Shown here piece after piece: positions 1 to 64,000 of a stretch of DNA of 64,000 nucleotides (the first letter of the stretch is position 1; each line of letters begins with the position of its first letter). The notes under the pieces were generated by a model. The model saw nothing but the letters and a program-made list of their open reading frames with translations, ran no database searches and was not told the DNA's origin. The stretch is from Prolixibacteraceae bacterium (lineage in GTDB: Bacteria > Bacteroidota > Bacteroidia > Bacteroidales > Prolixibacteraceae): assembly GCA_028683385.1 (NCBI GenBank), contig JAQUIJ010000004.1, forward strand, positions 89,416-153,415, written 5' to 3'. The translations under genes and the position numbers were made by a program.

Positions 1-1373
1 GGGGAAATTACAATGGAACGCCAGTCCGGACCATTTCAATTCTCGACGGAATAACTTCCAAACTTTCAGCCAAAAAGATAATCTATGACAAAGGATGCGA
101 TTTGGTTGAGGATAAAGTGACTGACAGCTATTTCCCGAATTGTTCGATTGATGGTAAAAAGGGTTTTAAAGCCACTTATTGGAATACTTCAGATCGTTCA
201 GGCGATGTTGTGGCAACACAACAAATCACAGACCCCATCAAGCTAACCACTGCTGGACAGCACGAATTTGCTTCAGGAGTAAAACTGGAAGGCTTTTCGG
301 CAAAATATGAAACTGAATTCGAAGCGCCTAAAACGGAAGAAATTGTGTTTAAATGCGGAGCTGCCGGGTACTTTGAACTTTTCGTAAATGGTGAGTCGGT
401 AAGGAAGTTTAATAACTGGAGGGTGCTGATTTCGCGGATTCCTTACAAGGTTGAAGCTGGTAAAAAATACAAAATTGAAATGCGTTTTGCCCAGTTGAAC
501 AATTGGGAAGCAAATATCGAATTCAATTTTGGTAGAGAAGTAGCTGTTGACTATACCAATTTGATCAGTAAACTGAAAGGTACTGATGTGGTTGTGTTTG
601 TAGGCGGACTTTCTACCGTACTCGAAGGTGAAGAAATGCCTGTATCGTTTCCTGGTTTTAAAGGCGGTGACCGCACCAATATCGACCTTCCTGCCGTTCA
701 GCGTAATTGCCTGAAAGCTTTGAAGCAGGCCGGAAAGAAGGTAATTTTTGTAAATTGTTCAGGCTCTGCCATTGCATTTACTCCTGAAACCGAAACCTGT
801 GATGCTATCCTTCAGGCATGGTATCCTGGCGAATCGGGTGGTCAGGCAGTTGCCGACGTACTTTTTGGTGATTATAACCCATCGGGAAAACTACCCGTCA
901 CTTTCTATAAAAATTCGGATCAGCTAAAAGATTTTGAAGACTACTCGATGAAAGGCCGCACATATCGGTACATGAACGATGCATTGTTCCCATTTGGTTA
1001 TGGATTGAGCTACACCACCTTCAAAATTGGGGATGTCCAACCTTGCAAGACCGAGATCAGGAAAGACGAAACTCTTGAACTGACTATTCCGGTGTCGAAC
1101 ATTGGTAAACGAACAGGAACCGAAGTGGTTCAGGTTTATGTGAAGAAAGTGAATGATTCAGACGGCCCAATTAAAACCCTGAGAGGGTTTAAAAAACTTG
1201 AAGTTGCTGCTGGTAAAACCATTCCTGTTTCCATTGAACTTCCATCATCGGCATTCGAATTCTACGATCGCAGCCAACTCAAAATGGCTGTTACTTCTGG
1301 GGAATATGAAGTGTTCGTTGGAACAAGTTCAGATGAAAAAGATTTAAAATCGCTAAAAATTAGCGTCTTATAA
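1..1373 (+). CDS. GH3 beta-glycosidase, C-terminal part (5' end outside window)
   Basis: The reading frame is open from base 3, so the gene begins left of the window; about 456 residues are visible. The first residues (GNYNGTP) match the segment after the catalytic TIM barrel of family GH3. A PA14-like insert follows (visible residues about 50-180), then the alpha/beta sandwich with the GDR motif and the WYPGESGG segment, and a C-terminal fibronectin-III-like domain (FPFGYGLSYTTF onward). PA14-bearing GH3 enzymes of Bacteroidota are usually exported beta-xylosidases or beta-glucosidases; the GH43/GH39/esterase neighbours favour xylan or xylo-oligosaccharides. The nucleophile Asp lies outside the window. 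It is first of 23 co-oriented genes, 36 bp before a GH43 gene. Family assignment is firm, substrate inferred. Confidence 0.93.
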   Translation, partial: GNYNGTPVRTISILDGITSKLSAKKIIYDKGCDLVEDKVTDSYFPNCSIDGKKGFKATYWNTSDRSGDVVATQQITDPIKLTTAGQHEFASGVKLEGFSAKYETEFEAPKTEEIVFKCGAAGYFELFVNGESVRKFNNWRVLISRIPYKVEAGKKYKIEMRFAQLNNWEANIEFNFGREVAVDYTNLISKLKGTDVVVFVGGLSTVLEGEEMPVSFPGFKGGDRTNIDLPAVQRNCLKALKQAGKKVIFVNCSGSAIAFTPETETCDAILQAWYPGESGGQAVADVLFGDYNPSGKLPVTFYKNSDQLKDFEDYSMKGRTYRYMNDALFPFGYGLSYTTFKIGDVQPCKTEIRKDETLELTIPVSNIGKRTGTEVVQVYVKKVNDSDGPIKTLRGFKKLEVAAGKTIPVSIELPSSAFEFYDRSQLKMAVTSGEYEVFVGTSSDEKDLKSLKISVL

Positions 1374-1409
1374 ATAGACCATGATTACAGTTAAGAATAC
1401 TATCAAGTT

Positions 1410-2780
1410 ATGAAGATCAAAAATCAAATTTCAATTTTACTTTTAATTGTGCTAATTGGATTTAGCCAATACTCGAAAGCTGATTATCCGATCGTTTCTC
1501 ATCGTCACTTAGCCGATCCGGGAGCGATGGTATATAACGGCAGGGTTTATCTCTACTGTTCCAATGATGATGAAAATCCTGGCGACGATAAGTCTGGTTA
1601 TCAAATGAAATCAATTGTCTGCGTTTCAAGCAGCGATTTAAAAAACTGGACGGATCATGGCATTGTTTTCGAAGTACCCAAAGACTGTTCATGGGCATCT
1701 TTTAGCTGGGCTCCTTCGCCAGCCGAACGCGACGGAAAGTTTTTCCTTTATTTTGGCAACAGCGGAAACGGAATTGGTGTTGCCGTTGCTGACAATCCAC
1801 TGGGTCCGTTTGTTGATCCACTTGGAAAACCGCTGGTTGAAACCAATACCCCGGGCGTTATGCCTGCCGAACACATGTGGCTTTTCGACCCAATGACTTT
1901 CATCGACGACGATGGCCAAGCCTACATGTATTTTGGTGGAAATGGCGACAACAATGTGCGCGTTATCAAATTGAACCGCGACATGATCAGTGTGGATGGT
2001 TCTGCTATTCAACTGACTGCACAAAACTTCTTTGAAGCGTCGTGGATGCACAAAAACAATGGGATCTATTATTTTTCTTATTCGGCCAACCCACGTGCAC
2101 AAATGCGCATCGATTACATGAAAAGTACCAGCCCGACATCGGGATTTACTTATGGGGGAGCCATTTCGAAGCAACCACCGTTAAACGATAACAACAACCA
2201 TCAGGCAATTTTTAAAATGAACGGCGAGTGGTACGAGGCATACCATAACCGCGTGGTGGCAAAACAGGCTGGTATTCCGCCGGTTTACAAACGCAATTTG
2301 TGCATCGACCAGTTTAAACACAATGCTGATGGTACCATCGACACAATGAAAAATACCGTTGATGGCGTAGCTCAATTGGCTTTCCTGAATCCGTTTAAAC
2401 GTGTGGAAGCTGAAACCATGAATGCACAGTCAGGTATTTATACTGAAAGCTGTAAGGCGGGAGGAATGGATGTTTGCAACATCGAAAACGGCGACTGGAT
2501 CAAAATCCGAGGTGTTGATTTTGGAAAAAAAGGGGCGGAGAAATTCAGCGCCAGTGTTGCAGGAACTGTTGGTAATGGCCAAATCGAACTTCGTGTTGGC
2601 GATCCTTCAGGAACATTAATCGGAACCTGTCAGGTTACTTCAACCGGCGATGCGCAAACGTGGAAAACCATTAGTTGCAAGGTCAATAAGGTAACTGGTG
2701 TTCAGGATTTGTATCTGAAATTCACCGGCAGCGAGGGCAAATTATTCAACTTCGACTGGTGGCAGTTTAGTGAAAAATAA
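1410..2780 (+). CDS. GH43 glycosidase with C-terminal CBM6
   Basis: A secreted 456-residue protein with a signal peptide ending near residue 24. Residues about 28-320 form a GH43 five-bladed propeller: LADPG carries the catalytic base Asp, LFDPMTFIDDDG the pKa-modulating Asp and FFEASW the acid Glu. Residues about 330-456 (RVEAETM through FDWWQF) are a CBM6-type carbohydrate-binding module. GH43 with CBM6 usually means an arabinofuranosidase, arabinoxylan arabinofuranohydrolase or beta-xylosidase. The start is the first ATG before a good signal peptide. It probably shares a transcript with the GH3 gene. The same architecture recurs in the GH43 at 25,993. Exact substrate cannot be read from sequence. 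Confidence 0.93.
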   Translation: MKIKNQISILLLIVLIGFSQYSKADYPIVSHRHLADPGAMVYNGRVYLYCSNDDENPGDDKSGYQMKSIVCVSSSDLKNWTDHGIVFEVPKDCSWASFSWAPSPAERDGKFFLYFGNSGNGIGVAVADNPLGPFVDPLGKPLVETNTPGVMPAEHMWLFDPMTFIDDDGQAYMYFGGNGDNNVRVIKLNRDMISVDGSAIQLTAQNFFEASWMHKNNGIYYFSYSANPRAQMRIDYMKSTSPTSGFTYGGAISKQPPLNDNNNHQAIFKMNGEWYEAYHNRVVAKQAGIPPVYKRNLCIDQFKHNADGTIDTMKNTVDGVAQLAFLNPFKRVEAETMNAQSGIYTESCKAGGMDVCNIENGDWIKIRGVDFGKKGAEKFSASVAGTVGNGQIELRVGDPSGTLIGTCQVTSTGDAQTWKTISCKVNKVTGVQDLYLKFTGSEGKLFNFDWWQFSEK

Positions 2781-2813
2781 TCCTGAAAAGGAAGAAAAAT
2801 TTAAAACATGGCT

Positions 2814-3723
<910 letters not shown>

Positions 3724-3772
3724 ATCACTGTTTGGGATTAAACTCATTCAACTTAAGATAGTCTAAATCATT

Positions 3773-4936
3773 ATGAAAATAAATATTCGATTTTCAGCAA
3801 TCGTTACTTTAATTGCGGCTGGGGCAATGCTGGCATTCAATGCGAATGCTCAAACTGAGGCAAAAAAGCAACTTGTCCCCACCGTGACCATCCCGGCACC
3901 TCCCGGATCGAAAGGTTTTGGTATGCCGCAACCCGCCAAACCGGGAGCAACCACACCGCCACCGATGATTCCCAGGGTAAGCGCAAGTGTAACCGAACAA
4001 CGCGAGATTACAACCAAAACATTGGATGAGCTGAGCATGAGCGACCCGTATATTCTGGCCGACGACGCAACAAAAACCTATTACCTGACCAGCAGCGGAG
4101 GCTGTATTTATAAAAGTACCGATCTGAAAAACTGGACCGGACCTTATGGGGCCTACGATACCCGTGGAACCTGGATGGAAGGAATCAATTTTGTGGCGGC
4201 TGCCGAAATCCATAAAGTGAATGGCAAATACTATTACGCGGCAACTTTTGGCGACCGGAAAGAGCTGGTCGATGTGGTCCCACGCCGGTACAATGTTTAC
4301 CGTCATCAAACCATGATTTTAGAAGCGGATAAGGCTGAAGGTCCTTTTAAACTAAAGAATTCGGATCCAAATTATGATTATTTGCCTCATCACCTGGATA
4401 TTATCGACGGGACTATTTATGTTGAAAATGGTCAGCCTTATATGGTTTTCGTCAATGAATGGATGCAGACTTTCGACGGAACCATGGAATATGTGAAACT
4501 TTCGCCCGACCTAAGCAAAACGATCAGTGAACCGGTGATGCTTTTTCGGGCAACCGAATCGCCTTGCCCGCTCGAAATGGTTGGCAACGGCGAAATGACT
4601 TACGGCCTTAAAATTCCGGGTTGGGTAACCGATGGTCCTCAGTTGTTCCGCACCAAAACCGGAAAATTGGGTATGTTGTGGGCTTCGTGGGGCGCCAAAC
4701 GATACCTTGAATGTGTGGCTTACTCACAGTCGGGTACCATCGACGGCCCATGGATTCAGGAAGAAAAACCATTCATTGACGACAACACCGGTCACGGAAT
4801 GCTATTCCGGACATTCGACGGAAAACTATTGCTAAGCATTCACCATGCTGAAGGCGACGGCCCACGCAAACCACAGCTTTGGGAAGTGGACGATTCGGGC
4901 GATAAGCTGGTGTTGGGTAAAAGATTTAATCCTTAA
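3773..4936 (+). CDS. GH43-family protein, TDGP variant (paralogue of the gene at 29,702)
   Basis: A 387-residue exported protein: signal peptide to about residue 27, a proline-rich linker (residues 34-70), then a GH43-type propeller. SMSDPYI carries the expected base Asp and HLDIIDGTIY the second Asp. At the usual catalytic-acid position, where most GH43 proteins have TEGP, this one has VTDGP, so Asp replaces Glu. The paralogue at 29,702 has the same change, which suggests a subfamily trait rather than decay. Probable role is in arabinoxylan side-chain removal. Because the acid residue is atypical, activity should not be assumed. Confidence 0.85.
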   Translation: MKINIRFSAIVTLIAAGAMLAFNANAQTEAKKQLVPTVTIPAPPGSKGFGMPQPAKPGATTPPPMIPRVSASVTEQREITTKTLDELSMSDPYILADDATKTYYLTSSGGCIYKSTDLKNWTGPYGAYDTRGTWMEGINFVAAAEIHKVNGKYYYAATFGDRKELVDVVPRRYNVYRHQTMILEADKAEGPFKLKNSDPNYDYLPHHLDIIDGTIYVENGQPYMVFVNEWMQTFDGTMEYVKLSPDLSKTISEPVMLFRATESPCPLEMVGNGEMTYGLKIPGWVTDGPQLFRTKTGKLGMLWASWGAKRYLECVAYSQSGTIDGPWIQEEKPFIDDNTGHGMLFRTFDGKLLLSIHHAEGDGPRKPQLWEVDDSGDKLVLGKRFNP

Positions 4937-4964
4937 CTAAAACATTAACCTACATAAATCTTAA

Positions 4965-6137
<1,173 letters not shown>

Positions 6138-6165
6138 TGGGAATTATTAAATGTCTTATTTTTTT

Positions 6166-6255
6166 GACTCACCCCCATGTCCGCTAGCGGCCGTCCCCCC
6201 TCTCTTTTTAAAGAGAGGGGGAAAGCCCCGAGCACTCGGGGCGCGGGGGTGAGTC
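6166..6255. repeat. Large GC-rich branched inverted repeat
   Basis: Nested inverted repeats fill the 180-bp gap between two esterase genes. The outer stem is gactcaccccc at 6166-6176 with its complement at 6245-6255. Inside are the palindrome ccgctagcgg (6181-6190), a long stem cccctctcttt / aaagagagggg (about 6196-6221) and ccccgagcactcgggg (6226-6241). The predicted RNA would be a branched junction. It is far more GC-rich than the flanking sequence and has no following T-run, so a simple terminator is unlikely; a mobile intergenic repeat or mRNA-processing element is more plausible. Confidence 0.6.
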
Positions 6256-6302
6256 CAGGTAATAAGAAACAAACACGATGATATTTTCTTTTGATTACTT
6301 AA

Positions 6303-8617
<2,315 letters not shown>

Positions 8618-8648
8618 TACCAAGATAGAAGTTTTTAATGTGCTTTTT

Positions 8649-8687
8649 TAAGCCTCCCTTTCGGGGGGAGGTTTGGAAAGGGCTTCA
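8649..8687. repeat. Intergenic GC-rich hairpin
   Basis: Two overlapping inverted repeats (aagcctccctttc with gaaagggctt, and ctccctttcggggggag) lie between the stop of the third CE1 gene and the carboxylesterase start. The stretch ggggaggtttgga resembles the element at 2,814. No T-run follows in the plus direction, so termination is uncertain. Confidence 0.45.
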
Positions 8688-8699
8688 AAAGATAAAAAC

Positions 8700-10262
8700 A
8701 TGAAAAAAATAGTTGGTTTAGTTTCAATGTTAATGGTGTTTGTTGCTGTGCAAAACTTTGCACAGCAGCCTTCACCTGTAAAAGTTCAGGAAGGTTTGGT
8801 ACAGGGATCTTTTGAAGACGGGTTGACCGTTTACAAAGGAATTCCGTTTGCAGCACCACCAGTAGGGGATTTGCGCTGGAAAGCGCCACAACCACCGGCT
8901 AAATGGGACGGTGTGCGACAGGCAACAGAATTCGCTCCGGCCCCGATGCAGGGAGGCAACCCTCCTTCAGGGAAAAGTGAAGATTGTCTGTACCTGAATA
9001 TCTGGACACCTGCAAAATCGGCCAGAGACAAAATTCCGGTCATGGTATATATTTATGGCGGAGGATTTGCCGGTGGTTATACTTCCGATCCGTGGATTGG
9101 TGGTGAAAAGCTGGCAAAAAAAGGTGTAATTCTGGTTAGTATTGCCTATCGGGTCAATCAGTTCGGATTTTTGGCACATCCTGAATTAAGCGCCGAAAGT
9201 CCCAATCATGTTTCAGGAAATTACGGGATTCTCGACCAGATTGCCGGGCTGAAATGGATACAAAAAAACATTGCTGCATTTGGTGGCGATCCGTCGAAGG
9301 TAACCATTTTCGGTGAGTCGGCCGGAGCCATTTCTGTGAGCATGTTGTGCGCTTCGCCGCTGGCAAAAGGTTTATTCAGCGGCGCCATTTCGCAAAGTGG
9401 TGGCTCATTTGGGCCTACCCGCCCAACAACTTTTCCGGGCGAGAACATGAAAACGCTGAAACAGGCCGAAGAAAGCGGCAAAACGTATGTGCAAAAGGCG
9501 GGCGTTTCGTCGATTGCCGACCTCCGAAAAATTGAGGCAGATAAAGTACCTTCCGGTTTTGGAATGTCTGGTGGCTGGCCAATTACCGATGGATACGTGA
9601 TTCCTGACGATCAGCATAAATTATACGAAGCCGGAAAATACAACGATGTTTCGGTTCTTATTGGATACAACTCAGACGAAGGTGCTAGCTTTTCACGGGA
9701 GAAAACTCCTGAAGAATACTATGCCGGTGTAAAAGCGCGCTACGGAAAGTTCGCCGACGAGTTGATCAAAGCTTATCCTGCTGCGGAAAACTCGGTCCCG
9801 AAAACTGCACGCGACCTGGCCCGCGACGCCGCATTTGGATGGCAAACCTGGGCTTGGGCAAATCTTCAATCCAAAACCGGAAAATCGAAAGTGTATTACT
9901 ATTATTTCGATCAGCACCCCGATTATCCGAAAGATTCGCCTAAGTATGGCTACGGTTCACCGCATGCGCAGGATGTTTCGTACGTTTTTCAGCATTTGGA
10001 CACCAAAAATCCTGAAACAACAAAGTCTGATCTGGAGATTTCAGAGGCCATGTCAACCTATTGGACCAACTTCGCAAAGTATGGCAATCCAAACGGGAAT
10101 GGAGTTCCCGAGTGGCCTGCTTTCAGTGAAGCCAATCCGAAGGTGATGTATTTCAGCCAGAAACCTTTCGTAGGACCGGTGCCAAGCGCCGAATCGCTGA
10201 AAGTTCTGGATCGCTATTTCGAATGGAGACGTTCGCCGGAAGGGGAAGGCTGGGCAAAGTAG
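8700..10262 (+). CDS. Type-B carboxylesterase
   Basis: A 520-residue exported esterase of the carboxylesterase/cholinesterase family. I place the start at the ATG at 8700, which gives a clean signal peptide to about residue 23; an upstream in-frame TTG at 8673 lies within a hairpin and is unlikely. Visible landmarks are GIPFAAPPVGDLRWKAP near the N-terminus, the oxyanion loop YGGGFAGG, catalytic Ser207 in FGESAGA, the acidic residue in YNSDEGA and a His in GSPHAQDVSYVF. Such enzymes hydrolyse small carboxylic esters; in this cluster aromatic or acetyl esters of xylan are reasonable substrates. Confidence 0.92.
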   Translation: MKKIVGLVSMLMVFVAVQNFAQQPSPVKVQEGLVQGSFEDGLTVYKGIPFAAPPVGDLRWKAPQPPAKWDGVRQATEFAPAPMQGGNPPSGKSEDCLYLNIWTPAKSARDKIPVMVYIYGGGFAGGYTSDPWIGGEKLAKKGVILVSIAYRVNQFGFLAHPELSAESPNHVSGNYGILDQIAGLKWIQKNIAAFGGDPSKVTIFGESAGAISVSMLCASPLAKGLFSGAISQSGGSFGPTRPTTFPGENMKTLKQAEESGKTYVQKAGVSSIADLRKIEADKVPSGFGMSGGWPITDGYVIPDDQHKLYEAGKYNDVSVLIGYNSDEGASFSREKTPEEYYAGVKARYGKFADELIKAYPAAENSVPKTARDLARDAAFGWQTWAWANLQSKTGKSKVYYYYFDQHPDYPKDSPKYGYGSPHAQDVSYVFQHLDTKNPETTKSDLEISEAMSTYWTNFAKYGNPNGNGVPEWPAFSEANPKVMYFSQKPFVGPVPSAESLKVLDRYFEWRRSPEGEGWAK

Positions 10263-10308
10263 AATGGGAGGATTACTGACGAAATCACTTCAAAATAAAA
10301 GGTAAACA

Positions 10309-10863
10309 ATGAAAATTACATACCGGATATCGGCTGTTCTGTTAGCGTTTATCGTTTTTGCCTCGTATGGTGCTTCAGCCCAAAACGCGAATTCAGAAAA
10401 AGTGGTGGGGCAATACAAGGATTTCAAAACCGAATTGATGTGGGAAGCAAAAGTAAAAATTGCTAACACGATCAACGTGGGCGAAAGCAAGCGCGGAGTC
10501 CGACGGGTTATTCCAATTACGGGTGGAACATTCAGCGGTCCGAAAATCAAGGGAGAAGTATTGCCCGGCGGTGAAGACTGGCAATTGGTTCGTCCAGATG
10601 GCGATACTGAGCTGAATGCGCGCTATCTGTTAAAAACCGATGATGGTATTGTTATTCAGGTAATAAATCAGGCTTTAATGCATGTTCCTGCCAAGGACGA
10701 GGAAGGTGGTTTTTATGTGAAATCAGTTATCGATCTGGAAGCTCCAAACGACAGCAAATACGACTATCTGAACCATGCCATTTTCCTGGGAACGCTTACA
10801 ATTCCTCAGCTAAAACCCAATGAAGAGCCCTATGTAATTATCGGAGTTTACAAATTGCTCTAA
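10309..10863 (+). CDS. Exported DUF3237-family protein
   Basis: A 184-residue protein with a signal peptide to about residue 24, followed by one small beta-barrel domain of the DUF3237/UPF0311 type: GVRRVIPITGGTFSGP near residue 65, VLPGGEDWQLVRPDG near 85 and a C-terminal YVIIGVYKLL strand. The family has no firmly known reaction. Export and position between a carboxylesterase and a serine hydrolase suggest a periplasmic role with ester substrates or the aromatic acids they release. Length is typical of a DUF3237 domain plus leader. Family call is good, function unknown. Confidence 0.8.
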   Translation: MKITYRISAVLLAFIVFASYGASAQNANSEKVVGQYKDFKTELMWEAKVKIANTINVGESKRGVRRVIPITGGTFSGPKIKGEVLPGGEDWQLVRPDGDTELNARYLLKTDDGIVIQVINQALMHVPAKDEEGGFYVKSVIDLEAPNDSKYDYLNHAIFLGTLTIPQLKPNEEPYVIIGVYKLL

Positions 10864-10959
10864 ATCAATGAATCATCACGACATCACTGCCAATAAAATT
10901 TTGAAAGAACAATCATTTTTACAGACATAAACCTAATACTCAACCAAAACCAAATCAAC

Positions 10960-12567
10960 ATGAAAAAATTATATCTGATCCCACTGGTAATTGCTTGCAT
11001 GATAAGCTTGCAGCCGGTTGTTTTAGCGCAGGAAGTCAGTAAACTTCCGCGAAGCACTCCAGAACTGGAAGGCGTTTCGTCTGCCGGAATTATTGATTTT
11101 ATAGATGCTGCGGATACAAGTGGCCTTGAAAATCATAGTTTTATGATGCTCCGGCATGGAAAAGTAATTGCCGAAGGCTGGTGGAAACCTTACGGACCCG
11201 ATTATAAACATATCATGTTTTCGGCCAGTAAAACATTTACAGCCACTGCGATTGGTCTCGCAGTTTCGGAGAACAGGCTTAAAGTGACCGATAAAATCAT
11301 CACTTTTTTCCCGTATTCGTTACCCGATACCATTAGCGAATACATGAAAGGAATGACGGTGAAAGACCTGTTGACCATGTCAGCCGGGCAGGATCCAGAA
11401 CCAAGTGCGTGGGGTGCCAACGGCGATTGGATGACCCTATTTTTATCGACAGCGCCCAAGCATAAACCGGGTACCGTTTTTAAATACAACAACATGGCCA
11501 CTTTTATGCTTTCGGCCATCGTTCAGCAGGTTACCGGCGAAACAGTTTTTAATTACCTCATGCCCCGCATTTTCAAACCGCTTGGAATCCGCGGAATCGA
11601 CTGGGATTTGAATCCGCAGGGAATAAATATGGGAATGATTGGGTTACGGCTTCGGACTGAAGACCTTGCAAAATTTGGGCAATTACTTTTGAATGGCGGA
11701 GTCTGGAACGGCAAACAATTGATTCCAAAAGAATGGATTAAAGAGGCAACGGCTTTTCACATCAAAAACTCGGATGAACCCGAAGAAAAAAGAAGTTTGA
11801 GCGACTGGGGACAGGGTTATGCCTATCAGATGTGGCGCGGTAAAAACAACACGGTACGGCTCGATGGAATGGGTGGCCAATTTGTTGTACTTATTCCCGA
11901 TAAAGATGCTATCGTGGTGTTCACGGCCAACAATACCAATACACAAAAGCAACTCGACCTGATTCATAAATACCTGATTCCTGCCATTAGATCGGACAAA
12001 GCCTTGGCTCCGGCTCCTGCTCTTCAGGAGGAAATGGTTAAAAAGGCAGCCGCATTAACCATCAAGCCCGGATTTGAAAAATCATCAGAATCAAGTTTCG
12101 AAAAATCAGTTTCAGGAAAAGAATTTATTCTTTCGGAAAACGAAAATAAAATTCAATCGGTCTATTTCTCGTTCAAAAATGGCGACTGCACTTTTGCCAT
12201 TAAAAGAGATAATGCGGTGTCGTCAATTAAAGCTGGCAGCAATGAGTGGTTGGTGTCAAATACTTTGTCCGCATCACTTTTAGCTCCTCCTCGCAACAGT
12301 TTTTCAAAATCGGTTGACGCCAGTTATTCCATTTTAAAACCGGTAATAAAAGTGGCTGCCCAATATGCCTGGACTGATGAGAAAACCTTGGAGATTGCCG
12401 GCCGCTTTGTGGAAGAAACTCTTGGATCGGAAACCATTGTATGTAAGTTTTCAGAACAAAATAATGAAGTAAGAATTACCATCGAACCAAAAACACCAAT
12501 CCGAGCCGGAAGGGGATTTGGACCTCAGCAACCTGTTGTTTTAAGAGGCGCAATGGTCAATTTATAG
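10960..12567 (+). CDS. Serine hydrolase, beta-lactamase/class C family, with extra C-terminal domain
   Basis: A 535-residue exported protein, signal peptide to about residue 23. The N-terminal 350 residues form a class C beta-lactamase-like fold: nucleophile in the SASK tetrad (Ser88, Lys91), YNN near residue 175 and a GMGGQFVV segment near 305. The last 180 residues are a beta-rich extension found in many Bacteroidota members of this family. These proteins are often esterases or D-aminopeptidases rather than antibiotic-resistance enzymes, and the esterase-rich setting favours an esterase. Substrate is unknown. Confidence 0.85.
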   Translation: MKKLYLIPLVIACMISLQPVVLAQEVSKLPRSTPELEGVSSAGIIDFIDAADTSGLENHSFMMLRHGKVIAEGWWKPYGPDYKHIMFSASKTFTATAIGLAVSENRLKVTDKIITFFPYSLPDTISEYMKGMTVKDLLTMSAGQDPEPSAWGANGDWMTLFLSTAPKHKPGTVFKYNNMATFMLSAIVQQVTGETVFNYLMPRIFKPLGIRGIDWDLNPQGINMGMIGLRLRTEDLAKFGQLLLNGGVWNGKQLIPKEWIKEATAFHIKNSDEPEEKRSLSDWGQGYAYQMWRGKNNTVRLDGMGGQFVVLIPDKDAIVVFTANNTNTQKQLDLIHKYLIPAIRSDKALAPAPALQEEMVKKAAALTIKPGFEKSSESSFEKSVSGKEFILSENENKIQSVYFSFKNGDCTFAIKRDNAVSSIKAGSNEWLVSNTLSASLLAPPRNSFSKSVDASYSILKPVIKVAAQYAWTDEKTLEIAGRFVEETLGSETIVCKFSEQNNEVRITIEPKTPIRAGRGFGPQQPVVLRGAMVNL

Positions 12568-12594
12568 CATAGTGTATTAAATGTTAATAACGAG

Positions 12595-14349
12595 ATGAGA
12601 ACTTTAATGAAGACAAAATTTAAAAGCAAAATAGTCGCTTTTACTATACTATTCACAGGCTTGTTATCGGCGACTGCATATAGCCAGTCAGCCAATGCAC
12701 CTGTGTTCACTAATTTTGTGTACGAAGGCAAGGATAAGGTTTATACCGATAACCCGCTGAACCCCGGAGAGTTTTATAACCCGATTTTGCAGGGTTGCTA
12801 TCCTGATCCGAGCATTACCCGAAAAGGAGATGACTATTACCTGGTAACCTCCACTTTTGCCATGTTCCCGGGGGTCCCGATTTTTCAATCAAAAGATCTG
12901 GTGAACTGGAAACAAATTGGCCATGTGCTCGACCGTGTTTCGCAGTTAGAAGTTCACGATTGCGGAATAAGCGCCGGGATTTATGCACCTCAGATTCTGT
13001 ACAATAAAAATAACGACACTTTTTACATGATAACCACCGAGTTTTCAGGAGGTTTTGGAAATATTGTGGTTAAAACAAAAGACCCGTTAAAAGGATGGAG
13101 TGACCCGATTAAACTCGATTTTAACGGGATCGATCCTTCGCTTTTCTTTGACGATAACGGAAAAGCTTATATCATTCACAATGATGCTCCTGATAAGGGA
13201 AAAGAGTTGTACAACGGGCACCGTGTGATCAAAATTTGGGAATACAATGTGGAAACCGACAAAATTATCCCCGGAACCGATAAAATAATCGTGGATGGTG
13301 GTGTTGATCTTTCGAAAAAACCAATCTGGATTGAAGCGCCTCATATTTATAAAAAAGATGGCCGTTATTATTTGATGTGTGCCGAAGGTGGCACAGGCGG
13401 CTGGCACAGCGAAGTGATTTTTGTGAGCGATAATCCAAAAGGACCTTATACTCCTGCGCCGAGCAATCCAATTCTGACTCAACGCTATTTTGCCAAAGAC
13501 CGTGCTAACAAAGTAGATTGGGCAGGTCATGCCGATTTGGTTTTAGGGCCCGATAATAAAAAATATTACGGAGTCTTTCTGGCTGTCCGTCCAAACGAAA
13601 AACAGCGGGTGAATACTGGCCGTGAAACTTTTATATTGCCTGTTGATTGGTCTGGCGAGTTTCCTGTTTTTGAAAACGGGCTCATTCCGCTGGATCCAAA
13701 ACTAAAAATGCCTCAGGGAGTTACCGAAAATAAAACTGGAAAAGAAGGATTCTTTCCGAATGGCAACTTTACGTTCACCGATAATTTCACCTCCGGTAAA
13801 TTGGATTATCGTTGGATCGGGTTGCGGGGCCCGCGCGAAAATTTTATTTCAACATCAAAAAATGGCTTGCAAATAAAACCATTCGCAACAAACATCAAAC
13901 AGGTGGCACCTATATCCACACTCTTTTACCGACAAATGCACAGCAGTTTTTCGTACACGGTAACTATGGATTACAAGCCAGAATCTGAAAAAGATTTGGC
14001 AGGCATCGTGGCGCTGCAAAGTGAGCGATTTAATTATGTGTTTGGCATAACTAAAAAAGGAGCCGACTATTATCTCCTGCTCGAACGAACCCAGGGAAAA
14101 TTCAGAAGCCGGGAAGTAACATCAACCATTCTGGCAAGTACTAAAATTGAACTTTCGAAACCTGTTCGTTTACAGGTATCAGCAAAAGGCGACGATTACC
14201 AGTTTAGTTATTCAACCAACGGAACCGAATTTGCGAATTTAGGCGGAACAGTTTCAGGAGATATTCTCTCGACCGATGTGGCAGGTGGTTTTACAGGCTG
14301 TTTACTTGGGCTATATGCTACTTCTGCAAATGATGCATTTCCTGAATAA
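12595..14349 (+). CDS. GH43 beta-xylosidase/arabinofuranosidase with C-terminal beta-sandwich
   Basis: A 584-residue exported enzyme with signal peptide to about residue 32; a second ATG four codons in (12607) is an equally good start. The GH43 propeller covers about 55-360, with QGCYPDPSI (base Asp), FNGIDPSLFFDDNG (second Asp) and IEAPHIYKKDG (acid Glu). Residues about 385-584 are the sandwich domain typical of xylosidase-type GH43 proteins. The FYNPILQGCYPDPS opening is characteristic of enzymes annotated as xylan 1,4-beta-xylosidases. It lies 27 bp after the serine hydrolase and 67 bp before the fucosidase gene. Family is firm, specificity inferred. Confidence 0.93.
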   Translation: MRTLMKTKFKSKIVAFTILFTGLLSATAYSQSANAPVFTNFVYEGKDKVYTDNPLNPGEFYNPILQGCYPDPSITRKGDDYYLVTSTFAMFPGVPIFQSKDLVNWKQIGHVLDRVSQLEVHDCGISAGIYAPQILYNKNNDTFYMITTEFSGGFGNIVVKTKDPLKGWSDPIKLDFNGIDPSLFFDDNGKAYIIHNDAPDKGKELYNGHRVIKIWEYNVETDKIIPGTDKIIVDGGVDLSKKPIWIEAPHIYKKDGRYYLMCAEGGTGGWHSEVIFVSDNPKGPYTPAPSNPILTQRYFAKDRANKVDWAGHADLVLGPDNKKYYGVFLAVRPNEKQRVNTGRETFILPVDWSGEFPVFENGLIPLDPKLKMPQGVTENKTGKEGFFPNGNFTFTDNFTSGKLDYRWIGLRGPRENFISTSKNGLQIKPFATNIKQVAPISTLFYRQMHSSFSYTVTMDYKPESEKDLAGIVALQSERFNYVFGITKKGADYYLLLERTQGKFRSREVTSTILASTKIELSKPVRLQVSAKGDDYQFSYSTNGTEFANLGGTVSGDILSTDVAGGFTGCLLGLYATSANDAFPE

Positions 14350-14416
14350 TGGAATAACGAAGCAATAATTATCATTGATTTTACGATGGAATAATTAAAC
14401 TAATAAATCAAAACCA

Positions 14417-16498
14417 ATGAACCGAATCTTTTTGTATGGAGCAATCTTTTTAATAAGCTCAATTGGCTTTAGTTGCAAACAAACAAAAGCTCCTGAACCT
14501 TTTGGACCAACTCCGTCAGAAAACCAGATGCGCTGGCAGGAAATGGAATATTATGCTTTTATCCATTTCTCACTGAATACTTATACCGACCAATCGTGGG
14601 GTAATGGCAATGAAGATGTCAAACTGTTTAACCCAACAGAATTGGATGCCCGTCAATGGGCGCGTATCTGCAAAGATGCCGGTATGAAAGGTATTATTAT
14701 TACCGCAAAACACCATTGTGGATTTTGCTTATGGCCTTCGGAATACACCGAATATTCGGTAAAAAATGCACCATGGAAAAATGGGAAAGGCGATGTGATT
14801 CGCGAATTGGCTGATGCATGTAAAGAGTATGGATTGAAGCTTGGAATTTATTTATCACCATGGGACAGAAACAGCGCCGATTACGGAAAACCCGAATACA
14901 TTACTTACTTCAGAAATCAATTGAAAGAATTATTGACCAATTATGGCGATATTTTTGAAGTCTGGTACGACGGAGCCAACGGCGGAACCGGTTATTACGG
15001 CGGCGCCAATGAAAACCGTAAAATTGACCGCACAACTTATTACGATTGGAAGAATACCTATAAACTCGTTCGTGAACTGCAACCCAATATTGTTATCTGG
15101 AACGATGGTGGTGACCGTGCCGACCTGCGCTGGGTAGGAACCGAAGGTGGTAGTGTTGGCGAAACCAACTGGAGTTTGTTGAATGCTACCGGAGATGTGC
15201 CTTACGATATGTTGCACTATGGTGTTGAAAACGGCGATTCGTGGGTGCCGGGCGAAGTAAATACTTCCATTCGTCCTGAATGGTTTTATCATCCGGGTGA
15301 AGACACCAAGGTTAAAACGCTGCCACAATTAATGGACACTTATTACAACTCCATTGGGCGCAACGCCACGTTTCTCCTTAATTTCCCGATAATGCCAAAC
15401 GGTTTGATTCATCCGAATGATGAAAAAGCAGCGCTTGATTTAGCAAAAGCAATAAAGGAAGCATTTGCTGTAAATCTGGTTGAAGGAGCGAAAGTTGAGG
15501 CATCAAGTGTTCGTGGAAATGCAAAGAAATTTGGGGCAGCCATGGCAATCGACGGTGAAAAAGAAACTTATTGGGCTACTGACGATAGCGTAAAAACAGC
15601 TTCGTTGACCATCGATTTTGGTGCACCAACTACCTTTAACCGTTTTCTGGCGCAGGAGTACATTCGTTTGGGACAACGTGTAAAAGCTTTTAATATTGAG
15701 GCTTTAGTTGATGGAAACTGGAAAGAACTGGCTAAAGAAACGACAATTGGTTATAAACGAATTCTTCGTTTCCCAACTGTTAAAGCTACAAAACTTAGGT
15801 TTAATATTACCGATTCAAAAGCCTGTCCGGTGATCTCCAACATCGGAGTGTATGAAGCGCCTCAAATCCTTACTGCCCCAACCATAATCAGAAATCAATC
15901 AGGAGAAATCCATATTATTCCTGCTGATGCCGAATCGGAAATTTATTATACGCTGGATGGTACGCAACCAACCAAAGATTCGAAAAAGTACATCAATCCT
16001 TTTCAAACTGAAGGAAAATTGAAAGTCAGTGCATTCGCAACCGAACCGGCTTCAGGGAAAAGCAGTCCTGTTACCAGTGAAGAATTCGACCTTCCGCGGA
16101 AAGAATGGAAAATTATTGGAACTGAAGATGAAAATGCCTATCGAATTTTGGATGGAAACTTATCAACAGCCTGGCGCCACGGCAGCGAAACAAAGCTTCC
16201 TGTTGATCTGGTTATCGATCTTGGTAAGACCTTAGTTTTAAGTGGATTTAAATACTATCCTGAACAGAATTCATGGCAGCCCAGTACAATTAGCCACTAC
16301 GAATTTTATATTTCGATGGATGGTAAAAATTGGAAAAAAGCCAGCGAAGGCGAATTCTCCAACATCAAAAACAATCCACTTTGGCAAACTAAGAAATTTG
16401 ATGTTGTGAATGCCCGATTCATTAAGTTTCGGGCACTTAGAAACACAGAGGACAACAACAACATTGGTTATGCAGAATTTCATCTGATAACCGACTAA
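14417..16498 (+). CDS. GH29 alpha-L-fucosidase-like lipoprotein with F5/8-type C domains
   Basis: A 693-residue protein whose N-terminus (hydrophobic run then GFSC near residue 20) is a lipoprotein signal. Residues about 35-350 form the GH29 barrel: AFIHFSLNTYTD, TAKHHCGFCLWPS and EVWYDGANG, the last holding the expected nucleophile Asp near residue 185. The C-terminal half has a discoidin (F5/8 C) domain at about 360-480, a short chitobiase/Fn3-like segment (YYTLDGTQPT near 515) and a second discoidin domain at about 560-693. Such GH29 proteins release terminal alpha-L-fucose, found on xyloglucan, pectin and some xylans. Surface lipoprotein location is inferred. Confidence 0.92.
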   Translation: MNRIFLYGAIFLISSIGFSCKQTKAPEPFGPTPSENQMRWQEMEYYAFIHFSLNTYTDQSWGNGNEDVKLFNPTELDARQWARICKDAGMKGIIITAKHHCGFCLWPSEYTEYSVKNAPWKNGKGDVIRELADACKEYGLKLGIYLSPWDRNSADYGKPEYITYFRNQLKELLTNYGDIFEVWYDGANGGTGYYGGANENRKIDRTTYYDWKNTYKLVRELQPNIVIWNDGGDRADLRWVGTEGGSVGETNWSLLNATGDVPYDMLHYGVENGDSWVPGEVNTSIRPEWFYHPGEDTKVKTLPQLMDTYYNSIGRNATFLLNFPIMPNGLIHPNDEKAALDLAKAIKEAFAVNLVEGAKVEASSVRGNAKKFGAAMAIDGEKETYWATDDSVKTASLTIDFGAPTTFNRFLAQEYIRLGQRVKAFNIEALVDGNWKELAKETTIGYKRILRFPTVKATKLRFNITDSKACPVISNIGVYEAPQILTAPTIIRNQSGEIHIIPADAESEIYYTLDGTQPTKDSKKYINPFQTEGKLKVSAFATEPASGKSSPVTSEEFDLPRKEWKIIGTEDENAYRILDGNLSTAWRHGSETKLPVDLVIDLGKTLVLSGFKYYPEQNSWQPSTISHYEFYISMDGKNWKKASEGEFSNIKNNPLWQTKKFDVVNARFIKFRALRNTEDNNNIGYAEFHLITD

Positions 16499-16649
16499 TT
16501 CGTTTCGATTCTGGTAAAAGTTATTTATTTGAACTAAAAAAAATGATATAAAACAATCATGATAAAAATCTTGATACAAAAAGTATAATTATAATTTTCA
16601 TGGGAGGTACATCTGTTACATTAAAAGAAACAATTGTAAGTATAATATA

Positions 16650-18221
16650 ATGAGTAAATTAAATCAGGTTTTTGCTGTGTTCTTTGTTATTTTAAGCATA
16701 GTTTCCACAAATACAAACGCTCAGGTTCGTGAAATAACAATCGACTTTAATAAAGAAAAAGGTCAGATGAACAACATGTTCAATGAGTGTGTGGGAGCTG
16801 GTAGAGCCAATGAAGGCCTTCGTGCTGACTGGCAGCAGCAACTTGCGTATGTAAAAAAGGAATGTGGATTCAGATATATCCGAATGCATGGATTACTGAC
16901 TGACGACATGGCTGTTTATAAAGAAGACCGGAACGGCAATCCGGAATACAATTTCATGTATGTCGATGTTTTATTCGATTATTTGCAAAGTATCGGGATG
17001 AAACCATTTGTTGAGCTTGGATTTATGCCGGGAGCTTTGGCTAGCGGAAAGCAAACTATTTTTTGGTGGCGTGGCAATGTAACTCCACCAAAAGACTATA
17101 CAAAGTGGAAAGCATTGATTCGAAACCTGGTTGAACATTTTACTGAACGATATGGTGCTGATGAGGTAAAAACGTGGTATTTCGAGGTTTGGAACGAACC
17201 AAACCTTTCACCAGGTTTTTGGACCGGCACGCAGGAAGATTATTTCAAGTTATATAAATACAGTGCTGAAGCAGTAAAAAGTGTAAATCCTGAATACAGG
17301 GTTGGAGGGCCGGCAACAGCAGGAGCTGCCTGGGAACCGGAACTGATAGATTTTTGTGGAAAAAATAATATTTCCATCGACTTTATCAGTACCCACTCAT
17401 ATGGGGTGAATCAAGGTTTTCTGGATGAATATGGAAATTCAGGAACGGTACTTGCAAAAGATGAATTTGCGGTTAGCGGCGATGCTTTACAATCTCGTAA
17501 AGAAATTGCCAGCTCTTCCAAGCCCGAACTTGAATTGCACTACACCGAATGGAGTTCATCGTATACACCGGCTGACCCTATTCATGACAGTTATCACGAG
17601 GCTGCTTATGTTCTGCAAAAACTGAAACAGGTGGGCGATGCCGCACAATCGATGTCGTACTGGGTATTTACTGATATATTCGAAGAACCAGGTCCACGGT
17701 TCACGCCATTTCACGGCGGGTTCGGAATGTTAAACACGCAGGGAATTAATAAGCCTGTTTTTTATGCCTACCAGTTTTTAAATCGACTGGGAAATACCGA
17801 GTTGGAAAATAGCGATACCAAATCGTGGGTTTGTAAAGACTCTGATGGAAATATACAGGTTCTGGCCTGGGATTACACCTATACGCTTCCGGATTCAGTC
17901 AATAACCAGCAATATTATATCCGCGATTTACCGGCAAAAGCCAAAGGCAAACTGAAAATTAACATCGATGATGTACCTGAAGGAAGATATTCGCTTGAAG
18001 TGTATAAGGTTGGTTATCGCAGTAATGATGCCTACACTGCTTATTATGATTTGGGCATGCCCAACCAGCTTTCAAAAATTCAGGTGGAACAGATAAAAAA
18101 AATGAATAACGGTTCTCCTGTTGCAGCTGAAATTGTAAAAGTGAAAGCGGGAACGCCTTTTTCAAAAGAGCTAGATCTCCGCGAAAATGACGTTTTCTTA
18201 TTAAATCTTGTAAAGCTTTAA
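16650..18221 (+). CDS. GH39 beta-xylosidase-like glycosidase
   Basis: A 523-residue exported protein, signal peptide to about residue 24. The GH39 TIM barrel shows the acid/base Glu183 in EVWNEPN and the nucleophile Glu300 in HYTEWSSSY; RYIRMHG near 75 is also typical. Residues after about 400 form the accessory beta domain. GH39 enzymes are retaining beta-xylosidases, with a few acting on other sugars; the neighbourhood supports xylo-oligosaccharides. The 150-bp gap in front is AT-rich and may hold an internal promoter, though I could not find a clear TAnnTTTG box. Confidence 0.92.
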   Translation: MSKLNQVFAVFFVILSIVSTNTNAQVREITIDFNKEKGQMNNMFNECVGAGRANEGLRADWQQQLAYVKKECGFRYIRMHGLLTDDMAVYKEDRNGNPEYNFMYVDVLFDYLQSIGMKPFVELGFMPGALASGKQTIFWWRGNVTPPKDYTKWKALIRNLVEHFTERYGADEVKTWYFEVWNEPNLSPGFWTGTQEDYFKLYKYSAEAVKSVNPEYRVGGPATAGAAWEPELIDFCGKNNISIDFISTHSYGVNQGFLDEYGNSGTVLAKDEFAVSGDALQSRKEIASSSKPELELHYTEWSSSYTPADPIHDSYHEAAYVLQKLKQVGDAAQSMSYWVFTDIFEEPGPRFTPFHGGFGMLNTQGINKPVFYAYQFLNRLGNTELENSDTKSWVCKDSDGNIQVLAWDYTYTLPDSVNNQQYYIRDLPAKAKGKLKINIDDVPEGRYSLEVYKVGYRSNDAYTAYYDLGMPNQLSKIQVEQIKKMNNGSPVAAEIVKVKAGTPFSKELDLRENDVFLLNLVKL

Positions 18222-18284
18222 AATAGAAAAAACAAATGGATAGCATCTATAAAATATCTACCCATTTTCATAAATGAATAGCAG

Positions 18285-20672
18285 ATGAATAAACCGATTA
18301 AACTTTTCTTTATTATCAGTTTCTTTATTGGGAGTAATTTTATTTTGAATGCTCAGGATAAATTATACCCCAACGAATTCCCGCTAAGTGATGTAAAACT
18401 GCTCTATGGTCCGTTCAAACATGCCCGCGACCTGAATATTGAAGTATTGCTAAAATATGATGTCGATCGTTTACTAGCGCCGTACCGCAAAGAAGCCGGA
18501 TTGCCTGAAAAGGCCAAAAGTTATCCAAACTGGGAAGGTCTCGACGGACACGTAGGCGGACATTACCTGTCGGCAATGGCGATGAATTATGCAGCTACCG
18601 GAAATGCGGAATGCAAAAGGCGCATGGATTATATGATTTCGGAGCTGAAGGCTTGCCAGGATGCCAATGCACAGAAATATCCCGATTGGGGAGTTGGGTA
18701 TGTTGGAGGCATTCACAATAGTGCAGCGTTGTGGTCGAAGATTAAGGTAGGAGAAATTGGCGCAATATGGTCTGCTTGGGCGCCTTACTACAACATACAC
18801 AAGATGTTTGCCGGGCTTCGGGATGCCTGGTTATACACCGGAAATGCCGATGCCAAACAAATTTTCCTGAATTTTTGCGACTGGGCAATTGCTGTTACTT
18901 CAGGCTTGACTGATGCTCAAATGGAAGAAATGCTCGGAAACGAACACGGAGGCATGGATGAGGTACTTGCCGATGCCTATCAAATTAGCGGCAACGAAAA
19001 ATACATGGCAGCCGCCAAGCGCTATTCACACAAGATGTTTCTTGAGCCGTTGTCACAGGGAATTGATATGCTTGATAACAAACATGCCAATACCCAAATC
19101 CCAAAATTTATTGGTTTCAAGCGGATTGCAGAACTTGGTCACGATGCAAAATACGATAAAGCCGGAAGTTTTTTCTGGGAAACAGTTACCACCAATCGTT
19201 CGCTGGCTTTTGGCGGAAACAGCCGGAGGGAACATTTTCCGGCCAAGGAATCGTGTATCGATTTTATCAACGTCAACGATGGGCCGGAATCGTGCAACTC
19301 GTACAACATGCTCAAGTTGACCGAAGACCTGTTCAGGGTGCACCCTTCAGCAAAATATGCTGATTATTATGAGCGTACTGTATTAAACCACATCCTTTCC
19401 TCTCAGCATCCCGAACATGGCGGATATGTTTATTTTACACCAGCACGTCCGCGTCATTATCGGGTTTACTCGGCGCCCAACGAAGCCATGTGGTGTTGTG
19501 TGGGTACCGGCATGGAAAATCATGGTAAATACAACCAGTTCATTTACACCCATTCAAACGATTCGTTGTACCTGAATCTTTTTATTGCTTCGGAATTGAA
19601 CTGGAAAGAAAAAGGCTTGAAAATCAAGCAGGAAACCGGTTTTCCTGAAGAAGAACAAACGAAACTGACGATAACAGAGGGTACTGCGAATTTCAAATTA
19701 ATGGTTCGCTATCCGGCATGGGTAAGCAAAGGTGCCTTGAAAATTCAGGTGAATGGAAAAGATGTAGCTTATTCTTCACAACCTTCATCATATATTGGCA
19801 TCGACCGGAAATGGAAAAAAGGCGATGTGGTTCAAATTACCTTGCCCATGCACAATACCGTCGAACATTTGCCGAATGTTCCTGAATACATTGCTTTTAT
19901 GCACGGGCCAATTTTACTGGGTGCGAAAACCGGAACCGAAGATTTAAAAGGCCTGATTGCTGATGATGGCCGTTGGGGACAGCTTGCGAGTGGGGAATAT
20001 TTGCCGGTAGATAAAGCTCCCATCCTGATTGAAGACGACATTCAAAGTATTGGAAATAAATTGGTACCGGTAACCGGCAAGCCTTTAAACTTCAGGCTAA
20101 ATGTGAAAATGGTTAATCAGGCTGAGCTAGCGTTGGAGCCATTTTATAAAATTCACGATGCACGTTATATGATGTACTGGCTGGCACTGTCAAATTCAGG
20201 TTATAAGACTTATACCGATTCGTTGGCAAACATCGAAAAAGAGAAACTGGCTCTCGAAAAACGCACCATCGATCAGGTAGCTCCGGGCGAGCAACAACCC
20301 GAAGTTGACCATGCCATGCAGCAGGAAAAATCGAACAAAGGCAACAATCTGAATGAATTTTTCAGAGAAGCAAGAGATGGTGGCTATTTCAGTTACGATA
20401 TGGCTACCAATGCCGAAACCGGACTAAGTCTGATGGTGCGCTATTGGGGTGCCGAATGGGGAAGCCGCAAGTTTGACATATATATCGATGATAAGAAATT
20501 ACAGACCGAAGATAATACCAATAAATGGAACCAGTCGATGTTTAAAGATGTGGTGTATTCAATTCCTGATGCAATGGTGAAAGGGAAAACCCATGTCAGG
20601 GTGAAATTTCAGGCTTTACCCGAAAGTACTGCTGGCGCGGTTTATCATGTCCGGCTGGTTCGAAACAAATAA
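18285..20672 (+). CDS. GH127 beta-L-arabinofuranosidase-like
   Basis: A 795-residue exported protein, signal peptide to about residue 24. The (alpha/alpha)6 barrel of GH127 (formerly DUF1680) is clear: LDGHVGGHYLSAMAM near 85-100, Glu335 and Cys337 in GPESCNSYN, and the Cys pair 404-405 in MWCCVGTG. These correspond to the Glu and three Cys that bind zinc around the cysteine nucleophile of the Bifidobacterium enzyme HypBA1, so the catalytic set is complete. Two beta domains follow; the last 130 residues (GGYFSYDMATNAETG onward) form a domain common in Bacteroidota versions. Expected product is L-arabinose from arabinofuranosyl side chains. Confidence 0.93.
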   Translation: MNKPIKLFFIISFFIGSNFILNAQDKLYPNEFPLSDVKLLYGPFKHARDLNIEVLLKYDVDRLLAPYRKEAGLPEKAKSYPNWEGLDGHVGGHYLSAMAMNYAATGNAECKRRMDYMISELKACQDANAQKYPDWGVGYVGGIHNSAALWSKIKVGEIGAIWSAWAPYYNIHKMFAGLRDAWLYTGNADAKQIFLNFCDWAIAVTSGLTDAQMEEMLGNEHGGMDEVLADAYQISGNEKYMAAAKRYSHKMFLEPLSQGIDMLDNKHANTQIPKFIGFKRIAELGHDAKYDKAGSFFWETVTTNRSLAFGGNSRREHFPAKESCIDFINVNDGPESCNSYNMLKLTEDLFRVHPSAKYADYYERTVLNHILSSQHPEHGGYVYFTPARPRHYRVYSAPNEAMWCCVGTGMENHGKYNQFIYTHSNDSLYLNLFIASELNWKEKGLKIKQETGFPEEEQTKLTITEGTANFKLMVRYPAWVSKGALKIQVNGKDVAYSSQPSSYIGIDRKWKKGDVVQITLPMHNTVEHLPNVPEYIAFMHGPILLGAKTGTEDLKGLIADDGRWGQLASGEYLPVDKAPILIEDDIQSIGNKLVPVTGKPLNFRLNVKMVNQAELALEPFYKIHDARYMMYWLALSNSGYKTYTDSLANIEKEKLALEKRTIDQVAPGEQQPEVDHAMQQEKSNKGNNLNEFFREARDGGYFSYDMATNAETGLSLMVRYWGAEWGSRKFDIYIDDKKLQTEDNTNKWNQSMFKDVVYSIPDAMVKGKTHVRVKFQALPESTAGAVYHVRLVRNK

Positions 20673-20720
20673 AGAACTAGATTATCAATCAATTAACTGA
20701 TTATTAAAAATAAAACATAC

Positions 20721-21701
20721 ATGAAAAAATATTTTACTGGAATTTCGGGGATCAGCCGAATGTTTATTTTATTAGGCCTGATTGGATCTGTAAAAATCTC
20801 AGTTGCACAAAACCCGATCATCAAGCACATTTTTACAGCCGATCCGGCACCACTTGCCTATCAAGATACCCTGTTTTTATACACCGGGCACGATGTTGCA
20901 GCCGAGAATGCACCTAACTATTTAATGCGCGACTGGCACGTTTTTTCAACTACCGACATGGTAAACTGGAAAGATCGTGGCGCCGCTTTATCGCCAAAGG
21001 TGTTTGCATGGGCAGGCGAAGATGCCTATGCGGCTCAGTGCATCGAGCGCAACGGTAAATTCTATTGGTACGTGGCAGTTGGTCACAAAGCTGACGAGAA
21101 CAGCAAAGGAGGCTTTGCTATTGGTGTGGCTGTTTCTGACAGACCGACCGGTCCGTTTAAAGATGCAATCGGTAAAGCGCTCATCGTGAATGAAATGACT
21201 ACCGATGTAAAACACGGCTGGGATGATATTGACCCAACGGTATTTATTGATGACAACGGACAGGCATACATGTATTGGGGAAACCTAAGTTGCCGTTATG
21301 TGAAGTTGAAGGAAAATATGATCGAAGCTGATGGTCCGGTTGTGATTATCCCAAAACCACAAAACTATACTGAAGGGCCTTGGTTTTATAAAAGGAATAG
21401 CTTGTATTACCTGGTGTATGCGGCAAAATTTCCGGAGACCATTGAATATTGTACTTCGACAAGCCCAACCGGCCCATGGACTTACCGCGGTGTGATTGAA
21501 GATCAGGTTCCGAACAGTACAACCACTCACGCCGGAATTATCGATTACAAAGGGAAAACCTACTTCTTTTACCACAATGGTGCGTTGCCAACCGGAAGTA
21601 ATTACCGCCGTTCGGTGTGTGTTGATTACATGTATTACAACGAAGATGGTACCATACAAAAAGTGGTTCAAACCTCTGAAGGTGTAAGACCTGTTAAATA
21701 G
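20721..21701 (+). CDS. GH43 arabinofuranosidase/xylosidase-like, single domain
   Basis: A 326-residue exported protein, signal peptide to about residue 30, with the GH43 propeller filling the rest. FTADPAPLAY carries the base Asp, DDIDPTVFIDDNG the second Asp and YTEGPWFYKR the catalytic-acid Glu. TADPAPLAY-type N-termini are common in GH43 arabinofuranosidases and arabinoxylan arabinofuranohydrolases. No binding module is attached, unlike the related GH43 proteins at 1,410 and 25,993. It lies 49 bp after the GH127 gene and 26 bp before the next GH43, so it is within the transcript. Confidence 0.92.
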   Translation: MKKYFTGISGISRMFILLGLIGSVKISVAQNPIIKHIFTADPAPLAYQDTLFLYTGHDVAAENAPNYLMRDWHVFSTTDMVNWKDRGAALSPKVFAWAGEDAYAAQCIERNGKFYWYVAVGHKADENSKGGFAIGVAVSDRPTGPFKDAIGKALIVNEMTTDVKHGWDDIDPTVFIDDNGQAYMYWGNLSCRYVKLKENMIEADGPVVIIPKPQNYTEGPWFYKRNSLYYLVYAAKFPETIEYCTSTSPTGPWTYRGVIEDQVPNSTTTHAGIIDYKGKTYFFYHNGALPTGSNYRRSVCVDYMYYNEDGTIQKVVQTSEGVRPVK

Positions 21702-21727
21702 TCTATAAATATCAAGTGAAGAAAATA

Positions 21728-23305
21728 ATGAAAAAAACAATTTATTTAGCGGCATTGCTATTCCTGTCAGCGTTCGTTTCCAAAACTTCAGCGCAGGAAA
21801 ATAAAGCCCATAACCCAATTATTTGGGCTGATGTTCCTGATATTTCTGTGATTCGCGTAGGCGATACGTATTACATGAGCAGCACGACCATGCACATGTG
21901 TCCGGGAGTGCCAATCATGAAATCGAAAGACCTGGTGAACTGGCAAATGTTAAATTATGCATACGATAAGCTGGGCGACGATGACGCACTGAGTCTTGTG
22001 AACGGGAAAAGCAATTATGGAAAAGGTTCATGGGCAAGTAGTCTCCGCTATGATCATGGATATTATTACGTTGAAACCTATGTTCAGACCACCAACAAGA
22101 CCTACATTTATAAAACCAAGGACATTGAGAAAGGTCCATGGACGGTAACCGATTTCACACCGGGGTTCCACGATTGTTCACTGGTTTTCGATAATGGCCA
22201 TGCTTATTTAATTACGGGCAACGGAAAACTGACGATAGTTGAACTGAAAGACGATTTGACGGGTGTAAAAGAAGGTGGTATTAACCAGGTTCTTATTGAA
22301 AATGCCAGTAAACCGGCCGGAGATAAAATCATGCTTGGCGCTGAAGGATCTCAGCTCTTTAAAGTGAACGGTAAATATTATCTCTTCAACATTGTCTGGC
22401 CGAGGGGTGGCATTCGTACGGTAACCGTTCATCGTGCCGACAATCTTCTTGGTCCATGGGAGGGGAGAGTAGCGCTTCAGGATAAAGGCGTTGCGCAGGG
22501 TGGAATAATCGATACGCCTGATGGCCGGTGGTTCGCTTATTTATTTCAGGATCATGGTGCAGTTGGCCGCATTCCTTTCCTTGTTCCGATGAAATGGGAA
22601 GACGGCTGGCCTGTTATTGGAGTGAATGGAAAAGTACCGGAAACTCTCGATTTACCTGCCAGCAAAGGCTTAATTCCGGGCATTGTCAATAACGACGAGT
22701 TTACACGTAAGAAAGGCGAACCGGCATTGCCGTTGGTTTGGCAGTGGAACCACAATCCCGACAATACTCTGTGGTCGATTACTGAGCGGAAAGGTTTTTT
22801 GCGCCTGAAAACCGGACGAGTTGACTCACTTTTTCTGAAATCGAGAAACACGCTGACACAGCGCACATTTGGCCCGGTTTGTTCAGGTTCTACATTGCTT
22901 GATGTGTCGAATATGAAAAATGGCGATTTTGCAGGACTAACAGCCTTCCAGCGAAAATTCGGTCAGGTGGGTGTTAAAATGGTGAATGGCGAAAAATTCA
23001 TTTTCATGGTTAGCAACCAAACGGATAAACCTACCGAAATTCAGAGCATCCCACTTTCTGGTAAAAACGTGTATTTAAAAATTGAATGCGATTTCCGCGA
23101 CAAGGTTGATATCGCTAATTTTTTCTATAGCCTCGATGGCAAAACATGGACTGTTATCGGCGGGCCACTTAAGATGGAATACACCTTGATGGAACATTTC
23201 ATGGGATATCGTTTTGGGTTGTTTAACTATTCAACCAAAACACGTGGAGGATTTGTCGATTTCGATTACTTCCACATCAGTGATCAGATTAGTAAAGTGA
23301 ATTAA
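21728..23305 (+). CDS. GH43 beta-xylosidase-like with C-terminal sandwich
   Basis: A 525-residue exported enzyme. I choose the ATG at 21728, which opens directly into the signal peptide; an in-frame GTG four codons upstream is less likely. The propeller (about 30-320) has IWADVPDISV with the base Asp, FHDCSLVFDNG with the second Asp and GAEGSQLFKVNG with the acid Glu. ADVPD in place of the usual ADPD-type opening, together with SSTTMHMCPGVPI, resembles the GH43 branch active on branched arabinoxylan. The C-terminal 190 residues are the beta-sandwich of xylosidase-type GH43. Substrate is inferred. Confidence 0.92.
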   Translation: MKKTIYLAALLFLSAFVSKTSAQENKAHNPIIWADVPDISVIRVGDTYYMSSTTMHMCPGVPIMKSKDLVNWQMLNYAYDKLGDDDALSLVNGKSNYGKGSWASSLRYDHGYYYVETYVQTTNKTYIYKTKDIEKGPWTVTDFTPGFHDCSLVFDNGHAYLITGNGKLTIVELKDDLTGVKEGGINQVLIENASKPAGDKIMLGAEGSQLFKVNGKYYLFNIVWPRGGIRTVTVHRADNLLGPWEGRVALQDKGVAQGGIIDTPDGRWFAYLFQDHGAVGRIPFLVPMKWEDGWPVIGVNGKVPETLDLPASKGLIPGIVNNDEFTRKKGEPALPLVWQWNHNPDNTLWSITERKGFLRLKTGRVDSLFLKSRNTLTQRTFGPVCSGSTLLDVSNMKNGDFAGLTAFQRKFGQVGVKMVNGEKFIFMVSNQTDKPTEIQSIPLSGKNVYLKIECDFRDKVDIANFFYSLDGKTWTVIGGPLKMEYTLMEHFMGYRFGLFNYSTKTRGGFVDFDYFHISDQISKVN

Positions 23306-23332
23306 GTATCTGTAAAAATTTATACAATAAAA

Positions 23333-25975
23333 ATGAAAAACCTAACCAAGTTTAAACCGAAGTTTTACATGTTAACTGCCCAAGGATTACGGACTTCATC
23401 TGCTGTCGTTATTGCCTTTATTGGTATCTGTTTATTTCCAAATATTGCCCTTGGGCAACAGTTAAAGCTCAACGATCTGGAGTATTTCGAAAAGCCGGGA
23501 GTCAACATTTTAATGTACAGCAACCAATACAACGGTATGTTTCTCGACGAGAAAACTGCCGGGATTGAAATCATCCATCATGGCGTAAGAACATCTACTG
23601 GTGGTGCAATCAGGTTGCAAAATACTCCGGAACAATGGGATTTAATACCCTCAGTTGTTAGCCGGAATGTTGACAAGGCAACCCAAACGATAAGTGTGGA
23701 ATTAAGCTATAAGGACTATAATTTTAATTCAAAAATAAGTGTTACCCCCAAAGGCGACGGGTTTGAAATCAATGTTTTTTTAGACAAGCCAGTTCCTAAA
23801 AAGCTTGAAGGAATTGCAGGTTTCAATCTGGAATTTTTACCATCGGCTTATTTTGAAAAGACCTATTTGATGGATGGTAACCCGGGGATATTCCCCAAAT
23901 ACCCGGCCAGTACAACGAAAATTGAACCAATAAGTCAAAAAATAACTCAATTTTCGGGGCATACTACTTTTGATGACCGGGGTCGAGGTGAATTCATTGT
24001 ACCATACCCAATTGCAACAGGTAAAACAATCGTTTTGGCGCCGGAAGATTCTGAGCGTTTTGTTACCATTAAGAGTATCGATGCTGATTTGATGCTTTTC
24101 GACGGTCGTAACTTAACCCAGAACGGATGGTTTGTCGTGCGCAGTTTGCTTCCGGCCAATAAAACCGGAAAAGTATTGACCTGGTACGTAGAACCAAATG
24201 CTATTCCCAACTGGAAAAGGGAACCTGTAATTGGATTTTCTCAGGTTGGCTATATTCCAACTCAGGAAAAAGTTGCCGTTATCGAACTGGATAAAAACGA
24301 TTCTCCTTTGACATCAGCAAGTGTTTGGCAGATAAATGCCGATGGAAAATTTGTTGAAAAATTTAAAGGCGATGTAAAAGTTTGGGGAAAGTACTTGCGC
24401 TACAACTACGCAAAGTTCGATTTCAGTTCAGTAAAAGATCCAGGTGTTTACTACATCCAGTATGGCGATCAAAAGACCAATACATTCGTTATTGGTTCAA
24501 ATGTTTACGACAATATCTGGCACCCAACCATGGATGTTTGGTTCCCGGTTCAGATGGATCACATGGAAGTTAACGAGGCCTATCGTGTTTGGCATGGCGA
24601 ACCTTACCGTGACGATTGCCTTCAGGCACCTGTAAATCATCAGCATTTCGATGGTTATGTGCAGGGACCAACAACTGATACCAAATACAAATCGTTGGAA
24701 CGCATTCCGAACATGGCAGTTGGCGGTTGGTTCGATGCCGGTGATTTTGACATTCAAACAGGCTCGCACAACAGCGTGATTTCAAGCTTTGTCGATACCT
24801 GGGAGAATTTCAAAGTGGTCAGGGATGAAACTTACATTGACCAGAAAACCCGTTATGTCGATATTCACCGCCCGGATGGAAAACCGGATTTGTTGCAGCA
24901 AATTGAGCATGGCACCTTAAATCTGGTTGCTCAGTGCGAAAATATTGGTCACCCGGTTCGCGGAATCATTGTTCCAAATCTTCACCAATACCATCACCTT
25001 GGCGATGCAATTAACGAAACCGATAATCTTCCATACAACCCAAACCTGAAGCCATACGAATCGGATGGGTTGTCAAGCGGAACGATGGATGACCGCTGGG
25101 CATTCACCAACCGGATGACTTTTCTGGATTATCAAACTGCTGCGTCGTTGGCTGAAGCAAGCCGTGCGCTCCGAGGTTACAACAACGATCTTGCTGACCG
25201 GAGTTTAGCCAGTGCCAAGAGGTTGTTCGACGAGGCTGACGAGGCAACGAAAACGCCCAAAGAAAATGAAGATCCATTTATGAAAATGATCGGCAAAGGT
25301 GCTGATGTGGTTCCCGCCCTTCAGTTATACATCACTACAAAGGATAAGAAATATGCCGACCGCTTTTTGGAGCAAGTTTGGCCAATGCTCGATCGGATGA
25401 GTACAAGTAAAGGTCCTATGTCTGGCTATTTTGCAGGTTTTGGCGGGCGTGGCAACCTGATTCAGGCGCTGTTGGCTGTTCCATATATGGATGCTGCATA
25501 TAAAACTAAACTGAGAGACTATATCGTCAAGTACAAGGAATCTTTGATGGGAATTGAAAAGGAGAATCCGTACGGAGTTCCGATGTCGGCGAGAGGCTGG
25601 GGTGGAACCTCGAATGTAATCAATTGGGCAATTACCAATTATTATGCACATAAAGCTTATCCCGATCTAATTGGAAACGAATATGTTTATCAGGGTCTCA
25701 ATTATATTTTTGGGTGCCATCCGTATTCCAATTTATCGTTTGTAAATACGGTTGGAACTCGTTCAAAGAAAATGGCCTATGGAAATAATCGGGCCGATTT
25801 TACAGTTATCGCCGGTGGTGTTGTTCCAGGATTAATATTGCTGAACCCGGACTTTCTTGAAAATAAGGATGATTGGCCATTTTTCTGGGGCGAAAACGAA
25901 TGCATTATTGATGGGGGTGCCTGGTATGTTTTCCTTGCAAATGCGGTTGAAGATCTGGTAAAAGAATCAAAATAA
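23333..25975 (+). CDS. GH9 glycosidase with long N-terminal domain
   Basis: An 880-residue exported protein with signal peptide to about residue 42. Residues about 45-295 form a beta-rich region without an obvious match. An Ig-like CelD_N domain follows (FSQVGYIPTQEKVAVI, about 300-385). The (alpha/alpha)6 barrel holds GGWFDAGDFD with the paired Asp468/Asp471 expected to activate water, GNNRADFTV in place of the usual His-containing loop, and GENECIID with the probable acid Glu856. GH9 proteins are mostly beta-1,4-glucanases, some exo-acting. Here it may attack xyloglucan, mixed-linkage glucan or a cellulose surface exposed by the other enzymes. Confidence 0.88.
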   Translation: MKNLTKFKPKFYMLTAQGLRTSSAVVIAFIGICLFPNIALGQQLKLNDLEYFEKPGVNILMYSNQYNGMFLDEKTAGIEIIHHGVRTSTGGAIRLQNTPEQWDLIPSVVSRNVDKATQTISVELSYKDYNFNSKISVTPKGDGFEINVFLDKPVPKKLEGIAGFNLEFLPSAYFEKTYLMDGNPGIFPKYPASTTKIEPISQKITQFSGHTTFDDRGRGEFIVPYPIATGKTIVLAPEDSERFVTIKSIDADLMLFDGRNLTQNGWFVVRSLLPANKTGKVLTWYVEPNAIPNWKREPVIGFSQVGYIPTQEKVAVIELDKNDSPLTSASVWQINADGKFVEKFKGDVKVWGKYLRYNYAKFDFSSVKDPGVYYIQYGDQKTNTFVIGSNVYDNIWHPTMDVWFPVQMDHMEVNEAYRVWHGEPYRDDCLQAPVNHQHFDGYVQGPTTDTKYKSLERIPNMAVGGWFDAGDFDIQTGSHNSVISSFVDTWENFKVVRDETYIDQKTRYVDIHRPDGKPDLLQQIEHGTLNLVAQCENIGHPVRGIIVPNLHQYHHLGDAINETDNLPYNPNLKPYESDGLSSGTMDDRWAFTNRMTFLDYQTAASLAEASRALRGYNNDLADRSLASAKRLFDEADEATKTPKENEDPFMKMIGKGADVVPALQLYITTKDKKYADRFLEQVWPMLDRMSTSKGPMSGYFAGFGGRGNLIQALLAVPYMDAAYKTKLRDYIVKYKESLMGIEKENPYGVPMSARGWGGTSNVINWAITNYYAHKAYPDLIGNEYVYQGLNYIFGCHPYSNLSFVNTVGTRSKKMAYGNNRADFTVIAGGVVPGLILLNPDFLENKDDWPFFWGENECIIDGGAWYVFLANAVEDLVKESK

Positions 25976-25992
25976 TACTTAAAGAATCAATA

Positions 25993-27339
25993 ATGAAAAT
26001 ATACAAATCACTCATATTAAGTTTAGCTGTAATGGGAATTAACAGCTTGTTAGCACAGAATCCAATTGTTCGCGACCAGTTCTCGGCTGATCCAACGGCA
26101 CGGGTATTCAACGGCAAAGTGTATGTTTTTCCATCGCACGATATTCTCGCTCCTGAAGGAAAAGGTTTGAGAAAAGACTGGTTCTGCATGGCCGATTACC
26201 ATGTGTTTTCTTCTGAAAACCTGACCGATTGGACAGATCATGGAATGATTGTTAGTCAGAATAAAGTCGCATGGGTCGATTCAACCTCATACAGCATGTG
26301 GGCGCCAGATTGTGTTGAAAGAAACGGAAAGTACTATTTTTATTTTCCGGCCAACAAAAAGATTGCCGATGCAAACGGTAGAAAAGGTTTTGGTATCGGT
26401 GTCGCTATTGCCGATAATCCTGAAGGACCATACATTCCGCTTCCGGAGCCAATAAAAGGATTGAATGGAATTGATCCTAACGTGTTTATCGACAAAGACG
26501 GGCAGGCATATATATACTGTGCGATGGGAAATATCGTTGTGGCAAAATTGAAAGATAACATGACCGAACTGGCCTCGGAGCCACAGGTTATAGCTAACCT
26601 TCCGCAGAAAGGCTTGAAAGAAGGTCCGTTTTTGTTTGAACGAAACAAAATTTATTACCTGACGATTCCGCACGTGGAAAATAAAATCGAAAGGCTCGAA
26701 TATGCCATTGGCGATAACCCGATGGGACCTTTCAAAATGGCTGGAGTTGTAATGGACGAATCGCCCATGAACTGCTGGACCAATCATCAATCATTCGTAG
26801 AGTATAAAGGTCAGTGGTACTTGTTCTATCATCAGGATGCCTATTCCCCGAAATTCGATAAAAATCGGTCAATCTGCATCGATAGTTTGTTCTTCAATAC
26901 CGATGGTACCATCAGGAAAGTGACACCAACTTTGCGTGGTGTTGGGGTGACAAAAGCAACAACTCAGATTGAAATCGACCGGTTCAGCAAGATAAGTGAA
27001 ACTGGTGTAAAAGTCGCTTTTCTGGATTCAACCAATACGTTCAAGGGCTGGAAAGCTACGTTTGATGAAAAAGATGCATGGATTCAGTATAATTCGGTTG
27101 ATTTTGGTAAAACGAAGTTAAAATCAGTGCAAGTCAAGGCTTTGTCTGAAAAAGGAAGCACTCTTCAAATTCGTCTGGATAAAGTTGACGGGCCGGTGAT
27201 TGCAGAGGTGAAAGTTCCAAAAGGTACATCATGGAATATGGTTGAAGCAAAAGTATCCAAACCAATAACCGGAGTTCATAACCTGATAGTAGTGCTTAAA
27301 GATTCTCCGTTTGAAATAGACTGGATTCAGTTTAAATAA
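25993..27339 (+). CDS. GH43 glycosidase with C-terminal CBM6
   Basis: A 448-residue exported enzyme, signal peptide to about residue 21. The propeller (about 25-315) has FSADPTARVF (base Asp), NGIDPNVFIDKDG (second Asp) and LKEGPFLFERN (acid Glu). Residues about 320-448 (TQIEIDRFSKIS to EIDWIQFK) form a CBM6-like module. The layout repeats that of the GH43-CBM6 at 1,410, but sequence differs clearly, so the two probably act on different linkages. It starts 18 bp after the GH9 gene. Likely an arabinofuranosidase or arabinoxylan arabinofuranohydrolase. Confidence 0.92.
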   Translation: MKIYKSLILSLAVMGINSLLAQNPIVRDQFSADPTARVFNGKVYVFPSHDILAPEGKGLRKDWFCMADYHVFSSENLTDWTDHGMIVSQNKVAWVDSTSYSMWAPDCVERNGKYYFYFPANKKIADANGRKGFGIGVAIADNPEGPYIPLPEPIKGLNGIDPNVFIDKDGQAYIYCAMGNIVVAKLKDNMTELASEPQVIANLPQKGLKEGPFLFERNKIYYLTIPHVENKIERLEYAIGDNPMGPFKMAGVVMDESPMNCWTNHQSFVEYKGQWYLFYHQDAYSPKFDKNRSICIDSLFFNTDGTIRKVTPTLRGVGVTKATTQIEIDRFSKISETGVKVAFLDSTNTFKGWKATFDEKDAWIQYNSVDFGKTKLKSVQVKALSEKGSTLQIRLDKVDGPVIAEVKVPKGTSWNMVEAKVSKPITGVHNLIVVLKDSPFEIDWIQFK

Positions 27340-27411
27340 TTTGAGCACCACTTAAAACCTGACTAAACTATAAAAAAGCAGTATCACTACGAATCAACTA
27401 AACTGTTTGTT

Positions 27412-28554
27412 ATGAAATATTTACTTGTAATTTTTATGATTTTGTTCCAATCAAGCATTATTTGTTTGGGACAGGATAAAGATAATTCGGTGCCGGCAAC
27501 AACCAATGTGACCGGTGCTGAGTATCCAAGAATTCTGACCGATTTAAGAGTGATATTTAAGGTGAATGCTCCTGACGCTAAAAAGGTCCAGATCGATTTG
27601 GGTAAATTGTACGACATGATGAAAGATGACCATGGTGTTTGGACTGTAACCACCAATCCGCAGGTTCCGGGTTTTCATTATTACTCGTTGGTTATTGATG
27701 GGCTTAAAGTTGCCGATCCTGCCAGCCAATCATTTTATGGTATGGGGCGAATGGCAAGCGCCATTGAGATTCCGGAAAAAGGCGCCGATTTTTACGTAGT
27801 AAAAGATGTGTCACACGGAGCCATCAGTTCAAAATACTACTTTTCGAAAGTTACCAATGGCTGGCGCAGGTTGTTTGTTTACACTCCTCCAGGTTATGAT
27901 GTGAATACCAAAGAGAAATATCCGGTGGTGTACATTCAGCATGGTGGCGGCGAAGACGAACGCGGTTGGGCAGAACAAGGGAAAACGGATGTAATCCTCG
28001 ATAACCTGATTGCAGAAGGAAAAGCAAAACCAATGATTGTGGTTATTTCAAATGGAAATGTTAGTACCGAAAGAGGCGGATACAGCAGCGCCGGAATGGC
28101 TGCTTTCAAAGAAGAGATGACTAAAAATATTGTTCCTTTCATCGACAAAAACTACCGCACGATAGCCGAAGTGAAGAATCGTGCGCTCTGTGGACTTTCG
28201 ATGGGAGGCGGACAATCGTTTTATACTGGACTGGAAAGCCTCGATTGCTTTGCTTCTTTAGGCGTTTTTAGTTCAGGCATCTTTGGCGGAATTAATAATC
28301 CTTCAGGAAAAGAATTTGATGCTGAAAAAGAAATACCGGGTTTATTGAGCAATTCACAAACTTTCAATGAGAAGTTGAAGCTTTTTTACATTTCTGTTGG
28401 AGAACAGGATCCGCGTTTTGAGTTTACCAAAAAGGCGGTTAATAAATTCAGGGAAAGTGGATTGAAAGTTGAATTCAATTCTTTTGCGGGCGATCACGAA
28501 TGGCAAGTCTGGCGTAAATCGTTACACAATTTTGCGTCAACAGTTTTCAAATAA
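27412..28554 (+). CDS. CE1 esterase (feruloyl esterase-like), copy 4
   Basis: A 380-residue exported esterase separated by 19 kb from the three tandem homologues. Signal peptide to about residue 22, E-set domain (about 35-125), then the hydrolase domain with YIQHGGGED, Ser263 in GLSMGGGQS and a C-terminal His in GDHEWQVWR. It lacks the VEDFKPSS opening shared by the tandem copies, so it is a separate lineage within the family. Probable role is release of ferulate or acetate from arabinoxylan. The following GH43 gene begins 16 bp after its stop. Confidence 0.92.
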   Translation: MKYLLVIFMILFQSSIICLGQDKDNSVPATTNVTGAEYPRILTDLRVIFKVNAPDAKKVQIDLGKLYDMMKDDHGVWTVTTNPQVPGFHYYSLVIDGLKVADPASQSFYGMGRMASAIEIPEKGADFYVVKDVSHGAISSKYYFSKVTNGWRRLFVYTPPGYDVNTKEKYPVVYIQHGGGEDERGWAEQGKTDVILDNLIAEGKAKPMIVVISNGNVSTERGGYSSAGMAAFKEEMTKNIVPFIDKNYRTIAEVKNRALCGLSMGGGQSFYTGLESLDCFASLGVFSSGIFGGINNPSGKEFDAEKEIPGLLSNSQTFNEKLKLFYISVGEQDPRFEFTKKAVNKFRESGLKVEFNSFAGDHEWQVWRKSLHNFASTVFK

Positions 28555-28570
28555 AGACAAAAGCTTAAAA

Positions 28571-29677
28571 ATGAAAAATAACTTGATTAACTATTTATTT
28601 GTCACGGTAGGGTTGTTTATTTCAACTAATGGATTTGCGCAGGTAAACACGATTGCCAACGCACCAACCGGCATCGAAATCGTACAAAAACTTGAGAAAC
28701 CAAAGAATGCCACGAAGCTTAACGAGAAAGATTTGGCTGGTTATCTGTTGGTGTATTTTAAAGATATGGATCAGTCGGCCTATATGGCCATCAGCACCGA
28801 TGGGTACACATTTACTGATGTTAATGGCGGACAGCCAATATTTATTGGATCTCAACTGGCCGAGCAAAAGGGAGTTCGCGATCCTCACGTTACCCGTGGG
28901 CCCGATGGGGCATTCTATCTGGCCATGACCGACCTGCATATTTTTGGTAAACGTGCAGGGTTTCGTGATACCGAGTTTGAACGACCTGCTGAGAAATATG
29001 GCTGGGGAAACAACCGCGCTATAGTGTTAATGAAATCCTTTGATCTGATCCATTGGACCCATTCAGATTTTAGAGTTGACAAAGCTTTCCCGGAACTCGG
29101 CGACATTGACTGTTCCTGGGCTCCTGAAACTGTTTATGACCCCAGCAAGGGAAAAATGATGGTTTACTTCACTATTCGGTACAATAATAAAGAATGCCAC
29201 ATTTACTATTCTTATGCCAATGACAATTTTACCAAACTGGTGTCGAAACCTGAACGAATTACTGACATTGGCGGTTTGGACGGAGACATTACCAAAGTAG
29301 GGGATAAGTATCAACTGTTCTATGTTTCGAATGCCAGGGTGCTGCATTCGGTTTCCGATAAAATAAATCAGGGCTATAAAAGCGAAACCACTCGCATCGA
29401 CCCTGAAAAGGTTTCAACCGAAGCTCCGAATCTTTTCAAACGAATTGGCACTGACACCTATGTGCTTATGTACGATGTATATGGTGACCGTCCCAGCAAT
29501 ATGGGCTTCAGTGAAACAACCGATTTCTTTACCTATAAAAATATTGGCCATTTTAATGAAGGCGTTATGAAAACCACCAATTTTAAAAGTCCTAAACATG
29601 GCGCAGTAACCTATCTGACGAAAAAAGAATTAAAAACCATTGCCGAACACTGGAACGTTGATATTAAACTCGATTAA
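28571..29677 (+). CDS. GH43-like glycosidase
   Basis: A 368-residue exported protein. The frame opens further upstream inside the CE1 gene, but the ATG at 28571 begins the signal peptide (cleavage near residue 24), so I use it. The propeller has GVRDPHVTRG (base Asp), CSWAPETVYD, GLDGDITKVG (probable second Asp) and STEAPNLFKR (acid Glu). A VRDPHV opening with TDLHIFG is seen in GH43 proteins annotated as arabinosidases. No binding module is present. It is followed after 24 bp by another GH43 gene. Confidence 0.88.
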   Translation: MKNNLINYLFVTVGLFISTNGFAQVNTIANAPTGIEIVQKLEKPKNATKLNEKDLAGYLLVYFKDMDQSAYMAISTDGYTFTDVNGGQPIFIGSQLAEQKGVRDPHVTRGPDGAFYLAMTDLHIFGKRAGFRDTEFERPAEKYGWGNNRAIVLMKSFDLIHWTHSDFRVDKAFPELGDIDCSWAPETVYDPSKGKMMVYFTIRYNNKECHIYYSYANDNFTKLVSKPERITDIGGLDGDITKVGDKYQLFYVSNARVLHSVSDKINQGYKSETTRIDPEKVSTEAPNLFKRIGTDTYVLMYDVYGDRPSNMGFSETTDFFTYKNIGHFNEGVMKTTNFKSPKHGAVTYLTKKELKTIAEHWNVDIKLD

Positions 29678-29701
29678 TGAAACCCCTAAATTGGATTAGT
29701 T

Positions 29702-30850
29702 ATGAAAAAAAATATTGAATTGCCGTTTATGTTTCTATTTGTTGTCCTACTATTGTTGTGGGGGGAAAACCAAATAGTGACAGCCCAGGTTGTTGGAAAA
29801 AATAAAATTATTCCGGGAGAACAGGCGCCTCTTGCCGATCCCGGACAGCGAAACTTCGGTGGGATGCGTCCTCCTGTTGGTTCAGTGCCGAACAGGCCCC
29901 GCCCACCTCGCCCCGAACCTAAAATAAGAACCGTTCCTCTCGACTCCATTTCAATGAGCGATCCATATATTTATCCCGAAGAAAAGTCACATACGTATTA
30001 TCTCACGGGCACAGGTGGACGTTTGTACAAAAGTAATGACCTGAAGTTGTGGTCTGGTCCCTACCCAATCATTGACCTCTCAGGAACATGGATGGAAGGA
30101 CTTTTCGTTGCTGCAGCCGAGATTCATCATATTGGGAATAAATACTATTATGCAGGCACCTGGAGCGATCACAGCAACCTGATTCAAAATGTTCCACGCC
30201 GCTACAATGTTCCGACAAACCAAACTCAGGTTTTAGTAGCCGATTCGCCCGAAGGGCCTTTCAAACCGCTGGTTGCCGATCACGATTTTTGCCTCGGTCC
30301 AAAAGACTGGGATATCATTGATGGCACTCTTTATCAGGAAAATGACACGACTTATATGGTTTTTGTGCATGAGTGGACCCAAATCATTGATGGAACCATG
30401 GATTATATGCCGCTCTCAAAGGATTTGACCCATCGCACTGCTGAACCAATTACGATGTTTCGTGCCAGCGAGGCTGCATGGTCAAAAGAAATGAACAGCA
30501 TTGGAGAAGCCACTTTTGGCCTAAAAATGCCGGGATGGGTGACCGACGGACCGGAACTATTCCGTACAAAAACCGGTAAACTCGGCATGTTGTGGTCGAG
30601 TTGGGGTGAGCACCGTTATGCACAGGGTATTGCATATTCAACTTCAGGAAGCATCAAAGGTCCCTGGGTTCAGGAGCAAGAAGCTTTCAATGGAGATAAT
30701 TCAGGTCATGGTATGCTGTTTACAACATTCGATGGAAAACGCTTATTCGTTATCCATCATTCCGAAGAAAAGGGCCCCCGCAAACCTCAGATCTATGAAG
30801 TGGATGATTCAGGTGATAAACTTTTACTGGGGAAAAGATTCAATCCATAA
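29702..30850 (+). CDS. GH43-family protein, TDGP variant (paralogue of the gene at 3,773)
   Basis: A 382-residue exported protein, clearly paralogous along its length to the gene at 3,773: proline-rich linker after the signal peptide, SMSDPYIY, WDIIDGTLYQ, WVTDGPELFR and the identical end GKRFNP. As in the paralogue, Asp stands where GH43 normally has the catalytic-acid Glu (TDGP versus TEGP). Conservation of both sequence and exchange suggests a real subfamily with an altered active site. Two divergent copies 26 kb apart in one block imply an old duplication. Substrate unknown, probably arabinoxylan side chains. Confidence 0.86.
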   Translation: MKKNIELPFMFLFVVLLLLWGENQIVTAQVVGKNKIIPGEQAPLADPGQRNFGGMRPPVGSVPNRPRPPRPEPKIRTVPLDSISMSDPYIYPEEKSHTYYLTGTGGRLYKSNDLKLWSGPYPIIDLSGTWMEGLFVAAAEIHHIGNKYYYAGTWSDHSNLIQNVPRRYNVPTNQTQVLVADSPEGPFKPLVADHDFCLGPKDWDIIDGTLYQENDTTYMVFVHEWTQIIDGTMDYMPLSKDLTHRTAEPITMFRASEAAWSKEMNSIGEATFGLKMPGWVTDGPELFRTKTGKLGMLWSSWGEHRYAQGIAYSTSGSIKGPWVQEQEAFNGDNSGHGMLFTTFDGKRLFVIHHSEEKGPRKPQIYEVDDSGDKLLLGKRFNP

Positions 30851-30876
30851 ATAAATAAAACCAAAGTACAGAAGCT

Positions 30877-32625
30877 ATGAGAAAAACATATTGTTTTGTT
30901 GTTGCACTGCTACTTTTATCTGGCAGTTTGAGTTTTGGCCAGGCAAAAGTTCCTGCAAACAGTACCATTTCCAAAGCCGATCTGGCAAAAGCAGGTGAGT
31001 CTGTTCCTGTTTCGGCAATTGGTGAACCTGTGGGTTCGGTAAAAATTTACGAACCACGTTGGATTGAAGCCACTGATGCTACTCCTGCTTATGGTGTTGT
31101 TGAAGGTTCTATATTTCCTGTCGATCCTAATGGCTGGCCCATTAATTTCAGGGTATTGTTACCTGCCAGTTGGTCGCATCGGGCCATGCAGGCCGGAGGC
31201 GGCGGAATAAATGGCGTGATCACCGTACGAGAAGGCCGGAATCCAATGGTAGATAAAGGATTTGCCTTGTATGGCAGTGATTCCGGACATCAGGCCGGAG
31301 GAATGGGTTTTGGTGGAGCTCAGGGAAAACCATTGGCATCAGGTCCGACCCCAGGCGACGAATGGGCTTTGAACGATGAAGCAATCCGGAATCTGGGTTA
31401 CATGCAAATGAAGAAAACGCATGATGCCGTTATGGTAATCCTTGAACGGGTTTACGGAGAGCGGCCTGTGTACAATTATTACGTTGGAAACTCTCAGGGT
31501 GGACGCGAAGCGATCACAGTGGCACAGCGATACCCAAAGGATTATATCGGAATCATTGCCAATGTTCCGATTGTCAACTTTTCGAGCTTAATGCTTGCTC
31601 CTGAACTCATGAAAATTCAGGAAAAACCGTTGAAAAACTGGGTGACACCAGCCAAGGTAGGCGCCATTAGGGCGGAATTTCTTCGGCAATGTGATAAGCT
31701 TGACGGAATTTCCGATGGCATAATCAGTAACTACGTGGCTGCAAGGGCTATTTTTAATGTGAACGATGGTGTTGGTCCAACCGATCCCTGGGCTGCATTA
31801 CGGGCACCCAACAATATTGATCCCGATCCCAATGACAAATCGGAGTCCGCCAAACTGACCAATGAACAGATCAAAACAATGGAATTTGTGTATAGTCCAT
31901 ATCAGTTTGCTACTCCGTTGGCCAACGGGGTAACATCGTTTGGCATGTGGTTGCCTACCACCGAACCTGACGGTTTTGGAATGATCGCCGGTCAGCGATT
32001 TAAAGGACAGGAAGGTGCCGATGAAAATGCCGGGACGCACCGATCATTAGGCACACTTGGGGTTACCGGTTTTCTGATGCAGGATTTGAATGCCAACCCG
32101 CTTGATTATGTAGAAGGTGGGCAATGGAACAAACGACGGGAGCAACTCTCAGAATGGCTAGATTCTACCAATCCTGATCTTTCGGTCTTTTATAAAAATG
32201 GCGGTAAAATTATCCTTACCATTGGAGCAATGGATAATATCGCTTCCTGCGGTGCCCAGCTCGATTATTACCAGTCGTTGATCGACAAAATGGGACGAAA
32301 AAAAATTGATCAGTTTGCCCGTTTATTTGTTGTACCTCAGGCTGGCCATGGATTATCTGGAAAAAGTTATCAAGTGAATGGCGAAGGGAAGCCGGTGGAA
32401 TCTAAAAATATTCCCGGACCTAACGGTAACGACAATATGAACTTGCTAATGAATTGGGTAGAAAATAATCAGGCTCCGGCAAAAACTTTGGTTATTGATC
32501 CGAAAGGAAAAATTGGAGACAAACAGGAAGGAGCAGGGTATTTGTTGTGTTCGTATCCAAATTATCCAAAATATGTGAGTGGTCCAACCGATCAGGTTTC
32601 GTCGTATGTAAGTGCTGGTCACTAA
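30877..32625 (+). CDS. Tannase/feruloyl-esterase-family hydrolase lacking the motif cysteines
   Basis: A 582-residue exported alpha/beta hydrolase of the tannase family, signal peptide to about residue 22. The nucleophile is Ser206 in VGNSQGGREA; the terminal His lies in QAGHGLSG near residue 490. In fungal tannases and feruloyl esterase B the Ser and His are each next to a Cys (the CS-D-HC motif), and those two form a disulfide. Here the residue before Ser is Asn and the one after His is Gly, so both partners are lost together. Fold and remaining motifs support an aromatic-ester hydrolase. It precedes the GH95 gene by 12 bp. Confidence 0.85.
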   Translation: MRKTYCFVVALLLLSGSLSFGQAKVPANSTISKADLAKAGESVPVSAIGEPVGSVKIYEPRWIEATDATPAYGVVEGSIFPVDPNGWPINFRVLLPASWSHRAMQAGGGGINGVITVREGRNPMVDKGFALYGSDSGHQAGGMGFGGAQGKPLASGPTPGDEWALNDEAIRNLGYMQMKKTHDAVMVILERVYGERPVYNYYVGNSQGGREAITVAQRYPKDYIGIIANVPIVNFSSLMLAPELMKIQEKPLKNWVTPAKVGAIRAEFLRQCDKLDGISDGIISNYVAARAIFNVNDGVGPTDPWAALRAPNNIDPDPNDKSESAKLTNEQIKTMEFVYSPYQFATPLANGVTSFGMWLPTTEPDGFGMIAGQRFKGQEGADENAGTHRSLGTLGVTGFLMQDLNANPLDYVEGGQWNKRREQLSEWLDSTNPDLSVFYKNGGKIILTIGAMDNIASCGAQLDYYQSLIDKMGRKKIDQFARLFVVPQAGHGLSGKSYQVNGEGKPVESKNIPGPNGNDNMNLLMNWVENNQAPAKTLVIDPKGKIGDKQEGAGYLLCSYPNYPKYVSGPTDQVSSYVSAGH

Positions 32626-32637
32626 AAAATTGATTTT

Positions 32638-35085
32638 ATGAAAAATATTTTTTTCTGGATAATGAGTCTAGCATTGGTTTATGAAGCAAATGCGCAGGAC
32701 AATTCCTTATTAAAGCTTTGGTACGATCAACCCGCCAAACAGTGGGTTGAAGCACTTCCTGTAGGAAATGGCCGCCTTGGAGCTATGGTCTATGGCGACC
32801 CTGTGAATGAAGTCATTCAGTTGAACGAAAATACGTTATGGGCAGGGCAGCCTAACCGAAATGATAATCCTGATGCCATAGTAGCTTTGCCTGAAGTCAG
32901 AAAACTGATCTTCGAGGGCAAATACCAAGAAGCACAGGATCTGGTAAATAAGAGTATTATTTCGAAAAAGTCTCACGGAATGCCTTACCAAACGGTGGGT
33001 AACCTGAGGTTGACTTTCCCTGGACATGAGAATTTTACGAATTATTACCGTGAACTCGATTTGGAAAAAGCTGTTGCAATTTCCCGATACGAATTAAATG
33101 GCGTAAAATACCAAACCAGTGTATTTTCTTCTTTTCCCGATCAGGTAATTGTTGCGCAAATTAAAGCAGATAAACCCGGTTCAATATCATTTTCGGCTAC
33201 GATGGACAGGCCAAAACCATCGGAAGTTAAGGTTACTGCGAATGAGAATGGCGAACTCATCATGTCGGGAATAACCAGTGAATTTGAAAAGATGCCGGGA
33301 AGTGTAAAATTTGAGGCCAGGGTGAAAGCCGTAACTAAAGGAGGAAAAGTTTCTGCTTCTGAAGGTTCTTTGAATATTGCCGGTGCTGATGAAGTTACTC
33401 TTTATATTTCAATTGCTACCAACTTTGTAAATTACCATGATTTGAGCGCCAATGAAAATGAAAGGGCAACCAGTTATCTTCAGGAAGCGATGAAAAAAGA
33501 TTACGACCAGATTTTAAAAGATCATGTTGCCGATTTTCAGAACTATTTTAACCGGGTGAAACTTGATTTGGGCATAACCGACGCTATAAAAAATCCTACC
33601 AATGTGCGTTTGGCCGATTTTGCTACAGGCAACGATCCTCAGTTTGTAAGTCTTTACTTTCAGTTTGGCCGTTATTTATTGATTTCATCTTCGCGACCAG
33701 GCGGACAACCTGCAAATCTTCAGGGAATCTGGAACGATCAGTTGGCACCGGCATGGGACAGCAAATACACGGTGAATATCAATACCGAAATGAACTACTG
33801 GCCTTCGGAAATTACCAACATGACCGAAATGAATGAACCACTTGTTCAGATGATACGCGAACTTTCTGAAACCGGCAAGCAAACTGCTCAGGACATGTAC
33901 GGTGCAAAAGGTTGGGTATTGCACCACAATACCGATATTTGGCGTATCAACGGGCCGATTGACGGCGCAACCTGGGGCATGTGGCCCATGGGAGGCGCCT
34001 GGCTCTCGCAACATCTGTTCGATAAATATGCTTACAATGGCGATAAAGGATACCTGAAATCGGTTTATCCGGCGATGAAAGGAGCAGTCTTGTTTTTCCT
34101 TGATTTTCTGGTTGAGGAACCTGTAAATCATTGGTTGGTAGTTTGCCCTTCGACTTCTCCTGAAAATAACCCGCAGGGGCGTCCATCGACTTTGGCTGCC
34201 GGAGTAACCATGGATAATCAATTGGTTTTCGATCTGTTTACCAAAACAATGGAAGCGGCTCAAATTCTGAATACCGATCAGGAATTGGTTGTGACATTGA
34301 GTGAAACCTTAAAAAGGATGCCTCCAATGCAAATTGGGAAATGGGGTCAATTGCAGGAATGGATGGAAGATTTGGATAATCCTGACGATAAACACCGCCA
34401 TGTTTCCCATCTGTATGGACTTTTCCCTTCAAACCAAATATCGCCTTATCGTAATCCTGAGTTATTCAATGCTGCAAAAACCACTTTAATTGCCCGTGGC
34501 GATGCTTCAACTGGCTGGTCGATGGGTTGGAAGGTGAATTTTTGGGCCCGATTGTTCGATGGCGACCATGCTTATAAACTGATAACCGAGCAGTTGAAAC
34601 CTATACTTGGAGGGGGCAGAATGGCTGGAGGGACCTATCCAAATCTTTTCGATGCACATCCGCCATTCCAGATTGACGGTAACTTTGGTTGTACTTCCGG
34701 AATTGCAGAAATGTTACTACAAAGTCAGGATGGAGCTATACAATTGCTGCCAGCACTACCTTCTGTATGGAAAGATGGAAGCATCAGTGGATTGAGGGCA
34801 AGAGGTGGTTTCGAGGTTGATATGCAATGGACGAATGGCGAAATAGCCAAGGCAACCGTCAAATCTACGCTTGGCGGAAATTGCCGAATACGCTCGTATT
34901 CACCATTGAAAGGAAAGGGATTGAAGGTTGCCAAGGGAGAAAATCCAAACTCCTTCTATTCGGTAGCAGAAATCCAAACTCCGTTAAATCATGCCGAAAA
35001 TAAGCTTCCTAAGCCTGTTCTTAAGAAAATTTATGAGTACGATGTAACGACAAAAATGGGAGATGTAATCGAAATCGGGTTATAA
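32638..35085 (+). CDS. GH95 alpha-L-fucosidase/galactosidase
   Basis: An 815-residue exported enzyme, signal peptide to about residue 20. The GH95 start ([23 protein letters not shown]) is textbook. The (alpha/alpha)6 barrel contains [10 protein letters not shown] (about 378-388), CPSTSPEN (about 502-509) with the expected acid Glu, and FQIDGNFG (near 678) with the Asp that activates the catalytic Asn. All catalytic residues known from the Bifidobacterium enzyme AfcA are therefore present. GH95 removes alpha-1,2-L-fucose, or alpha-L-galactose from some xylans. It is the last gene of the block; the mobile element begins 130 bp after its stop. Confidence 0.94.
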
Positions 35086-35177
35086 TCGCTTTTCCCATAG
35101 ATTCTGGTATGCAAAAACTTTAAAGATTATATCAGGTATCAACAGATAAAACATTTGGAAGCCATCATGCATCAATA

Positions 35178-35213
35178 AAAAAGAGCTATGAACTATTTCA
35201 TAACTCTTTTTTG
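35178..35213. terminator. Bidirectional terminator downstream of GH95
   Basis: A long hairpin (AAAAAAGAG-c-TATGAA ... TTCATA-a-CTCTTTTTT) with T-runs on both strands. Before integration it would have ended transcription of the tRNA-Pro gene from the right and of the hydrolase block from the left. The mobile element now separates it from the tRNA. Confidence 0.8.
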
Positions 35214-35215
35214 TT

Positions 35216-35258
35216 GTCGGGGTGACAAGATTTGAACTTGCGACCCCCCGCCCCCCAG
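35216..35258. repeat. attL: 43-bp direct repeat (tRNA-Pro 3' remnant)
   Basis: Begins gtcggggtgacaag and ends cgccccccag; identical base for base to 55922-55964. It contains the T arm, variable region and part of the anticodon arm of tRNA-Pro but not the 5' half, so it is not a functional tRNA. Confidence 0.95.
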
Positions 35259-35282
35259 GTGTGAAAAATATCTTTTTATTTA

Positions 35283-35312
35283 GTTGTATTCATTTATAAA
35301 TCATTATATTTG
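35283..35312 (+). promoter_or_regulatory. Candidate integrase promoter
   Basis: GTTG at 35283-35286 and TATATTTG at 35305-35312 are 18 bp apart, close to the Bacteroidota -33/-7 pattern (TTTG and TAnnTTTG). Transcription would start near 35319 and read through the left arm site into the integrase gene. Confidence 0.55.
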
Positions 35313-35367
35313 CATTGTGTATTAGTGATTTAGTTTTGTATACTTTTACATGCTTCTTTAAAATATC

Positions 35368-35385
35368 CGTCGGGAATCAGTCGGG
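35368..35385. repeat. Candidate left arm-type integrase site
   Basis: The 18-bp sequence cgtcgggaatcagtcggg is itself a tandem GTCGGG pair. It recurs with one change at 55850-55867, just inside the other end, in the same orientation. Position just inside both att sites is where tyrosine integrases bind arm sites. Confidence 0.6.
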
Positions 35386-35399
35386 CAAATTACAAGAGT

Positions 35400-36803
35400 A
35401 TGAAGGACAAATGCTATTCTTTTAAATTAGATTATTATAATGGCCATGAACTGAAGGATGGTAGTTATCCGGTAATACTTGTTGTCCGTAAAGATAACAA
35501 GCGCAAAACGATTAATTTGTCTATTTCAGCAATGATTTTTGATAATGGTGAGGATAGGTGGACTGTTGATGAAGAGAGCAAACGAAAGGTTTGGAATCCA
35601 AAAGTAAAAACTCAATGGAATTTTGACTTTCAACGATATGAGATTGATAAAAGGCGCAAAGATTTACATCCAGATAAAGAAAAGCTAAATACTTGGTTGG
35701 ACGAATTGTCTGGAAGATGCGACAAGGTGATTGAAGAATTTCAAAGGAATAAAATTGACTGGACATTGAGTCAATTTGAACAGGCACTTTTAAATAAATC
35801 TAAAAAGTCCGGAATTGAGGCTTATTTCATAAAACATATTGACTTATTGAATAGGTCTGGAAGGATCGGTAACAAGCTTTGTTACGAACAAACATTGACC
35901 TTGTTGAAGAAGTACGATAAAAATTTTGAATCTAGGTTGTTTTCAGAGATTGATTTGAAGTATGTTGAAAAGTTCAGTCAGTTTCTGGATGAAAGGGGTT
36001 GCGTAGGGAATACGAAAAAATATTACATCAAAACCTTACGGGCAATTCTAAATAAAGCAATAAAAGAAAAGGAATGTTCAGCAGTAAATTATCCATTCGG
36101 TAAAGATGGTTATTCGATTGCTGCACTTGCCCAAGAAACCAAAAAGAGATATTTGCCTGGGGAATATCTCGAAAGGCTTAAAACTACAAAGCTGGATAAT
36201 CCAAAATTAGAATGGGCCCGGAATATATTTCTTTTCTCATACTATTGCCAAGGTATGAGTATTGTCGATTTAGCAAATCTAACCAAGCAAGATATTGTTA
36301 TTGGCGAGAAAGGCCGATATATCGAATACCGTAGACAAAAAACTGAGGGTAAAAACACTAGATTCATTCGAATTAAAATAACGGATAATATTCAAAGCCT
36401 TTTAGATTGGGCAAAGAACAGTAATCTTCTGCTTGCTGATTATTTAATGCCTGTGGTAAACCGTTTGCCGAAGGATCAACCGATTGTGAAGAAAACAAAT
36501 AAGCTAAGTAAAAATAAGCCAGAGTATATTCTTACACCTGAACATCAGTTGTATCAACACATAAAAGATAGGTACAAACGCTATAATAAAACCTTGAAAG
36601 ATTTGGGCGATGAATTGAAATTTGAAGGTGTTCGGTTAAGTAGCTACATGTCACGCCATTCTTATGCTATGCGCCTGAAAAATAGTGGAATATCAGAGGA
36701 TATAATTTCTGAAGCACTTGGACATAAGGATTTATTAACTACAAAAGTATATTTGGATAGCTTCCAGAATGACGAGGTAGATAAAGCTAATGAAATGCTA
36801 TGA
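35400..36803 (+). CDS. int: Tyrosine recombinase (element integrase)
   Basis: A 467-residue integrase that catalyses insertion at the tRNA-Pro 3' end. The N-terminal 110 residues form an arm-binding domain, about 130-240 the core-binding SAM-like domain, and about 250-460 the catalytic domain. Visible catalytic residues are Arg419 in SRHSYA, His442 in LGHKD and nucleophile Tyr451 in KVYLDSF. The box I position, normally Arg in a TGLR-type motif, reads CQGMS, so Ser287 stands where Arg I is expected; this is known for the integrase of the Bacteroides element CTnDOT. The gene faces inward from attL. Confidence 0.95.
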   Translation: MKDKCYSFKLDYYNGHELKDGSYPVILVVRKDNKRKTINLSISAMIFDNGEDRWTVDEESKRKVWNPKVKTQWNFDFQRYEIDKRRKDLHPDKEKLNTWLDELSGRCDKVIEEFQRNKIDWTLSQFEQALLNKSKKSGIEAYFIKHIDLLNRSGRIGNKLCYEQTLTLLKKYDKNFESRLFSEIDLKYVEKFSQFLDERGCVGNTKKYYIKTLRAILNKAIKEKECSAVNYPFGKDGYSIAALAQETKKRYLPGEYLERLKTTKLDNPKLEWARNIFLFSYYCQGMSIVDLANLTKQDIVIGEKGRYIEYRRQKTEGKNTRFIRIKITDNIQSLLDWAKNSNLLLADYLMPVVNRLPKDQPIVKKTNKLSKNKPEYILTPEHQLYQHIKDRYKRYNKTLKDLGDELKFEGVRLSSYMSRHSYAMRLKNSGISEDIISEALGHKDLLTTKVYLDSFQNDEVDKANEML

Positions 36804-36877
36804 AAAAGAGATACAATTATTTAGCAAAAAAGGGAATGCTGTAGATAAAATAAAACTGGACTTTTAATATTTCCAAT

Positions 36878-37789
36878 ATGAATGAAGATGAATACCTGAA
36901 ATACTCGAAACTATTAAATTTGAAGGTTAGTAGTTTTGAAGATGAAAATCCTGAATTTCTAAATGAAGTAGCATCACTCCTTGAAACGGGTGATAAAATA
37001 CTCAATATCATAAACTACATCGAAAAATTAAGAACTGTTTCTGATAGAATGAATGCAGCCATAATGTATGTCTGGGTATTATATCGATACTGTAATCGAG
37101 AAGAATACATAAATGTTCAACAAGCCTATATTGATTTTAAAATTGATAATAAATCAGGTGTAATTGCGGAAAATGCAGTTTATAATCAAAAGACTTTTAT
37201 TCAACATCTTATACATAGTGGGGAGATAAATAAACTAGAATTGAAATCGATTTTATCAGATAAGAAAAAGAAAGATATTCTTTCAGGGGTAGAACGAAAA
37301 TCAACAAAAATATTAAAGTATAATCTCAAAGATATTAAAAATGAATTGATTAACACAGATCAAAGTATATCCAATGAATCAAAAGCACAGCCGGTAAATA
37401 ATAAACCCGGTAGACCTAAAAGTACTCCAAAGCCAGTTAAAGAATACATTAAAAATATTGATCCTGAGAAAATTGAGGCTTTTCTTAATGCTTTAAAATC
37501 AAAATTTATAGAATCTTCGCCAAAGGATTTTATTTTCATGATTAGAGCATTGTATTACAAACAGCTCTTAAATGTTAATGAAACATGTAGAAAAGAAGTT
37601 TGGATGTCATTTGAAACTTTTTTTGGTGGAGAATATGGTAATCCTCAAAATAAATATGAAACATGGAAAAAATCATCCCCGATTATGCCTAAAGGAGCAG
37701 AAAACACGACTCTAAATATAATTGTGAATGATATTTCAATAATTATTTCTGCATTAAATAACAAAATAGAAACAGTTAAGCTAGATTAA
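36878..37789 (+). CDS. Unknown 303-aa element protein
   Basis: Not recognised. A lysine-rich, mostly helical protein with three parts: an N-terminal helical domain (about 1-105), a middle helical segment, and after an AT-hook-like KPGRPKSTPKP linker (about 178-188) a C-terminal helical domain (about 195-303). The linker suggests DNA contact. There is no signal peptide or membrane segment. It lies between the integrase and the replication operon on the same strand, and its stop is inside a 14-bp-arm inverted repeat. A role in regulation or replication is possible; I would not name one. Confidence 0.75.
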   Translation: MNEDEYLKYSKLLNLKVSSFEDENPEFLNEVASLLETGDKILNIINYIEKLRTVSDRMNAAIMYVWVLYRYCNREEYINVQQAYIDFKIDNKSGVIAENAVYNQKTFIQHLIHSGEINKLELKSILSDKKKKDILSGVERKSTKILKYNLKDIKNELINTDQSISNESKAQPVNNKPGRPKSTPKPVKEYIKNIDPEKIEAFLNALKSKFIESSPKDFIFMIRALYYKQLLNVNETCRKEVWMSFETFFGGEYGNPQNKYETWKKSSPIMPKGAENTTLNIIVNDISIIISALNNKIETVKLD

Positions 37790-37821
37790 AATAGATTTAA
37801 TATTTAGTCTATTTTAATCTA
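37782..37821. repeat. Inverted repeat at the gene end (14-bp arms)
   Basis: TAGATTAAAATAGA (37782-37795) and its complement TCTATTTTAATCTA (37808-37821) flank a 12-nt spacer and overlap the stop codon of the preceding gene. It lacks GC content and a clear T-run, so it may be a binding site or weak terminator. Confidence 0.6.
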
Positions 37822-37858
37822 TTTAAGTGACTATAAATCAATGAAATAGAATTTTTAA

Positions 37859-37892
37859 CATTGTGCCGTACTAATAAATACAAGGCACAATG
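37859..37892. promoter_or_regulatory. 9-bp inverted repeat containing a start codon
   Basis: CATTGTGCC (37859-37867) and GGCACAATG (37884-37892) are perfect complements 16 nt apart, and the second arm includes the ATG at 37890. As RNA it would hide the start codon; as DNA it could be an operator. Either way it probably controls the replication operon that starts here. Confidence 0.55.
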
Positions 37893-38234
37893 ACTGCAAC
37901 AAAAACTTTAGAAACACCAATTTTTCAACTGACAGTTGGAGAATTTTTAACAATCCTAAAACAAGAGCATAAATCTCCTGTTTCGATTACTCCTCAAGTC
38001 CCTGAAATATTTGGGGCTAAAACTTTCAAGGAAATTACCGGATATTCATTTGCTTCCATTTACGCAAAGACTTCCAAAAATGAACTGCCACATTTTAAGA
38101 GGGATGGGAAACTATTCTTCCGCAGAGATGAAGTTATGGATTGGCTTACTGCGAATCCAGTAGCGACTATTCAAGAAAGTTGCAATTTATTGGATGAAAA
38201 GCTTACTAAGAAGGGTAGGAGGGCCGGTATCTAA
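37890..38234 (+). CDS. Helix-turn-helix (DUF3853/excisionase-like) protein
   Basis: A 114-residue protein with an N-terminal LTVGEFL helix and a MerR/excisionase-type winged helix (about 42-95): TFKEITGYSFASIYAKTSK is the recognition region and FFRRDEVMDWL the wing and last helix. The LTVGEF opening resembles DUF3853 proteins of Bacteroidota mobile elements. Likely a DNA-binding regulator or directionality factor, heading the replication operon. The stop overlaps the next start by one base (TAATG), so translation is coupled. Confidence 0.78.
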   Translation: MTATKTLETPIFQLTVGEFLTILKQEHKSPVSITPQVPEIFGAKTFKEITGYSFASIYAKTSKNELPHFKRDGKLFFRRDEVMDWLTANPVATIQESCNLLDEKLTKKGRRAGI

Positions 38235-38560
38235 TGAAAGCACAAGGCCCCGCTTCCCCAAGCAAAGACCTTTGTACTATCGAAGACAAAGGTACAACTC
38301 ATCAAACTCAGATCCAAACCATATTTAGCTATCTACATGATCATGTTGCCACGGCCTCGATGGTAACGGATGCTACCGGCATTCCACAAAAAAATATTAC
38401 TCGCTATAAAAGGGATTTAGAGAATGCCGGAATGCTCTGGGAGATAGAGAAAAAGGATTGCAAGAAGACAGGCTGTAAAGCTTGGTATTTGACAACCAAT
38501 CCGGCAATGGCTCCAAGAAGTCAGCAGCTTGATTTATTTGGAAGGGTAGGTGTAAAATGA
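38234..38560 (+). CDS. Winged-helix protein of the replication operon
   Basis: A 108-residue protein with one winged-helix domain (about 22-95): helix-turn-helix IFSYLHDHVATASMVTDATG followed by a wing ending in WYLTTNPA. Starts of this type occur in small phage and plasmid DNA-binding proteins of Bacteroidota that govern dispersed replication genes. The CKKTGC pair of cysteines near residue 77 is unusual. Overlaps of one and four bases with its neighbours show it belongs to the operon. Molecular role unknown. Confidence 0.72.
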   Translation: MKAQGPASPSKDLCTIEDKGTTHQTQIQTIFSYLHDHVATASMVTDATGIPQKNITRYKRDLENAGMLWEIEKKDCKKTGCKAWYLTTNPAMAPRSQQLDLFGRVGVK

Positions 38561-38766
38561 TTACTGCATTACAACAACCGCAAGTATCTTATTTGCACCG
38601 TATCACAAGAATATCAGCGACCCACCATGTTATCTCAAATTTACTCACCAAAGAGATGAAGGTCATTTCAATTTACAGCACAAGATACTCATATCGTGGT
38701 AGCCCTTGGATCATCCGGTTCTCATCATCAGAAGACGCCTGTAACCGGTATGTGAATAATCTTTAA
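38557..38766 (+). CDS. Small unknown protein
   Basis: A 69-residue basic protein whose ATGA overlaps the previous stop. It has no recognised domain and looks like a small beta/alpha fold. The tight overlap on the same strand and the following gene 10 bp on make it a real operon member. Function unknown. Confidence 0.65.
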   Translation: MITALQQPQVSYLHRITRISATHHVISNLLTKEMKVISIYSTRYSYRGSPWIIRFSSSEDACNRYVNNL

Positions 38767-38775
38767 TATTTTACC

Positions 38776-39474
38776 ATGAATGAAGGTTACATAAAACTTC
38801 ACCGACAGCTCATAGAGAGTCAGGTTTTTGCAAATCAGACAGCTTTGAAAATATGGGTTTGGTGTCTACTAAAGGCCAGTCGAAAAGAAAGGTTTTTCCC
38901 ATTGAAGATTGGCAAAGGTAGTACAACCATCAAAATCTTACCCGGTCAGTTTATATTCGGCAGATTCAAGGCAGAAGAAGAACTAAATATTGATGGATCA
39001 ACCATTTACAGATGGCTCCAAAAATTTAAATCTGAAGAGTTTAGTATGATAACCGTTGAAGCGAACAACCAATACAGTATTATAAGTATCTGTAACTGGA
39101 CTAGTTATCAAGCTGAAAAATCAGATAGTGAGCAACCAATGATCAACCAACGAACTAGACTTGAACCAGATATGAACACAGACAATACAGTTAATACAGT
39201 AAAGAAAAAAGAGAGGGTAAAATTTACTCCTCCTTCTCTCCTTGAAATTGAAACTTACTTTTCAGAAAAGATAAAAGAAAAAGGTTTGTCCATGGATCCA
39301 AAAATTGAAGCTGAAAAATTTGATGCGCATTATGGATCTATAAACTGGAAGGTAGGTAGTAACAAAATGACAGACTGGAGAAAATCAATTTCTGGATGGG
39401 TCACCAGAAACAACAAAGAACAGTCAAAACAAAAACAAGAAATCAAATTGAACATTAATCCAACATGGCAATAA
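38776..39474 (+). CDS. Phage replication-initiator-like protein
   Basis: A 232-residue protein with an N-terminal winged-helix domain (about 1-110, opening GYIKLHRQLIESQVF and containing TALKIWVWCLLKAS) of the phage replication-protein O / replisome-organizer type, then a charged linker and a C-terminal segment rich in Trp and Lys (FDAHYGSINWKVG ... WRKSISGW) like that in helicase-loading phage proteins. It directly precedes a DnaB helicase gene and overlaps it by 10 bp, which fits origin binding and helicase recruitment. No sequence identity to lambda O is claimed. Confidence 0.78.
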   Translation: MNEGYIKLHRQLIESQVFANQTALKIWVWCLLKASRKERFFPLKIGKGSTTIKILPGQFIFGRFKAEEELNIDGSTIYRWLQKFKSEEFSMITVEANNQYSIISICNWTSYQAEKSDSEQPMINQRTRLEPDMNTDNTVNTVKKKERVKFTPPSLLEIETYFSEKIKEKGLSMDPKIEAEKFDAHYGSINWKVGSNKMTDWRKSISGWVTRNNKEQSKQKQEIKLNINPTWQ

Positions 39475-40829
39475 AACAAAATATCACTGAAATAAATTCT
39501 CAATATGGCAAGGTTCCACCTCAGGCTATCGAAATGGAAGAGGCTGTCTTAGGTGCTTTGATGTTGGAAGCCGATGCAATACACAAGGTATCCGGTATTT
39601 TAACCGCTGAAAGCTTTTACAAGAATGAACATCGGATAATATTTGAAGCCGTCAAATCACTCGCAAATGCCGGAAAACAAATTGACCTATTAACAGTAAC
39701 CAGATCACTGATCGAAACAAATCAACTTGATGTCGTTGGTGGCCCGATGTATATCACCCAGCTCACTGGCAGGGTAGCAGCAGCGGCACACATTGAAGCA
39801 CATTCGCGTGTGATAGCTCAACTTCACGCACAAAGAGAATTGATCAGGATCGGCTCAGAAACGATTAATGAAGCATACGAAGAAGGAACCGACATTGAAG
39901 ATCTTTTAAATTCAGTTAAGAGTAAAATATCAGCGATTGAAGACTCTACATTAAGCTCAAATACCGGGCAATCTCACATTGATGTTATTCGGGAGACATT
40001 AAAAGAAATCGAAATTGATTGCTTACAGGCCAAAGCAGGAAAACAGCCCGGGATAACCACCGGCCTCAGAACCCTGAATAACGCGACGGGAGGATGGAGG
40101 AATACGAATTTAATCATTGTGGCAGCAAGGCCAGGTGTGGGTAAAACCAGTTTAGCACTTCATTTTGCAAAGATGGCAGCCAGAGCCGGGAACTTTGTTA
40201 ATTTTTATGGTCTGGAAATGAAGTCTTCTGACTTAATGCGGATAATGATCAGTGGTGAATCCTCTGTAAATAGACTCCTGATTAGGGACGGTAAGATAGA
40301 TAGCAATGATTGGAGCTCAATTAATCGTTCATTGACAAGCTTTGAAAAGCTGCCTATCATTTGGAATGATTGTGCTACATTAACTGCATCTCAAATCAAA
40401 TCAAATACCATCAGAAACAGAAAGGCCGGAAAATGTGATTTGATAATTATCGACTACTTGCAGCTCATTAAGGCAACTGACAAGAAAGCAATACGGGAGC
40501 AACAGATTAGCGAGATTAGCCGGACATTAAAGGAAATAGCATTATCTGAAAACATACCTGTTATTTGCCTTTCTCAGCTCAATAGAGCAGCTGCCGGAGA
40601 GAAGCCGCAATTACATCATCTTCGTGAATCCGGTGCCATAGAACAGGACGCGGACATCGTTATCTTCCCTTGGCGCAATGAAGCTGATAACAGATTTTAC
40701 ATTTCAATTGCAAAAAACCGGAGGGGAACTTGTGGTGACTTTGAAATATTCGCCAATGAAGAAATGACCGGGTTTACAGATGCACAACAAGATGAGAGCT
40801 ACAACCCAGACAACTCAAAACCATTTTAA
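39465..40829 (+). CDS. dnaB: Replicative DNA helicase, DnaB family
   Basis: A 454-residue hexameric helicase homologue. The N-terminal helical DnaB domain (about 15-115) opens with VPPQAIEMEEAVLGALML. The RecA-like domain has Walker A ARPGVGKTS (about 221-229), Walker B LIIIDYLQLI near 325 and the GAIEQDADIV segment near 390. It is about the length of a chromosomal DnaB but lies in the element operon, so it probably drives element replication with the preceding initiator. Presence of a full helicase argues against a simple integron-like or IS-derived element. Confidence 0.95.
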   Translation: MAIKQNITEINSQYGKVPPQAIEMEEAVLGALMLEADAIHKVSGILTAESFYKNEHRIIFEAVKSLANAGKQIDLLTVTRSLIETNQLDVVGGPMYITQLTGRVAAAAHIEAHSRVIAQLHAQRELIRIGSETINEAYEEGTDIEDLLNSVKSKISAIEDSTLSSNTGQSHIDVIRETLKEIEIDCLQAKAGKQPGITTGLRTLNNATGGWRNTNLIIVAARPGVGKTSLALHFAKMAARAGNFVNFYGLEMKSSDLMRIMISGESSVNRLLIRDGKIDSNDWSSINRSLTSFEKLPIIWNDCATLTASQIKSNTIRNRKAGKCDLIIIDYLQLIKATDKKAIREQQISEISRTLKEIALSENIPVICLSQLNRAAAGEKPQLHHLRESGAIEQDADIVIFPWRNEADNRFYISIAKNRRGTCGDFEIFANEEMTGFTDAQQDESYNPDNSKPF

Positions 40830-40868
40830 AAACAATTCAAATTATAAATCATTAAAAATCAATTTATC

Positions 40869-41294
40869 ATGAAAACTTTAAGTAAAAATTTCAATGGAAG
40901 TATTTTAAATTTTAAATGGAGTAAGGGAAATGGGTTTCTTCCTATGTCCAACAGTTTGCTTATTCATGTCGGTTTGCCGAACACAGCAGATTACATTGAC
41001 AAAGTGTATGACCTACTTGGCGCCTATCAATACAGTAAGGTGTTAAGATTTGTAGCATATCTTGAAGACATCAGCATTAAGACAGCCCGTAAAAGATTGG
41101 TTAATTACCTGTTAATGGACTTTGGATGTAGAATAACATGGTCTGGAAAATTTAAAAACTCTGATTTTATTTTCAATAGGGACTACATCATTGGATTGAA
41201 TGGAAGTGATTATAATCTGAATACCAATCGGAAGATAGTTCAAATGACTAACAAACTTGGGTTCAATATTGATTATAAAGCACCACAAATCTAA
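40869..41294 (+). CDS. Unknown 141-aa protein, paralogous to the next gene
   Basis: Not recognised by family. The last 90 residues (YQYSKVLRFVAYLEDISIKTARKRLVNYLL onward, in short form KVLRF ... ARKRLVNYLL) align by eye with the protein encoded at 41,317: an RKR segment, a hydrophobic strand, then IGLN before the C-terminus. No signal peptide or catalytic motif is seen. Located after the helicase on the same strand, it may be an accessory replication or exclusion protein. Function unknown. Confidence 0.7.
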   Translation: MKTLSKNFNGSILNFKWSKGNGFLPMSNSLLIHVGLPNTADYIDKVYDLLGAYQYSKVLRFVAYLEDISIKTARKRLVNYLLMDFGCRITWSGKFKNSDFIFNRDYIIGLNGSDYNLNTNRKIVQMTNKLGFNIDYKAPQI

Positions 41295-41316
41295 TCACAT
41301 ATTAATTTGTTTCTTC

Positions 41317-41736
41317 ATGAATGAAATTACAATTCAAATCAGTGGATTCCCGGTCCATCTTTCAAAAGATGCCAGCGGCCAATACAAAGCAAATGTTGAT
41401 GATCTGTGCTCATTCTCAGGCTTGAAATCAGCCAGTACCACCGAAGCTATGCGGAAACTATATCAATTCTTGATAGATGGCCATTTTGAAGGGGCATGTA
41501 AATGGGTGAGTTACAATGAGGACATTCTGTGTTGTACTTCAAGAAAACGAATATTACGGTTTCTTTTGACTAGTGCTTCTTGCATTTTATTATTTGGAAT
41601 TTCGCAAGAACATGTGAAACGAGACATTGAAATATTGTGCGATTTCATATCCGGACTTAATCAGCATCAATATAATATCAACGACATAGTGGATTTGATA
41701 ATATCGGAAGGCTGCAACATTGATTCAGATCATTAA
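41317..41736 (+). CDS. Unknown 139-aa protein, paralogous to the previous gene
   Basis: I place the start at the ATG at 41317; the frame opens earlier but the upstream codons overlap the previous gene and look non-coding. The C-terminal part parallels the previous protein (EGACKWVSYNEDI, SRKRILRFLL, ISGLNQHQYN versus IIGLNGSDYN), so the two arose by duplication and diverged strongly. The N-terminus differs (ITIQISGFPVHLSKDASG). It is the last plus-strand gene before a strong hairpin. Function unknown. Confidence 0.7.
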   Translation: MNEITIQISGFPVHLSKDASGQYKANVDDLCSFSGLKSASTTEAMRKLYQFLIDGHFEGACKWVSYNEDILCCTSRKRILRFLLTSASCILLFGISQEHVKRDIEILCDFISGLNQHQYNINDIVDLIISEGCNIDSDH

Positions 41737-41739
41737 ATA

Positions 41740-41773
41740 AACTATGGCAGCTCAAAATTGAGCTGCCATAGTT
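41740..41773 (+). terminator. Strong 16-bp-arm hairpin after the replication operon
   Basis: AACTATGGCAGCTCAA and its perfect complement are separated by 2 nt. It directly follows the operon end. There is little T-run, so it may act as an RNA-stabilising or binding site instead. The centre contains the CAAAATTG core repeated four more times downstream. Confidence 0.65.
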
Positions 41774-42500
41774 AAGATATTTATGCTTTGAAAATCATTA
41801 TCCATATCAAAAGGATATAAAAAGTATCATTTGCACTAAAAATGCCAAAAGTCGTAATTGCGATAATATCTAATTATCAGGCAATTAGCAAATATTCAAA
41901 AAAGCTTATTATTTAATCCAAATATCAATTCATATCAATCAATAATACATTGAATATTAATATGATACCACGAGTATTATTGAAGAAAAACAATCTAAAA
42001 TCAAACAAGAATATAGAATTGATATTTATTGCTGAATATTCAGATCAATTATCTCCACCATCAGCGCGGAAAACGTGCCTGTTTTTATGCTTTTCGATAC
42101 GACTGATATTTCCAAATATCCATTCTACTTAATACATAAATGGGGGGCTCCCCAAAATTGAGGATACGCTCTGGAAGCAATGTAAAATATTAAAAATGAA
42201 CAATGATTGAAAATTTAGATGATAAATTACTTTGTGGGGATGTCCACCAGACTGACACCCCTTAAAAATGATATTTATTTTATTCTAAGTTAAAATCAAG
42301 AGTCTTAAAATCAATGATATTACGGCTTCTACTTAGGTAGCCCTATGCTCAACATAGCCCTATCTTCTTCGTGTTATTTCATTGTGAATAAACACCATAC
42401 AGTTTAAAATCTATCATACTAAAATATTTCCTTCAACTCTCCTGTCTTTGAGCCTGAACAACACTTTTGACTTTTGAAAGAATCAGTAATAAGGATTCAT
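41774..42500. other. Gene-poor AT-rich stretch
   Basis: About 730 bp without a convincing gene. A 60-codon frame at 41950-42132 has no recognisable features and I treat it as chance. A GGGG-ggct-CCCC hairpin and a CAAAATTG site lie at 42142-42160, and a TATG ... CATA repeat near 42350. It may hold decayed genes or an origin; nothing more specific is visible. Confidence 0.5.
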
Positions 42501-43219
42501 TTATTCGGGCAGAACCTTCAGAAGTAGTTCGTCCATTTCCGTCGTCCAAGGTATTTCCTCGGTCGCTGCTTTGGTCAATAATTCCTTTTCCTCCGGCGTT
42601 CCGTTCGACTTCTGAATTTCGTTGAGAAGTTCGATTGTAGTTGTTAATGACATCTTGCTATCGTTTTTCTGTTTCTTCTCAGCTACCATTTTGTCGTATG
42701 CCTCTGTTGAAGGAAGATGTTCCGTTCTTACTATTTCCTGAAGTCTTTTGTAATCCTGATCGTTAAGACAAACAGACATGTGTATTTCGTCCTCCTGATC
42801 CCTGTTTCGCCAAATCGATACTCTGTGTTGCATATTCGGATTTACTTGATTGTGAACCTCGTAATGCTCCTGAATTACCCTGTTTTTCAAATACACGGAA
42901 TTACGGGTGTTTTGTCCATGTCTTGAATATCAGACATTCCAGACTCTTTTACGAAATTCATTGATTGTGTTCCGCTCGTTCTAAGGGTATTAGTAGTACT
43001 GACCCCCTTTTCATTACTTTCAACCATAGAAAGTTCTTTGGCCATATCAAGTGTAACGGCATATTCAATTTGCTTTCCACCGCTTTCTAAATTTTTAGAA
43101 AACGTCGTATAATCTTCGTTTTCAATAAGACCATACTTTTTACACGCTCCCCAAAATTGTGGATGCTCGTAGTGGTTATGCTCAAAATTGAGCCTATTAA
43201 AGGGATAACGCCAAAATTG
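42153..43219. repeat. Four CAAAATTG-core palindromic sites
   Basis: The 8-bp palindrome CAAAATTG occurs at 42153-42160, 43152-43159, 43183-43190 and 43212-43219, and also in the hairpin at 41740. Three have longer symmetry (gctCAAAATTGagc, cgcCAAAATTGgcg). The first two share gctccccaaaattg-n-ggat. They flank and invade the antirepressor remnant. A repressor-binding family or repeat insertions are both possible. Confidence 0.6.
42501..42896 (-). CDS. Unknown 131-aa element protein
   Basis: Not recognised. The frame begins with GTG at 42896, overlapping the end of the antirepressor remnant by a few bases; an internal ATG is an alternative start. The N-terminal 30 residues (YLKNRVIQEHYEVHNQ) look like a fragment of another gene, and the rest is charged and helical (SVCLNDQDYKRLQEIV). 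A junction of parts from different genes is likely, so it may not be functional. It lies on the same strand as the upstream excisionase-like and ORF6N genes. Confidence 0.5.
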   Translation of the reverse strand: MYLKNRVIQEHYEVHNQVNPNMQHRVSIWRNRDQEDEIHMSVCLNDQDYKRLQEIVRTEHLPSTEAYDKMVAEKKQKNDSKMSLTTTIELLNEIQKSNGTPEEKELLTKAATEEIPWTTEMDELLLKVLPE

Positions 43220-43225
43220 GCGGCA
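42887..43225 (-). pseudogene. Remnant of an AntA/AntB-type phage antirepressor
   Basis: The minus frame is open from 43225 to a TGA at 42887 but has no early start codon. The segment at about 43163-43004 reads KKYGLIENEDYTTFSKN, then EYAVTLDMAKELSMVE, then SNEKG, which matches the core of AntA antirepressor domains (typically KYGF ... YHLTLDMAKELAMVERNEKG). The N-terminal helix is missing, replaced by palindrome-rich sequence, and the match stops after NEKG. The gene therefore lost both ends. A working copy would have relieved repressor control in a phage. Confidence 0.75.
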
Positions 43226-43287
43226 TTAAATTCTTCATTTCCACCAATAAAGCAAAATTACGCAACCTAAAATCAGCACTATGCTAT

Positions 43288-43557
43288 TTATGCCCGAATA
43301 GCCTTCTTTATGTACTTTGGATACTTTAAAAGAATCCGGTTAATGTCTGATGGGTAAATGTCTGTTAGATTCATTTCCGACATTACCTTAATTAGTGTAT
43401 TGTATGTTATTCCCAATTGATCACAAGCCTCTTTTTTGCTTAGCGGTGAAACCTTCCGATCTTCATTCTGTGCTATCTCCGCACGAACAATAGCCTTTAG
43501 TTCTTCTCTGAACTGCTCAAGAGTAATTCCCTGTAAAATGATTATCGGTTCATCCAT
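43288..43557 (-). CDS. Small HTH (excisionase-like) protein
   Basis: An 89-residue protein: an N-terminal coiled helix (LEQFREELKAIVRAEIAQ) then a helix-turn-helix LSKKEACDQLGITYNTLIKVM at about 45-65. The pattern of a short helix plus MerR/excisionase-type motif is common among Bacteroidota mobile-element regulators. It resembles the next gene upstream in layout. It may be the directionality factor of the integrase or a transcription regulator. Confidence 0.72.
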   Translation of the reverse strand: MDEPIIILQGITLEQFREELKAIVRAEIAQNEDRKVSPLSKKEACDQLGITYNTLIKVMSEMNLTDIYPSDINRILLKYPKYIKKAIRA

Positions 43558-43587
43558 GGCATTAAGATTTGAAAATGAAACTTGTTT

Positions 43588-43914
43588 TCAATATTGCGCT
43601 TTCCAGAACTTCTTAATGTCGGACCCGGTATAGAATTTGCGTCCGTTTGATTTTCGAATACCGCATCTTAATGCACCTTGGTTTGTATATCTAAGTACTG
43701 TTGCCCTACAAAGGCTTAATATTTTGCAGGTTTCGGTCGTTGAATACCGTGCTGTATCAATTACTTCTGGCTCGGTGGCGGTCACGGTAGATTTCCTGAC
43801 AATTTCCTTATTTTCTGGCTCCTTGGTATTATACAAGTCCTCCAATTCTTCGCGTACTATGACCCTGAGTTTGTTCCAAAATTCTTCTTCGGTTAATTCA
43901 AATTCAATTTTCAT
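43588..43914 (-). CDS. Excisionase-like MerR-type HTH protein
   Basis: A 108-residue protein. An acidic N-terminal helix (LTEEEFWNKLRVIVREELEDL) is followed after a linker by a winged helix: ARYSTTETCKILSLCRATVLRYTNQG (here broken: STTETCKILSL, RATVLRYTNQG) and GRKFYTGSDIKKFW at the end. This is the standard domain of Bacteroidota excisionase and regulator proteins. The stop-start overlap with the ORF6N gene (ATGA) indicates one operon. Confidence 0.8.
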   Translation of the reverse strand: MKIEFELTEEEFWNKLRVIVREELEDLYNTKEPENKEIVRKSTVTATEPEVIDTARYSTTETCKILSLCRATVLRYTNQGALRCGIRKSNGRKFYTGSDIKKFWKAQY

Positions 43915-44492
43915 TCTTTGGGTTTTACAAATCCGATTGGCTTCCGGGATGGTGTGGATGGTTGATTATTGTCATTCTGTTTATTGGCCAGTTCAGAGAG
44001 CGCCAGGTAGATTTCATCAAATGTTTCCTGATTATCTTCCCCCATGTCATTTAAGGCCTTCAGGTTTTCTTCGCTCTGCTCCTCCAATGCTCTTACATGC
44101 TGCCAGAGTTCCCTTATTTCGGACGAAACGGATGATTGAGCGAGCAAGTAGCTTCTTACAGCTATGAATGCCCTCATAATGCTGATGTTTATCTCAATGG
44201 CTTTTTCGCTTCGCAACACACTTGACAGCATGGCCACTCCCTGTTCTGTAAAAGCAAAAGGCGCATAACCTGTTGATAGTGAAGTGGAGATCACAATTTG
44301 TGATCTTAAAGAAGTAAGCTCGTGTTTGGTTAGTTCAAACATGAAATCACCGGGGAAACGGCTGATATTACGTCTTACTGCCTGTTTTAATGCTCTTGTC
44401 TCAACTTGATACATTTCTGCCAAATCAAAGTCTAGCATTACACGCTGGCCTCGGATCTCATAAATTTTACTTTGGATGAGTGATAGTTCCAT
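43911..44492 (-). CDS. ORF6N-domain protein (antirepressor-like)
   Basis: A 193-residue protein with an N-terminal ORF6N domain (about 1-95): IYEIRGQRVMLDFDLAEMY, ALKQAVRRN, RFPGDFMFEL and AFTEQGVAMLSSVL are signature stretches. A coiled-coil region with EELWQHVRALEEQ-type heptads follows at about 120-165, then a proline-rich tail. ORF6N proteins of phages act as antirepressors or DNA-binding regulators. It sits 5 bp after the repressor-like gene in the same operon, which fits a control role. Confidence 0.9.
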   Translation of the reverse strand: MELSLIQSKIYEIRGQRVMLDFDLAEMYQVETRALKQAVRRNISRFPGDFMFELTKHELTSLRSQIVISTSLSTGYAPFAFTEQGVAMLSSVLRSEKAIEINISIMRAFIAVRSYLLAQSSVSSEIRELWQHVRALEEQSEENLKALNDMGEDNQETFDEIYLALSELANKQNDNNQPSTPSRKPIGFVKPKE

Positions 44493-44496
44493 TGAA

Positions 44497-44745
44497 TTAT
44501 GCTTTGGTTACTTTCAACCGGGTTCCGCAATTCGGACAGGTAATAACATCAGATTTTGGCTGTTCGAATAGTTCAGGGATCGATACCTCCAGTGCATTAG
44601 CAATCTTCTCCAAAGTTTGAAGTGATGGAGTTGTTTTATCATTTACAATATTGCTCATATTGGCTCTGGTAATCCCGACACTTTCAGCCAGCGATGCAGT
44701 AGTTACTGCTTTACTTTTAAGTACTTCCTTAATTCTTAATTGCAT
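44497..44745 (-). CDS. XRE-family repressor with C-terminal zinc ribbon half
   Basis: An 82-residue protein. The frame opens at 44778, but those first codons contain the -7 box of the leftward promoter (44768-44775), so the ATG at 44745 is the better start. Residues 1-60 form an XRE HTH (ASLAESVGITRANMSNIVND, split as ASLAESVG and NMSNIVND) and the end has CPNCGTRL, half of a zinc ribbon. Position at the head of the leftward operon facing the rightward genes is that of a phage-type repressor. Confidence 0.85.
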   Translation of the reverse strand: MQLRIKEVLKSKAVTTASLAESVGITRANMSNIVNDKTTPSLQTLEKIANALEVSIPELFEQPKSDVITCPNCGTRLKVTKA

Positions 44746-44767
44746 AGTCGTATTGTTTTTGTGTACA

Positions 44768-44790
44768 CAAATATACAAATGTTCTTCAAT
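44768..44790 (-). promoter_or_regulatory. Candidate leftward promoter (repressor operon)
   Basis: On the minus strand TATATTTG occupies 44775-44768, a perfect TAnnTTTG match. A TTG-containing -33 element lies about 16-17 bp upstream, shorter than ideal. Transcription would begin near 44761, supporting the 44745 start. Confidence 0.5.
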
Positions 44791-44792
44791 TC

Positions 44793-44904
44793 AATACGAA
44801 TTTATTTAAATAATATCGAATAGTGATAATTTTTTAATGAATTTATTTTGTAGTGTTATTTTAATACGATACATTTGTGCATATAAAGTATTCAAAAACG
44901 ATAC
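44793..44904. promoter_or_regulatory. Operator-like repeats in the divergent control region
   Basis: Four related sites, AATACGAAT (44793-44801), AATATCGAAT (44812-44821), AATACGATAC (44863-44872) and AAACGATAC (44896-44904), are spread through the gap. The third overlaps the rightward -7 box. Repeated sites around two divergent promoters suggest operators for the XRE repressor. Confidence 0.5.
44847..44877 (+). promoter_or_regulatory. Rightward promoter of the small-gene operon
   Basis: TTTG at 44847-44850 and TACATTTG at 44870-44877 with a 19-bp spacer match the Bacteroidota consensus exactly. Transcription would start near 44884, 24 nt before the ATG at 44908. Confidence 0.75.
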
Positions 44905-44907
44905 AGC

Positions 44908-45228
44908 ATGAATTCAAAACTTAATTTCCGTAGCGTAGTTTTCAAAAGAGCCTACCGGATCGCAAAAGAAACCAGATGCGAATTTGCCCAGGCATTAACA
45001 CAGGCATGGAAACGTTATCGGGATTTTAAGACCAGAACTATTGAGGAATTGACCAATCGGATTAATGGTTTTGACTTTTACTACCAAATGAGCGATGACA
45101 GCCGGACATACCGGTACTGGTCAAAGCTTCAGGATGAAATCAGTAACCAAATGAAAGCACTTCCGGGCAGTTTCATTTCAGCCATTGCACAGCATTTTAA
45201 TTCAGATAAAATAAAGTCATTCATTTAA
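44908..45228 (+). CDS. Unknown 106-aa early-gene protein
   Basis: A basic 106-residue protein with no family I recognise. The N-terminus (VFKRAYRIAKETRCEFAQALTQAWKRYR, in short AYRIAKETRCEFAQALTQAWK) is a helical segment seen in many small Bacteroidota element proteins, and the rest is helical. It is first in the operon driven by the strong rightward promoter, so it is controlled by the repressor switch. A role early after induction is inferred. Confidence 0.7.
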   Translation: MNSKLNFRSVVFKRAYRIAKETRCEFAQALTQAWKRYRDFKTRTIEELTNRINGFDFYYQMSDDSRTYRYWSKLQDEISNQMKALPGSFISAIAQHFNSDKIKSFI

Positions 45229-45265
45229 ACTTTCACATTTATTCATTCATCTAAATTTTAAAATC

Positions 45266-45574
45266 ATGGAAAACACTACTTTTTTAAACCCAAGAATTGA
45301 AGGCAACAAGCTTATCATTGACGTGAAGAGTGAATATTCAACCAGACAAATGATATTGCAACTTCCTCCATTATATGAAATGTCGATTGAGTCAGAAGCA
45401 AGTAGGTTCGCCGAAGCGATTACCGGACTAATTTATTCTTATGCCAGGCTTGCCGCTTTCGCCCTTAACAGTGATGATGAATTTGTAAAGAAAGCATTAC
45501 TTGGAGCCGATGATGGCGATCTTTACTATTTGAATATGTTATCTCAATTCCTTAAGCGTATGGACGCACTGTAA
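45266..45574 (+). CDS. Unknown 102-aa protein
   Basis: A 102-residue acidic protein, beta-strand then helical (NKLIIDVKSEYSTRQMILQL; EAITGLIYSYARLAAFAL). No domain recognised, no export signal. It is the second gene of the rightward small operon, 37 bp after the first. Function unknown. Confidence 0.65.
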   Translation: MENTTFLNPRIEGNKLIIDVKSEYSTRQMILQLPPLYEMSIESEASRFAEAITGLIYSYARLAAFALNSDDEFVKKALLGADDGDLYYLNMLSQFLKRMDAL

Positions 45575-45670
45575 TCTATTGGAACAATTGCAATGCAACT
45601 TTAATACAGCCACTCCCTTGCAATTATCAAACTCAAACAACATTTATTCATTCATTTAAAACAAATCAAT

Positions 45671-45847
45671 ATGGGAACATTAAAACTAATCATCTGCGGA
45701 GAAATACTTTCACTACTACTTAAATTTCATCCTCATCAGGATAAAATGAATGAAGGTGAGCTAAAGGATTATGAAGCTTTAAAACGTTGCGCTGTAATTT
45801 TGAATCCGAATGCAGCTGAGATTTTGAAGTTTAAGAATATGGGATAA
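45671..45847 (+). CDS. Unknown 58-aa protein
   Basis: A short frame ATG 45671 to TAA 45847 beginning MGTLKLIICGEILSLLLKF. Although below common length cut-offs, it is in the same operon, preceded by the same spacing and followed by a clear terminator, so I consider it real. Function unknown. Confidence 0.6.
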   Translation: MGTLKLIICGEILSLLLKFHPHQDKMNEGELKDYEALKRCAVILNPNAAEILKFKNMG

Positions 45848-45866
45848 GTTGGATATCTACCTAAAC

Positions 45867-45901
45867 AAAAGACCCACGGTATTGTATCGCGGGTCTTTTT
45901 T
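45867..45901. terminator. Rho-independent terminator
   Basis: A hairpin with arms AAAAGACCC and GGGTCTTTTTT ends the rightward small operon. The A-run on the other side lets it also end the convergent minus-strand gene at 45,917. Confidence 0.85.
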
Positions 45902-45916
45902 CAGTTTTTTCACCTG

Positions 45917-46402
45917 TTATTGCTTCAAAAGTTTAACAACTATAATATCATCTTCACTTTTCATTTTCCAATTATACCCATCGGTTGAATTTTTATAATG
46001 CTTAACAACTACATCATCCATTGAAATCCAAATTGATGAAATATAATCGTAAGAATCTTCTACCTGCCAAATAGACCCATCATCTAATTTTATTATTTCG
46101 CCGTCCAAATTATCTGTAATAAAATGATCATCATCCTCGCCTAGATATTGCTCAGGAACGTATTTATTTGATAATGCGGCACCTTTTAATCCATCTTTTT
46201 TTCCTGCTTCATAAAGTGGATCAGCAACGTTTTTCATTAATAATAATTCAACCTCCTTTTTCTGATTTTCCGGCAACCCAAGCAACAAATTCTTTAGGTC
46301 CTTATTCGTTAATCCATCGAAAATTAAATCAAATGTTGATTTTTCTTGACTAAAAGAACTAATTGACACAAAAAGTAAAAAAACATAAATTAAGCTTTTC
46401 AT
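45917..46402 (-). CDS. Exported unknown protein (cargo-like)
   Basis: A 161-residue protein with a signal peptide to about residue 19 (SSFSQ). The mature part is acidic, with a helical first half (LTNKDLKNLLLGLPENQKKE) and a beta-rich second half (IIKLDDGSIWQVEDS). The second half resembles small beta proteins that respond to surface charge, but I recognise no family. It has no partner genes on the same strand within 300 bp. Secreted single genes like this are common cargo in Bacteroidota elements. Confidence 0.7.
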   Translation of the reverse strand: MKSLIYVFLLFVSISSFSQEKSTFDLIFDGLTNKDLKNLLLGLPENQKKEVELLLMKNVADPLYEAGKKDGLKGAALSNKYVPEQYLGEDDDHFITDNLDGEIIKLDDGSIWQVEDSYDYISSIWISMDDVVVKHYKNSTDGYNWKMKSEDDIIVVKLLKQ

Positions 46403-46570
46403 AAATTTATCAGTTTGCTTCTTAATACCTATGAATAAATAATTTACAAGTCCAACTCACTCTTCTTTTTTATGGAAATAAAATTCTCGCTTTCGCCATT
46501 TCATCAAATATAAAAGAATAAATTAACAATATAAAATATTTAAATAGAAAAGAAAACTCAGTATAATTTT

Positions 46571-46598
46571 AAGCCTTACAGAAATGTGAGGCTTTTTT
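46571..46598 (+). terminator. Terminator-like hairpin
   Basis: A 10-bp stem with one G-T pair and a GAAA-type loop followed by six T on the plus strand. No plus-strand gene lies just upstream, so it may end read-through or antisense transcription. Confidence 0.6.
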
Positions 46599-46647
46599 AT
46601 GCCTTTTATCCCTACACTTAAGCCTTGTCAAATGGTAATAAAAAGAA

Positions 46648-46695
46648 TCGGGTACAATGCCTCACAGTGATACGATGGTGAGCATTGATACCCGA
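46648..46695 (-). terminator. Long imperfect hairpin after the giant gene
   Basis: Complementary arms of about 18 nt with two single-base bulges lie 35 bp downstream of the giant gene's stop. There is no strong T-run, so it is a probable 3' end structure rather than a textbook terminator. Confidence 0.5.
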
Positions 46696-46729
46696 TCTTA
46701 TTTAGCGGCGGAATAACCCACCTTAGATT

Positions 46730-49700
46730 TTACTGTTTGCCAAAATACTTGTACTTGCTTACAAACCCCCTGCGTAATCCTAAGATTTGAAGATCGATAA
46801 CTTTATTTTCATCTTCGTCAGTTGTCGTCTTTTTCAAGTCCAAGAGTGATTTGATTTCATCATTTGTCATTTCATAATCGATAAGAAATTCACTTTGATT
46901 ATCTGATATTTCAGGAATTCTATCTGGATCATTGGTTTGATTCCGTCTATCATTTTCAAACTTTAATTCCTCTGCCTTGTTTGCAATCTCTCGGTATTCG
47001 TCATACATGAACCCGGTATACTTCTTGTGGTAATACGTTTGAAGGATCGGAATACTTGTTGGGTCAAATCCTTCAATTTTATGTTCCCTGTCTTTTATTT
47101 GTTTGTCAAGATCATCAACGGTCTTCAGTATCATGTAATTGGCCGCATCTAAAACGGTTTGGCCGGGGCCACCGGTGTATGACTTCAGAATATATTCTAT
47201 TTTAGCAGGGTTCCAGTCATATTTTTCAAGGATACGTTTGCCTTTTATCGTTTTTGTTCCAAGTTCCGGATCTCCACCGCCTTGTTTGTACAACCAATTT
47301 GTAAATGAAACGATCATTGCATTGGTAATATTGAAGTGCATCTGGCTGTCAGCAAATTTCCCTTGTTGACTTTTAAGAAATGGTTCGCGGAATATTGGTT
47401 TCTTTCTGTAATCCTCGTTAGTCGAAATATCCATTAATGGCTCAATTGCACTGAATAAAGAACCTGCAACCTTTGGGGCAGATAATTTACCTTCCTTATT
47501 GAATACCCCGCTAATTTCAACTGGAGATAATGCTTGTGAGAAAACCTCAGCCATATCGAAAGACATTTGTTCCGTGGATAGTCTGCCGGTGTGATGTTCA
47601 TACATTGCAACACCAAGCGCATTCCAAACACGGTATCCCTGAGCTAATGGGATACTCACATAATTATCCTTCCATCCAATGACAGTATTGTTGTACATGG
47701 TGTATTTGTTAATTTCTGCATAATCCTTATCATCATCGTCACCATTTAATAAATCCCATAGGTATCTGGATAATAAGCCCTGAATTACGAGAGAAACGGC
47801 ATTTATGGCAAAGTACCTGAAAGTATGGTTCTTTGCTAAATCGTATTGTTTTGCGGCTCCTTGAATGGAAGCATTGAAGAACATGATGAACGATCCGATT
47901 GTGGCAGAATATTCACCCCTTGCATCGAAGTTTGTAGTAATTTCCTTTGCTTCATTGATCGACATGATAATCGATTCACCTCTTTCTCTTGCCATGGCAT
48001 AAGCAGTAAACCTGGCAATACTTTCACCGTATCCGGCCAATCCTTCCATTAACCTTAAAGCATTTAACGGATTCGAAAGTCTGGCAAGACTGCTTGATCC
48101 ACTTCTTTTGATGTGTCTAATGTATCTTTCAACCTTTGATTTTACTTCATCAAGTGGCATCAAATAAGCTTGTCCGGTTGGTCCACCATTCAGGTTATAT
48201 TCTTCATACAATTTTTTCCACTTCTTTTCTTCCTCTGTCTTTGGCTCAACGCCCATAAGATCAAGTAATTTATCGCCTGTTTTACTTGAATTGCGCCAAG
48301 CATCATTCAGCATGTTTGAAGCTAGAAAACGGGCTGCAACCGTGTATTTAGCCTGAAATTTTAGACCGTCTTTGAATCCCCTTTGAATAAACATTGTTTT
48401 TGCACCGGTCTTGAAGTCACGATATGTATTTGAGGTTATAAATGATGGTCTCCATGATGTGATACTCCTTGACATGAAGCGCGTAATGCTTGCAATCGGA
48501 AGGTATTTAAAGTTGATTGACTGAGAATAATTGTCACCGTTTATCGCGTTTGCAATAGCCGGATCTTTAAAAATCATCTTAAATCGATTTCCATCCACAT
48601 AAACATCAACCTCATGTTGTTTCCGCAAGTATGTTGGTTTTTCGCTCATTGGGTTCGATATTCTTGACGAAGAGAATGTATATCCACTCGCTTCCAAAAC
48701 ACTCTTAAAACCAAGCTCGGTTTTCTTCGTATTACCCTCCTCGTCGGTATTCATCAGGAATACTTTATGGTCAGGCTTATCGTTACCCTTTTGATCCTTA
48801 AAGGTGCCGGACGTTTCATAAACCACTTCTGTTACCATGCCCAGCTTATCGGACATGTAATTCATCTGGGACATCTCAAACAAGTCTTTCCTGTTACTGT
48901 TTAGCTTGATCAAATTGTAAGCTGACCTTTTAGCCCTATTCTTTTCCCCCCACATTATCGCGGATGTTGCCATTTGATAAATGTATGCAATAGGATCATC
49001 TGCCATACTTTCACGGCCTTCTGTTTTTTCATCCCCGGAAAACTCGCTTCGTTTTTCTGATTTTTCGTAGTCAAGCTGTATTTCTTCAGCTATTGGCTCA
49101 AATCCTCTCAATGGAACGTAGTATTTCCAATTTCTTGCTACTACTGTATTTAGAGAATCCTGAGTATACTTGCCGTATTCAACCCAATAGCGGGCAATTC
49201 TTCCGGTGCATTCGCGCGTATTTGTCCAAAGCTTATCAATCAACTCCCGTGGAATTTCGCTTTCGAATTTTTCATAGATTGCTATTGCCTGGTCGTCTGT
49301 CATTCCGGAGAAGTTATTTCCTTTTTTACCCTGAGAACGAAACCAACTATTACGTTCTGGGGCATGTCTGGCGATCATGTATTCTTGGACTTTTTTATAG
49401 GCTTCTTCGTTTTTTAAACCTTTCTTTTCCAGTACGGCCATGATATTCTCTACCGAACTTAGCATTGGATTGAATAGCTTCTTTTCAAAATGAGTCTTCT
49501 GTCCCATCTGCCGGGAACTTTTCTGATTCACAGCAAGGAAGATGTTCGCGTAATCCGGAACTTTTAAATCAAACTTTTCAAGTAGTATTTTAATTGAGGT
49601 ATTGCCATTAATGAAGCGAGAAACAAAGCGGTCTGTTTTTGTTCTTACTTTCTGTGGCATTCTTTTTTGTTTGACACGGACAGATGCTGCTTCAAGAAGA

Positions 49701-52666
49701 GAAGATAACGGCTCTGGACCTTTCTTGAAGTTAACGTCGGAATCCGTACTATCTAATTCGTGATTCGATTCAGGAGTGTTTAGTCTTGAATCCTCTTCAT
49801 TGGCAGACTTGGTTCTGATCCTGTCCAGAATCCGTCCTGATCGAACGTCAGTTTCTTTCCTTCCATTGGTCTGATCCTGATATTGTCCTCCAATGCCTCC
49901 TTCGCTTCCATCAACGTTACGTTGTTCTCCTTTGCGTAGGCTTCCGCGTCCTCTCTCATTACTACGGGAATGCTCATTTTCTTGAAAATTAGATTGAACA
50001 GAAACATGAATAATATCAATAAGTTGCCCTTCCGTTAAAAGACCACCATTAAAGTTATACAATTTTGAAAGTAAAGCTCGAAGATATTTAATCGTTTCAT
50101 TCCAAATGGATTTTACTTCTGGGTTTAAATCTTCTCTGGAAACGATCTTCTCAGACAGACTAGCCAGCAATTCTTCGCCTCTAACCTGTTTGGTAGTTCC
50201 GGTATACTCTCTGTTAACCCAATCGAATAGTTCCTTAATTTCCGGCTTAATTTCGGCAATTTTTCTGAAGCTCTCATAAACCTGAACCATAAGTAAATTT
50301 CGCTCATTTGTCGGCAAAATGTTTCTCAATCCATTATGAACCCCGTTCTCATGTATCCATATTGCAACAAGGTGGTCAACTGATTTTATCTTATCGGCCA
50401 TGACGTAAACTTTGTCATTATACCATACCCCATAAAAACCAAGTGAAAATAAGCTGTGATTTCTTATCGCTGCCGGAAGTTCATCCACTGATTGAACAAG
50501 AATAACTGGTGCCGCGCTTGGCGCAATAGATTGAAGTTCATCAATCTTGGATTGCATTTCTTCAACTGTTGGAGTTTTGCTAGATATATTGAATGAAAAT
50601 TCGTTGCTTGTTATATTATTTTTCGAACTTTCTTGATTGTCATCTATAACACTAGTCTGATTATCAAATAGTTGATCTGTAATGTCGGAAACATTTCTAG
50701 GTTTAGTTTCTAAATTGTTTTCATTTTGTGCAACCGGAACTATTTTAATGCTTTTGATAACGACTCTTTTGATCGGATCGTCGTATTTTGTTTCGCCAGG
50801 TTCTTCGATCTGTGATTTCTCAGAAACGACCTTGAATTTCTTGTTATCCTTGAATTTCTTCTCGAGAATTGGCAAGGCTCTTTCAAGCGGAACTTTGTCG
50901 GTCGGAACAACTTCGTCGTATTCTTCACCTTCAATAATATCAATAGGAGTATTCCCGAACGACTGAGTAGTAATCTTTCGTCCTGTCTTAGGCTTGTTTT
51001 GTTTGGATTGTTCCCATGATGCAATTTCTTTATTTGATACTTCAATCGCTTGTTCGTTTTCATCCAACCAAAATTCACCATCATCAGTTATTGAATTTGG
51101 GTCGTTTGTTCTAGTAAGTAATCTACCCTGTGCATCGATCATCTGGTTGTTCGCAGCCATCAGTTTTTGTTGTTCGACCTGATCATATTCGCTCATCTTG
51201 CCATTTACCCAATCATCGACGCTAATTTCCTGAACTTCTCCTTCGTTGCCTACGGGTTTGTAAAACATTGGCGATCCGTCTGGATTCTTGGCAATATTGC
51301 CCTGTTCATCTTTTAAAAGAAATCCTCCGGTTGCATCTGTTTGAGCAACAAACATTGGTGTATTTTTTTCATAGCCCGGTGTAATGACATTGACGATTGT
51401 TATTTTCCCGGTTTCCGGATGAATGATATTGTCTGTAAATTGTCTGAGTTCGGCTTCTTTAGTGTTGCGTGGATTAATTGTGAACTGTGGAGCAGTGTCG
51501 GGAGATGCCGGGCCGGATGGTTGTTGCGAACCGGGCTGTTTTTCTTCCATGGCCTTTTTTGCAAGTCCAATAACTGCTCCATGTATTCCTCCCATACCAA
51601 CACCAGAAAGAAATGAATCACCAACACCTTCAGTTAAGTTTAGATTTGGTTTGTATCCTGAATATTTATCGACAAAGTTTTGAGAAATCTGTGTTCCAAC
51701 TTCTTCTAATCCTTCACCAAGCGGTGCCAACCATGGATTTTTAGTGATCATGTCAGCAAACAAAGTACTCATTGACCTTTTCACAGACTGTTGAGCGACC
51801 TCTTTGCCTTCATTCTTAATGATTCTGGCCAACGATTTTCCGACGGCACCAGAGCCAAGGTAAGTCTCAAATACTCCCTCCAACGTTCCGTTGAGTGCTG
51901 CGATTACTCTTCTTTTGTCGTAGTCCATTTCTGGCGCATTCTCATCCATTTCCTGAGCTTTTCCGGCTCCGAATATTGCTGCGCCTCCAATGATTGTTGG
52001 TGCCGTTGCGCCTCCTGAAAGCATCATTGCGATAGATGCCGGTGCGCTTTCTGCGATTCCACCAAGTAAATTCAAGACTCCACCCTCAATATCTCCATTT
52101 TCAAACGATGTGATAACGCCGTTTCCTCTTGATGGATTGGCCTGTTCTACCTTTTGTTCGTATGCCTTTGCATTATCCTTGTAAAAATTAGATATGCCTT
52201 GAAGTGGGGTATCTTTAAAATCCTGTGATGTTGGAACACTTAACCCAATTGCCCGGAATGGTGCGCCGGCTAGATCATAAACAAATGCAGGAGCATCAGA
52301 AGCCCATGAGTTTAGGTTATTCATCCCTGTCATAAAGCTATTTCCGACCGTACTTCCAATTTTTCCAACAAATCCCTGTTCTTCTTCTGGTTTTTCAGTA
52401 GGTGCATTTTTTGCAACAACTGAATCTTCCGTATAATTTTCGGGGAATTTCTGCCTTAACTCTTTTTGCATGAAAGTTAATGGCTGTTCTGCTTCAGGCT
52501 GTATTTGATAAAATGAAACCTGATCTCTGTATTCAGGGTATTTTTCAATAATCTTTTTTGCAAGAGTAAGATCATCTACATCTTTATAATCAGGGTATTT
52601 GGCTTTAACCATACTTGAAAAATCCTGAAAATTTACCGGTTTTTGTGCAATTTCCTGTTCTGTCAT
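46730..52666 (-). CDS. Giant 1978-aa polyvalent phage-type protein (LPD38-like region)
   Basis: The largest gene in the element. The N-terminus holds a motif KYPDYKDVDDLTLAKKI (about 24-40) repeated in part soon after, as in phage internal proteins. Gly/Ala-rich membrane-active-looking segments lie at about 200-240 and 350-370. IHENGVHNGL near residue 775 resembles the HE-x-GVH metallopeptidase-like motif of giant phage proteins. Residues about 1400-1660 (TSNTYRDFKTGAKTM, LARLSNPLNALRLMEG, GSFIMFFNASIQGA) resemble LPD38 of polyvalent proteins, followed by hydrophobic RYLWDLLNGDDDD. Such proteins are carried in virions and injected with DNA. Domain names are from memory. Confidence 0.8.
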   Translation of the reverse strand: MTEQEIAQKPVNFQDFSSMVKAKYPDYKDVDDLTLAKKIIEKYPEYRDQVSFYQIQPEAEQPLTFMQKELRQKFPENYTEDSVVAKNAPTEKPEEEQGFVGKIGSTVGNSFMTGMNNLNSWASDAPAFVYDLAGAPFRAIGLSVPTSQDFKDTPLQGISNFYKDNAKAYEQKVEQANPSRGNGVITSFENGDIEGGVLNLLGGIAESAPASIAMMLSGGATAPTIIGGAAIFGAGKAQEMDENAPEMDYDKRRVIAALNGTLEGVFETYLGSGAVGKSLARIIKNEGKEVAQQSVKRSMSTLFADMITKNPWLAPLGEGLEEVGTQISQNFVDKYSGYKPNLNLTEGVGDSFLSGVGMGGIHGAVIGLAKKAMEEKQPGSQQPSGPASPDTAPQFTINPRNTKEAELRQFTDNIIHPETGKITIVNVITPGYEKNTPMFVAQTDATGGFLLKDEQGNIAKNPDGSPMFYKPVGNEGEVQEISVDDWVNGKMSEYDQVEQQKLMAANNQMIDAQGRLLTRTNDPNSITDDGEFWLDENEQAIEVSNKEIASWEQSKQNKPKTGRKITTQSFGNTPIDIIEGEEYDEVVPTDKVPLERALPILEKKFKDNKKFKVVSEKSQIEEPGETKYDDPIKRVVIKSIKIVPVAQNENNLETKPRNVSDITDQLFDNQTSVIDDNQESSKNNITSNEFSFNISSKTPTVEEMQSKIDELQSIAPSAAPVILVQSVDELPAAIRNHSLFSLGFYGVWYNDKVYVMADKIKSVDHLVAIWIHENGVHNGLRNILPTNERNLLMVQVYESFRKIAEIKPEIKELFDWVNREYTGTTKQVRGEELLASLSEKIVSREDLNPEVKSIWNETIKYLRALLSKLYNFNGGLLTEGQLIDIIHVSVQSNFQENEHSRSNERGRGSLRKGEQRNVDGSEGGIGGQYQDQTNGRKETDVRSGRILDRIRTKSANEEDSRLNTPESNHELDSTDSDVNFKKGPEPLSSLLEAASVRVKQKRMPQKVRTKTDRFVSRFINGNTSIKILLEKFDLKVPDYANIFLAVNQKSSRQMGQKTHFEKKLFNPMLSSVENIMAVLEKKGLKNEEAYKKVQEYMIARHAPERNSWFRSQGKKGNNFSGMTDDQAIAIYEKFESEIPRELIDKLWTNTRECTGRIARYWVEYGKYTQDSLNTVVARNWKYYVPLRGFEPIAEEIQLDYEKSEKRSEFSGDEKTEGRESMADDPIAYIYQMATSAIMWGEKNRAKRSAYNLIKLNSNRKDLFEMSQMNYMSDKLGMVTEVVYETSGTFKDQKGNDKPDHKVFLMNTDEEGNTKKTELGFKSVLEASGYTFSSSRISNPMSEKPTYLRKQHEVDVYVDGNRFKMIFKDPAIANAINGDNYSQSINFKYLPIASITRFMSRSITSWRPSFITSNTYRDFKTGAKTMFIQRGFKDGLKFQAKYTVAARFLASNMLNDAWRNSSKTGDKLLDLMGVEPKTEEEKKWKKLYEEYNLNGGPTGQAYLMPLDEVKSKVERYIRHIKRSGSSSLARLSNPLNALRLMEGLAGYGESIARFTAYAMARERGESIIMSINEAKEITTNFDARGEYSATIGSFIMFFNASIQGAAKQYDLAKNHTFRYFAINAVSLVIQGLLSRYLWDLLNGDDDDKDYAEINKYTMYNNTVIGWKDNYVSIPLAQGYRVWNALGVAMYEHHTGRLSTEQMSFDMAEVFSQALSPVEISGVFNKEGKLSAPKVAGSLFSAIEPLMDISTNEDYRKKPIFREPFLKSQQGKFADSQMHFNITNAMIVSFTNWLYKQGGGDPELGTKTIKGKRILEKYDWNPAKIEYILKSYTGGPGQTVLDAANYMILKTVDDLDKQIKDREHKIEGFDPTSIPILQTYYHKKYTGFMYDEYREIANKAEELKFENDRRNQTNDPDRIPEISDNQSEFLIDYEMTNDEIKSLLDLKKTTTDEDENKVIDLQILGLRRGFVSKYKYFGKQ

Positions 52667-52668
52667 GG

Positions 52669-53889
52669 TTAAAATCCTCCTTTTGGTACGCCTTTTAAAT
52701 TGTGTGGATTCTCTTGAAATAATGTTGGAACTTTTTTGGTCGCATTTGCTTTAGGAGTTGGAATGTCAGAAAAATCCAATTTTGAATAATCAACTTTCGG
52801 TGCCACATGATTTTTTTCTGATTGATTATTCTGGAACAATCCAAGAGGATCGGCTTTTGTTGCTTTTGGTGCTGATTGTTGGGTATGTTGAGAAACGACA
52901 TTCTTTACCGGCTTGGTTGAAAGACCTTGTTCATTCCTGTGTTGATCAAGGTATCTTTGTTCATTTTGTTTTAAGACTTCAGGAGATGGGGGTGTTGGAT
53001 TTTCTTCCATCTCAATATCTGCCCGTACCAAATCATCGTCTTTTATGTCTGGATTAAGTGATGTAACGAATTGACCCGGAATAGGCTTGTTGTACTTATT
53101 GAGCTTAGGCGTATCGATGAACATATTTTTAAACCGGGTCTTCAATAGTTCGCTATTCTTTAATGCCCTTTCCCTTCTGAAAGAATATTCGGCAGGTGAA
53201 ATCTCGTGAGTGGCGTATTTTGTTTGAATTATCTTTGGACGATCTGCTTTGTTTGCCCGAATCATTACAGACTTCTCTATTGCCTGATTGTGTTCTTTTA
53301 GGTTATCTATCGATTGTTGTTTTTGTCTTAACCCTGCAAGAAACTTACTATTTTCAAGTGCTGTTTTAGCTTCATTATTCTTTTCAATTGCTGCTTGTCT
53401 TCGATTAGCAAAATCCTGTGCTGTTTCTTTATCTGCTCGCTGTATTCCATACTGAGCGTTTTGTCTATTGACGGAGAAGTCACGAAGATTATAATCATCG
53501 GTCTGATCTCGGTATTTATCAAGCGTATTCTGGTAGCTTTGAAATAAAGCCGGTGCCGTTGAATCGGGTTGTCTTTTACGAACATTTGCGCCCATGGCAG
53601 TTCCGGCAATGTCAGCTAATACTTTTGTTTCCTGAGCGAGTTGATTAAGCCTACCCATGCGCCTTAAACGATCTACTTTAGCCTGATCTATTTCGGGTGC
53701 CTTCTCCTTTACGTCATAGAACGATTGAAGAAGTTCTTCGTGAGTTTTTGGTTTGGGTCTGGATCTTAATTTCTCTTCTTTGGGTGTAATCGTTGAATCT
53801 GGCTGGATTAATGATTGCTCAGGATCGTATTTAGCTCCATATCCGGGGTTTTCAGGATTATCATCCTCAAAATTATAATTGAAACTCAT
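52669..53889 (-). CDS. 406-aa coiled-coil partner of the giant protein
   Basis: A charged, Gln/Asn/Lys-rich, mainly helical protein. The N-terminus is disordered; a conserved-looking block DQAKVDRLRRMGRLNQLAQE (about 78-95) precedes ADIAGTAMGANVRKRQ and a long coiled coil (about 130-230) with repeated RxxAxxGIQRADKET heptads; the C-terminus is disordered and Pro-rich. Proteins with the RRMGRLN block occur next to giant proteins in Bacteroidota phages, as I recall. Its stop is 2 bp before the giant gene, so the two form an operon and probably a complex. A virion or injection role is inferred. Confidence 0.75.
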   Translation of the reverse strand: MSFNYNFEDDNPENPGYGAKYDPEQSLIQPDSTITPKEEKLRSRPKPKTHEELLQSFYDVKEKAPEIDQAKVDRLRRMGRLNQLAQETKVLADIAGTAMGANVRKRQPDSTAPALFQSYQNTLDKYRDQTDDYNLRDFSVNRQNAQYGIQRADKETAQDFANRRQAAIEKNNEAKTALENSKFLAGLRQKQQSIDNLKEHNQAIEKSVMIRANKADRPKIIQTKYATHEISPAEYSFRRERALKNSELLKTRFKNMFIDTPKLNKYNKPIPGQFVTSLNPDIKDDDLVRADIEMEENPTPPSPEVLKQNEQRYLDQHRNEQGLSTKPVKNVVSQHTQQSAPKATKADPLGLFQNNQSEKNHVAPKVDYSKLDFSDIPTPKANATKKVPTLFQENPHNLKGVPKGGF

Positions 53890-54359
53890 AGTGTTTGATT
53901 TTACGTGTATTCAAATTTAGTATTAAAAAGCAATCCACTACAATAATAATATCTATCTAAATTGAATATCAGTAGATTGAATCTATTTACTTAAAGTATT
54001 ACTTTAAGTGTAATGAATTGAAAATCAATCTTCGAATAAGGTTTGATTCGGAAATAAAAGAAGCTGCTGTGTTCTTCCAACGGAATCTATGGGGTCGGTA
54101 AAATGGCGACACCTTAGATATTTTAATCACTTATCTGATGTCGTGAAACACGACACCCCCTAAGTTAGACTTAGGAGGTGATGAAACATTGTGAGGAGTT
54201 ATTGTTTTGGAAACCCCCACAAATGGAAATTTAAAAGGTGGAAAAATCCCACTTTATAACATCATTAGTTCAAAATATTTAAATAAATATTATGGATAAT
54301 TGATTTGAATTAGTTAAATTTAATGATTATACATTCATATCTAAAAAAAAACCTAACTA
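53890..54359. other. Regulatory gap between giant operon and lipoprotein gene
   Basis: About 470 bp without a gene. It holds the leftward promoter (53912-53944), a near-perfect palindrome ACTTAAAGTA-t-TACTTTAAGT (53989-54009), a TGTCGTG-aaa-CACGACA hairpin (54139-54155) directly followed by CCTAAGT-tag-ACTTAGG (54159-54175). The last two could be a small structured RNA or binding sites; neither is followed by a T-run. Confidence 0.55.
53912..53944 (-). promoter_or_regulatory. Promoter of the giant-protein operon
   Basis: On the minus strand ATTG (53944-53941) and TAAATTTG (53919-53912) are 21 bp apart, close to the Bacteroidota consensus. Transcription would start near 53905, 16 nt before the ATG at 53889. 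Confidence 0.6.
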
Positions 54360-55070
54360 ATGAGAACAACATCAACCATTTACATTTATTTCCTACTTAT
54401 TCTATTGACAATAGCTTTTGGTAGCTGTAAGTCAGATAGCAATGAGGATCCGCTTGCCAACAATAAAGGTGAAGCAACTGATATTGATGGCAATGTTTAT
54501 AAAACAGTTACCATTGGAACTCAGGTTTGGATGGCTGAAAACCTAAAAACTACTAAATATCGAAATGGTGATCCGATACCAAATGTAACCGGTTCAGTTA
54601 CCTGGGTTAATCTAAAGACTGGAGCATTGTGTGATTACAATAATTCTCAAAACAGTTCTGCAAAATATGGTAAACTTTATAATTGGTATACGGTAGTCGA
54701 CAGTAGAAATATTGCGCCCATAGGTTGGAGAGTTGCATCAAATTCTGACTGGGAAACTTTAATACTGCATTTAGGTGGGGAAAATATGACTGGTGGAAAA
54801 TTAAAGGAAACAGGTGTTTTAAACTGGGTAAGTCCTAATTTTGGTGCTACAAATTCCAGTGGTTTTACTGCTTTGCCTTCAGGTGGAAGAGGCGATCATG
54901 GTGATTACTTTGGAATTGGAGAAGTTGGCAATTGGTGGACAACTGATAATCCAACAACCCTGTCTGACGATATGGCTTGTACTACCTACATTTATTCAAA
55001 TGAGGAAAGTTTGGGTAGAACTTTTACTAATAGATATGTAGGGTTTTCTGTTAGATGTATAAAAGAATAA
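54360..55070 (+). CDS. FISUMP-domain lipoprotein
   Basis: A 236-residue lipoprotein: lipobox FGSC near residue 22 followed by a short acidic linker. Residues about 38-234 form the Fibrobacter succinogenes major paralogous (FISUMP) domain, with TIGTQVWMAENLKTTKY, PIGWRVASNSDWETL, TGFTALPSGGR-like (here SGFTALPSGGR) and the C-terminal GFSVRCIKE signature. FISUMP proteins are surface-exposed and numerous in Bacteroidota; their role is largely unknown. In the element it is probably cargo that alters the host surface, possibly receptor masking; that is inference. Confidence 0.9.
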   Translation: MRTTSTIYIYFLLILLTIAFGSCKSDSNEDPLANNKGEATDIDGNVYKTVTIGTQVWMAENLKTTKYRNGDPIPNVTGSVTWVNLKTGALCDYNNSQNSSAKYGKLYNWYTVVDSRNIAPIGWRVASNSDWETLILHLGGENMTGGKLKETGVLNWVSPNFGATNSSGFTALPSGGRGDHGDYFGIGEVGNWWTTDNPTTLSDDMACTTYIYSNEESLGRTFTNRYVGFSVRCIKE

Positions 55071-55088
55071 AATAGTGGAGGAAATAAA

Positions 55089-55478
55089 ATGAAGATCGTG
55101 GCCTATCTGCTAGCTTTTGTTCTGACTTTTTCCGTGGGTGCATTAATTGCCGGTCTGATAACCTTTATACCGACGATGATTCATGCTTATATCTATAAAA
55201 AAGTAAATGGTTTTTGGGAATCATTTATGTCTGGAGGATTAGAGTGCTTTGTTTTAATTCTATTGTCTATGTGGATATTCAGTTGGTTTAATTTTCATCT
55301 GCCTTTATTGTATGTAATCATAATTTCCATTGCCTTTTTATCGAACAATTATCATCGATTGCAAACAAGATCAAACTATAATTCCGAGCTTGGATATTTG
55401 GTTGCTCAATCGTTTGGATTTTTAGGTGTTTATCTAAGCTTTATACTAAATGAAGCGATACCGTTCAATTTCTTATAA
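55089..55478 (+). CDS. Unknown inner-membrane protein
   Basis: A 129-residue protein with four likely membrane helices (about 2-28, 45-65, 73-92 and 105-125). No family recognised. It lies 19 bp after the FISUMP gene and overlaps the next frame, so the three look like one small operon at the right end of the element. Superinfection-exclusion proteins often look like this, but nothing specific supports that. Confidence 0.7.
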   Translation: MKIVAYLLAFVLTFSVGALIAGLITFIPTMIHAYIYKKVNGFWESFMSGGLECFVLILLSMWIFSWFNFHLPLLYVIIISIAFLSNNYHRLQTRSNYNSELGYLVAQSFGFLGVYLSFILNEAIPFNFL

Positions 55479-55755
55479 GCAAGACATGCGCGATTTTGAT
55501 ATACTACAAATTCAGAAGGATAGAATAAAAAAGCAAAAAAGAGATTTAGCTATTAAAAAAATCATTTCTTGTTTGCCAAGAATCAATAAACCAACATCCA
55601 CGTTTTGGATTTGCTTCTCAATTCTTATTGCTTCAATTCTTATTGCCGGAGCCATTTACATATCTGGAAGAGATAATGGGAGGTATGAATATCAACATGG
55701 TTTAGTCATTGACAAAAAAACAGGTATCGCAAAGAGAATTAGTATTGTGGATTAG
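55450..55755 (+). CDS. Small single-pass membrane protein
   Basis: A 101-residue protein with a basic N-terminus (KDRIKKQKRDLAIKK), one membrane helix (about residues 52-71, FWICFSILIASILIAGAIY) and a short C-terminal tail. Two starts are possible: ATG 55450, overlapping the previous gene, or ATG 55486, giving 89 residues. I cannot choose between them. Function unknown. Confidence 0.65.
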   Translation: MKRYRSISYKQDMRDFDILQIQKDRIKKQKRDLAIKKIISCLPRINKPTSTFWICFSILIASILIAGAIYISGRDNGRYEYQHGLVIDKKTGIAKRISIVD

Positions 55756-55849
55756 AGCTAATCAAAATTATCATGAGACAATCCCTGCATTTTTTATTCT
55801 TATCCAGTGGGTTTGAAAATAGAAAAAGTGTAGGTATCTATGTCGTAAA

Positions 55850-55867
55850 CGTCGGGAATCCGTCGGG
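55850..55867. repeat. Candidate right arm-type integrase site
   Basis: cgtcgggaatccgtcggg matches the left site at 35368-35385 in 17 of 18 positions and has the same orientation. It lies 54 bp inside the right att copy. Confidence 0.6.
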
Positions 55868-55874
55868 ATATAAT

Positions 55875-55908
55875 AAAAAAAAGAGTTACAAAATTAATCG
55901 TAACCCTT
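55875..55908 (-). terminator. Element-borne terminator for tRNA-Pro
   Basis: On the minus strand AAGGGTTAC ... GTAACTCTT forms a 9-bp stem (one G-T pair) followed by a T-run at 55880-55875. It stands where transcription from tRNA-Pro would need to end now that the original terminator lies 20 kb away. Confidence 0.75.
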
Positions 55909-55921
55909 TGATATTCAATTA

Positions 55922-55964
55922 GTCGGGGTGACAAGATTTGAACTTGCGACCCCCCGCCCCCCAG
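55922..55964. repeat. attR: 43-bp direct repeat within tRNA-Pro
   Basis: Identical to 35216-35258. It forms the 3' part of the intact tRNA-Pro gene, so integration leaves the tRNA functional. Confidence 0.95.
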
Positions 55965-55996
55965 ACGGATACGCTACCAGGCTGCGCTACACCCCG
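55923..55996 (-). tRNA. tRNA-Pro (anticodon GGG)
   Basis: The minus strand reads CGGGGTGTAGCGCAGCCTGG at its 5' end and CACCCCG plus discriminator A at its 3' end, making a perfect 7-bp acceptor stem. The D loop AGCCTGGTAGCG is typical of tRNA-Pro. The anticodon arm TCCGT/GCGGG encloses the loop CTGGGGG with anticodon GGG. The T arm has GTTCAAATC. CCA is not encoded. It is the integration site of the mobile element. Confidence 0.93.
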
Positions 55997-56031
55997 AACT
56001 TTATGGTTGCAAAAATAGCCATCTTCTTTTC

Positions 56032-57315
56032 TTATGCAAAAGAATGATCGATTTTTCCTCCAAAAGTCACGGTTTGTTGGTGCTTTTCTAATGGTGGTCT
56101 GGGTTTGTGATGAATTTTTAAGCTCTTTTGTTGGTCTTTATTTGCTTTTAATCGCAGTCTAAAATCTTCAAGAATATTCATGTAATTGATAAAAGCATCA
56201 TACTTTGATTTAAATGTATTTTGTGATGAATAATTTGATTTATAATCCGGATGATTCTCATCCATCAGGTGAAAATGATCTGAAGTCTGAAGGTTTTTCC
56301 AGTCAATTTTTAGGTTATTGTCGTACGTGTTCTCTACCTTTTGGCTTAGTTTAAACAATTGGTTGATGGCTTCTTTTTGCAGTTCATTTCCTGGATAATA
56401 ATCAGAATGGAAGTGCTCAGTCCAACAAACGGGTTCAGTTGTCCCGAATTCTGAGATTGGGCCATATTGTTCCATCACCAGGGATGGCAAGTTGAAATCG
56501 CAGATTTGTTTTTTAATGACTGTAGATACAAATGTCTGAAACAATCGTTGTTTGTCGAATCTATTTGTTCCGCCTAGTGCTTTGTAATTGAGGTATATGT
56601 TTATAATTGGTTCATCGATCTGGATGTCATTCAGCGCTGCAAGAAGCTCTTTCATTTGCTTTAGGGCTTCTACTTTATCCGGATTGTGAAGGATTGTTGA
56701 TAATTTATCGCTAATGTTTTCGTTCCGGAAAAATACCAATGTGTGTTCTTGATTTTCAGCAGAATATAAGTAGTTTGGACTTCTCCATTGCAACATTTTT
56801 TTTGTTCCGTTAGTCAAAATGGAAGAATATCCGGCTTCAGCAGAAATCTCTGCGATTCGATTATTAAACAGTAGATCCGTATTTACAAAGAGCTTTGGCT
56901 TTTGTCCGAAATAATATTCAGTTCGTTCCTGACTTAGTTTGATGCTTTGGATGCACTCATCCTTTTGTTCTGACAGCGAAACAATAGATTGCGAATCAGT
57001 TGAGCTTGTAAACTCAACTAGACCGGTATCGGCAAGCTGCCTGAAACTGGTGAATAGTTCAGGTCTATAAATTAGAAACTGATCGAGAGCAGTGCCCGAT
57101 ATGTTAAACGAAAGTCTCAGGTTTCCACGATACTTATGAATAAGTTTAAGTAAATAATTGTTTGTTGGGATATAATAATTTGTAGCAGCATCCTGAATTT
57201 CCTTTTCAATACGCCATGTGTCATAGTAAGTTTTTGCTTCTCCAACATCAAAAAAACGAAAAGTCTGGAAGAAAAATGGGTGATGAATTTGAAAATACAG
57301 GCAAATATTTTTCAT
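56032..57315 (-). CDS. GH57-like protein with substituted catalytic residues
   Basis: A 427-residue cytoplasmic protein that follows the Bacteroidota GH57 alpha-amylase pattern over most of its length (ICLYFQIHHP, FFDVG, SGTALDQF, SPNYLY). Key positions differ: HQP is HHP (residues 11-12), the nucleophile region usually NTEL is NTDL (Asp147), and the acid region usually MDYETFGEH reads LNYKALGG (Asn243, Lys245). The H-containing YSHSL block is DSQSI. All catalytic positions are changed, so it may be a regulatory or binding pseudoenzyme. Stop is 35 bp from tRNA-Pro; it starts 1 bp after the glycosyltransferase gene. Confidence 0.82.
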   Translation of the reverse strand: MKNICLYFQIHHPFFFQTFRFFDVGEAKTYYDTWRIEKEIQDAATNYYIPTNNYLLKLIHKYRGNLRLSFNISGTALDQFLIYRPELFTSFRQLADTGLVEFTSSTDSQSIVSLSEQKDECIQSIKLSQERTEYYFGQKPKLFVNTDLLFNNRIAEISAEAGYSSILTNGTKKMLQWRSPNYLYSAENQEHTLVFFRNENISDKLSTILHNPDKVEALKQMKELLAALNDIQIDEPIINIYLNYKALGGTNRFDKQRLFQTFVSTVIKKQICDFNLPSLVMEQYGPISEFGTTEPVCWTEHFHSDYYPGNELQKEAINQLFKLSQKVENTYDNNLKIDWKNLQTSDHFHLMDENHPDYKSNYSSQNTFKSKYDAFINYMNILEDFRLRLKANKDQQKSLKIHHKPRPPLEKHQQTVTFGGKIDHSFA

Positions 57316-57316
57316 T

Positions 57317-58612
57317 TCAGGAGGCTCTTTTTAAAAGTTCATTCAGGTAAACTTGTTTAATTTGACTAGTTGGACTATTCCAACTGAGTTTGCTGACTTC
57401 CTGTTTCCCTTCAGCAATAAGCGTTGCCGATAATTTTTTATATTTAAGTATTCCGTGAATTGCATCGGCCATGGCATGGACATCCCAAAAATCAGTTTTT
57501 ATTACATTTCGAATTACTTCAGAAACTCCTGATTGCAGCGAAATGATTACAGGAACATTTGCCTGCATCGCTTCAAGAGGTACGATCCCAAAGGGTTCGG
57601 ATACCGACGGCATAATAAACAGGTCGCTTCGGTGAAGCATTTCTGTAACTTCTGGTCCATTCAAAAAACCCGTGAAATGCAACCGATTGCTAATCCCATA
57701 TTTTGCACTTAATTCAATAATTTTATTCCTCATTTCGCCATTCCCAGCCATCACAAAATGTACATTCTTCATTCTATGAATGATCATTCGGGCAACATCG
57801 ACAAAGTATTCCGGGCCTTTTTGAATCGTAATGCGTCCTAAAAATGTTACTATTTTGTTCTTGTGAGGTTGACGCAATAGTTCACCTGACTCATATGTTT
57901 GAGCTTCAATACCGTTGTAAATGGTAACTATTTTGTTATTCGGAATGTTGTATTGTTCTGTTAGTCTGTTTCTTATTCGGTTGCTTACTACAATTATTTT
58001 GTCAGCTTCTTCCATCCCTTGTTTCTCAATGGCAAAAATATCCGGATTAATTGCTCCTCCACTTCGATCATAATCAGTTGAATGAACATGAATGATAAGT
58101 GGCTTTCCTGAAATTTTCTTAGCAGCAACAGCCGCCGGAAATGTGAGCCAATCATGGGCATGTATCAGCTCAAAATGATTTTCGAGAGCAATCGTTTTTG
58201 CAACTAGTGCATAATTGTTTATCTCATCAAATAGATTTGGGCCATATTTGCCTGAGAATTTTATTCGGATGCCCAACGATTTATTTTCGATGTACTCGTC
58301 TTCTATATATAATTCCTGAGTTTGTGAAAAGATTTCAGGAGTGAGATAGGGAACCAGCTTTGATTGAACTTGATGAAAACTGACATTTCTCCAAGTAATG
58401 TTTGGGATAGATTCATTGCCAATATTAACCTTGTCGGCACTAATCAGTTGAAGTTTTTTGGCCAACAGTTCATTGCCCTGCGATTTTGGAATCACAAAAG
58501 TAACATGTACATCATGACATTCAGACAGTCCTTTGACGATGCCATAGCAAGCAGTGCCTAACCCGCCTGATATGTTTGGAGGAAATTCCCAACCGAACAT
58601 GAGTACATTCAT
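57317..58612 (-). CDS. Glycogen-synthase-like GT4/GT5 glycosyltransferase
   Basis: A 431-residue GT-B enzyme. The N-terminal domain opens MFGWEFPPNISGGLGTACYG, the nucleotide-sugar-bound loop of starch/glycogen-synthase-like proteins; the C-terminal domain has FLGRITIQKGPEYF and the acceptor-binding EPFGIVPLEAM. It probably makes an alpha-1,4-glucan from a nucleotide glucose. In many Bacteroidota it lies between a debranching enzyme gene and a GH57 gene; here the GH57 is present but degenerate, and no debranching gene is in the window. Co-transcribed with the GH57-like gene. Confidence 0.88.
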   Translation of the reverse strand: MNVLMFGWEFPPNISGGLGTACYGIVKGLSECHDVHVTFVIPKSQGNELLAKKLQLISADKVNIGNESIPNITWRNVSFHQVQSKLVPYLTPEIFSQTQELYIEDEYIENKSLGIRIKFSGKYGPNLFDEINNYALVAKTIALENHFELIHAHDWLTFPAAVAAKKISGKPLIIHVHSTDYDRSGGAINPDIFAIEKQGMEEADKIIVVSNRIRNRLTEQYNIPNNKIVTIYNGIEAQTYESGELLRQPHKNKIVTFLGRITIQKGPEYFVDVARMIIHRMKNVHFVMAGNGEMRNKIIELSAKYGISNRLHFTGFLNGPEVTEMLHRSDLFIMPSVSEPFGIVPLEAMQANVPVIISLQSGVSEVIRNVIKTDFWDVHAMADAIHGILKYKKLSATLIAEGKQEVSKLSWNSPTSQIKQVYLNELLKRAS

Positions 58613-58786
58613 TACTTTTAGATTTTAATGTGTACTAAAATTCACTCTTCCCCAAGACTTTTTTGTCGTGAAATCAATTGCACCGATTAATATTCCTTTC
58701 CTATCAGCGACAAAATATTAATCAGGATTTTAAAAAGAAATAGGGTTGATTGTTAGGTTTTTGAGAGGATCTAAGTGGTTCGGAAA

Positions 58787-59041
58787 TTAGAATATATCTG
58801 ACATTTGCCAATCAACAATAAAAGGACATTCTTTCTTTTTATTGTCTCTGCCTGAATTATCAAGAGAATAGCGGTCGTAATCATTCCTCAAGATACTTGT
58901 ACGGTCATTTTTAACTGATTTCTTTTTTGCAGCAGCTAATTGGTCATCAGAATTATTCTCACTAAAAAACCACAAATTTTCACTCGAAGGGGCAATCCTT
59001 GATTGTCTTCTAATGTCTACGATTTGTTTTTTTGCTTTCAT
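58787..59041 (-). CDS. Unknown 84-aa basic protein
   Basis: An 84-residue hydrophilic protein rich in Lys, Asn and Asp (KKQIVDIRRQSRIAP; DYDRYSLDN). No domain, signal or membrane segment. It stands alone between the glycosyltransferase operon and trxB. Codon use looks ordinary, so I accept it as a probable gene of unknown function. Confidence 0.5.
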   Translation of the reverse strand: MKAKKQIVDIRRQSRIAPSSENLWFFSENNSDDQLAAAKKKSVKNDRTSILRNDYDRYSLDNSGRDNKKKECPFIVDWQMSDIF

Positions 59042-59317
59042 GTTTTTTAGTATTTTATCAATTCTTTATACCTTCAGGATTTGATTAAAGTTACCTTTTA
59101 GATGTTAAAATCGGTTGCTAATTTTAATTAAAAAATGTTAATATACTATTAATAATTAATATGTTATAGGATTTAGTGATGTTTAAAGTCCTGTTCAATT
59201 CGTTTGGATTATGTTCATGTTTATTCGAATCTAATTTCATATACAGAACGGATTTTGCTATTAAAAAGTATATTCGGTTTTTTCTATGAGGGTATAATAA
59301 TTATTGATTATATCTCT

Positions 59318-59348
59318 GTTGTTCTTGCTTTCTTGTTTTATACCTTTG
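59318..59348 (+). promoter_or_regulatory. Promoter of trxB
   Basis: GTTG (59318-59321) and TACCTTTG (59341-59348) with a 19-bp spacer fit the Bacteroidota promoter. The predicted start near 59355 supports the ATG at 59366 as the gene start over upstream in-frame starts. Confidence 0.65.
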
Positions 59349-59365
59349 AAAGAAAAATATACGAC

Positions 59366-60364
59366 ATGTTTAAAGCAATGAATTTAGATGATAGCACTGG
59401 TAAAAGTGTAAATCAGGTCACTGATACAGAGAAAGTAAAATGTTTAATTATTGGATCAGGCCCTGCGGGATACACTGCTGCAATTTATGCTGCACGTGCA
59501 AATCTTAGTCCGGTTATGTACGAAGGCCTTCAACCTGGGGGGCAATTAACCACCACCACTGAAGTTGAAAATTTTCCGGGATATCCTGAAGGAATTACAG
59601 GACCAGTGTTGATGGAAGATTTAAAAGCGCAGGCGGCTCGTTTCGGAACCGATATTCGCTGGGGACTGGCAACCAAAGTTGATTTCTCAGGACCTGTTCA
59701 TAAAGTGTGGATCGATGAGAATAAGATTGTTGAGTCAGAGGTTGTTATAATTGCGACTGGTGCTACTGCCAAATACCTGGGACTCGATGACGAGAAAAAA
59801 TATGCTGGTAGCGGAGTTTCTGCCTGTGCAACTTGCGACGGGTTTTTCTATCGGGGGAAAGACATTGCAGTTGTAGGCGGTGGCGATACTGCTGCTGAAG
59901 AGGCCATTTATCTGGCTGGTCTGGTCAATAAGGTTTATTTGATTGTCAGAAGAAATGAACTACGCGCTTCTAAAGTAATGCAGGAACGGGTATTTCGCAC
60001 AAAGAACATTGAAGTGCTTTGGGAGCATCAAACTAAAGGCCTGATTGGTGATGGAGTGGTTGAAGGCGCAATTTTATGGAAAAAGAAAGGAACTCCTGAA
60101 GAAGAAGAAGTCACCATTAAAATTGATGGATTCTTTTTGGCAATCGGACACAAGCCGAATTCAGACTTTGTGACAGAATATATTGATACCGATGAGGTTG
60201 GGTACATAAAAACAATTCCGGGAAGTTCAAAAACGAATGTTGCTGGGGTATTTGCCTGTGGCGATGTTCAGGATTCGATCTATCGCCAGGCAGTTACTGC
60301 AGCCGGTTCTGGTTGTATGGCCGCAATGGATGCAGAGCGGTATCTTTCTGAAAAGCACGGATAA
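59366..60364 (+). CDS. trxB: Thioredoxin reductase
   Basis: A 332-residue FAD/NADPH enzyme that reduces thioredoxin. The FAD-binding GSGPAGYTAAIYAARA (about 27-42), the redox motif CATC at about 151-154, the NADPH-binding GGGDTAAEEA and the C-terminal FAD motif ACGDVQDS are complete. The frame stays open to 59204, but a promoter at 59318-59348 and the family alignment place the start at 59366; 59378 is also possible. A terminator hairpin follows at 60386. Confidence 0.96.
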   Translation: MFKAMNLDDSTGKSVNQVTDTEKVKCLIIGSGPAGYTAAIYAARANLSPVMYEGLQPGGQLTTTTEVENFPGYPEGITGPVLMEDLKAQAARFGTDIRWGLATKVDFSGPVHKVWIDENKIVESEVVIIATGATAKYLGLDDEKKYAGSGVSACATCDGFFYRGKDIAVVGGGDTAAEEAIYLAGLVNKVYLIVRRNELRASKVMQERVFRTKNIEVLWEHQTKGLIGDGVVEGAILWKKKGTPEEEEVTIKIDGFFLAIGHKPNSDFVTEYIDTDEVGYIKTIPGSSKTNVAGVFACGDVQDSIYRQAVTAAGSGCMAAMDAERYLSEKHG

Positions 60365-60385
60365 TCGAAATCTTCTAACGTATAG

Positions 60386-60426
60386 AATCCTGGGATGCTT
60401 TGATAAGACTCATTCCGGGATTTTTG
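60386..60426 (+). terminator. Terminator of trxB
   Basis: AATCCTGGGATG and CATTCCGGGATT form a 12-bp stem with two G-T pairs, followed by TTTTT. Confidence 0.75.
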
Positions 60427-60462
60427 TTTATTTTTGATTTTGTAAACAACAAATAATCGATC

Positions 60463-60840
60463 ATGAAAAGAATCATTCAAACAAACAATGCCCCGGCAGC
60501 AATTGGGCCATACAGTCAAGCTGTTGAAGTAAACGGAACGTTATATGTTTCCGGTCAAATTCCTCTTGATCCGGTCTCAATGAAAATTGTTGAAGGTGGA
60601 ATTCAGGAGCAGACAGCACAAGTTTTAACGAATATCGGGGCTATTTTAAAGGAAGCAGGATACGATTACAAGGATGTCGTGAAATCGACCTGCTTATTAA
60701 GCGATATGGCTAATTTTAAAGCCATGAACGAGATTTATGCGAAATACTATTCGGAAGATGCTCCTGCAAGGGCAGCTTTTGCTGTTAAGGAATTACCATT
60801 AGGTGTTCTCATCGAAATTGAAACAATTGCAGTTAAGTAA
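60463..60840 (+). CDS. ridA: RidA-family enamine/imine deaminase
   Basis: A 125-residue protein with the standard RidA pattern: IGPYSQAVEVNGTLYVSGQIPLDP at residues 13-36 in short blocks (GPYSQAV, SGQIPLDP), VVKSTCLLSDM near 70 and PARAAFAVKELP with the conserved Arg near the C-terminus. RidA clears reactive 2-aminoacrylate formed by PLP enzymes. Length is exact for the family. It has its own terminator. Confidence 0.95.
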   Translation: MKRIIQTNNAPAAIGPYSQAVEVNGTLYVSGQIPLDPVSMKIVEGGIQEQTAQVLTNIGAILKEAGYDYKDVVKSTCLLSDMANFKAMNEIYAKYYSEDAPARAAFAVKELPLGVLIEIETIAVK

Positions 60841-60858
60841 ATCTTATACACCACAGAA

Positions 60859-60895
60859 TAAAAAAGCCAAGATGATTATCATTTTGGCTTTTTTG
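60859..60895. terminator. Bidirectional terminator between ridA and the TlpA-like gene
   Basis: AAAAAAGCCAA ... TTGGCTTTTTT with T-runs both ways separates two convergent genes. Confidence 0.85.
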
Positions 60896-60911
60896 ATTGG
60901 TAAAGTATCGG

Positions 60912-61433
60912 TCAATTTCTTTTTACTTGATTATCAATAGTTTCTTTTAGTATTTTGAAATCTTTTTCATTGAACCCGATCGAACTAAAAAGTATCTTTC
61001 CTTCCGGAGATATTAGAAAATTTCGGGGAATATATTGCCCTGCAAACTTTGAATATACCTTTCGGTCAGGGTCGGGATAAAAAGGCATTGAAAATTTATT
61101 AGCTGCCTTAAATTTGTTGACTTCATCCCAATTGTGTTCGCGACCAAAAATTAGTATTTCGAAGTTCGGGTTCTTTCTTAATTTATTGTATATATCTGAC
61201 TGAATAAAAGGCAGTTCTTTTTTGCATGGGCCACACCATGTTGCAAAAAAGGTGATTAATACAGTTTTCCCTTTCAGCTCTGAAATATTCATCGTTTTGC
61301 CCGGACTTTTCTCGAATTCAAATTCAGGAACAGAGTCTGAAAGTTTCACAAATGTTGTTTCTTCCTGCGCATTACTCAAAAATGAAGAACAAATCAAAAA
61401 GATTAGCATGGAGTTTACTATTCTGAGTTTCAT
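60912..61433 (-). CDS. TlpA/ResA-like periplasmic thioredoxin
   Basis: A 173-residue exported thiol-disulfide protein. The ATG at 61433 begins the signal peptide (to about residue 22); a longer frame to 61466 is less likely. The thioredoxin fold has the active site TWCGPCKKE near residue 68, ELKGKTVLITFFA before it and a cis-Pro region at YIPRNFLISPEGK. Such proteins maintain reduced periplasmic thiols, for cytochrome maturation or general redox repair. Single gene, convergent with ridA. Confidence 0.9.
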   Translation of the reverse strand: MKLRIVNSMLIFLICSSFLSNAQEETTFVKLSDSVPEFEFEKSPGKTMNISELKGKTVLITFFATWCGPCKKELPFIQSDIYNKLRKNPNFEILIFGREHNWDEVNKFKAANKFSMPFYPDPDRKVYSKFAGQYIPRNFLISPEGKILFSSIGFNEKDFKILKETIDNQVKRN

Positions 61434-61621
61434 CGCTTTTGTTATTGAGTTTGTTGGTAATACCAAAGATACTCAAAACTGAATTATTCCTTTTATCCTG
61501 AAACTTTTATTTTATCTGGTTTGTTAAGAATTGTAATTACCTGAATCAAGGATGATTTAATGCTCTTTAACCGTTTTCGAATCGCAGGAATGAATAACAC
61601 AAACCTTTAAAATTAGGAACG

Positions 61622-62479
61622 ATGACTAATCGCAGAAATTTTTTAAGAACAACAGTGGCTTTAGCGGCTGCAACAATGATTTCCCCAGCATTTGCCTTTG
61701 CTCCGGAGAAGAAAGTAATCGGGTTACAGTTGTATACAGTACGCGATAAAATTAAGCTCGATTTAAAATCTACTCTTGAAAAAGTGGCTAAGATTGGATA
61801 TAATTCGGCCGAAGCCGCTGGATATAATGTTGCGGAAGGAACTTTCTACGGAATGACGCCAAAAGCTTTTGCTGAATTGTTGAATGGTTTGGGAATGCCA
61901 TTAACAAGCTCGCATACCACTTTTGAACTTGATACAGCCGAGAAAGTCATTGCCGATGCTGCATCAACGGGTGCCAAATACATCATCTATCCTTTCCTGG
62001 CCGATAAGTTTCGTTCCAATTTAGATGGCTGGAAATCTACCGCTGAAAAATTCAATAAGATGGGCGAAATTGCTAAAAAGAATGGCATTCAATTCGGATA
62101 TCACAATCATGCTTTTGAGTTCGAAAAAATGGAAAATCAGATTCCGTATGATTTGCTTCTTTCACAGACCGATCCTTCGCTTGTAACTTTTGAAATGGAT
62201 CTGTATTGGGTAACCAAAGGTGGCTATAATCCTGTTGATTATTTTAAAAAATATCCGGGTCGTTTTCAGTTATGGCATGTGAAAGACATGACAAAAACTG
62301 ATGATATGTTTTTTGCACCTGTAGGTTCGGGTCGAATTGATTTTTCAAGTATTTTTGCTGAGAAGAAAACTGCAGGAATGAAAAATTTCTTTGTTGAGCA
62401 AGACAGCTTCAAAGATATGGATGCCTTTGAAAGTATCGAAATGAGCTTTAAATACTTAAGTCAGGCTAAATTTTTATAA
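61622..62479 (+). CDS. Exported sugar-phosphate isomerase/epimerase-like protein
   Basis: A 285-residue TIM-barrel protein (AP-endonuclease-2-like superfamily). A twin-arginine leader NRRNFLRTT at residues 3-11 directs folded export. Barrel landmarks: GLQLYTVRDKI near 35, GYHNHAFEFEK with metal-binding His/Glu near 158, FEMDLYWVTKGG near 185 and the late WHVKDM and FFVEQDSF. Members isomerise or epimerise sugars, or oxidise inositol-like compounds. Reaction not assignable. Followed by a clear terminator. Confidence 0.88.
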   Translation: MTNRRNFLRTTVALAAATMISPAFAFAPEKKVIGLQLYTVRDKIKLDLKSTLEKVAKIGYNSAEAAGYNVAEGTFYGMTPKAFAELLNGLGMPLTSSHTTFELDTAEKVIADAASTGAKYIIYPFLADKFRSNLDGWKSTAEKFNKMGEIAKKNGIQFGYHNHAFEFEKMENQIPYDLLLSQTDPSLVTFEMDLYWVTKGGYNPVDYFKKYPGRFQLWHVKDMTKTDDMFFAPVGSGRIDFSSIFAEKKTAGMKNFFVEQDSFKDMDAFESIEMSFKYLSQAKFL

Positions 62480-62499
62480 TTGATAGCAATTTTTTATTA

Positions 62500-62544
62500 A
62501 CCCCCGCCGGAAAATTACCTCACACCTTACCCGGCGGGTTTTTT
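62500..62544. terminator. Bidirectional terminator
   Basis: ACCCCCGCCGG ... CCGGCGGGTTTTTT, a GC-rich stem with T-run, ends the isomerase-like gene and faces the convergent isochorismatase-like gene. Confidence 0.85.
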
Positions 62545-62557
62545 ATTGCCTTTTCGC

Positions 62558-63112
62558 TTATTTTATCATTGACTCCATAAATTGATCGGTAGAAATAACT
62601 TCAGCAAAAGTTCCGTTTAGTGCAGCCATATAGGCAATTTGCACATCAGCCGCTTTTACTTTCTGAACATTAAATACCAGATCGCGTGTAGCGCAGGCAT
62701 CAGCAATGAGTGTGCACGAGTAACCCAGATCAGCAGCCGCTCTTGTAGTTGTATCAACACACATATGGCTCATTGCCCCACAAATTACTAAGTTGGTCGA
62801 GTTTAAAGCCTGCAAATGCTCTTGCAAATTGGTATTCCTAAAACTGTTTGGGAAATTCTTGATAATTACGGTTTCATTATCAAGTGGTTGAATAGAATTG
62901 TGTATTTCGGCTCCGGAAGTGCCCGGAATAAAAAAGCTTGCGTTTGGTTTGGTGGCCAAATGTTGAATGAAAACAATGGGTAATTTATTCTTTCTGAAAT
63001 AGGAGAGAAGCTTTTGTGCATTTTCGGTGGCTTCGTCCATTTTGATGAGCTCCATTTTTCCTCCTGAAAAATAATCGTTCTGAATATCGATTAATAAAAG
63101 TGTTGGATTCAT
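62558..63112 (-). CDS. Isochorismatase-family cysteine hydrolase
   Basis: A 184-residue enzyme; the ATG at 63112 opens MNPTLLLIDIQNDY, the usual start with the catalytic Asp (IDIQNDYF). KNFPNSFRNTNL holds the Lys, and GAMSHMCVDTT near residue 116 the nucleophile Cys; RAAADLGY follows. Complete catalytic triad. Members hydrolyse nicotinamide or related amides. The upstream part of the frame (to 63175) is not needed. Substrate unknown. Confidence 0.9.
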   Translation of the reverse strand: MNPTLLLIDIQNDYFSGGKMELIKMDEATENAQKLLSYFRKNKLPIVFIQHLATKPNASFFIPGTSGAEIHNSIQPLDNETVIIKNFPNSFRNTNLQEHLQALNSTNLVICGAMSHMCVDTTTRAAADLGYSCTLIADACATRDLVFNVQKVKAADVQIAYMAALNGTFAEVISTDQFMESMIK

Positions 63113-63313
63113 AATCTCTAAGAAAATGGTTTTATGAAGATTGGTAGGGGTAAATATTTTTTTGTTCCAGAGCAATTTAATAAGGTTTAGGTTGGTGTGG
63201 CACTAAATGTTCTACTAAGGTTTAAAACTCTGAATAAGGTTTTGGAGAATTTCCGATATAGAATTAAGCTTTCTATTGACGAATAAAGGTGGACATCGCT
63301 GACCACCTTTTTC
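63113..63313. other. Gap without a gene
   Basis: AT-rich spacer between the isochorismatase-like and phosphosulfolactate-synthase-like genes. Nothing more than chance frames is visible; a weak hairpin with ggtggacatcgctgaccacc sits near 63289-63308. Confidence 0.5.
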
Positions 63314-64000
63314 CTATATATCCCAGTTATGTATGCAGGGTAAAAAGGTGAGCAGTGTATCGCCACGAAGGCCAAGTCTAAGCGTTTCAAGCGGAATGAT
63401 TTCGTTGGTTGCAATATTTCCCAGATTTACATTGGGTCCGAGAAGTTTGATAAACCAAACTTGTTGATTTTTAAGCGGTGCTTCCCAAAGAATGACATCC
63501 GGATCGACAGCCTTTTTTATTCCTAAGATTAATTCAAAATTGGCCGAGCCGTCATCGTTGTAAATTCCCATATTGCCACTTTCGCGGGCTTCTGCAATTA
63601 CTTTCCATGCACCAGCTTCCAATTCGGTTTGCATGTACGAAATCCATTTCTCGTTCGAAATTTCCTTGCCTTTTAGCTTTGTTCCAACTTCAGACAAAAC
63701 AGTGTAATCTTTACTGAAATCGGTAATGTGTTTGCACTTTAGCTCGTGATCCAGTTCCATAACTCCGTCAGATACTTCGACCATTTCCATTTGGTAATCA
63801 TCCAGAAAACGACGGTATTCATCGAGCATGTTGCGAACGGCAAATGCTTCGAACAGCGTGCCTCCGAAATAGGGTTTCAACCCGGCCGATTTGTAAAGTT
63901 TGATTTTATCGAGCAGCCGGTTGGTAATGATAGAAGTTCCAAAACCTAATTTAATCAGGTCACAGTATGGAGCTGAAATATCGCATAAATCCTCTGCTTC
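63314..64000 (-). CDS. Phosphosulfolactate synthase-like protein (5' end outside window)
   Basis: The minus frame remains open to the right edge, giving about 228 residues. The visible N-terminal part (APYCDLIKLGFGTSIIT, KPYFGGTLFEA) and VEVSDGVMELDHELKCKHI, VLSEVGTKLKG, NLGNIATNEIIPLETLR match the ComA family, which adds sulfite to phosphoenolpyruvate. In methanogens this starts coenzyme M synthesis; Bacteroidota homologues are known but their role is less clear, perhaps sulfonate or sulfonolipid metabolism. No other gene of such a pathway is in view. Confidence 0.85.
   Translation of the reverse strand, partial: EAEDLCDISAPYCDLIKLGFGTSIITNRLLDKIKLYKSAGLKPYFGGTLFEAFAVRNMLDEYRRFLDDYQMEMVEVSDGVMELDHELKCKHITDFSKDYTVLSEVGTKLKGKEISNEKWISYMQTELEAGAWKVIAEARESGNMGIYNDDGSANFELILGIKKAVDPDVILWEAPLKNQQVWFIKLLGPNVNLGNIATNEIIPLETLRLGLRGDTLLTFLPCIHNWDI

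What the first reader, a model, noticed from the sequence alone, without database searches (positions are those of the whole stretch)
35216..55964. Phage-like integrative element with replication and giant-protein genes but no packaging, virion or conjugation genes
The element is complete at both ends (43-bp att repeats, integrase, two arm-like sites) and has its own replication operon with DnaB helicase and a repressor switch, yet no terminase, portal, capsid, tail, relaxase or secretion gene can be read. It still carries a 1978-aa phage-internal-type protein under its own promoter. That combination fits neither a normal prophage nor an ICE. It may be a helper-dependent satellite that supplies its own injected protein, or a prophage that lost its morphogenesis genes but kept its ends intact.
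Basis: partly seen in the sequence, partly recalled or inferred. Interest (0 to 1): 0.8.

Follow-up and report, generated by a model that had tools for sequence, protein, structure and literature searches.

The report
Satellite-like element with phage injection proteins
A stretch of DNA inserted in this bacterium can probably copy itself and carries proteins of the kind phages inject into cells, but no recognisable genes for the virus shell, and several related elements share this odd make-up, which suggests hitchhikers that borrow another phage's shell.

Summary
Element 35216-55964 has perfect 43-bp ends at tRNA-Pro, an integrase, a DnaD/DnaB operon and a repressor/antirepressor switch; no terminase, portal, capsid or relaxase was found. 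Its 1978-aa protein (g20) and 406-aa partner (g21) match the ejection/cargo block of podovirus-like phages: a portal gene was found in 69 of the 80 best viral loci with g20's C-terminal module, 67 of them within 1 kb of it, and a relative in phage JC1 is a published virion protein. It is not one truncated prophage. Of 13 chromosomal places with g20 relatives (12 genomes), 6 show no portal, TerL or capsid gene by my models (3 with both ends found, at three tRNA genes; 1 between host genes; 2 cut by contig ends), 4 have a portal, 3 cannot be judged. g20's last 1,279 residues are under purifying selection (dN/dS about 0.12) and were apparently exchanged recently between elements with far more diverged replication genes. 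Best reading: a loose family of integrative phage satellites that borrow a helper's shell but bring their own injected proteins. Helper, packaging signal and packaging itself are inferred. The papers searched show no such satellite.

The parts
35216..35258 (.). attL, 43-bp copy of the tRNA-Pro 3' end
   Evidence: perfect direct repeat
35365..35378 (.). arm-like site, left end
   Evidence: 11-mers recur at 55850-55868; function inferred
35400..36803 (+). tyrosine integrase, 467 aa
   Evidence: Phage_int_SAM_5 3.7e-17, Phage_integrase 1.6e-11
36878..37789 (+). 303-aa protein beside the integrase, unknown
   Evidence: no Pfam, PHROG or PADLOC match
37890..38234 (+). excisionase-type HTH_17 protein, 114 aa
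   Evidence: HTH_17 1.6e-5, below Pfam's cut-off; phrog_66 0.0012
38234..38560 (+). 108-aa winged-helix-like protein; relatives in G004 (74%) and G038:C20 (37%)
   Evidence: tblastn; weak HTH-type matches
38557..38766 (+). 69-aa ORF, unknown; relative in G004 (46%)
   Evidence: no family match
38776..39474 (+). DnaD-like helicase loader, 232 aa
   Evidence: phrog_2514 9.5e-26; same PHROG in G038:C20 and G458
39465..40829 (+). DnaB replicative helicase, 454 aa
   Evidence: DnaB_C 5.1e-69; 43% to the other DnaB of the genome
40869..41736 (+). two small proteins (g8, g9), unknown
   Evidence: no significant family match
42501..43045 (-). small ORFs g10, g11, unknown
43288..43914 (-). two small proteins (g12, g13); g13 has HTH_17
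   Evidence: g13 HTH_17 2.3e-8
43911..44492 (-). ORF6N antirepressor, 193 aa
   Evidence: ORF6N 1.1e-35, phrog_4792 3.3e-34
44497..44778 (-). Cro/C1-type repressor, 93 aa
   Evidence: HTH_26 5e-14, phrog_8 4.6e-15
44908..45847 (+). three small proteins (g16-g18), conserved in G004
   Evidence: 74%, 73%, 40% identity
45917..46402 (-). 161-aa ORF (g19), unknown
   Evidence: no match
46730..52666 (-). g20: 1978-aa polyvalent/ejection-type giant protein
   Evidence: LPD38 3.2e-17, phrog_14770 1.2e-81, viral relatives
46730..49579 (-). g20 aa 1030-1978: C-terminal virion-protein module; LPD38 at 47096-47731
   Evidence: AF2 pTM 0.68; BFVD podoviral LPD38 protein TM 0.68, E 6.1e-38
50012..50599 (-). 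g20 aa 690-885: predicted zincin-like peptidase region (motif at aa 772)
   Evidence: similar regions with an HExxxH motif in phage giants, e.g. L110 and L115; fold not tested
51407..52441 (-). g20 aa 76-420: N-module shared with G038:C20, G024 and phage giants, different in G004
   Evidence: AF2 model too poor to use
52669..53889 (-). g21: 406-aa partner of g20; relatives lie beside the giant gene in G004, G024, G458 and prophage G038:C11
54360..55755 (+). cargo: FISUMP (Fib_succ_major) lipoprotein-like gene and two small ORFs
   Evidence: PF09603 8.3e-45; the other two have no strong match
55850..55868 (.). arm-like sites, right end
   Evidence: function inferred
55922..55964 (.). attR within tRNA-Pro(ggg) 55922-55996 (-)

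Best explanation
This is an integrative phage satellite. Shown: its ends and integration site, its own replication and switch genes, the lack of detectable shell, portal and large-terminase genes, and a two-gene block whose relatives are podovirus-type virion (ejection/cargo) proteins. Inferred: on helper infection the element derepresses through the ORF6N antirepressor and Cro/C1 repressor, excises and replicates. It is then packaged in a helper podovirus's shell by the helper's large terminase. Its own g21 and g20 are loaded into the particle, in place of or beside the helper's giant protein. At the next infection they leave first, help the DNA through the envelope, and may deliver the peptidase or another payload. 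The shell is borrowed; the injected proteins are its own.
For: Ends, tRNA and element-free relative. No virion genes in the window copy. The same build occurs elsewhere: G004:C69 between host genes (gene reading by eye); G038:C20 at tRNA-Cys with a 14-nt repeat and a TerS (phrog_51, 1.1e-22); G146:C31 at tRNA-Asp with a 22-nt repeat; G024 and G458 cut by contig ends. HMMs for portal, TerL and candidate MCP hit none of these six at E up to 1 but do hit the prophages. The giant is a virion protein in phages: portal found in 69 of the 80 best of 428 IMG/VR stretches, median gap 15 bp; JC1 gp69, a relative, gave 51 unique peptides in CsCl-purified virions, and the two proteins encoded just upstream were also detected (PMC9144972, passages incl. 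Table 6); [quoted passage not shown] Purifying selection on g20 aa 700 onward (dN 0.026, dS 0.227) and a mosaic exchange pattern.
Against: No helper phage is known: apart from G004, the best relatives of g20's C-terminal module are 34-36% identical, and a search with the whole g20 found none among viral contigs. No TerS or packaging signal was recognised in this copy. The host genome has no phrog_156 portal and only two weak phrog_2 matches, so no resident helper of this type; other portal families were not searched. At 20.7 kb, and 26-27 kb for two others, the elements exceed the 6-18 kb given as typical (PMC11389934, passage). Nothing shows excision, packaging or loading of g20. The six elements are not uniform: in G038:C20 only g20's N-module is related to the window's, and in C20 and G146 the partner proteins are alike by position only. 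A 168-aa G146 protein has a weak match to a family labelled virion structural protein (phrog_1440, 0.0012).
Confidence: 0.6

Rival explanations
1. Decayed prophage lineage: an ancestral temperate podovirus lost its morphogenesis genes, and the giant gene lingers.
For: The replication and switch genes are phage-type. A full prophage with a related ejection block exists in the same bacterial family (G038:C11).
Against: The giant ORF is intact and its aa 700 onward has dN/dS about 0.12. Ends are intact in three elements at different tRNA genes. The same gene classes are missing in six elements from five genera and three bacterial families, two of them cut by contig ends.
Confidence: 0.15
2. Interference island: on phage infection it makes g21/g20, which poison or reprogramme the invader's particles; its own transfer is secondary.
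For: Giants of 1734-3101 aa in the five shell-less elements where the gene is whole, against 3373-4973 aa in three prophages. Defence-type cargo in two relatives: TIR in G146, SocA/Panacea in G024.
Against: No PADLOC match among the ten window proteins tested. The element carries a replication module, which pure defence does not need. Size is no clean sign: viral contigs L035 and L036 have giants of 2314 and 2484 aa.
Confidence: 0.12
3. A self-sufficient phage of an unknown type, with capsid and packaging genes too diverged to recognise.
For: Several ORFs are unmatched: g2 (303 aa), g8, g9, g10, g19.
Against: No unmatched ORF exceeds 303 aa except g21 (406 aa), whose relative in prophage C11 sits beside separate portal, TerL and candidate capsid genes. 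There is little room for TerL, portal, capsid and tail genes.
Confidence: 0.06
4. A mobilizable element moved by conjugation, with g20 an injected effector as in conjugative polyvalent proteins.
For: Polyvalent proteins occur in conjugative elements too (PMC5512222, passages).
Against: No relaxase was found. LPD38 is reported only from phage-type polyvalent proteins, and most of the viral relatives examined sit next to portal genes.
Confidence: 0.07

Closest known systems
Phage satellites in general (P4-like, PICI, PLE, PICMI, VEIMEs, tycheposons; named in PMC11389934, passages)
   Same: integration into a host site with own integrase, replication and switch genes, no complete virion gene set; one relative (G038:C20) has a TerS
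   Different: larger (20.7-27 kb); carries ejection/polyvalent-type virion proteins; no capsid-size or packaging-redirection gene recognised in the window; Bacteroidota host
Capsid-forming PICI (cfPICI)
   Same: a satellite that brings part of the particle itself
   Different: cfPICIs produce their own capsids (PMC11389934, passage); here no capsid, portal or TerL gene is seen and the injected proteins are brought
Podovirus-like phages with a giant-portal block (prophage G038:C11; phages JC1 and BS-TP4)
   Same: giant protein related to g20's C-terminal module; in C11 also a g21 relative beside it
   Different: the phages have their own portal, terminase and capsid genes
Crassvirus cargo proteins (PMC10172136, passages)
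   Same: large internal proteins packed in the virion and thought to be ejected; contig L036, crAss-like by eye, has the same N-terminal motif and a C-terminal-module match
   Different: crassviruses encode the whole virion; homology of g21 or g20 to crAss001 gp45/gp46 was not tested

Membership tests
Phage satellite | integrative element with its own integrase and att | tested here: met
Phage satellite | lacks genes for a complete virion | tested here: met
Phage satellite | recurs as intact elements, not one broken prophage | tested here: met
   six elements without portal/TerL/candidate MCP, three with both ends found; sequence relation between some of them is partial
Phage satellite | redirects packaging (TerS, pac/cos mimicry or capsid-size protein) | tested here: inconclusive
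   TerS only in G038:C20; weakly matched HTH-type protein in G146; none in the window
Phage satellite | mobilised by a helper phage | not testable with these tools
   needs particles; no phrog_156 portal in the host genome
PICI / P4-like / cfPICI | family hallmark genes (AlpA and Rpp; P4 primase, Psu, Sid; capsid operon), list recalled | tested here: inconclusive
   no such name among the matches, but no dedicated satellite models were run
Temperate prophage | TerL, portal and major capsid genes | tested here: not met
ICE / IME | relaxase or type IV secretion genes | tested here: not met
Phage-type polyvalent/ejection protein (g20) | LPD38 domain in a large multidomain protein | tested here: met
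   3.2e-17; fold match
Phage-type polyvalent/ejection protein (g20) | packed in and injected from a virion | not testable with these tools
   known only for a relative: JC1 gp69 found in purified virions

The most novel reading that the evidence does not exclude
A family of Bacteroidota phage satellites that takes the shell and packaging motor from a helper but brings its own DNA-ejection and payload proteins. It keeps a virion-docking C-terminus matched to the helper and swaps the N-terminal payload. The satellite, not the helper, would thus control entry into the next cell.
Probability: 0.45. Interest if true: 0.85.

Novelty: new variant of a known kind. Interest (0 to 1): 0.7.

Why it matters
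Known satellites steer a helper's packaging or capsid size, or bring a capsid. One that brings only the injected proteins would split a phage particle into shell and injector, and would make entry a property of the parasite of the phage. It could also explain how giant polyvalent proteins get shuffled between phages. The element is small and its giant gene stands apart from any virion operon, so loading of ejection proteins into particles could be tested in a cleaner setting than inside a full phage.

Tried and rejected
Decayed prophage: made unlikely by selection, intact ends and recurrence. ICE or IME: no relaxase. Resident helper: no phrog_156 portal and only two weak phrog_2 matches (E 5.3e-4 and 0.006), read as chance, in the 54-contig host genome. 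Promoter scan: 4 matches against 3.4 expected, so promoter claims were dropped. AlphaFold model of the N-module: pLDDT 53, not interpreted. Foldseek against PDB: nothing for the C-terminal module (best E 0.18); a profile search of PDB sequences gave only chance-like matches. Whole g20 against viral contigs: none; against genome contigs: one, the G004 contig itself under its name. DNA of the element against phage and plasmid records: no match. g21 against phage records: no match. Exact-repeat searches missed the ends of G038:C20 and G146 at first; aimed searches at tRNA ends found them. For G004 no att was found.

Results against a clean picture: of the 25 viral loci brought in by the N-terminal motif, none had a portal or TerL by my HMMs. 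Two of these (L035, L036, near-identical, crAss-like by eye) do have the C-terminal module, so the portal is not always near the giant in phages. Of the 80 C-terminal loci, 11 showed no portal: 8 of them have TerL or candidate MCP matches and 3 have neither. The HMMs were started from two or three prophages and rebuilt on these same viral loci, and IMG/VR holds contigs already chosen as viral, so 69 of 80 is not an unbiased rate. The label MCP for G038:C11 is mine: its PHROG (26635) has no known function. For C20 and G146 only ten further ORFs each were PHROG-scanned; G004 and G024 rest mainly on the HMMs.

Papers: PMC5512222, PMC10172136, PMC9144972 and PMC11389934 were read as passages only; the rest were seen as listings. 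Two look-ups by DOI for satellite papers failed.

Full report
WHAT IS THERE. The element runs from 35216 to 55964 (20,749 bases). Its ends are a perfect 43-bp repeat, and the right copy is the 3' end of a tRNA-Pro gene. Its G+C is 36.7% against 42.3% for the rest of the window. In G001, a one-contig genome of the same genus, the same neighbours flank one att copy and about 6 kb of unrelated genes, and the element is absent. I chose 24 ORFs; all 24 were scanned against PHROGs and all 24 against Pfam. Named genes: tyrosine integrase, excisionase-type HTH protein, DnaD-like helicase loader, DnaB helicase (43% to the genome's other DnaB), ORF6N antirepressor, Cro/C1 repressor, g20 (LPD38 giant protein) and a FISUMP lipoprotein-like cargo gene. 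g21 has no significant family match. No terminase, portal, capsid, tail or relaxase family appeared.

WHAT THE GIANT IS. The C-terminal half of g20 (aa 1030-1978) is a widespread phage protein module. tblastn with g20 finds matches in 129 of 50,697 phage records, 40 of them listed. A profile finds 428 IMG/VR stretches that encode a relative, of which the best 80 were kept. In 69 of these 80 a portal gene is found, with a median gap to the giant of 15 bp and 67 of 69 under 1 kb; of the other 11, 8 have TerL or candidate MCP matches and 3 have neither. In Bacteroides phage BS-TP4 an annotated portal also follows the giant. The AlphaFold model of the module (pLDDT 73, pTM 0.68) matches predicted phage proteins over its length, first a podoviral LPD38 protein (TM 0.68, E 6.1e-38). 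There is no PDB match. For a relative, JC1 gp69 (22.8% identity, E 2e-21), the paper reports 51 unique peptides in CsCl-purified virions, and the two proteins encoded just upstream were found too (PMC9144972, passages incl. Table 6). The polyvalent-protein survey lists LPD38 only in phage-type proteins (PMC5512222, passage). The middle of g20 (aa 690-885) matches phage giants, some with an HExxxH motif of zincin type in that region; the fold is not tested. Its N-terminal motif brought in 25 viral loci, among them L036, crAss-like by eye; none of the 25 had a portal by my HMM within the held stretch.

ELEMENTS WITHOUT SHELLS. Relatives of g20 lie in 12 bacterial genomes, at 13 places: 4 of 140 genomes in the family, 8 of 393 in the order and 3 of 395 in the class; the sets overlap and the window's own genome is counted in each. 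Six places show no portal, TerL or candidate MCP gene: the window; G004:C69 (the same contig as DMSQ01000014.1, Prolixibacteraceae MAG UBA9940); G038:C20; G146:C31; and the contig-cut G024:C164 and G458:C89. They come from five genera and three bacterial families. HMMs for portal, TerL and candidate MCP, started from two or three prophages and rebuilt on the viral loci, hit none of the six at E up to 1. None of the six genomic contigs has a phrog_156 match, nor a phrog_2 match, G038's matches lying on C11 and C22. Four places have a portal: G038:C11, G158, G273, and G330, where it is a 348-aa piece on a 9-kb contig. Three cannot be judged: G369:C20 (cut contig with an integrase-like ORF), G402 (fragment near a contig end) and G783 (3.6-kb contig). 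Both ends were found for three of the six: the window at tRNA-Pro, G038:C20 at tRNA-Cys (14-nt repeat, 26.3 kb) and G146 at tRNA-Asp (22-nt repeat, 27.1 kb). G004 lies between host genes with its integrase toward mnmE (read by eye), and no att was found. Integrase domains are supported for window, G004, C20 and G458; for G146 only a truncated piece was tested, with an arm-binding domain below cut-off. A DnaD-like loader of phrog_2514 type is in window, C20 and G458. C20 also has a small terminase (phrog_51, 1.1e-22).

LIMITS OF THE FAMILY. The six are not one uniform family by sequence. g21 relatives are detected in window, G004, G024, G458 and prophage C11, not in C20 or G146, where the upstream partner is alike by position only. 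C20 shares only the N-module of g20 with the window (57% over 347 aa). The G146 giant has the C-terminal module and scores higher with prophage C11's giant (920 bits) than with the window's (268 bits). G146 carries a primase-type protein instead of DnaB. Several gp14-like labels in my notes rest on eye and position; the HMM supports only G458 among the shell-less elements. G146's giant and a 168-aa G146 protein match PHROGs labelled minor head or virion structural protein, the latter weakly; for the giant this is expected of an internal virion protein.

SELECTION AND EXCHANGE. Against G004, g20 aa 700 to the end (1278 codons) has dN 0.026 and dS 0.227 (ratio about 0.12). Aa 101-700 are only 23-49% identical by 100-aa block with dS 1.3 or more, while DnaB is 81% identical with saturated dS. 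DNA 46646-50622 is 92.9% identical between the two elements and 52953-53257 95.7%, while the alignable backbone is 72-81% apart from pieces of 26-53 bases at 83-100%. So a cassette with the C-terminal module and a piece of g21 was apparently exchanged recently between elements with diverged backbones. I read this as matching to a shared helper particle, with the N-module as a swappable payload. That reading is inference.

MECHANISM. Shown: ends, gene content, recurrence, conservation. Inferred: induction through the antirepressor, replication by DnaD/DnaB, packaging by a helper's TerL into a helper's shell, loading of g21/g20 at the portal, and ejection ahead of DNA as proposed for podoviruses and crassviruses (PMC10172136, passages). 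The host genome has no phrog_156 portal, and its two weak phrog_2 matches are probably chance; other portal families were not searched. A helper of this type would therefore be an infecting phage.

AGAINST KNOWN SATELLITES. The review PMC11389934 (passages) lists P4-like, PICI, cfPICI, PLE, PICMI, VEIMEs, tycheposons and soil satellites, and gives 6-18 kb as typical. Searches joining phage satellites with ejection or internal virion proteins, or with Bacteroidota terms, gave nothing on point by their listings. The library holds open-licence papers only, so 'not in print' is limited to that.

VERDICT. New variant of a known kind, with confidence 0.6 in the satellite reading and 0.45 in the stronger own-injector reading.

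Noticed in passing
G038:C20 and G458:C89: Both elements lie near homologous acyltransferase-type host genes (about 3.4 kb from the integrase in C20, 0.3 kb in G458), which suggests one shared integration site across bacterial families; read by eye from ORF lists.
   Followed up: no
L059:5379-6332 (G146) and L016:7794-8288 (G024): Relatives carry defence-type cargo: a TIR protein with a Thoeris-like match, and a SocA/Panacea antitoxin-domain protein.
   Followed up: partly
L012:11738-12343 (G038:C20): A 201-aa lipoprotein-like protein near the integrase shares sequence with the 452-aa partner of the giant (phmmer 5.5e-17); meaning unknown.
   Followed up: no
L176 (G024:C385): A second, weak g21-like stretch in G024 (E 1.8e-5) on a 5.1-kb contig; not read further.
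   Followed up: no
window 45235-45255 and 45640-45660: A 21-nt direct repeat (95%) upstream of two small genes, possibly operator sites.
   Followed up: no
window 37782-37821 and 41729-41784: Inverted repeats after g2 and after g9 that look like terminators of the left operon.
   Followed up: no
L168:3103-8270 (G001): At the same tRNA-Pro locus G001 holds about 6 kb of other accessory genes, so the site may be an integration hotspot.
   Followed up: partly
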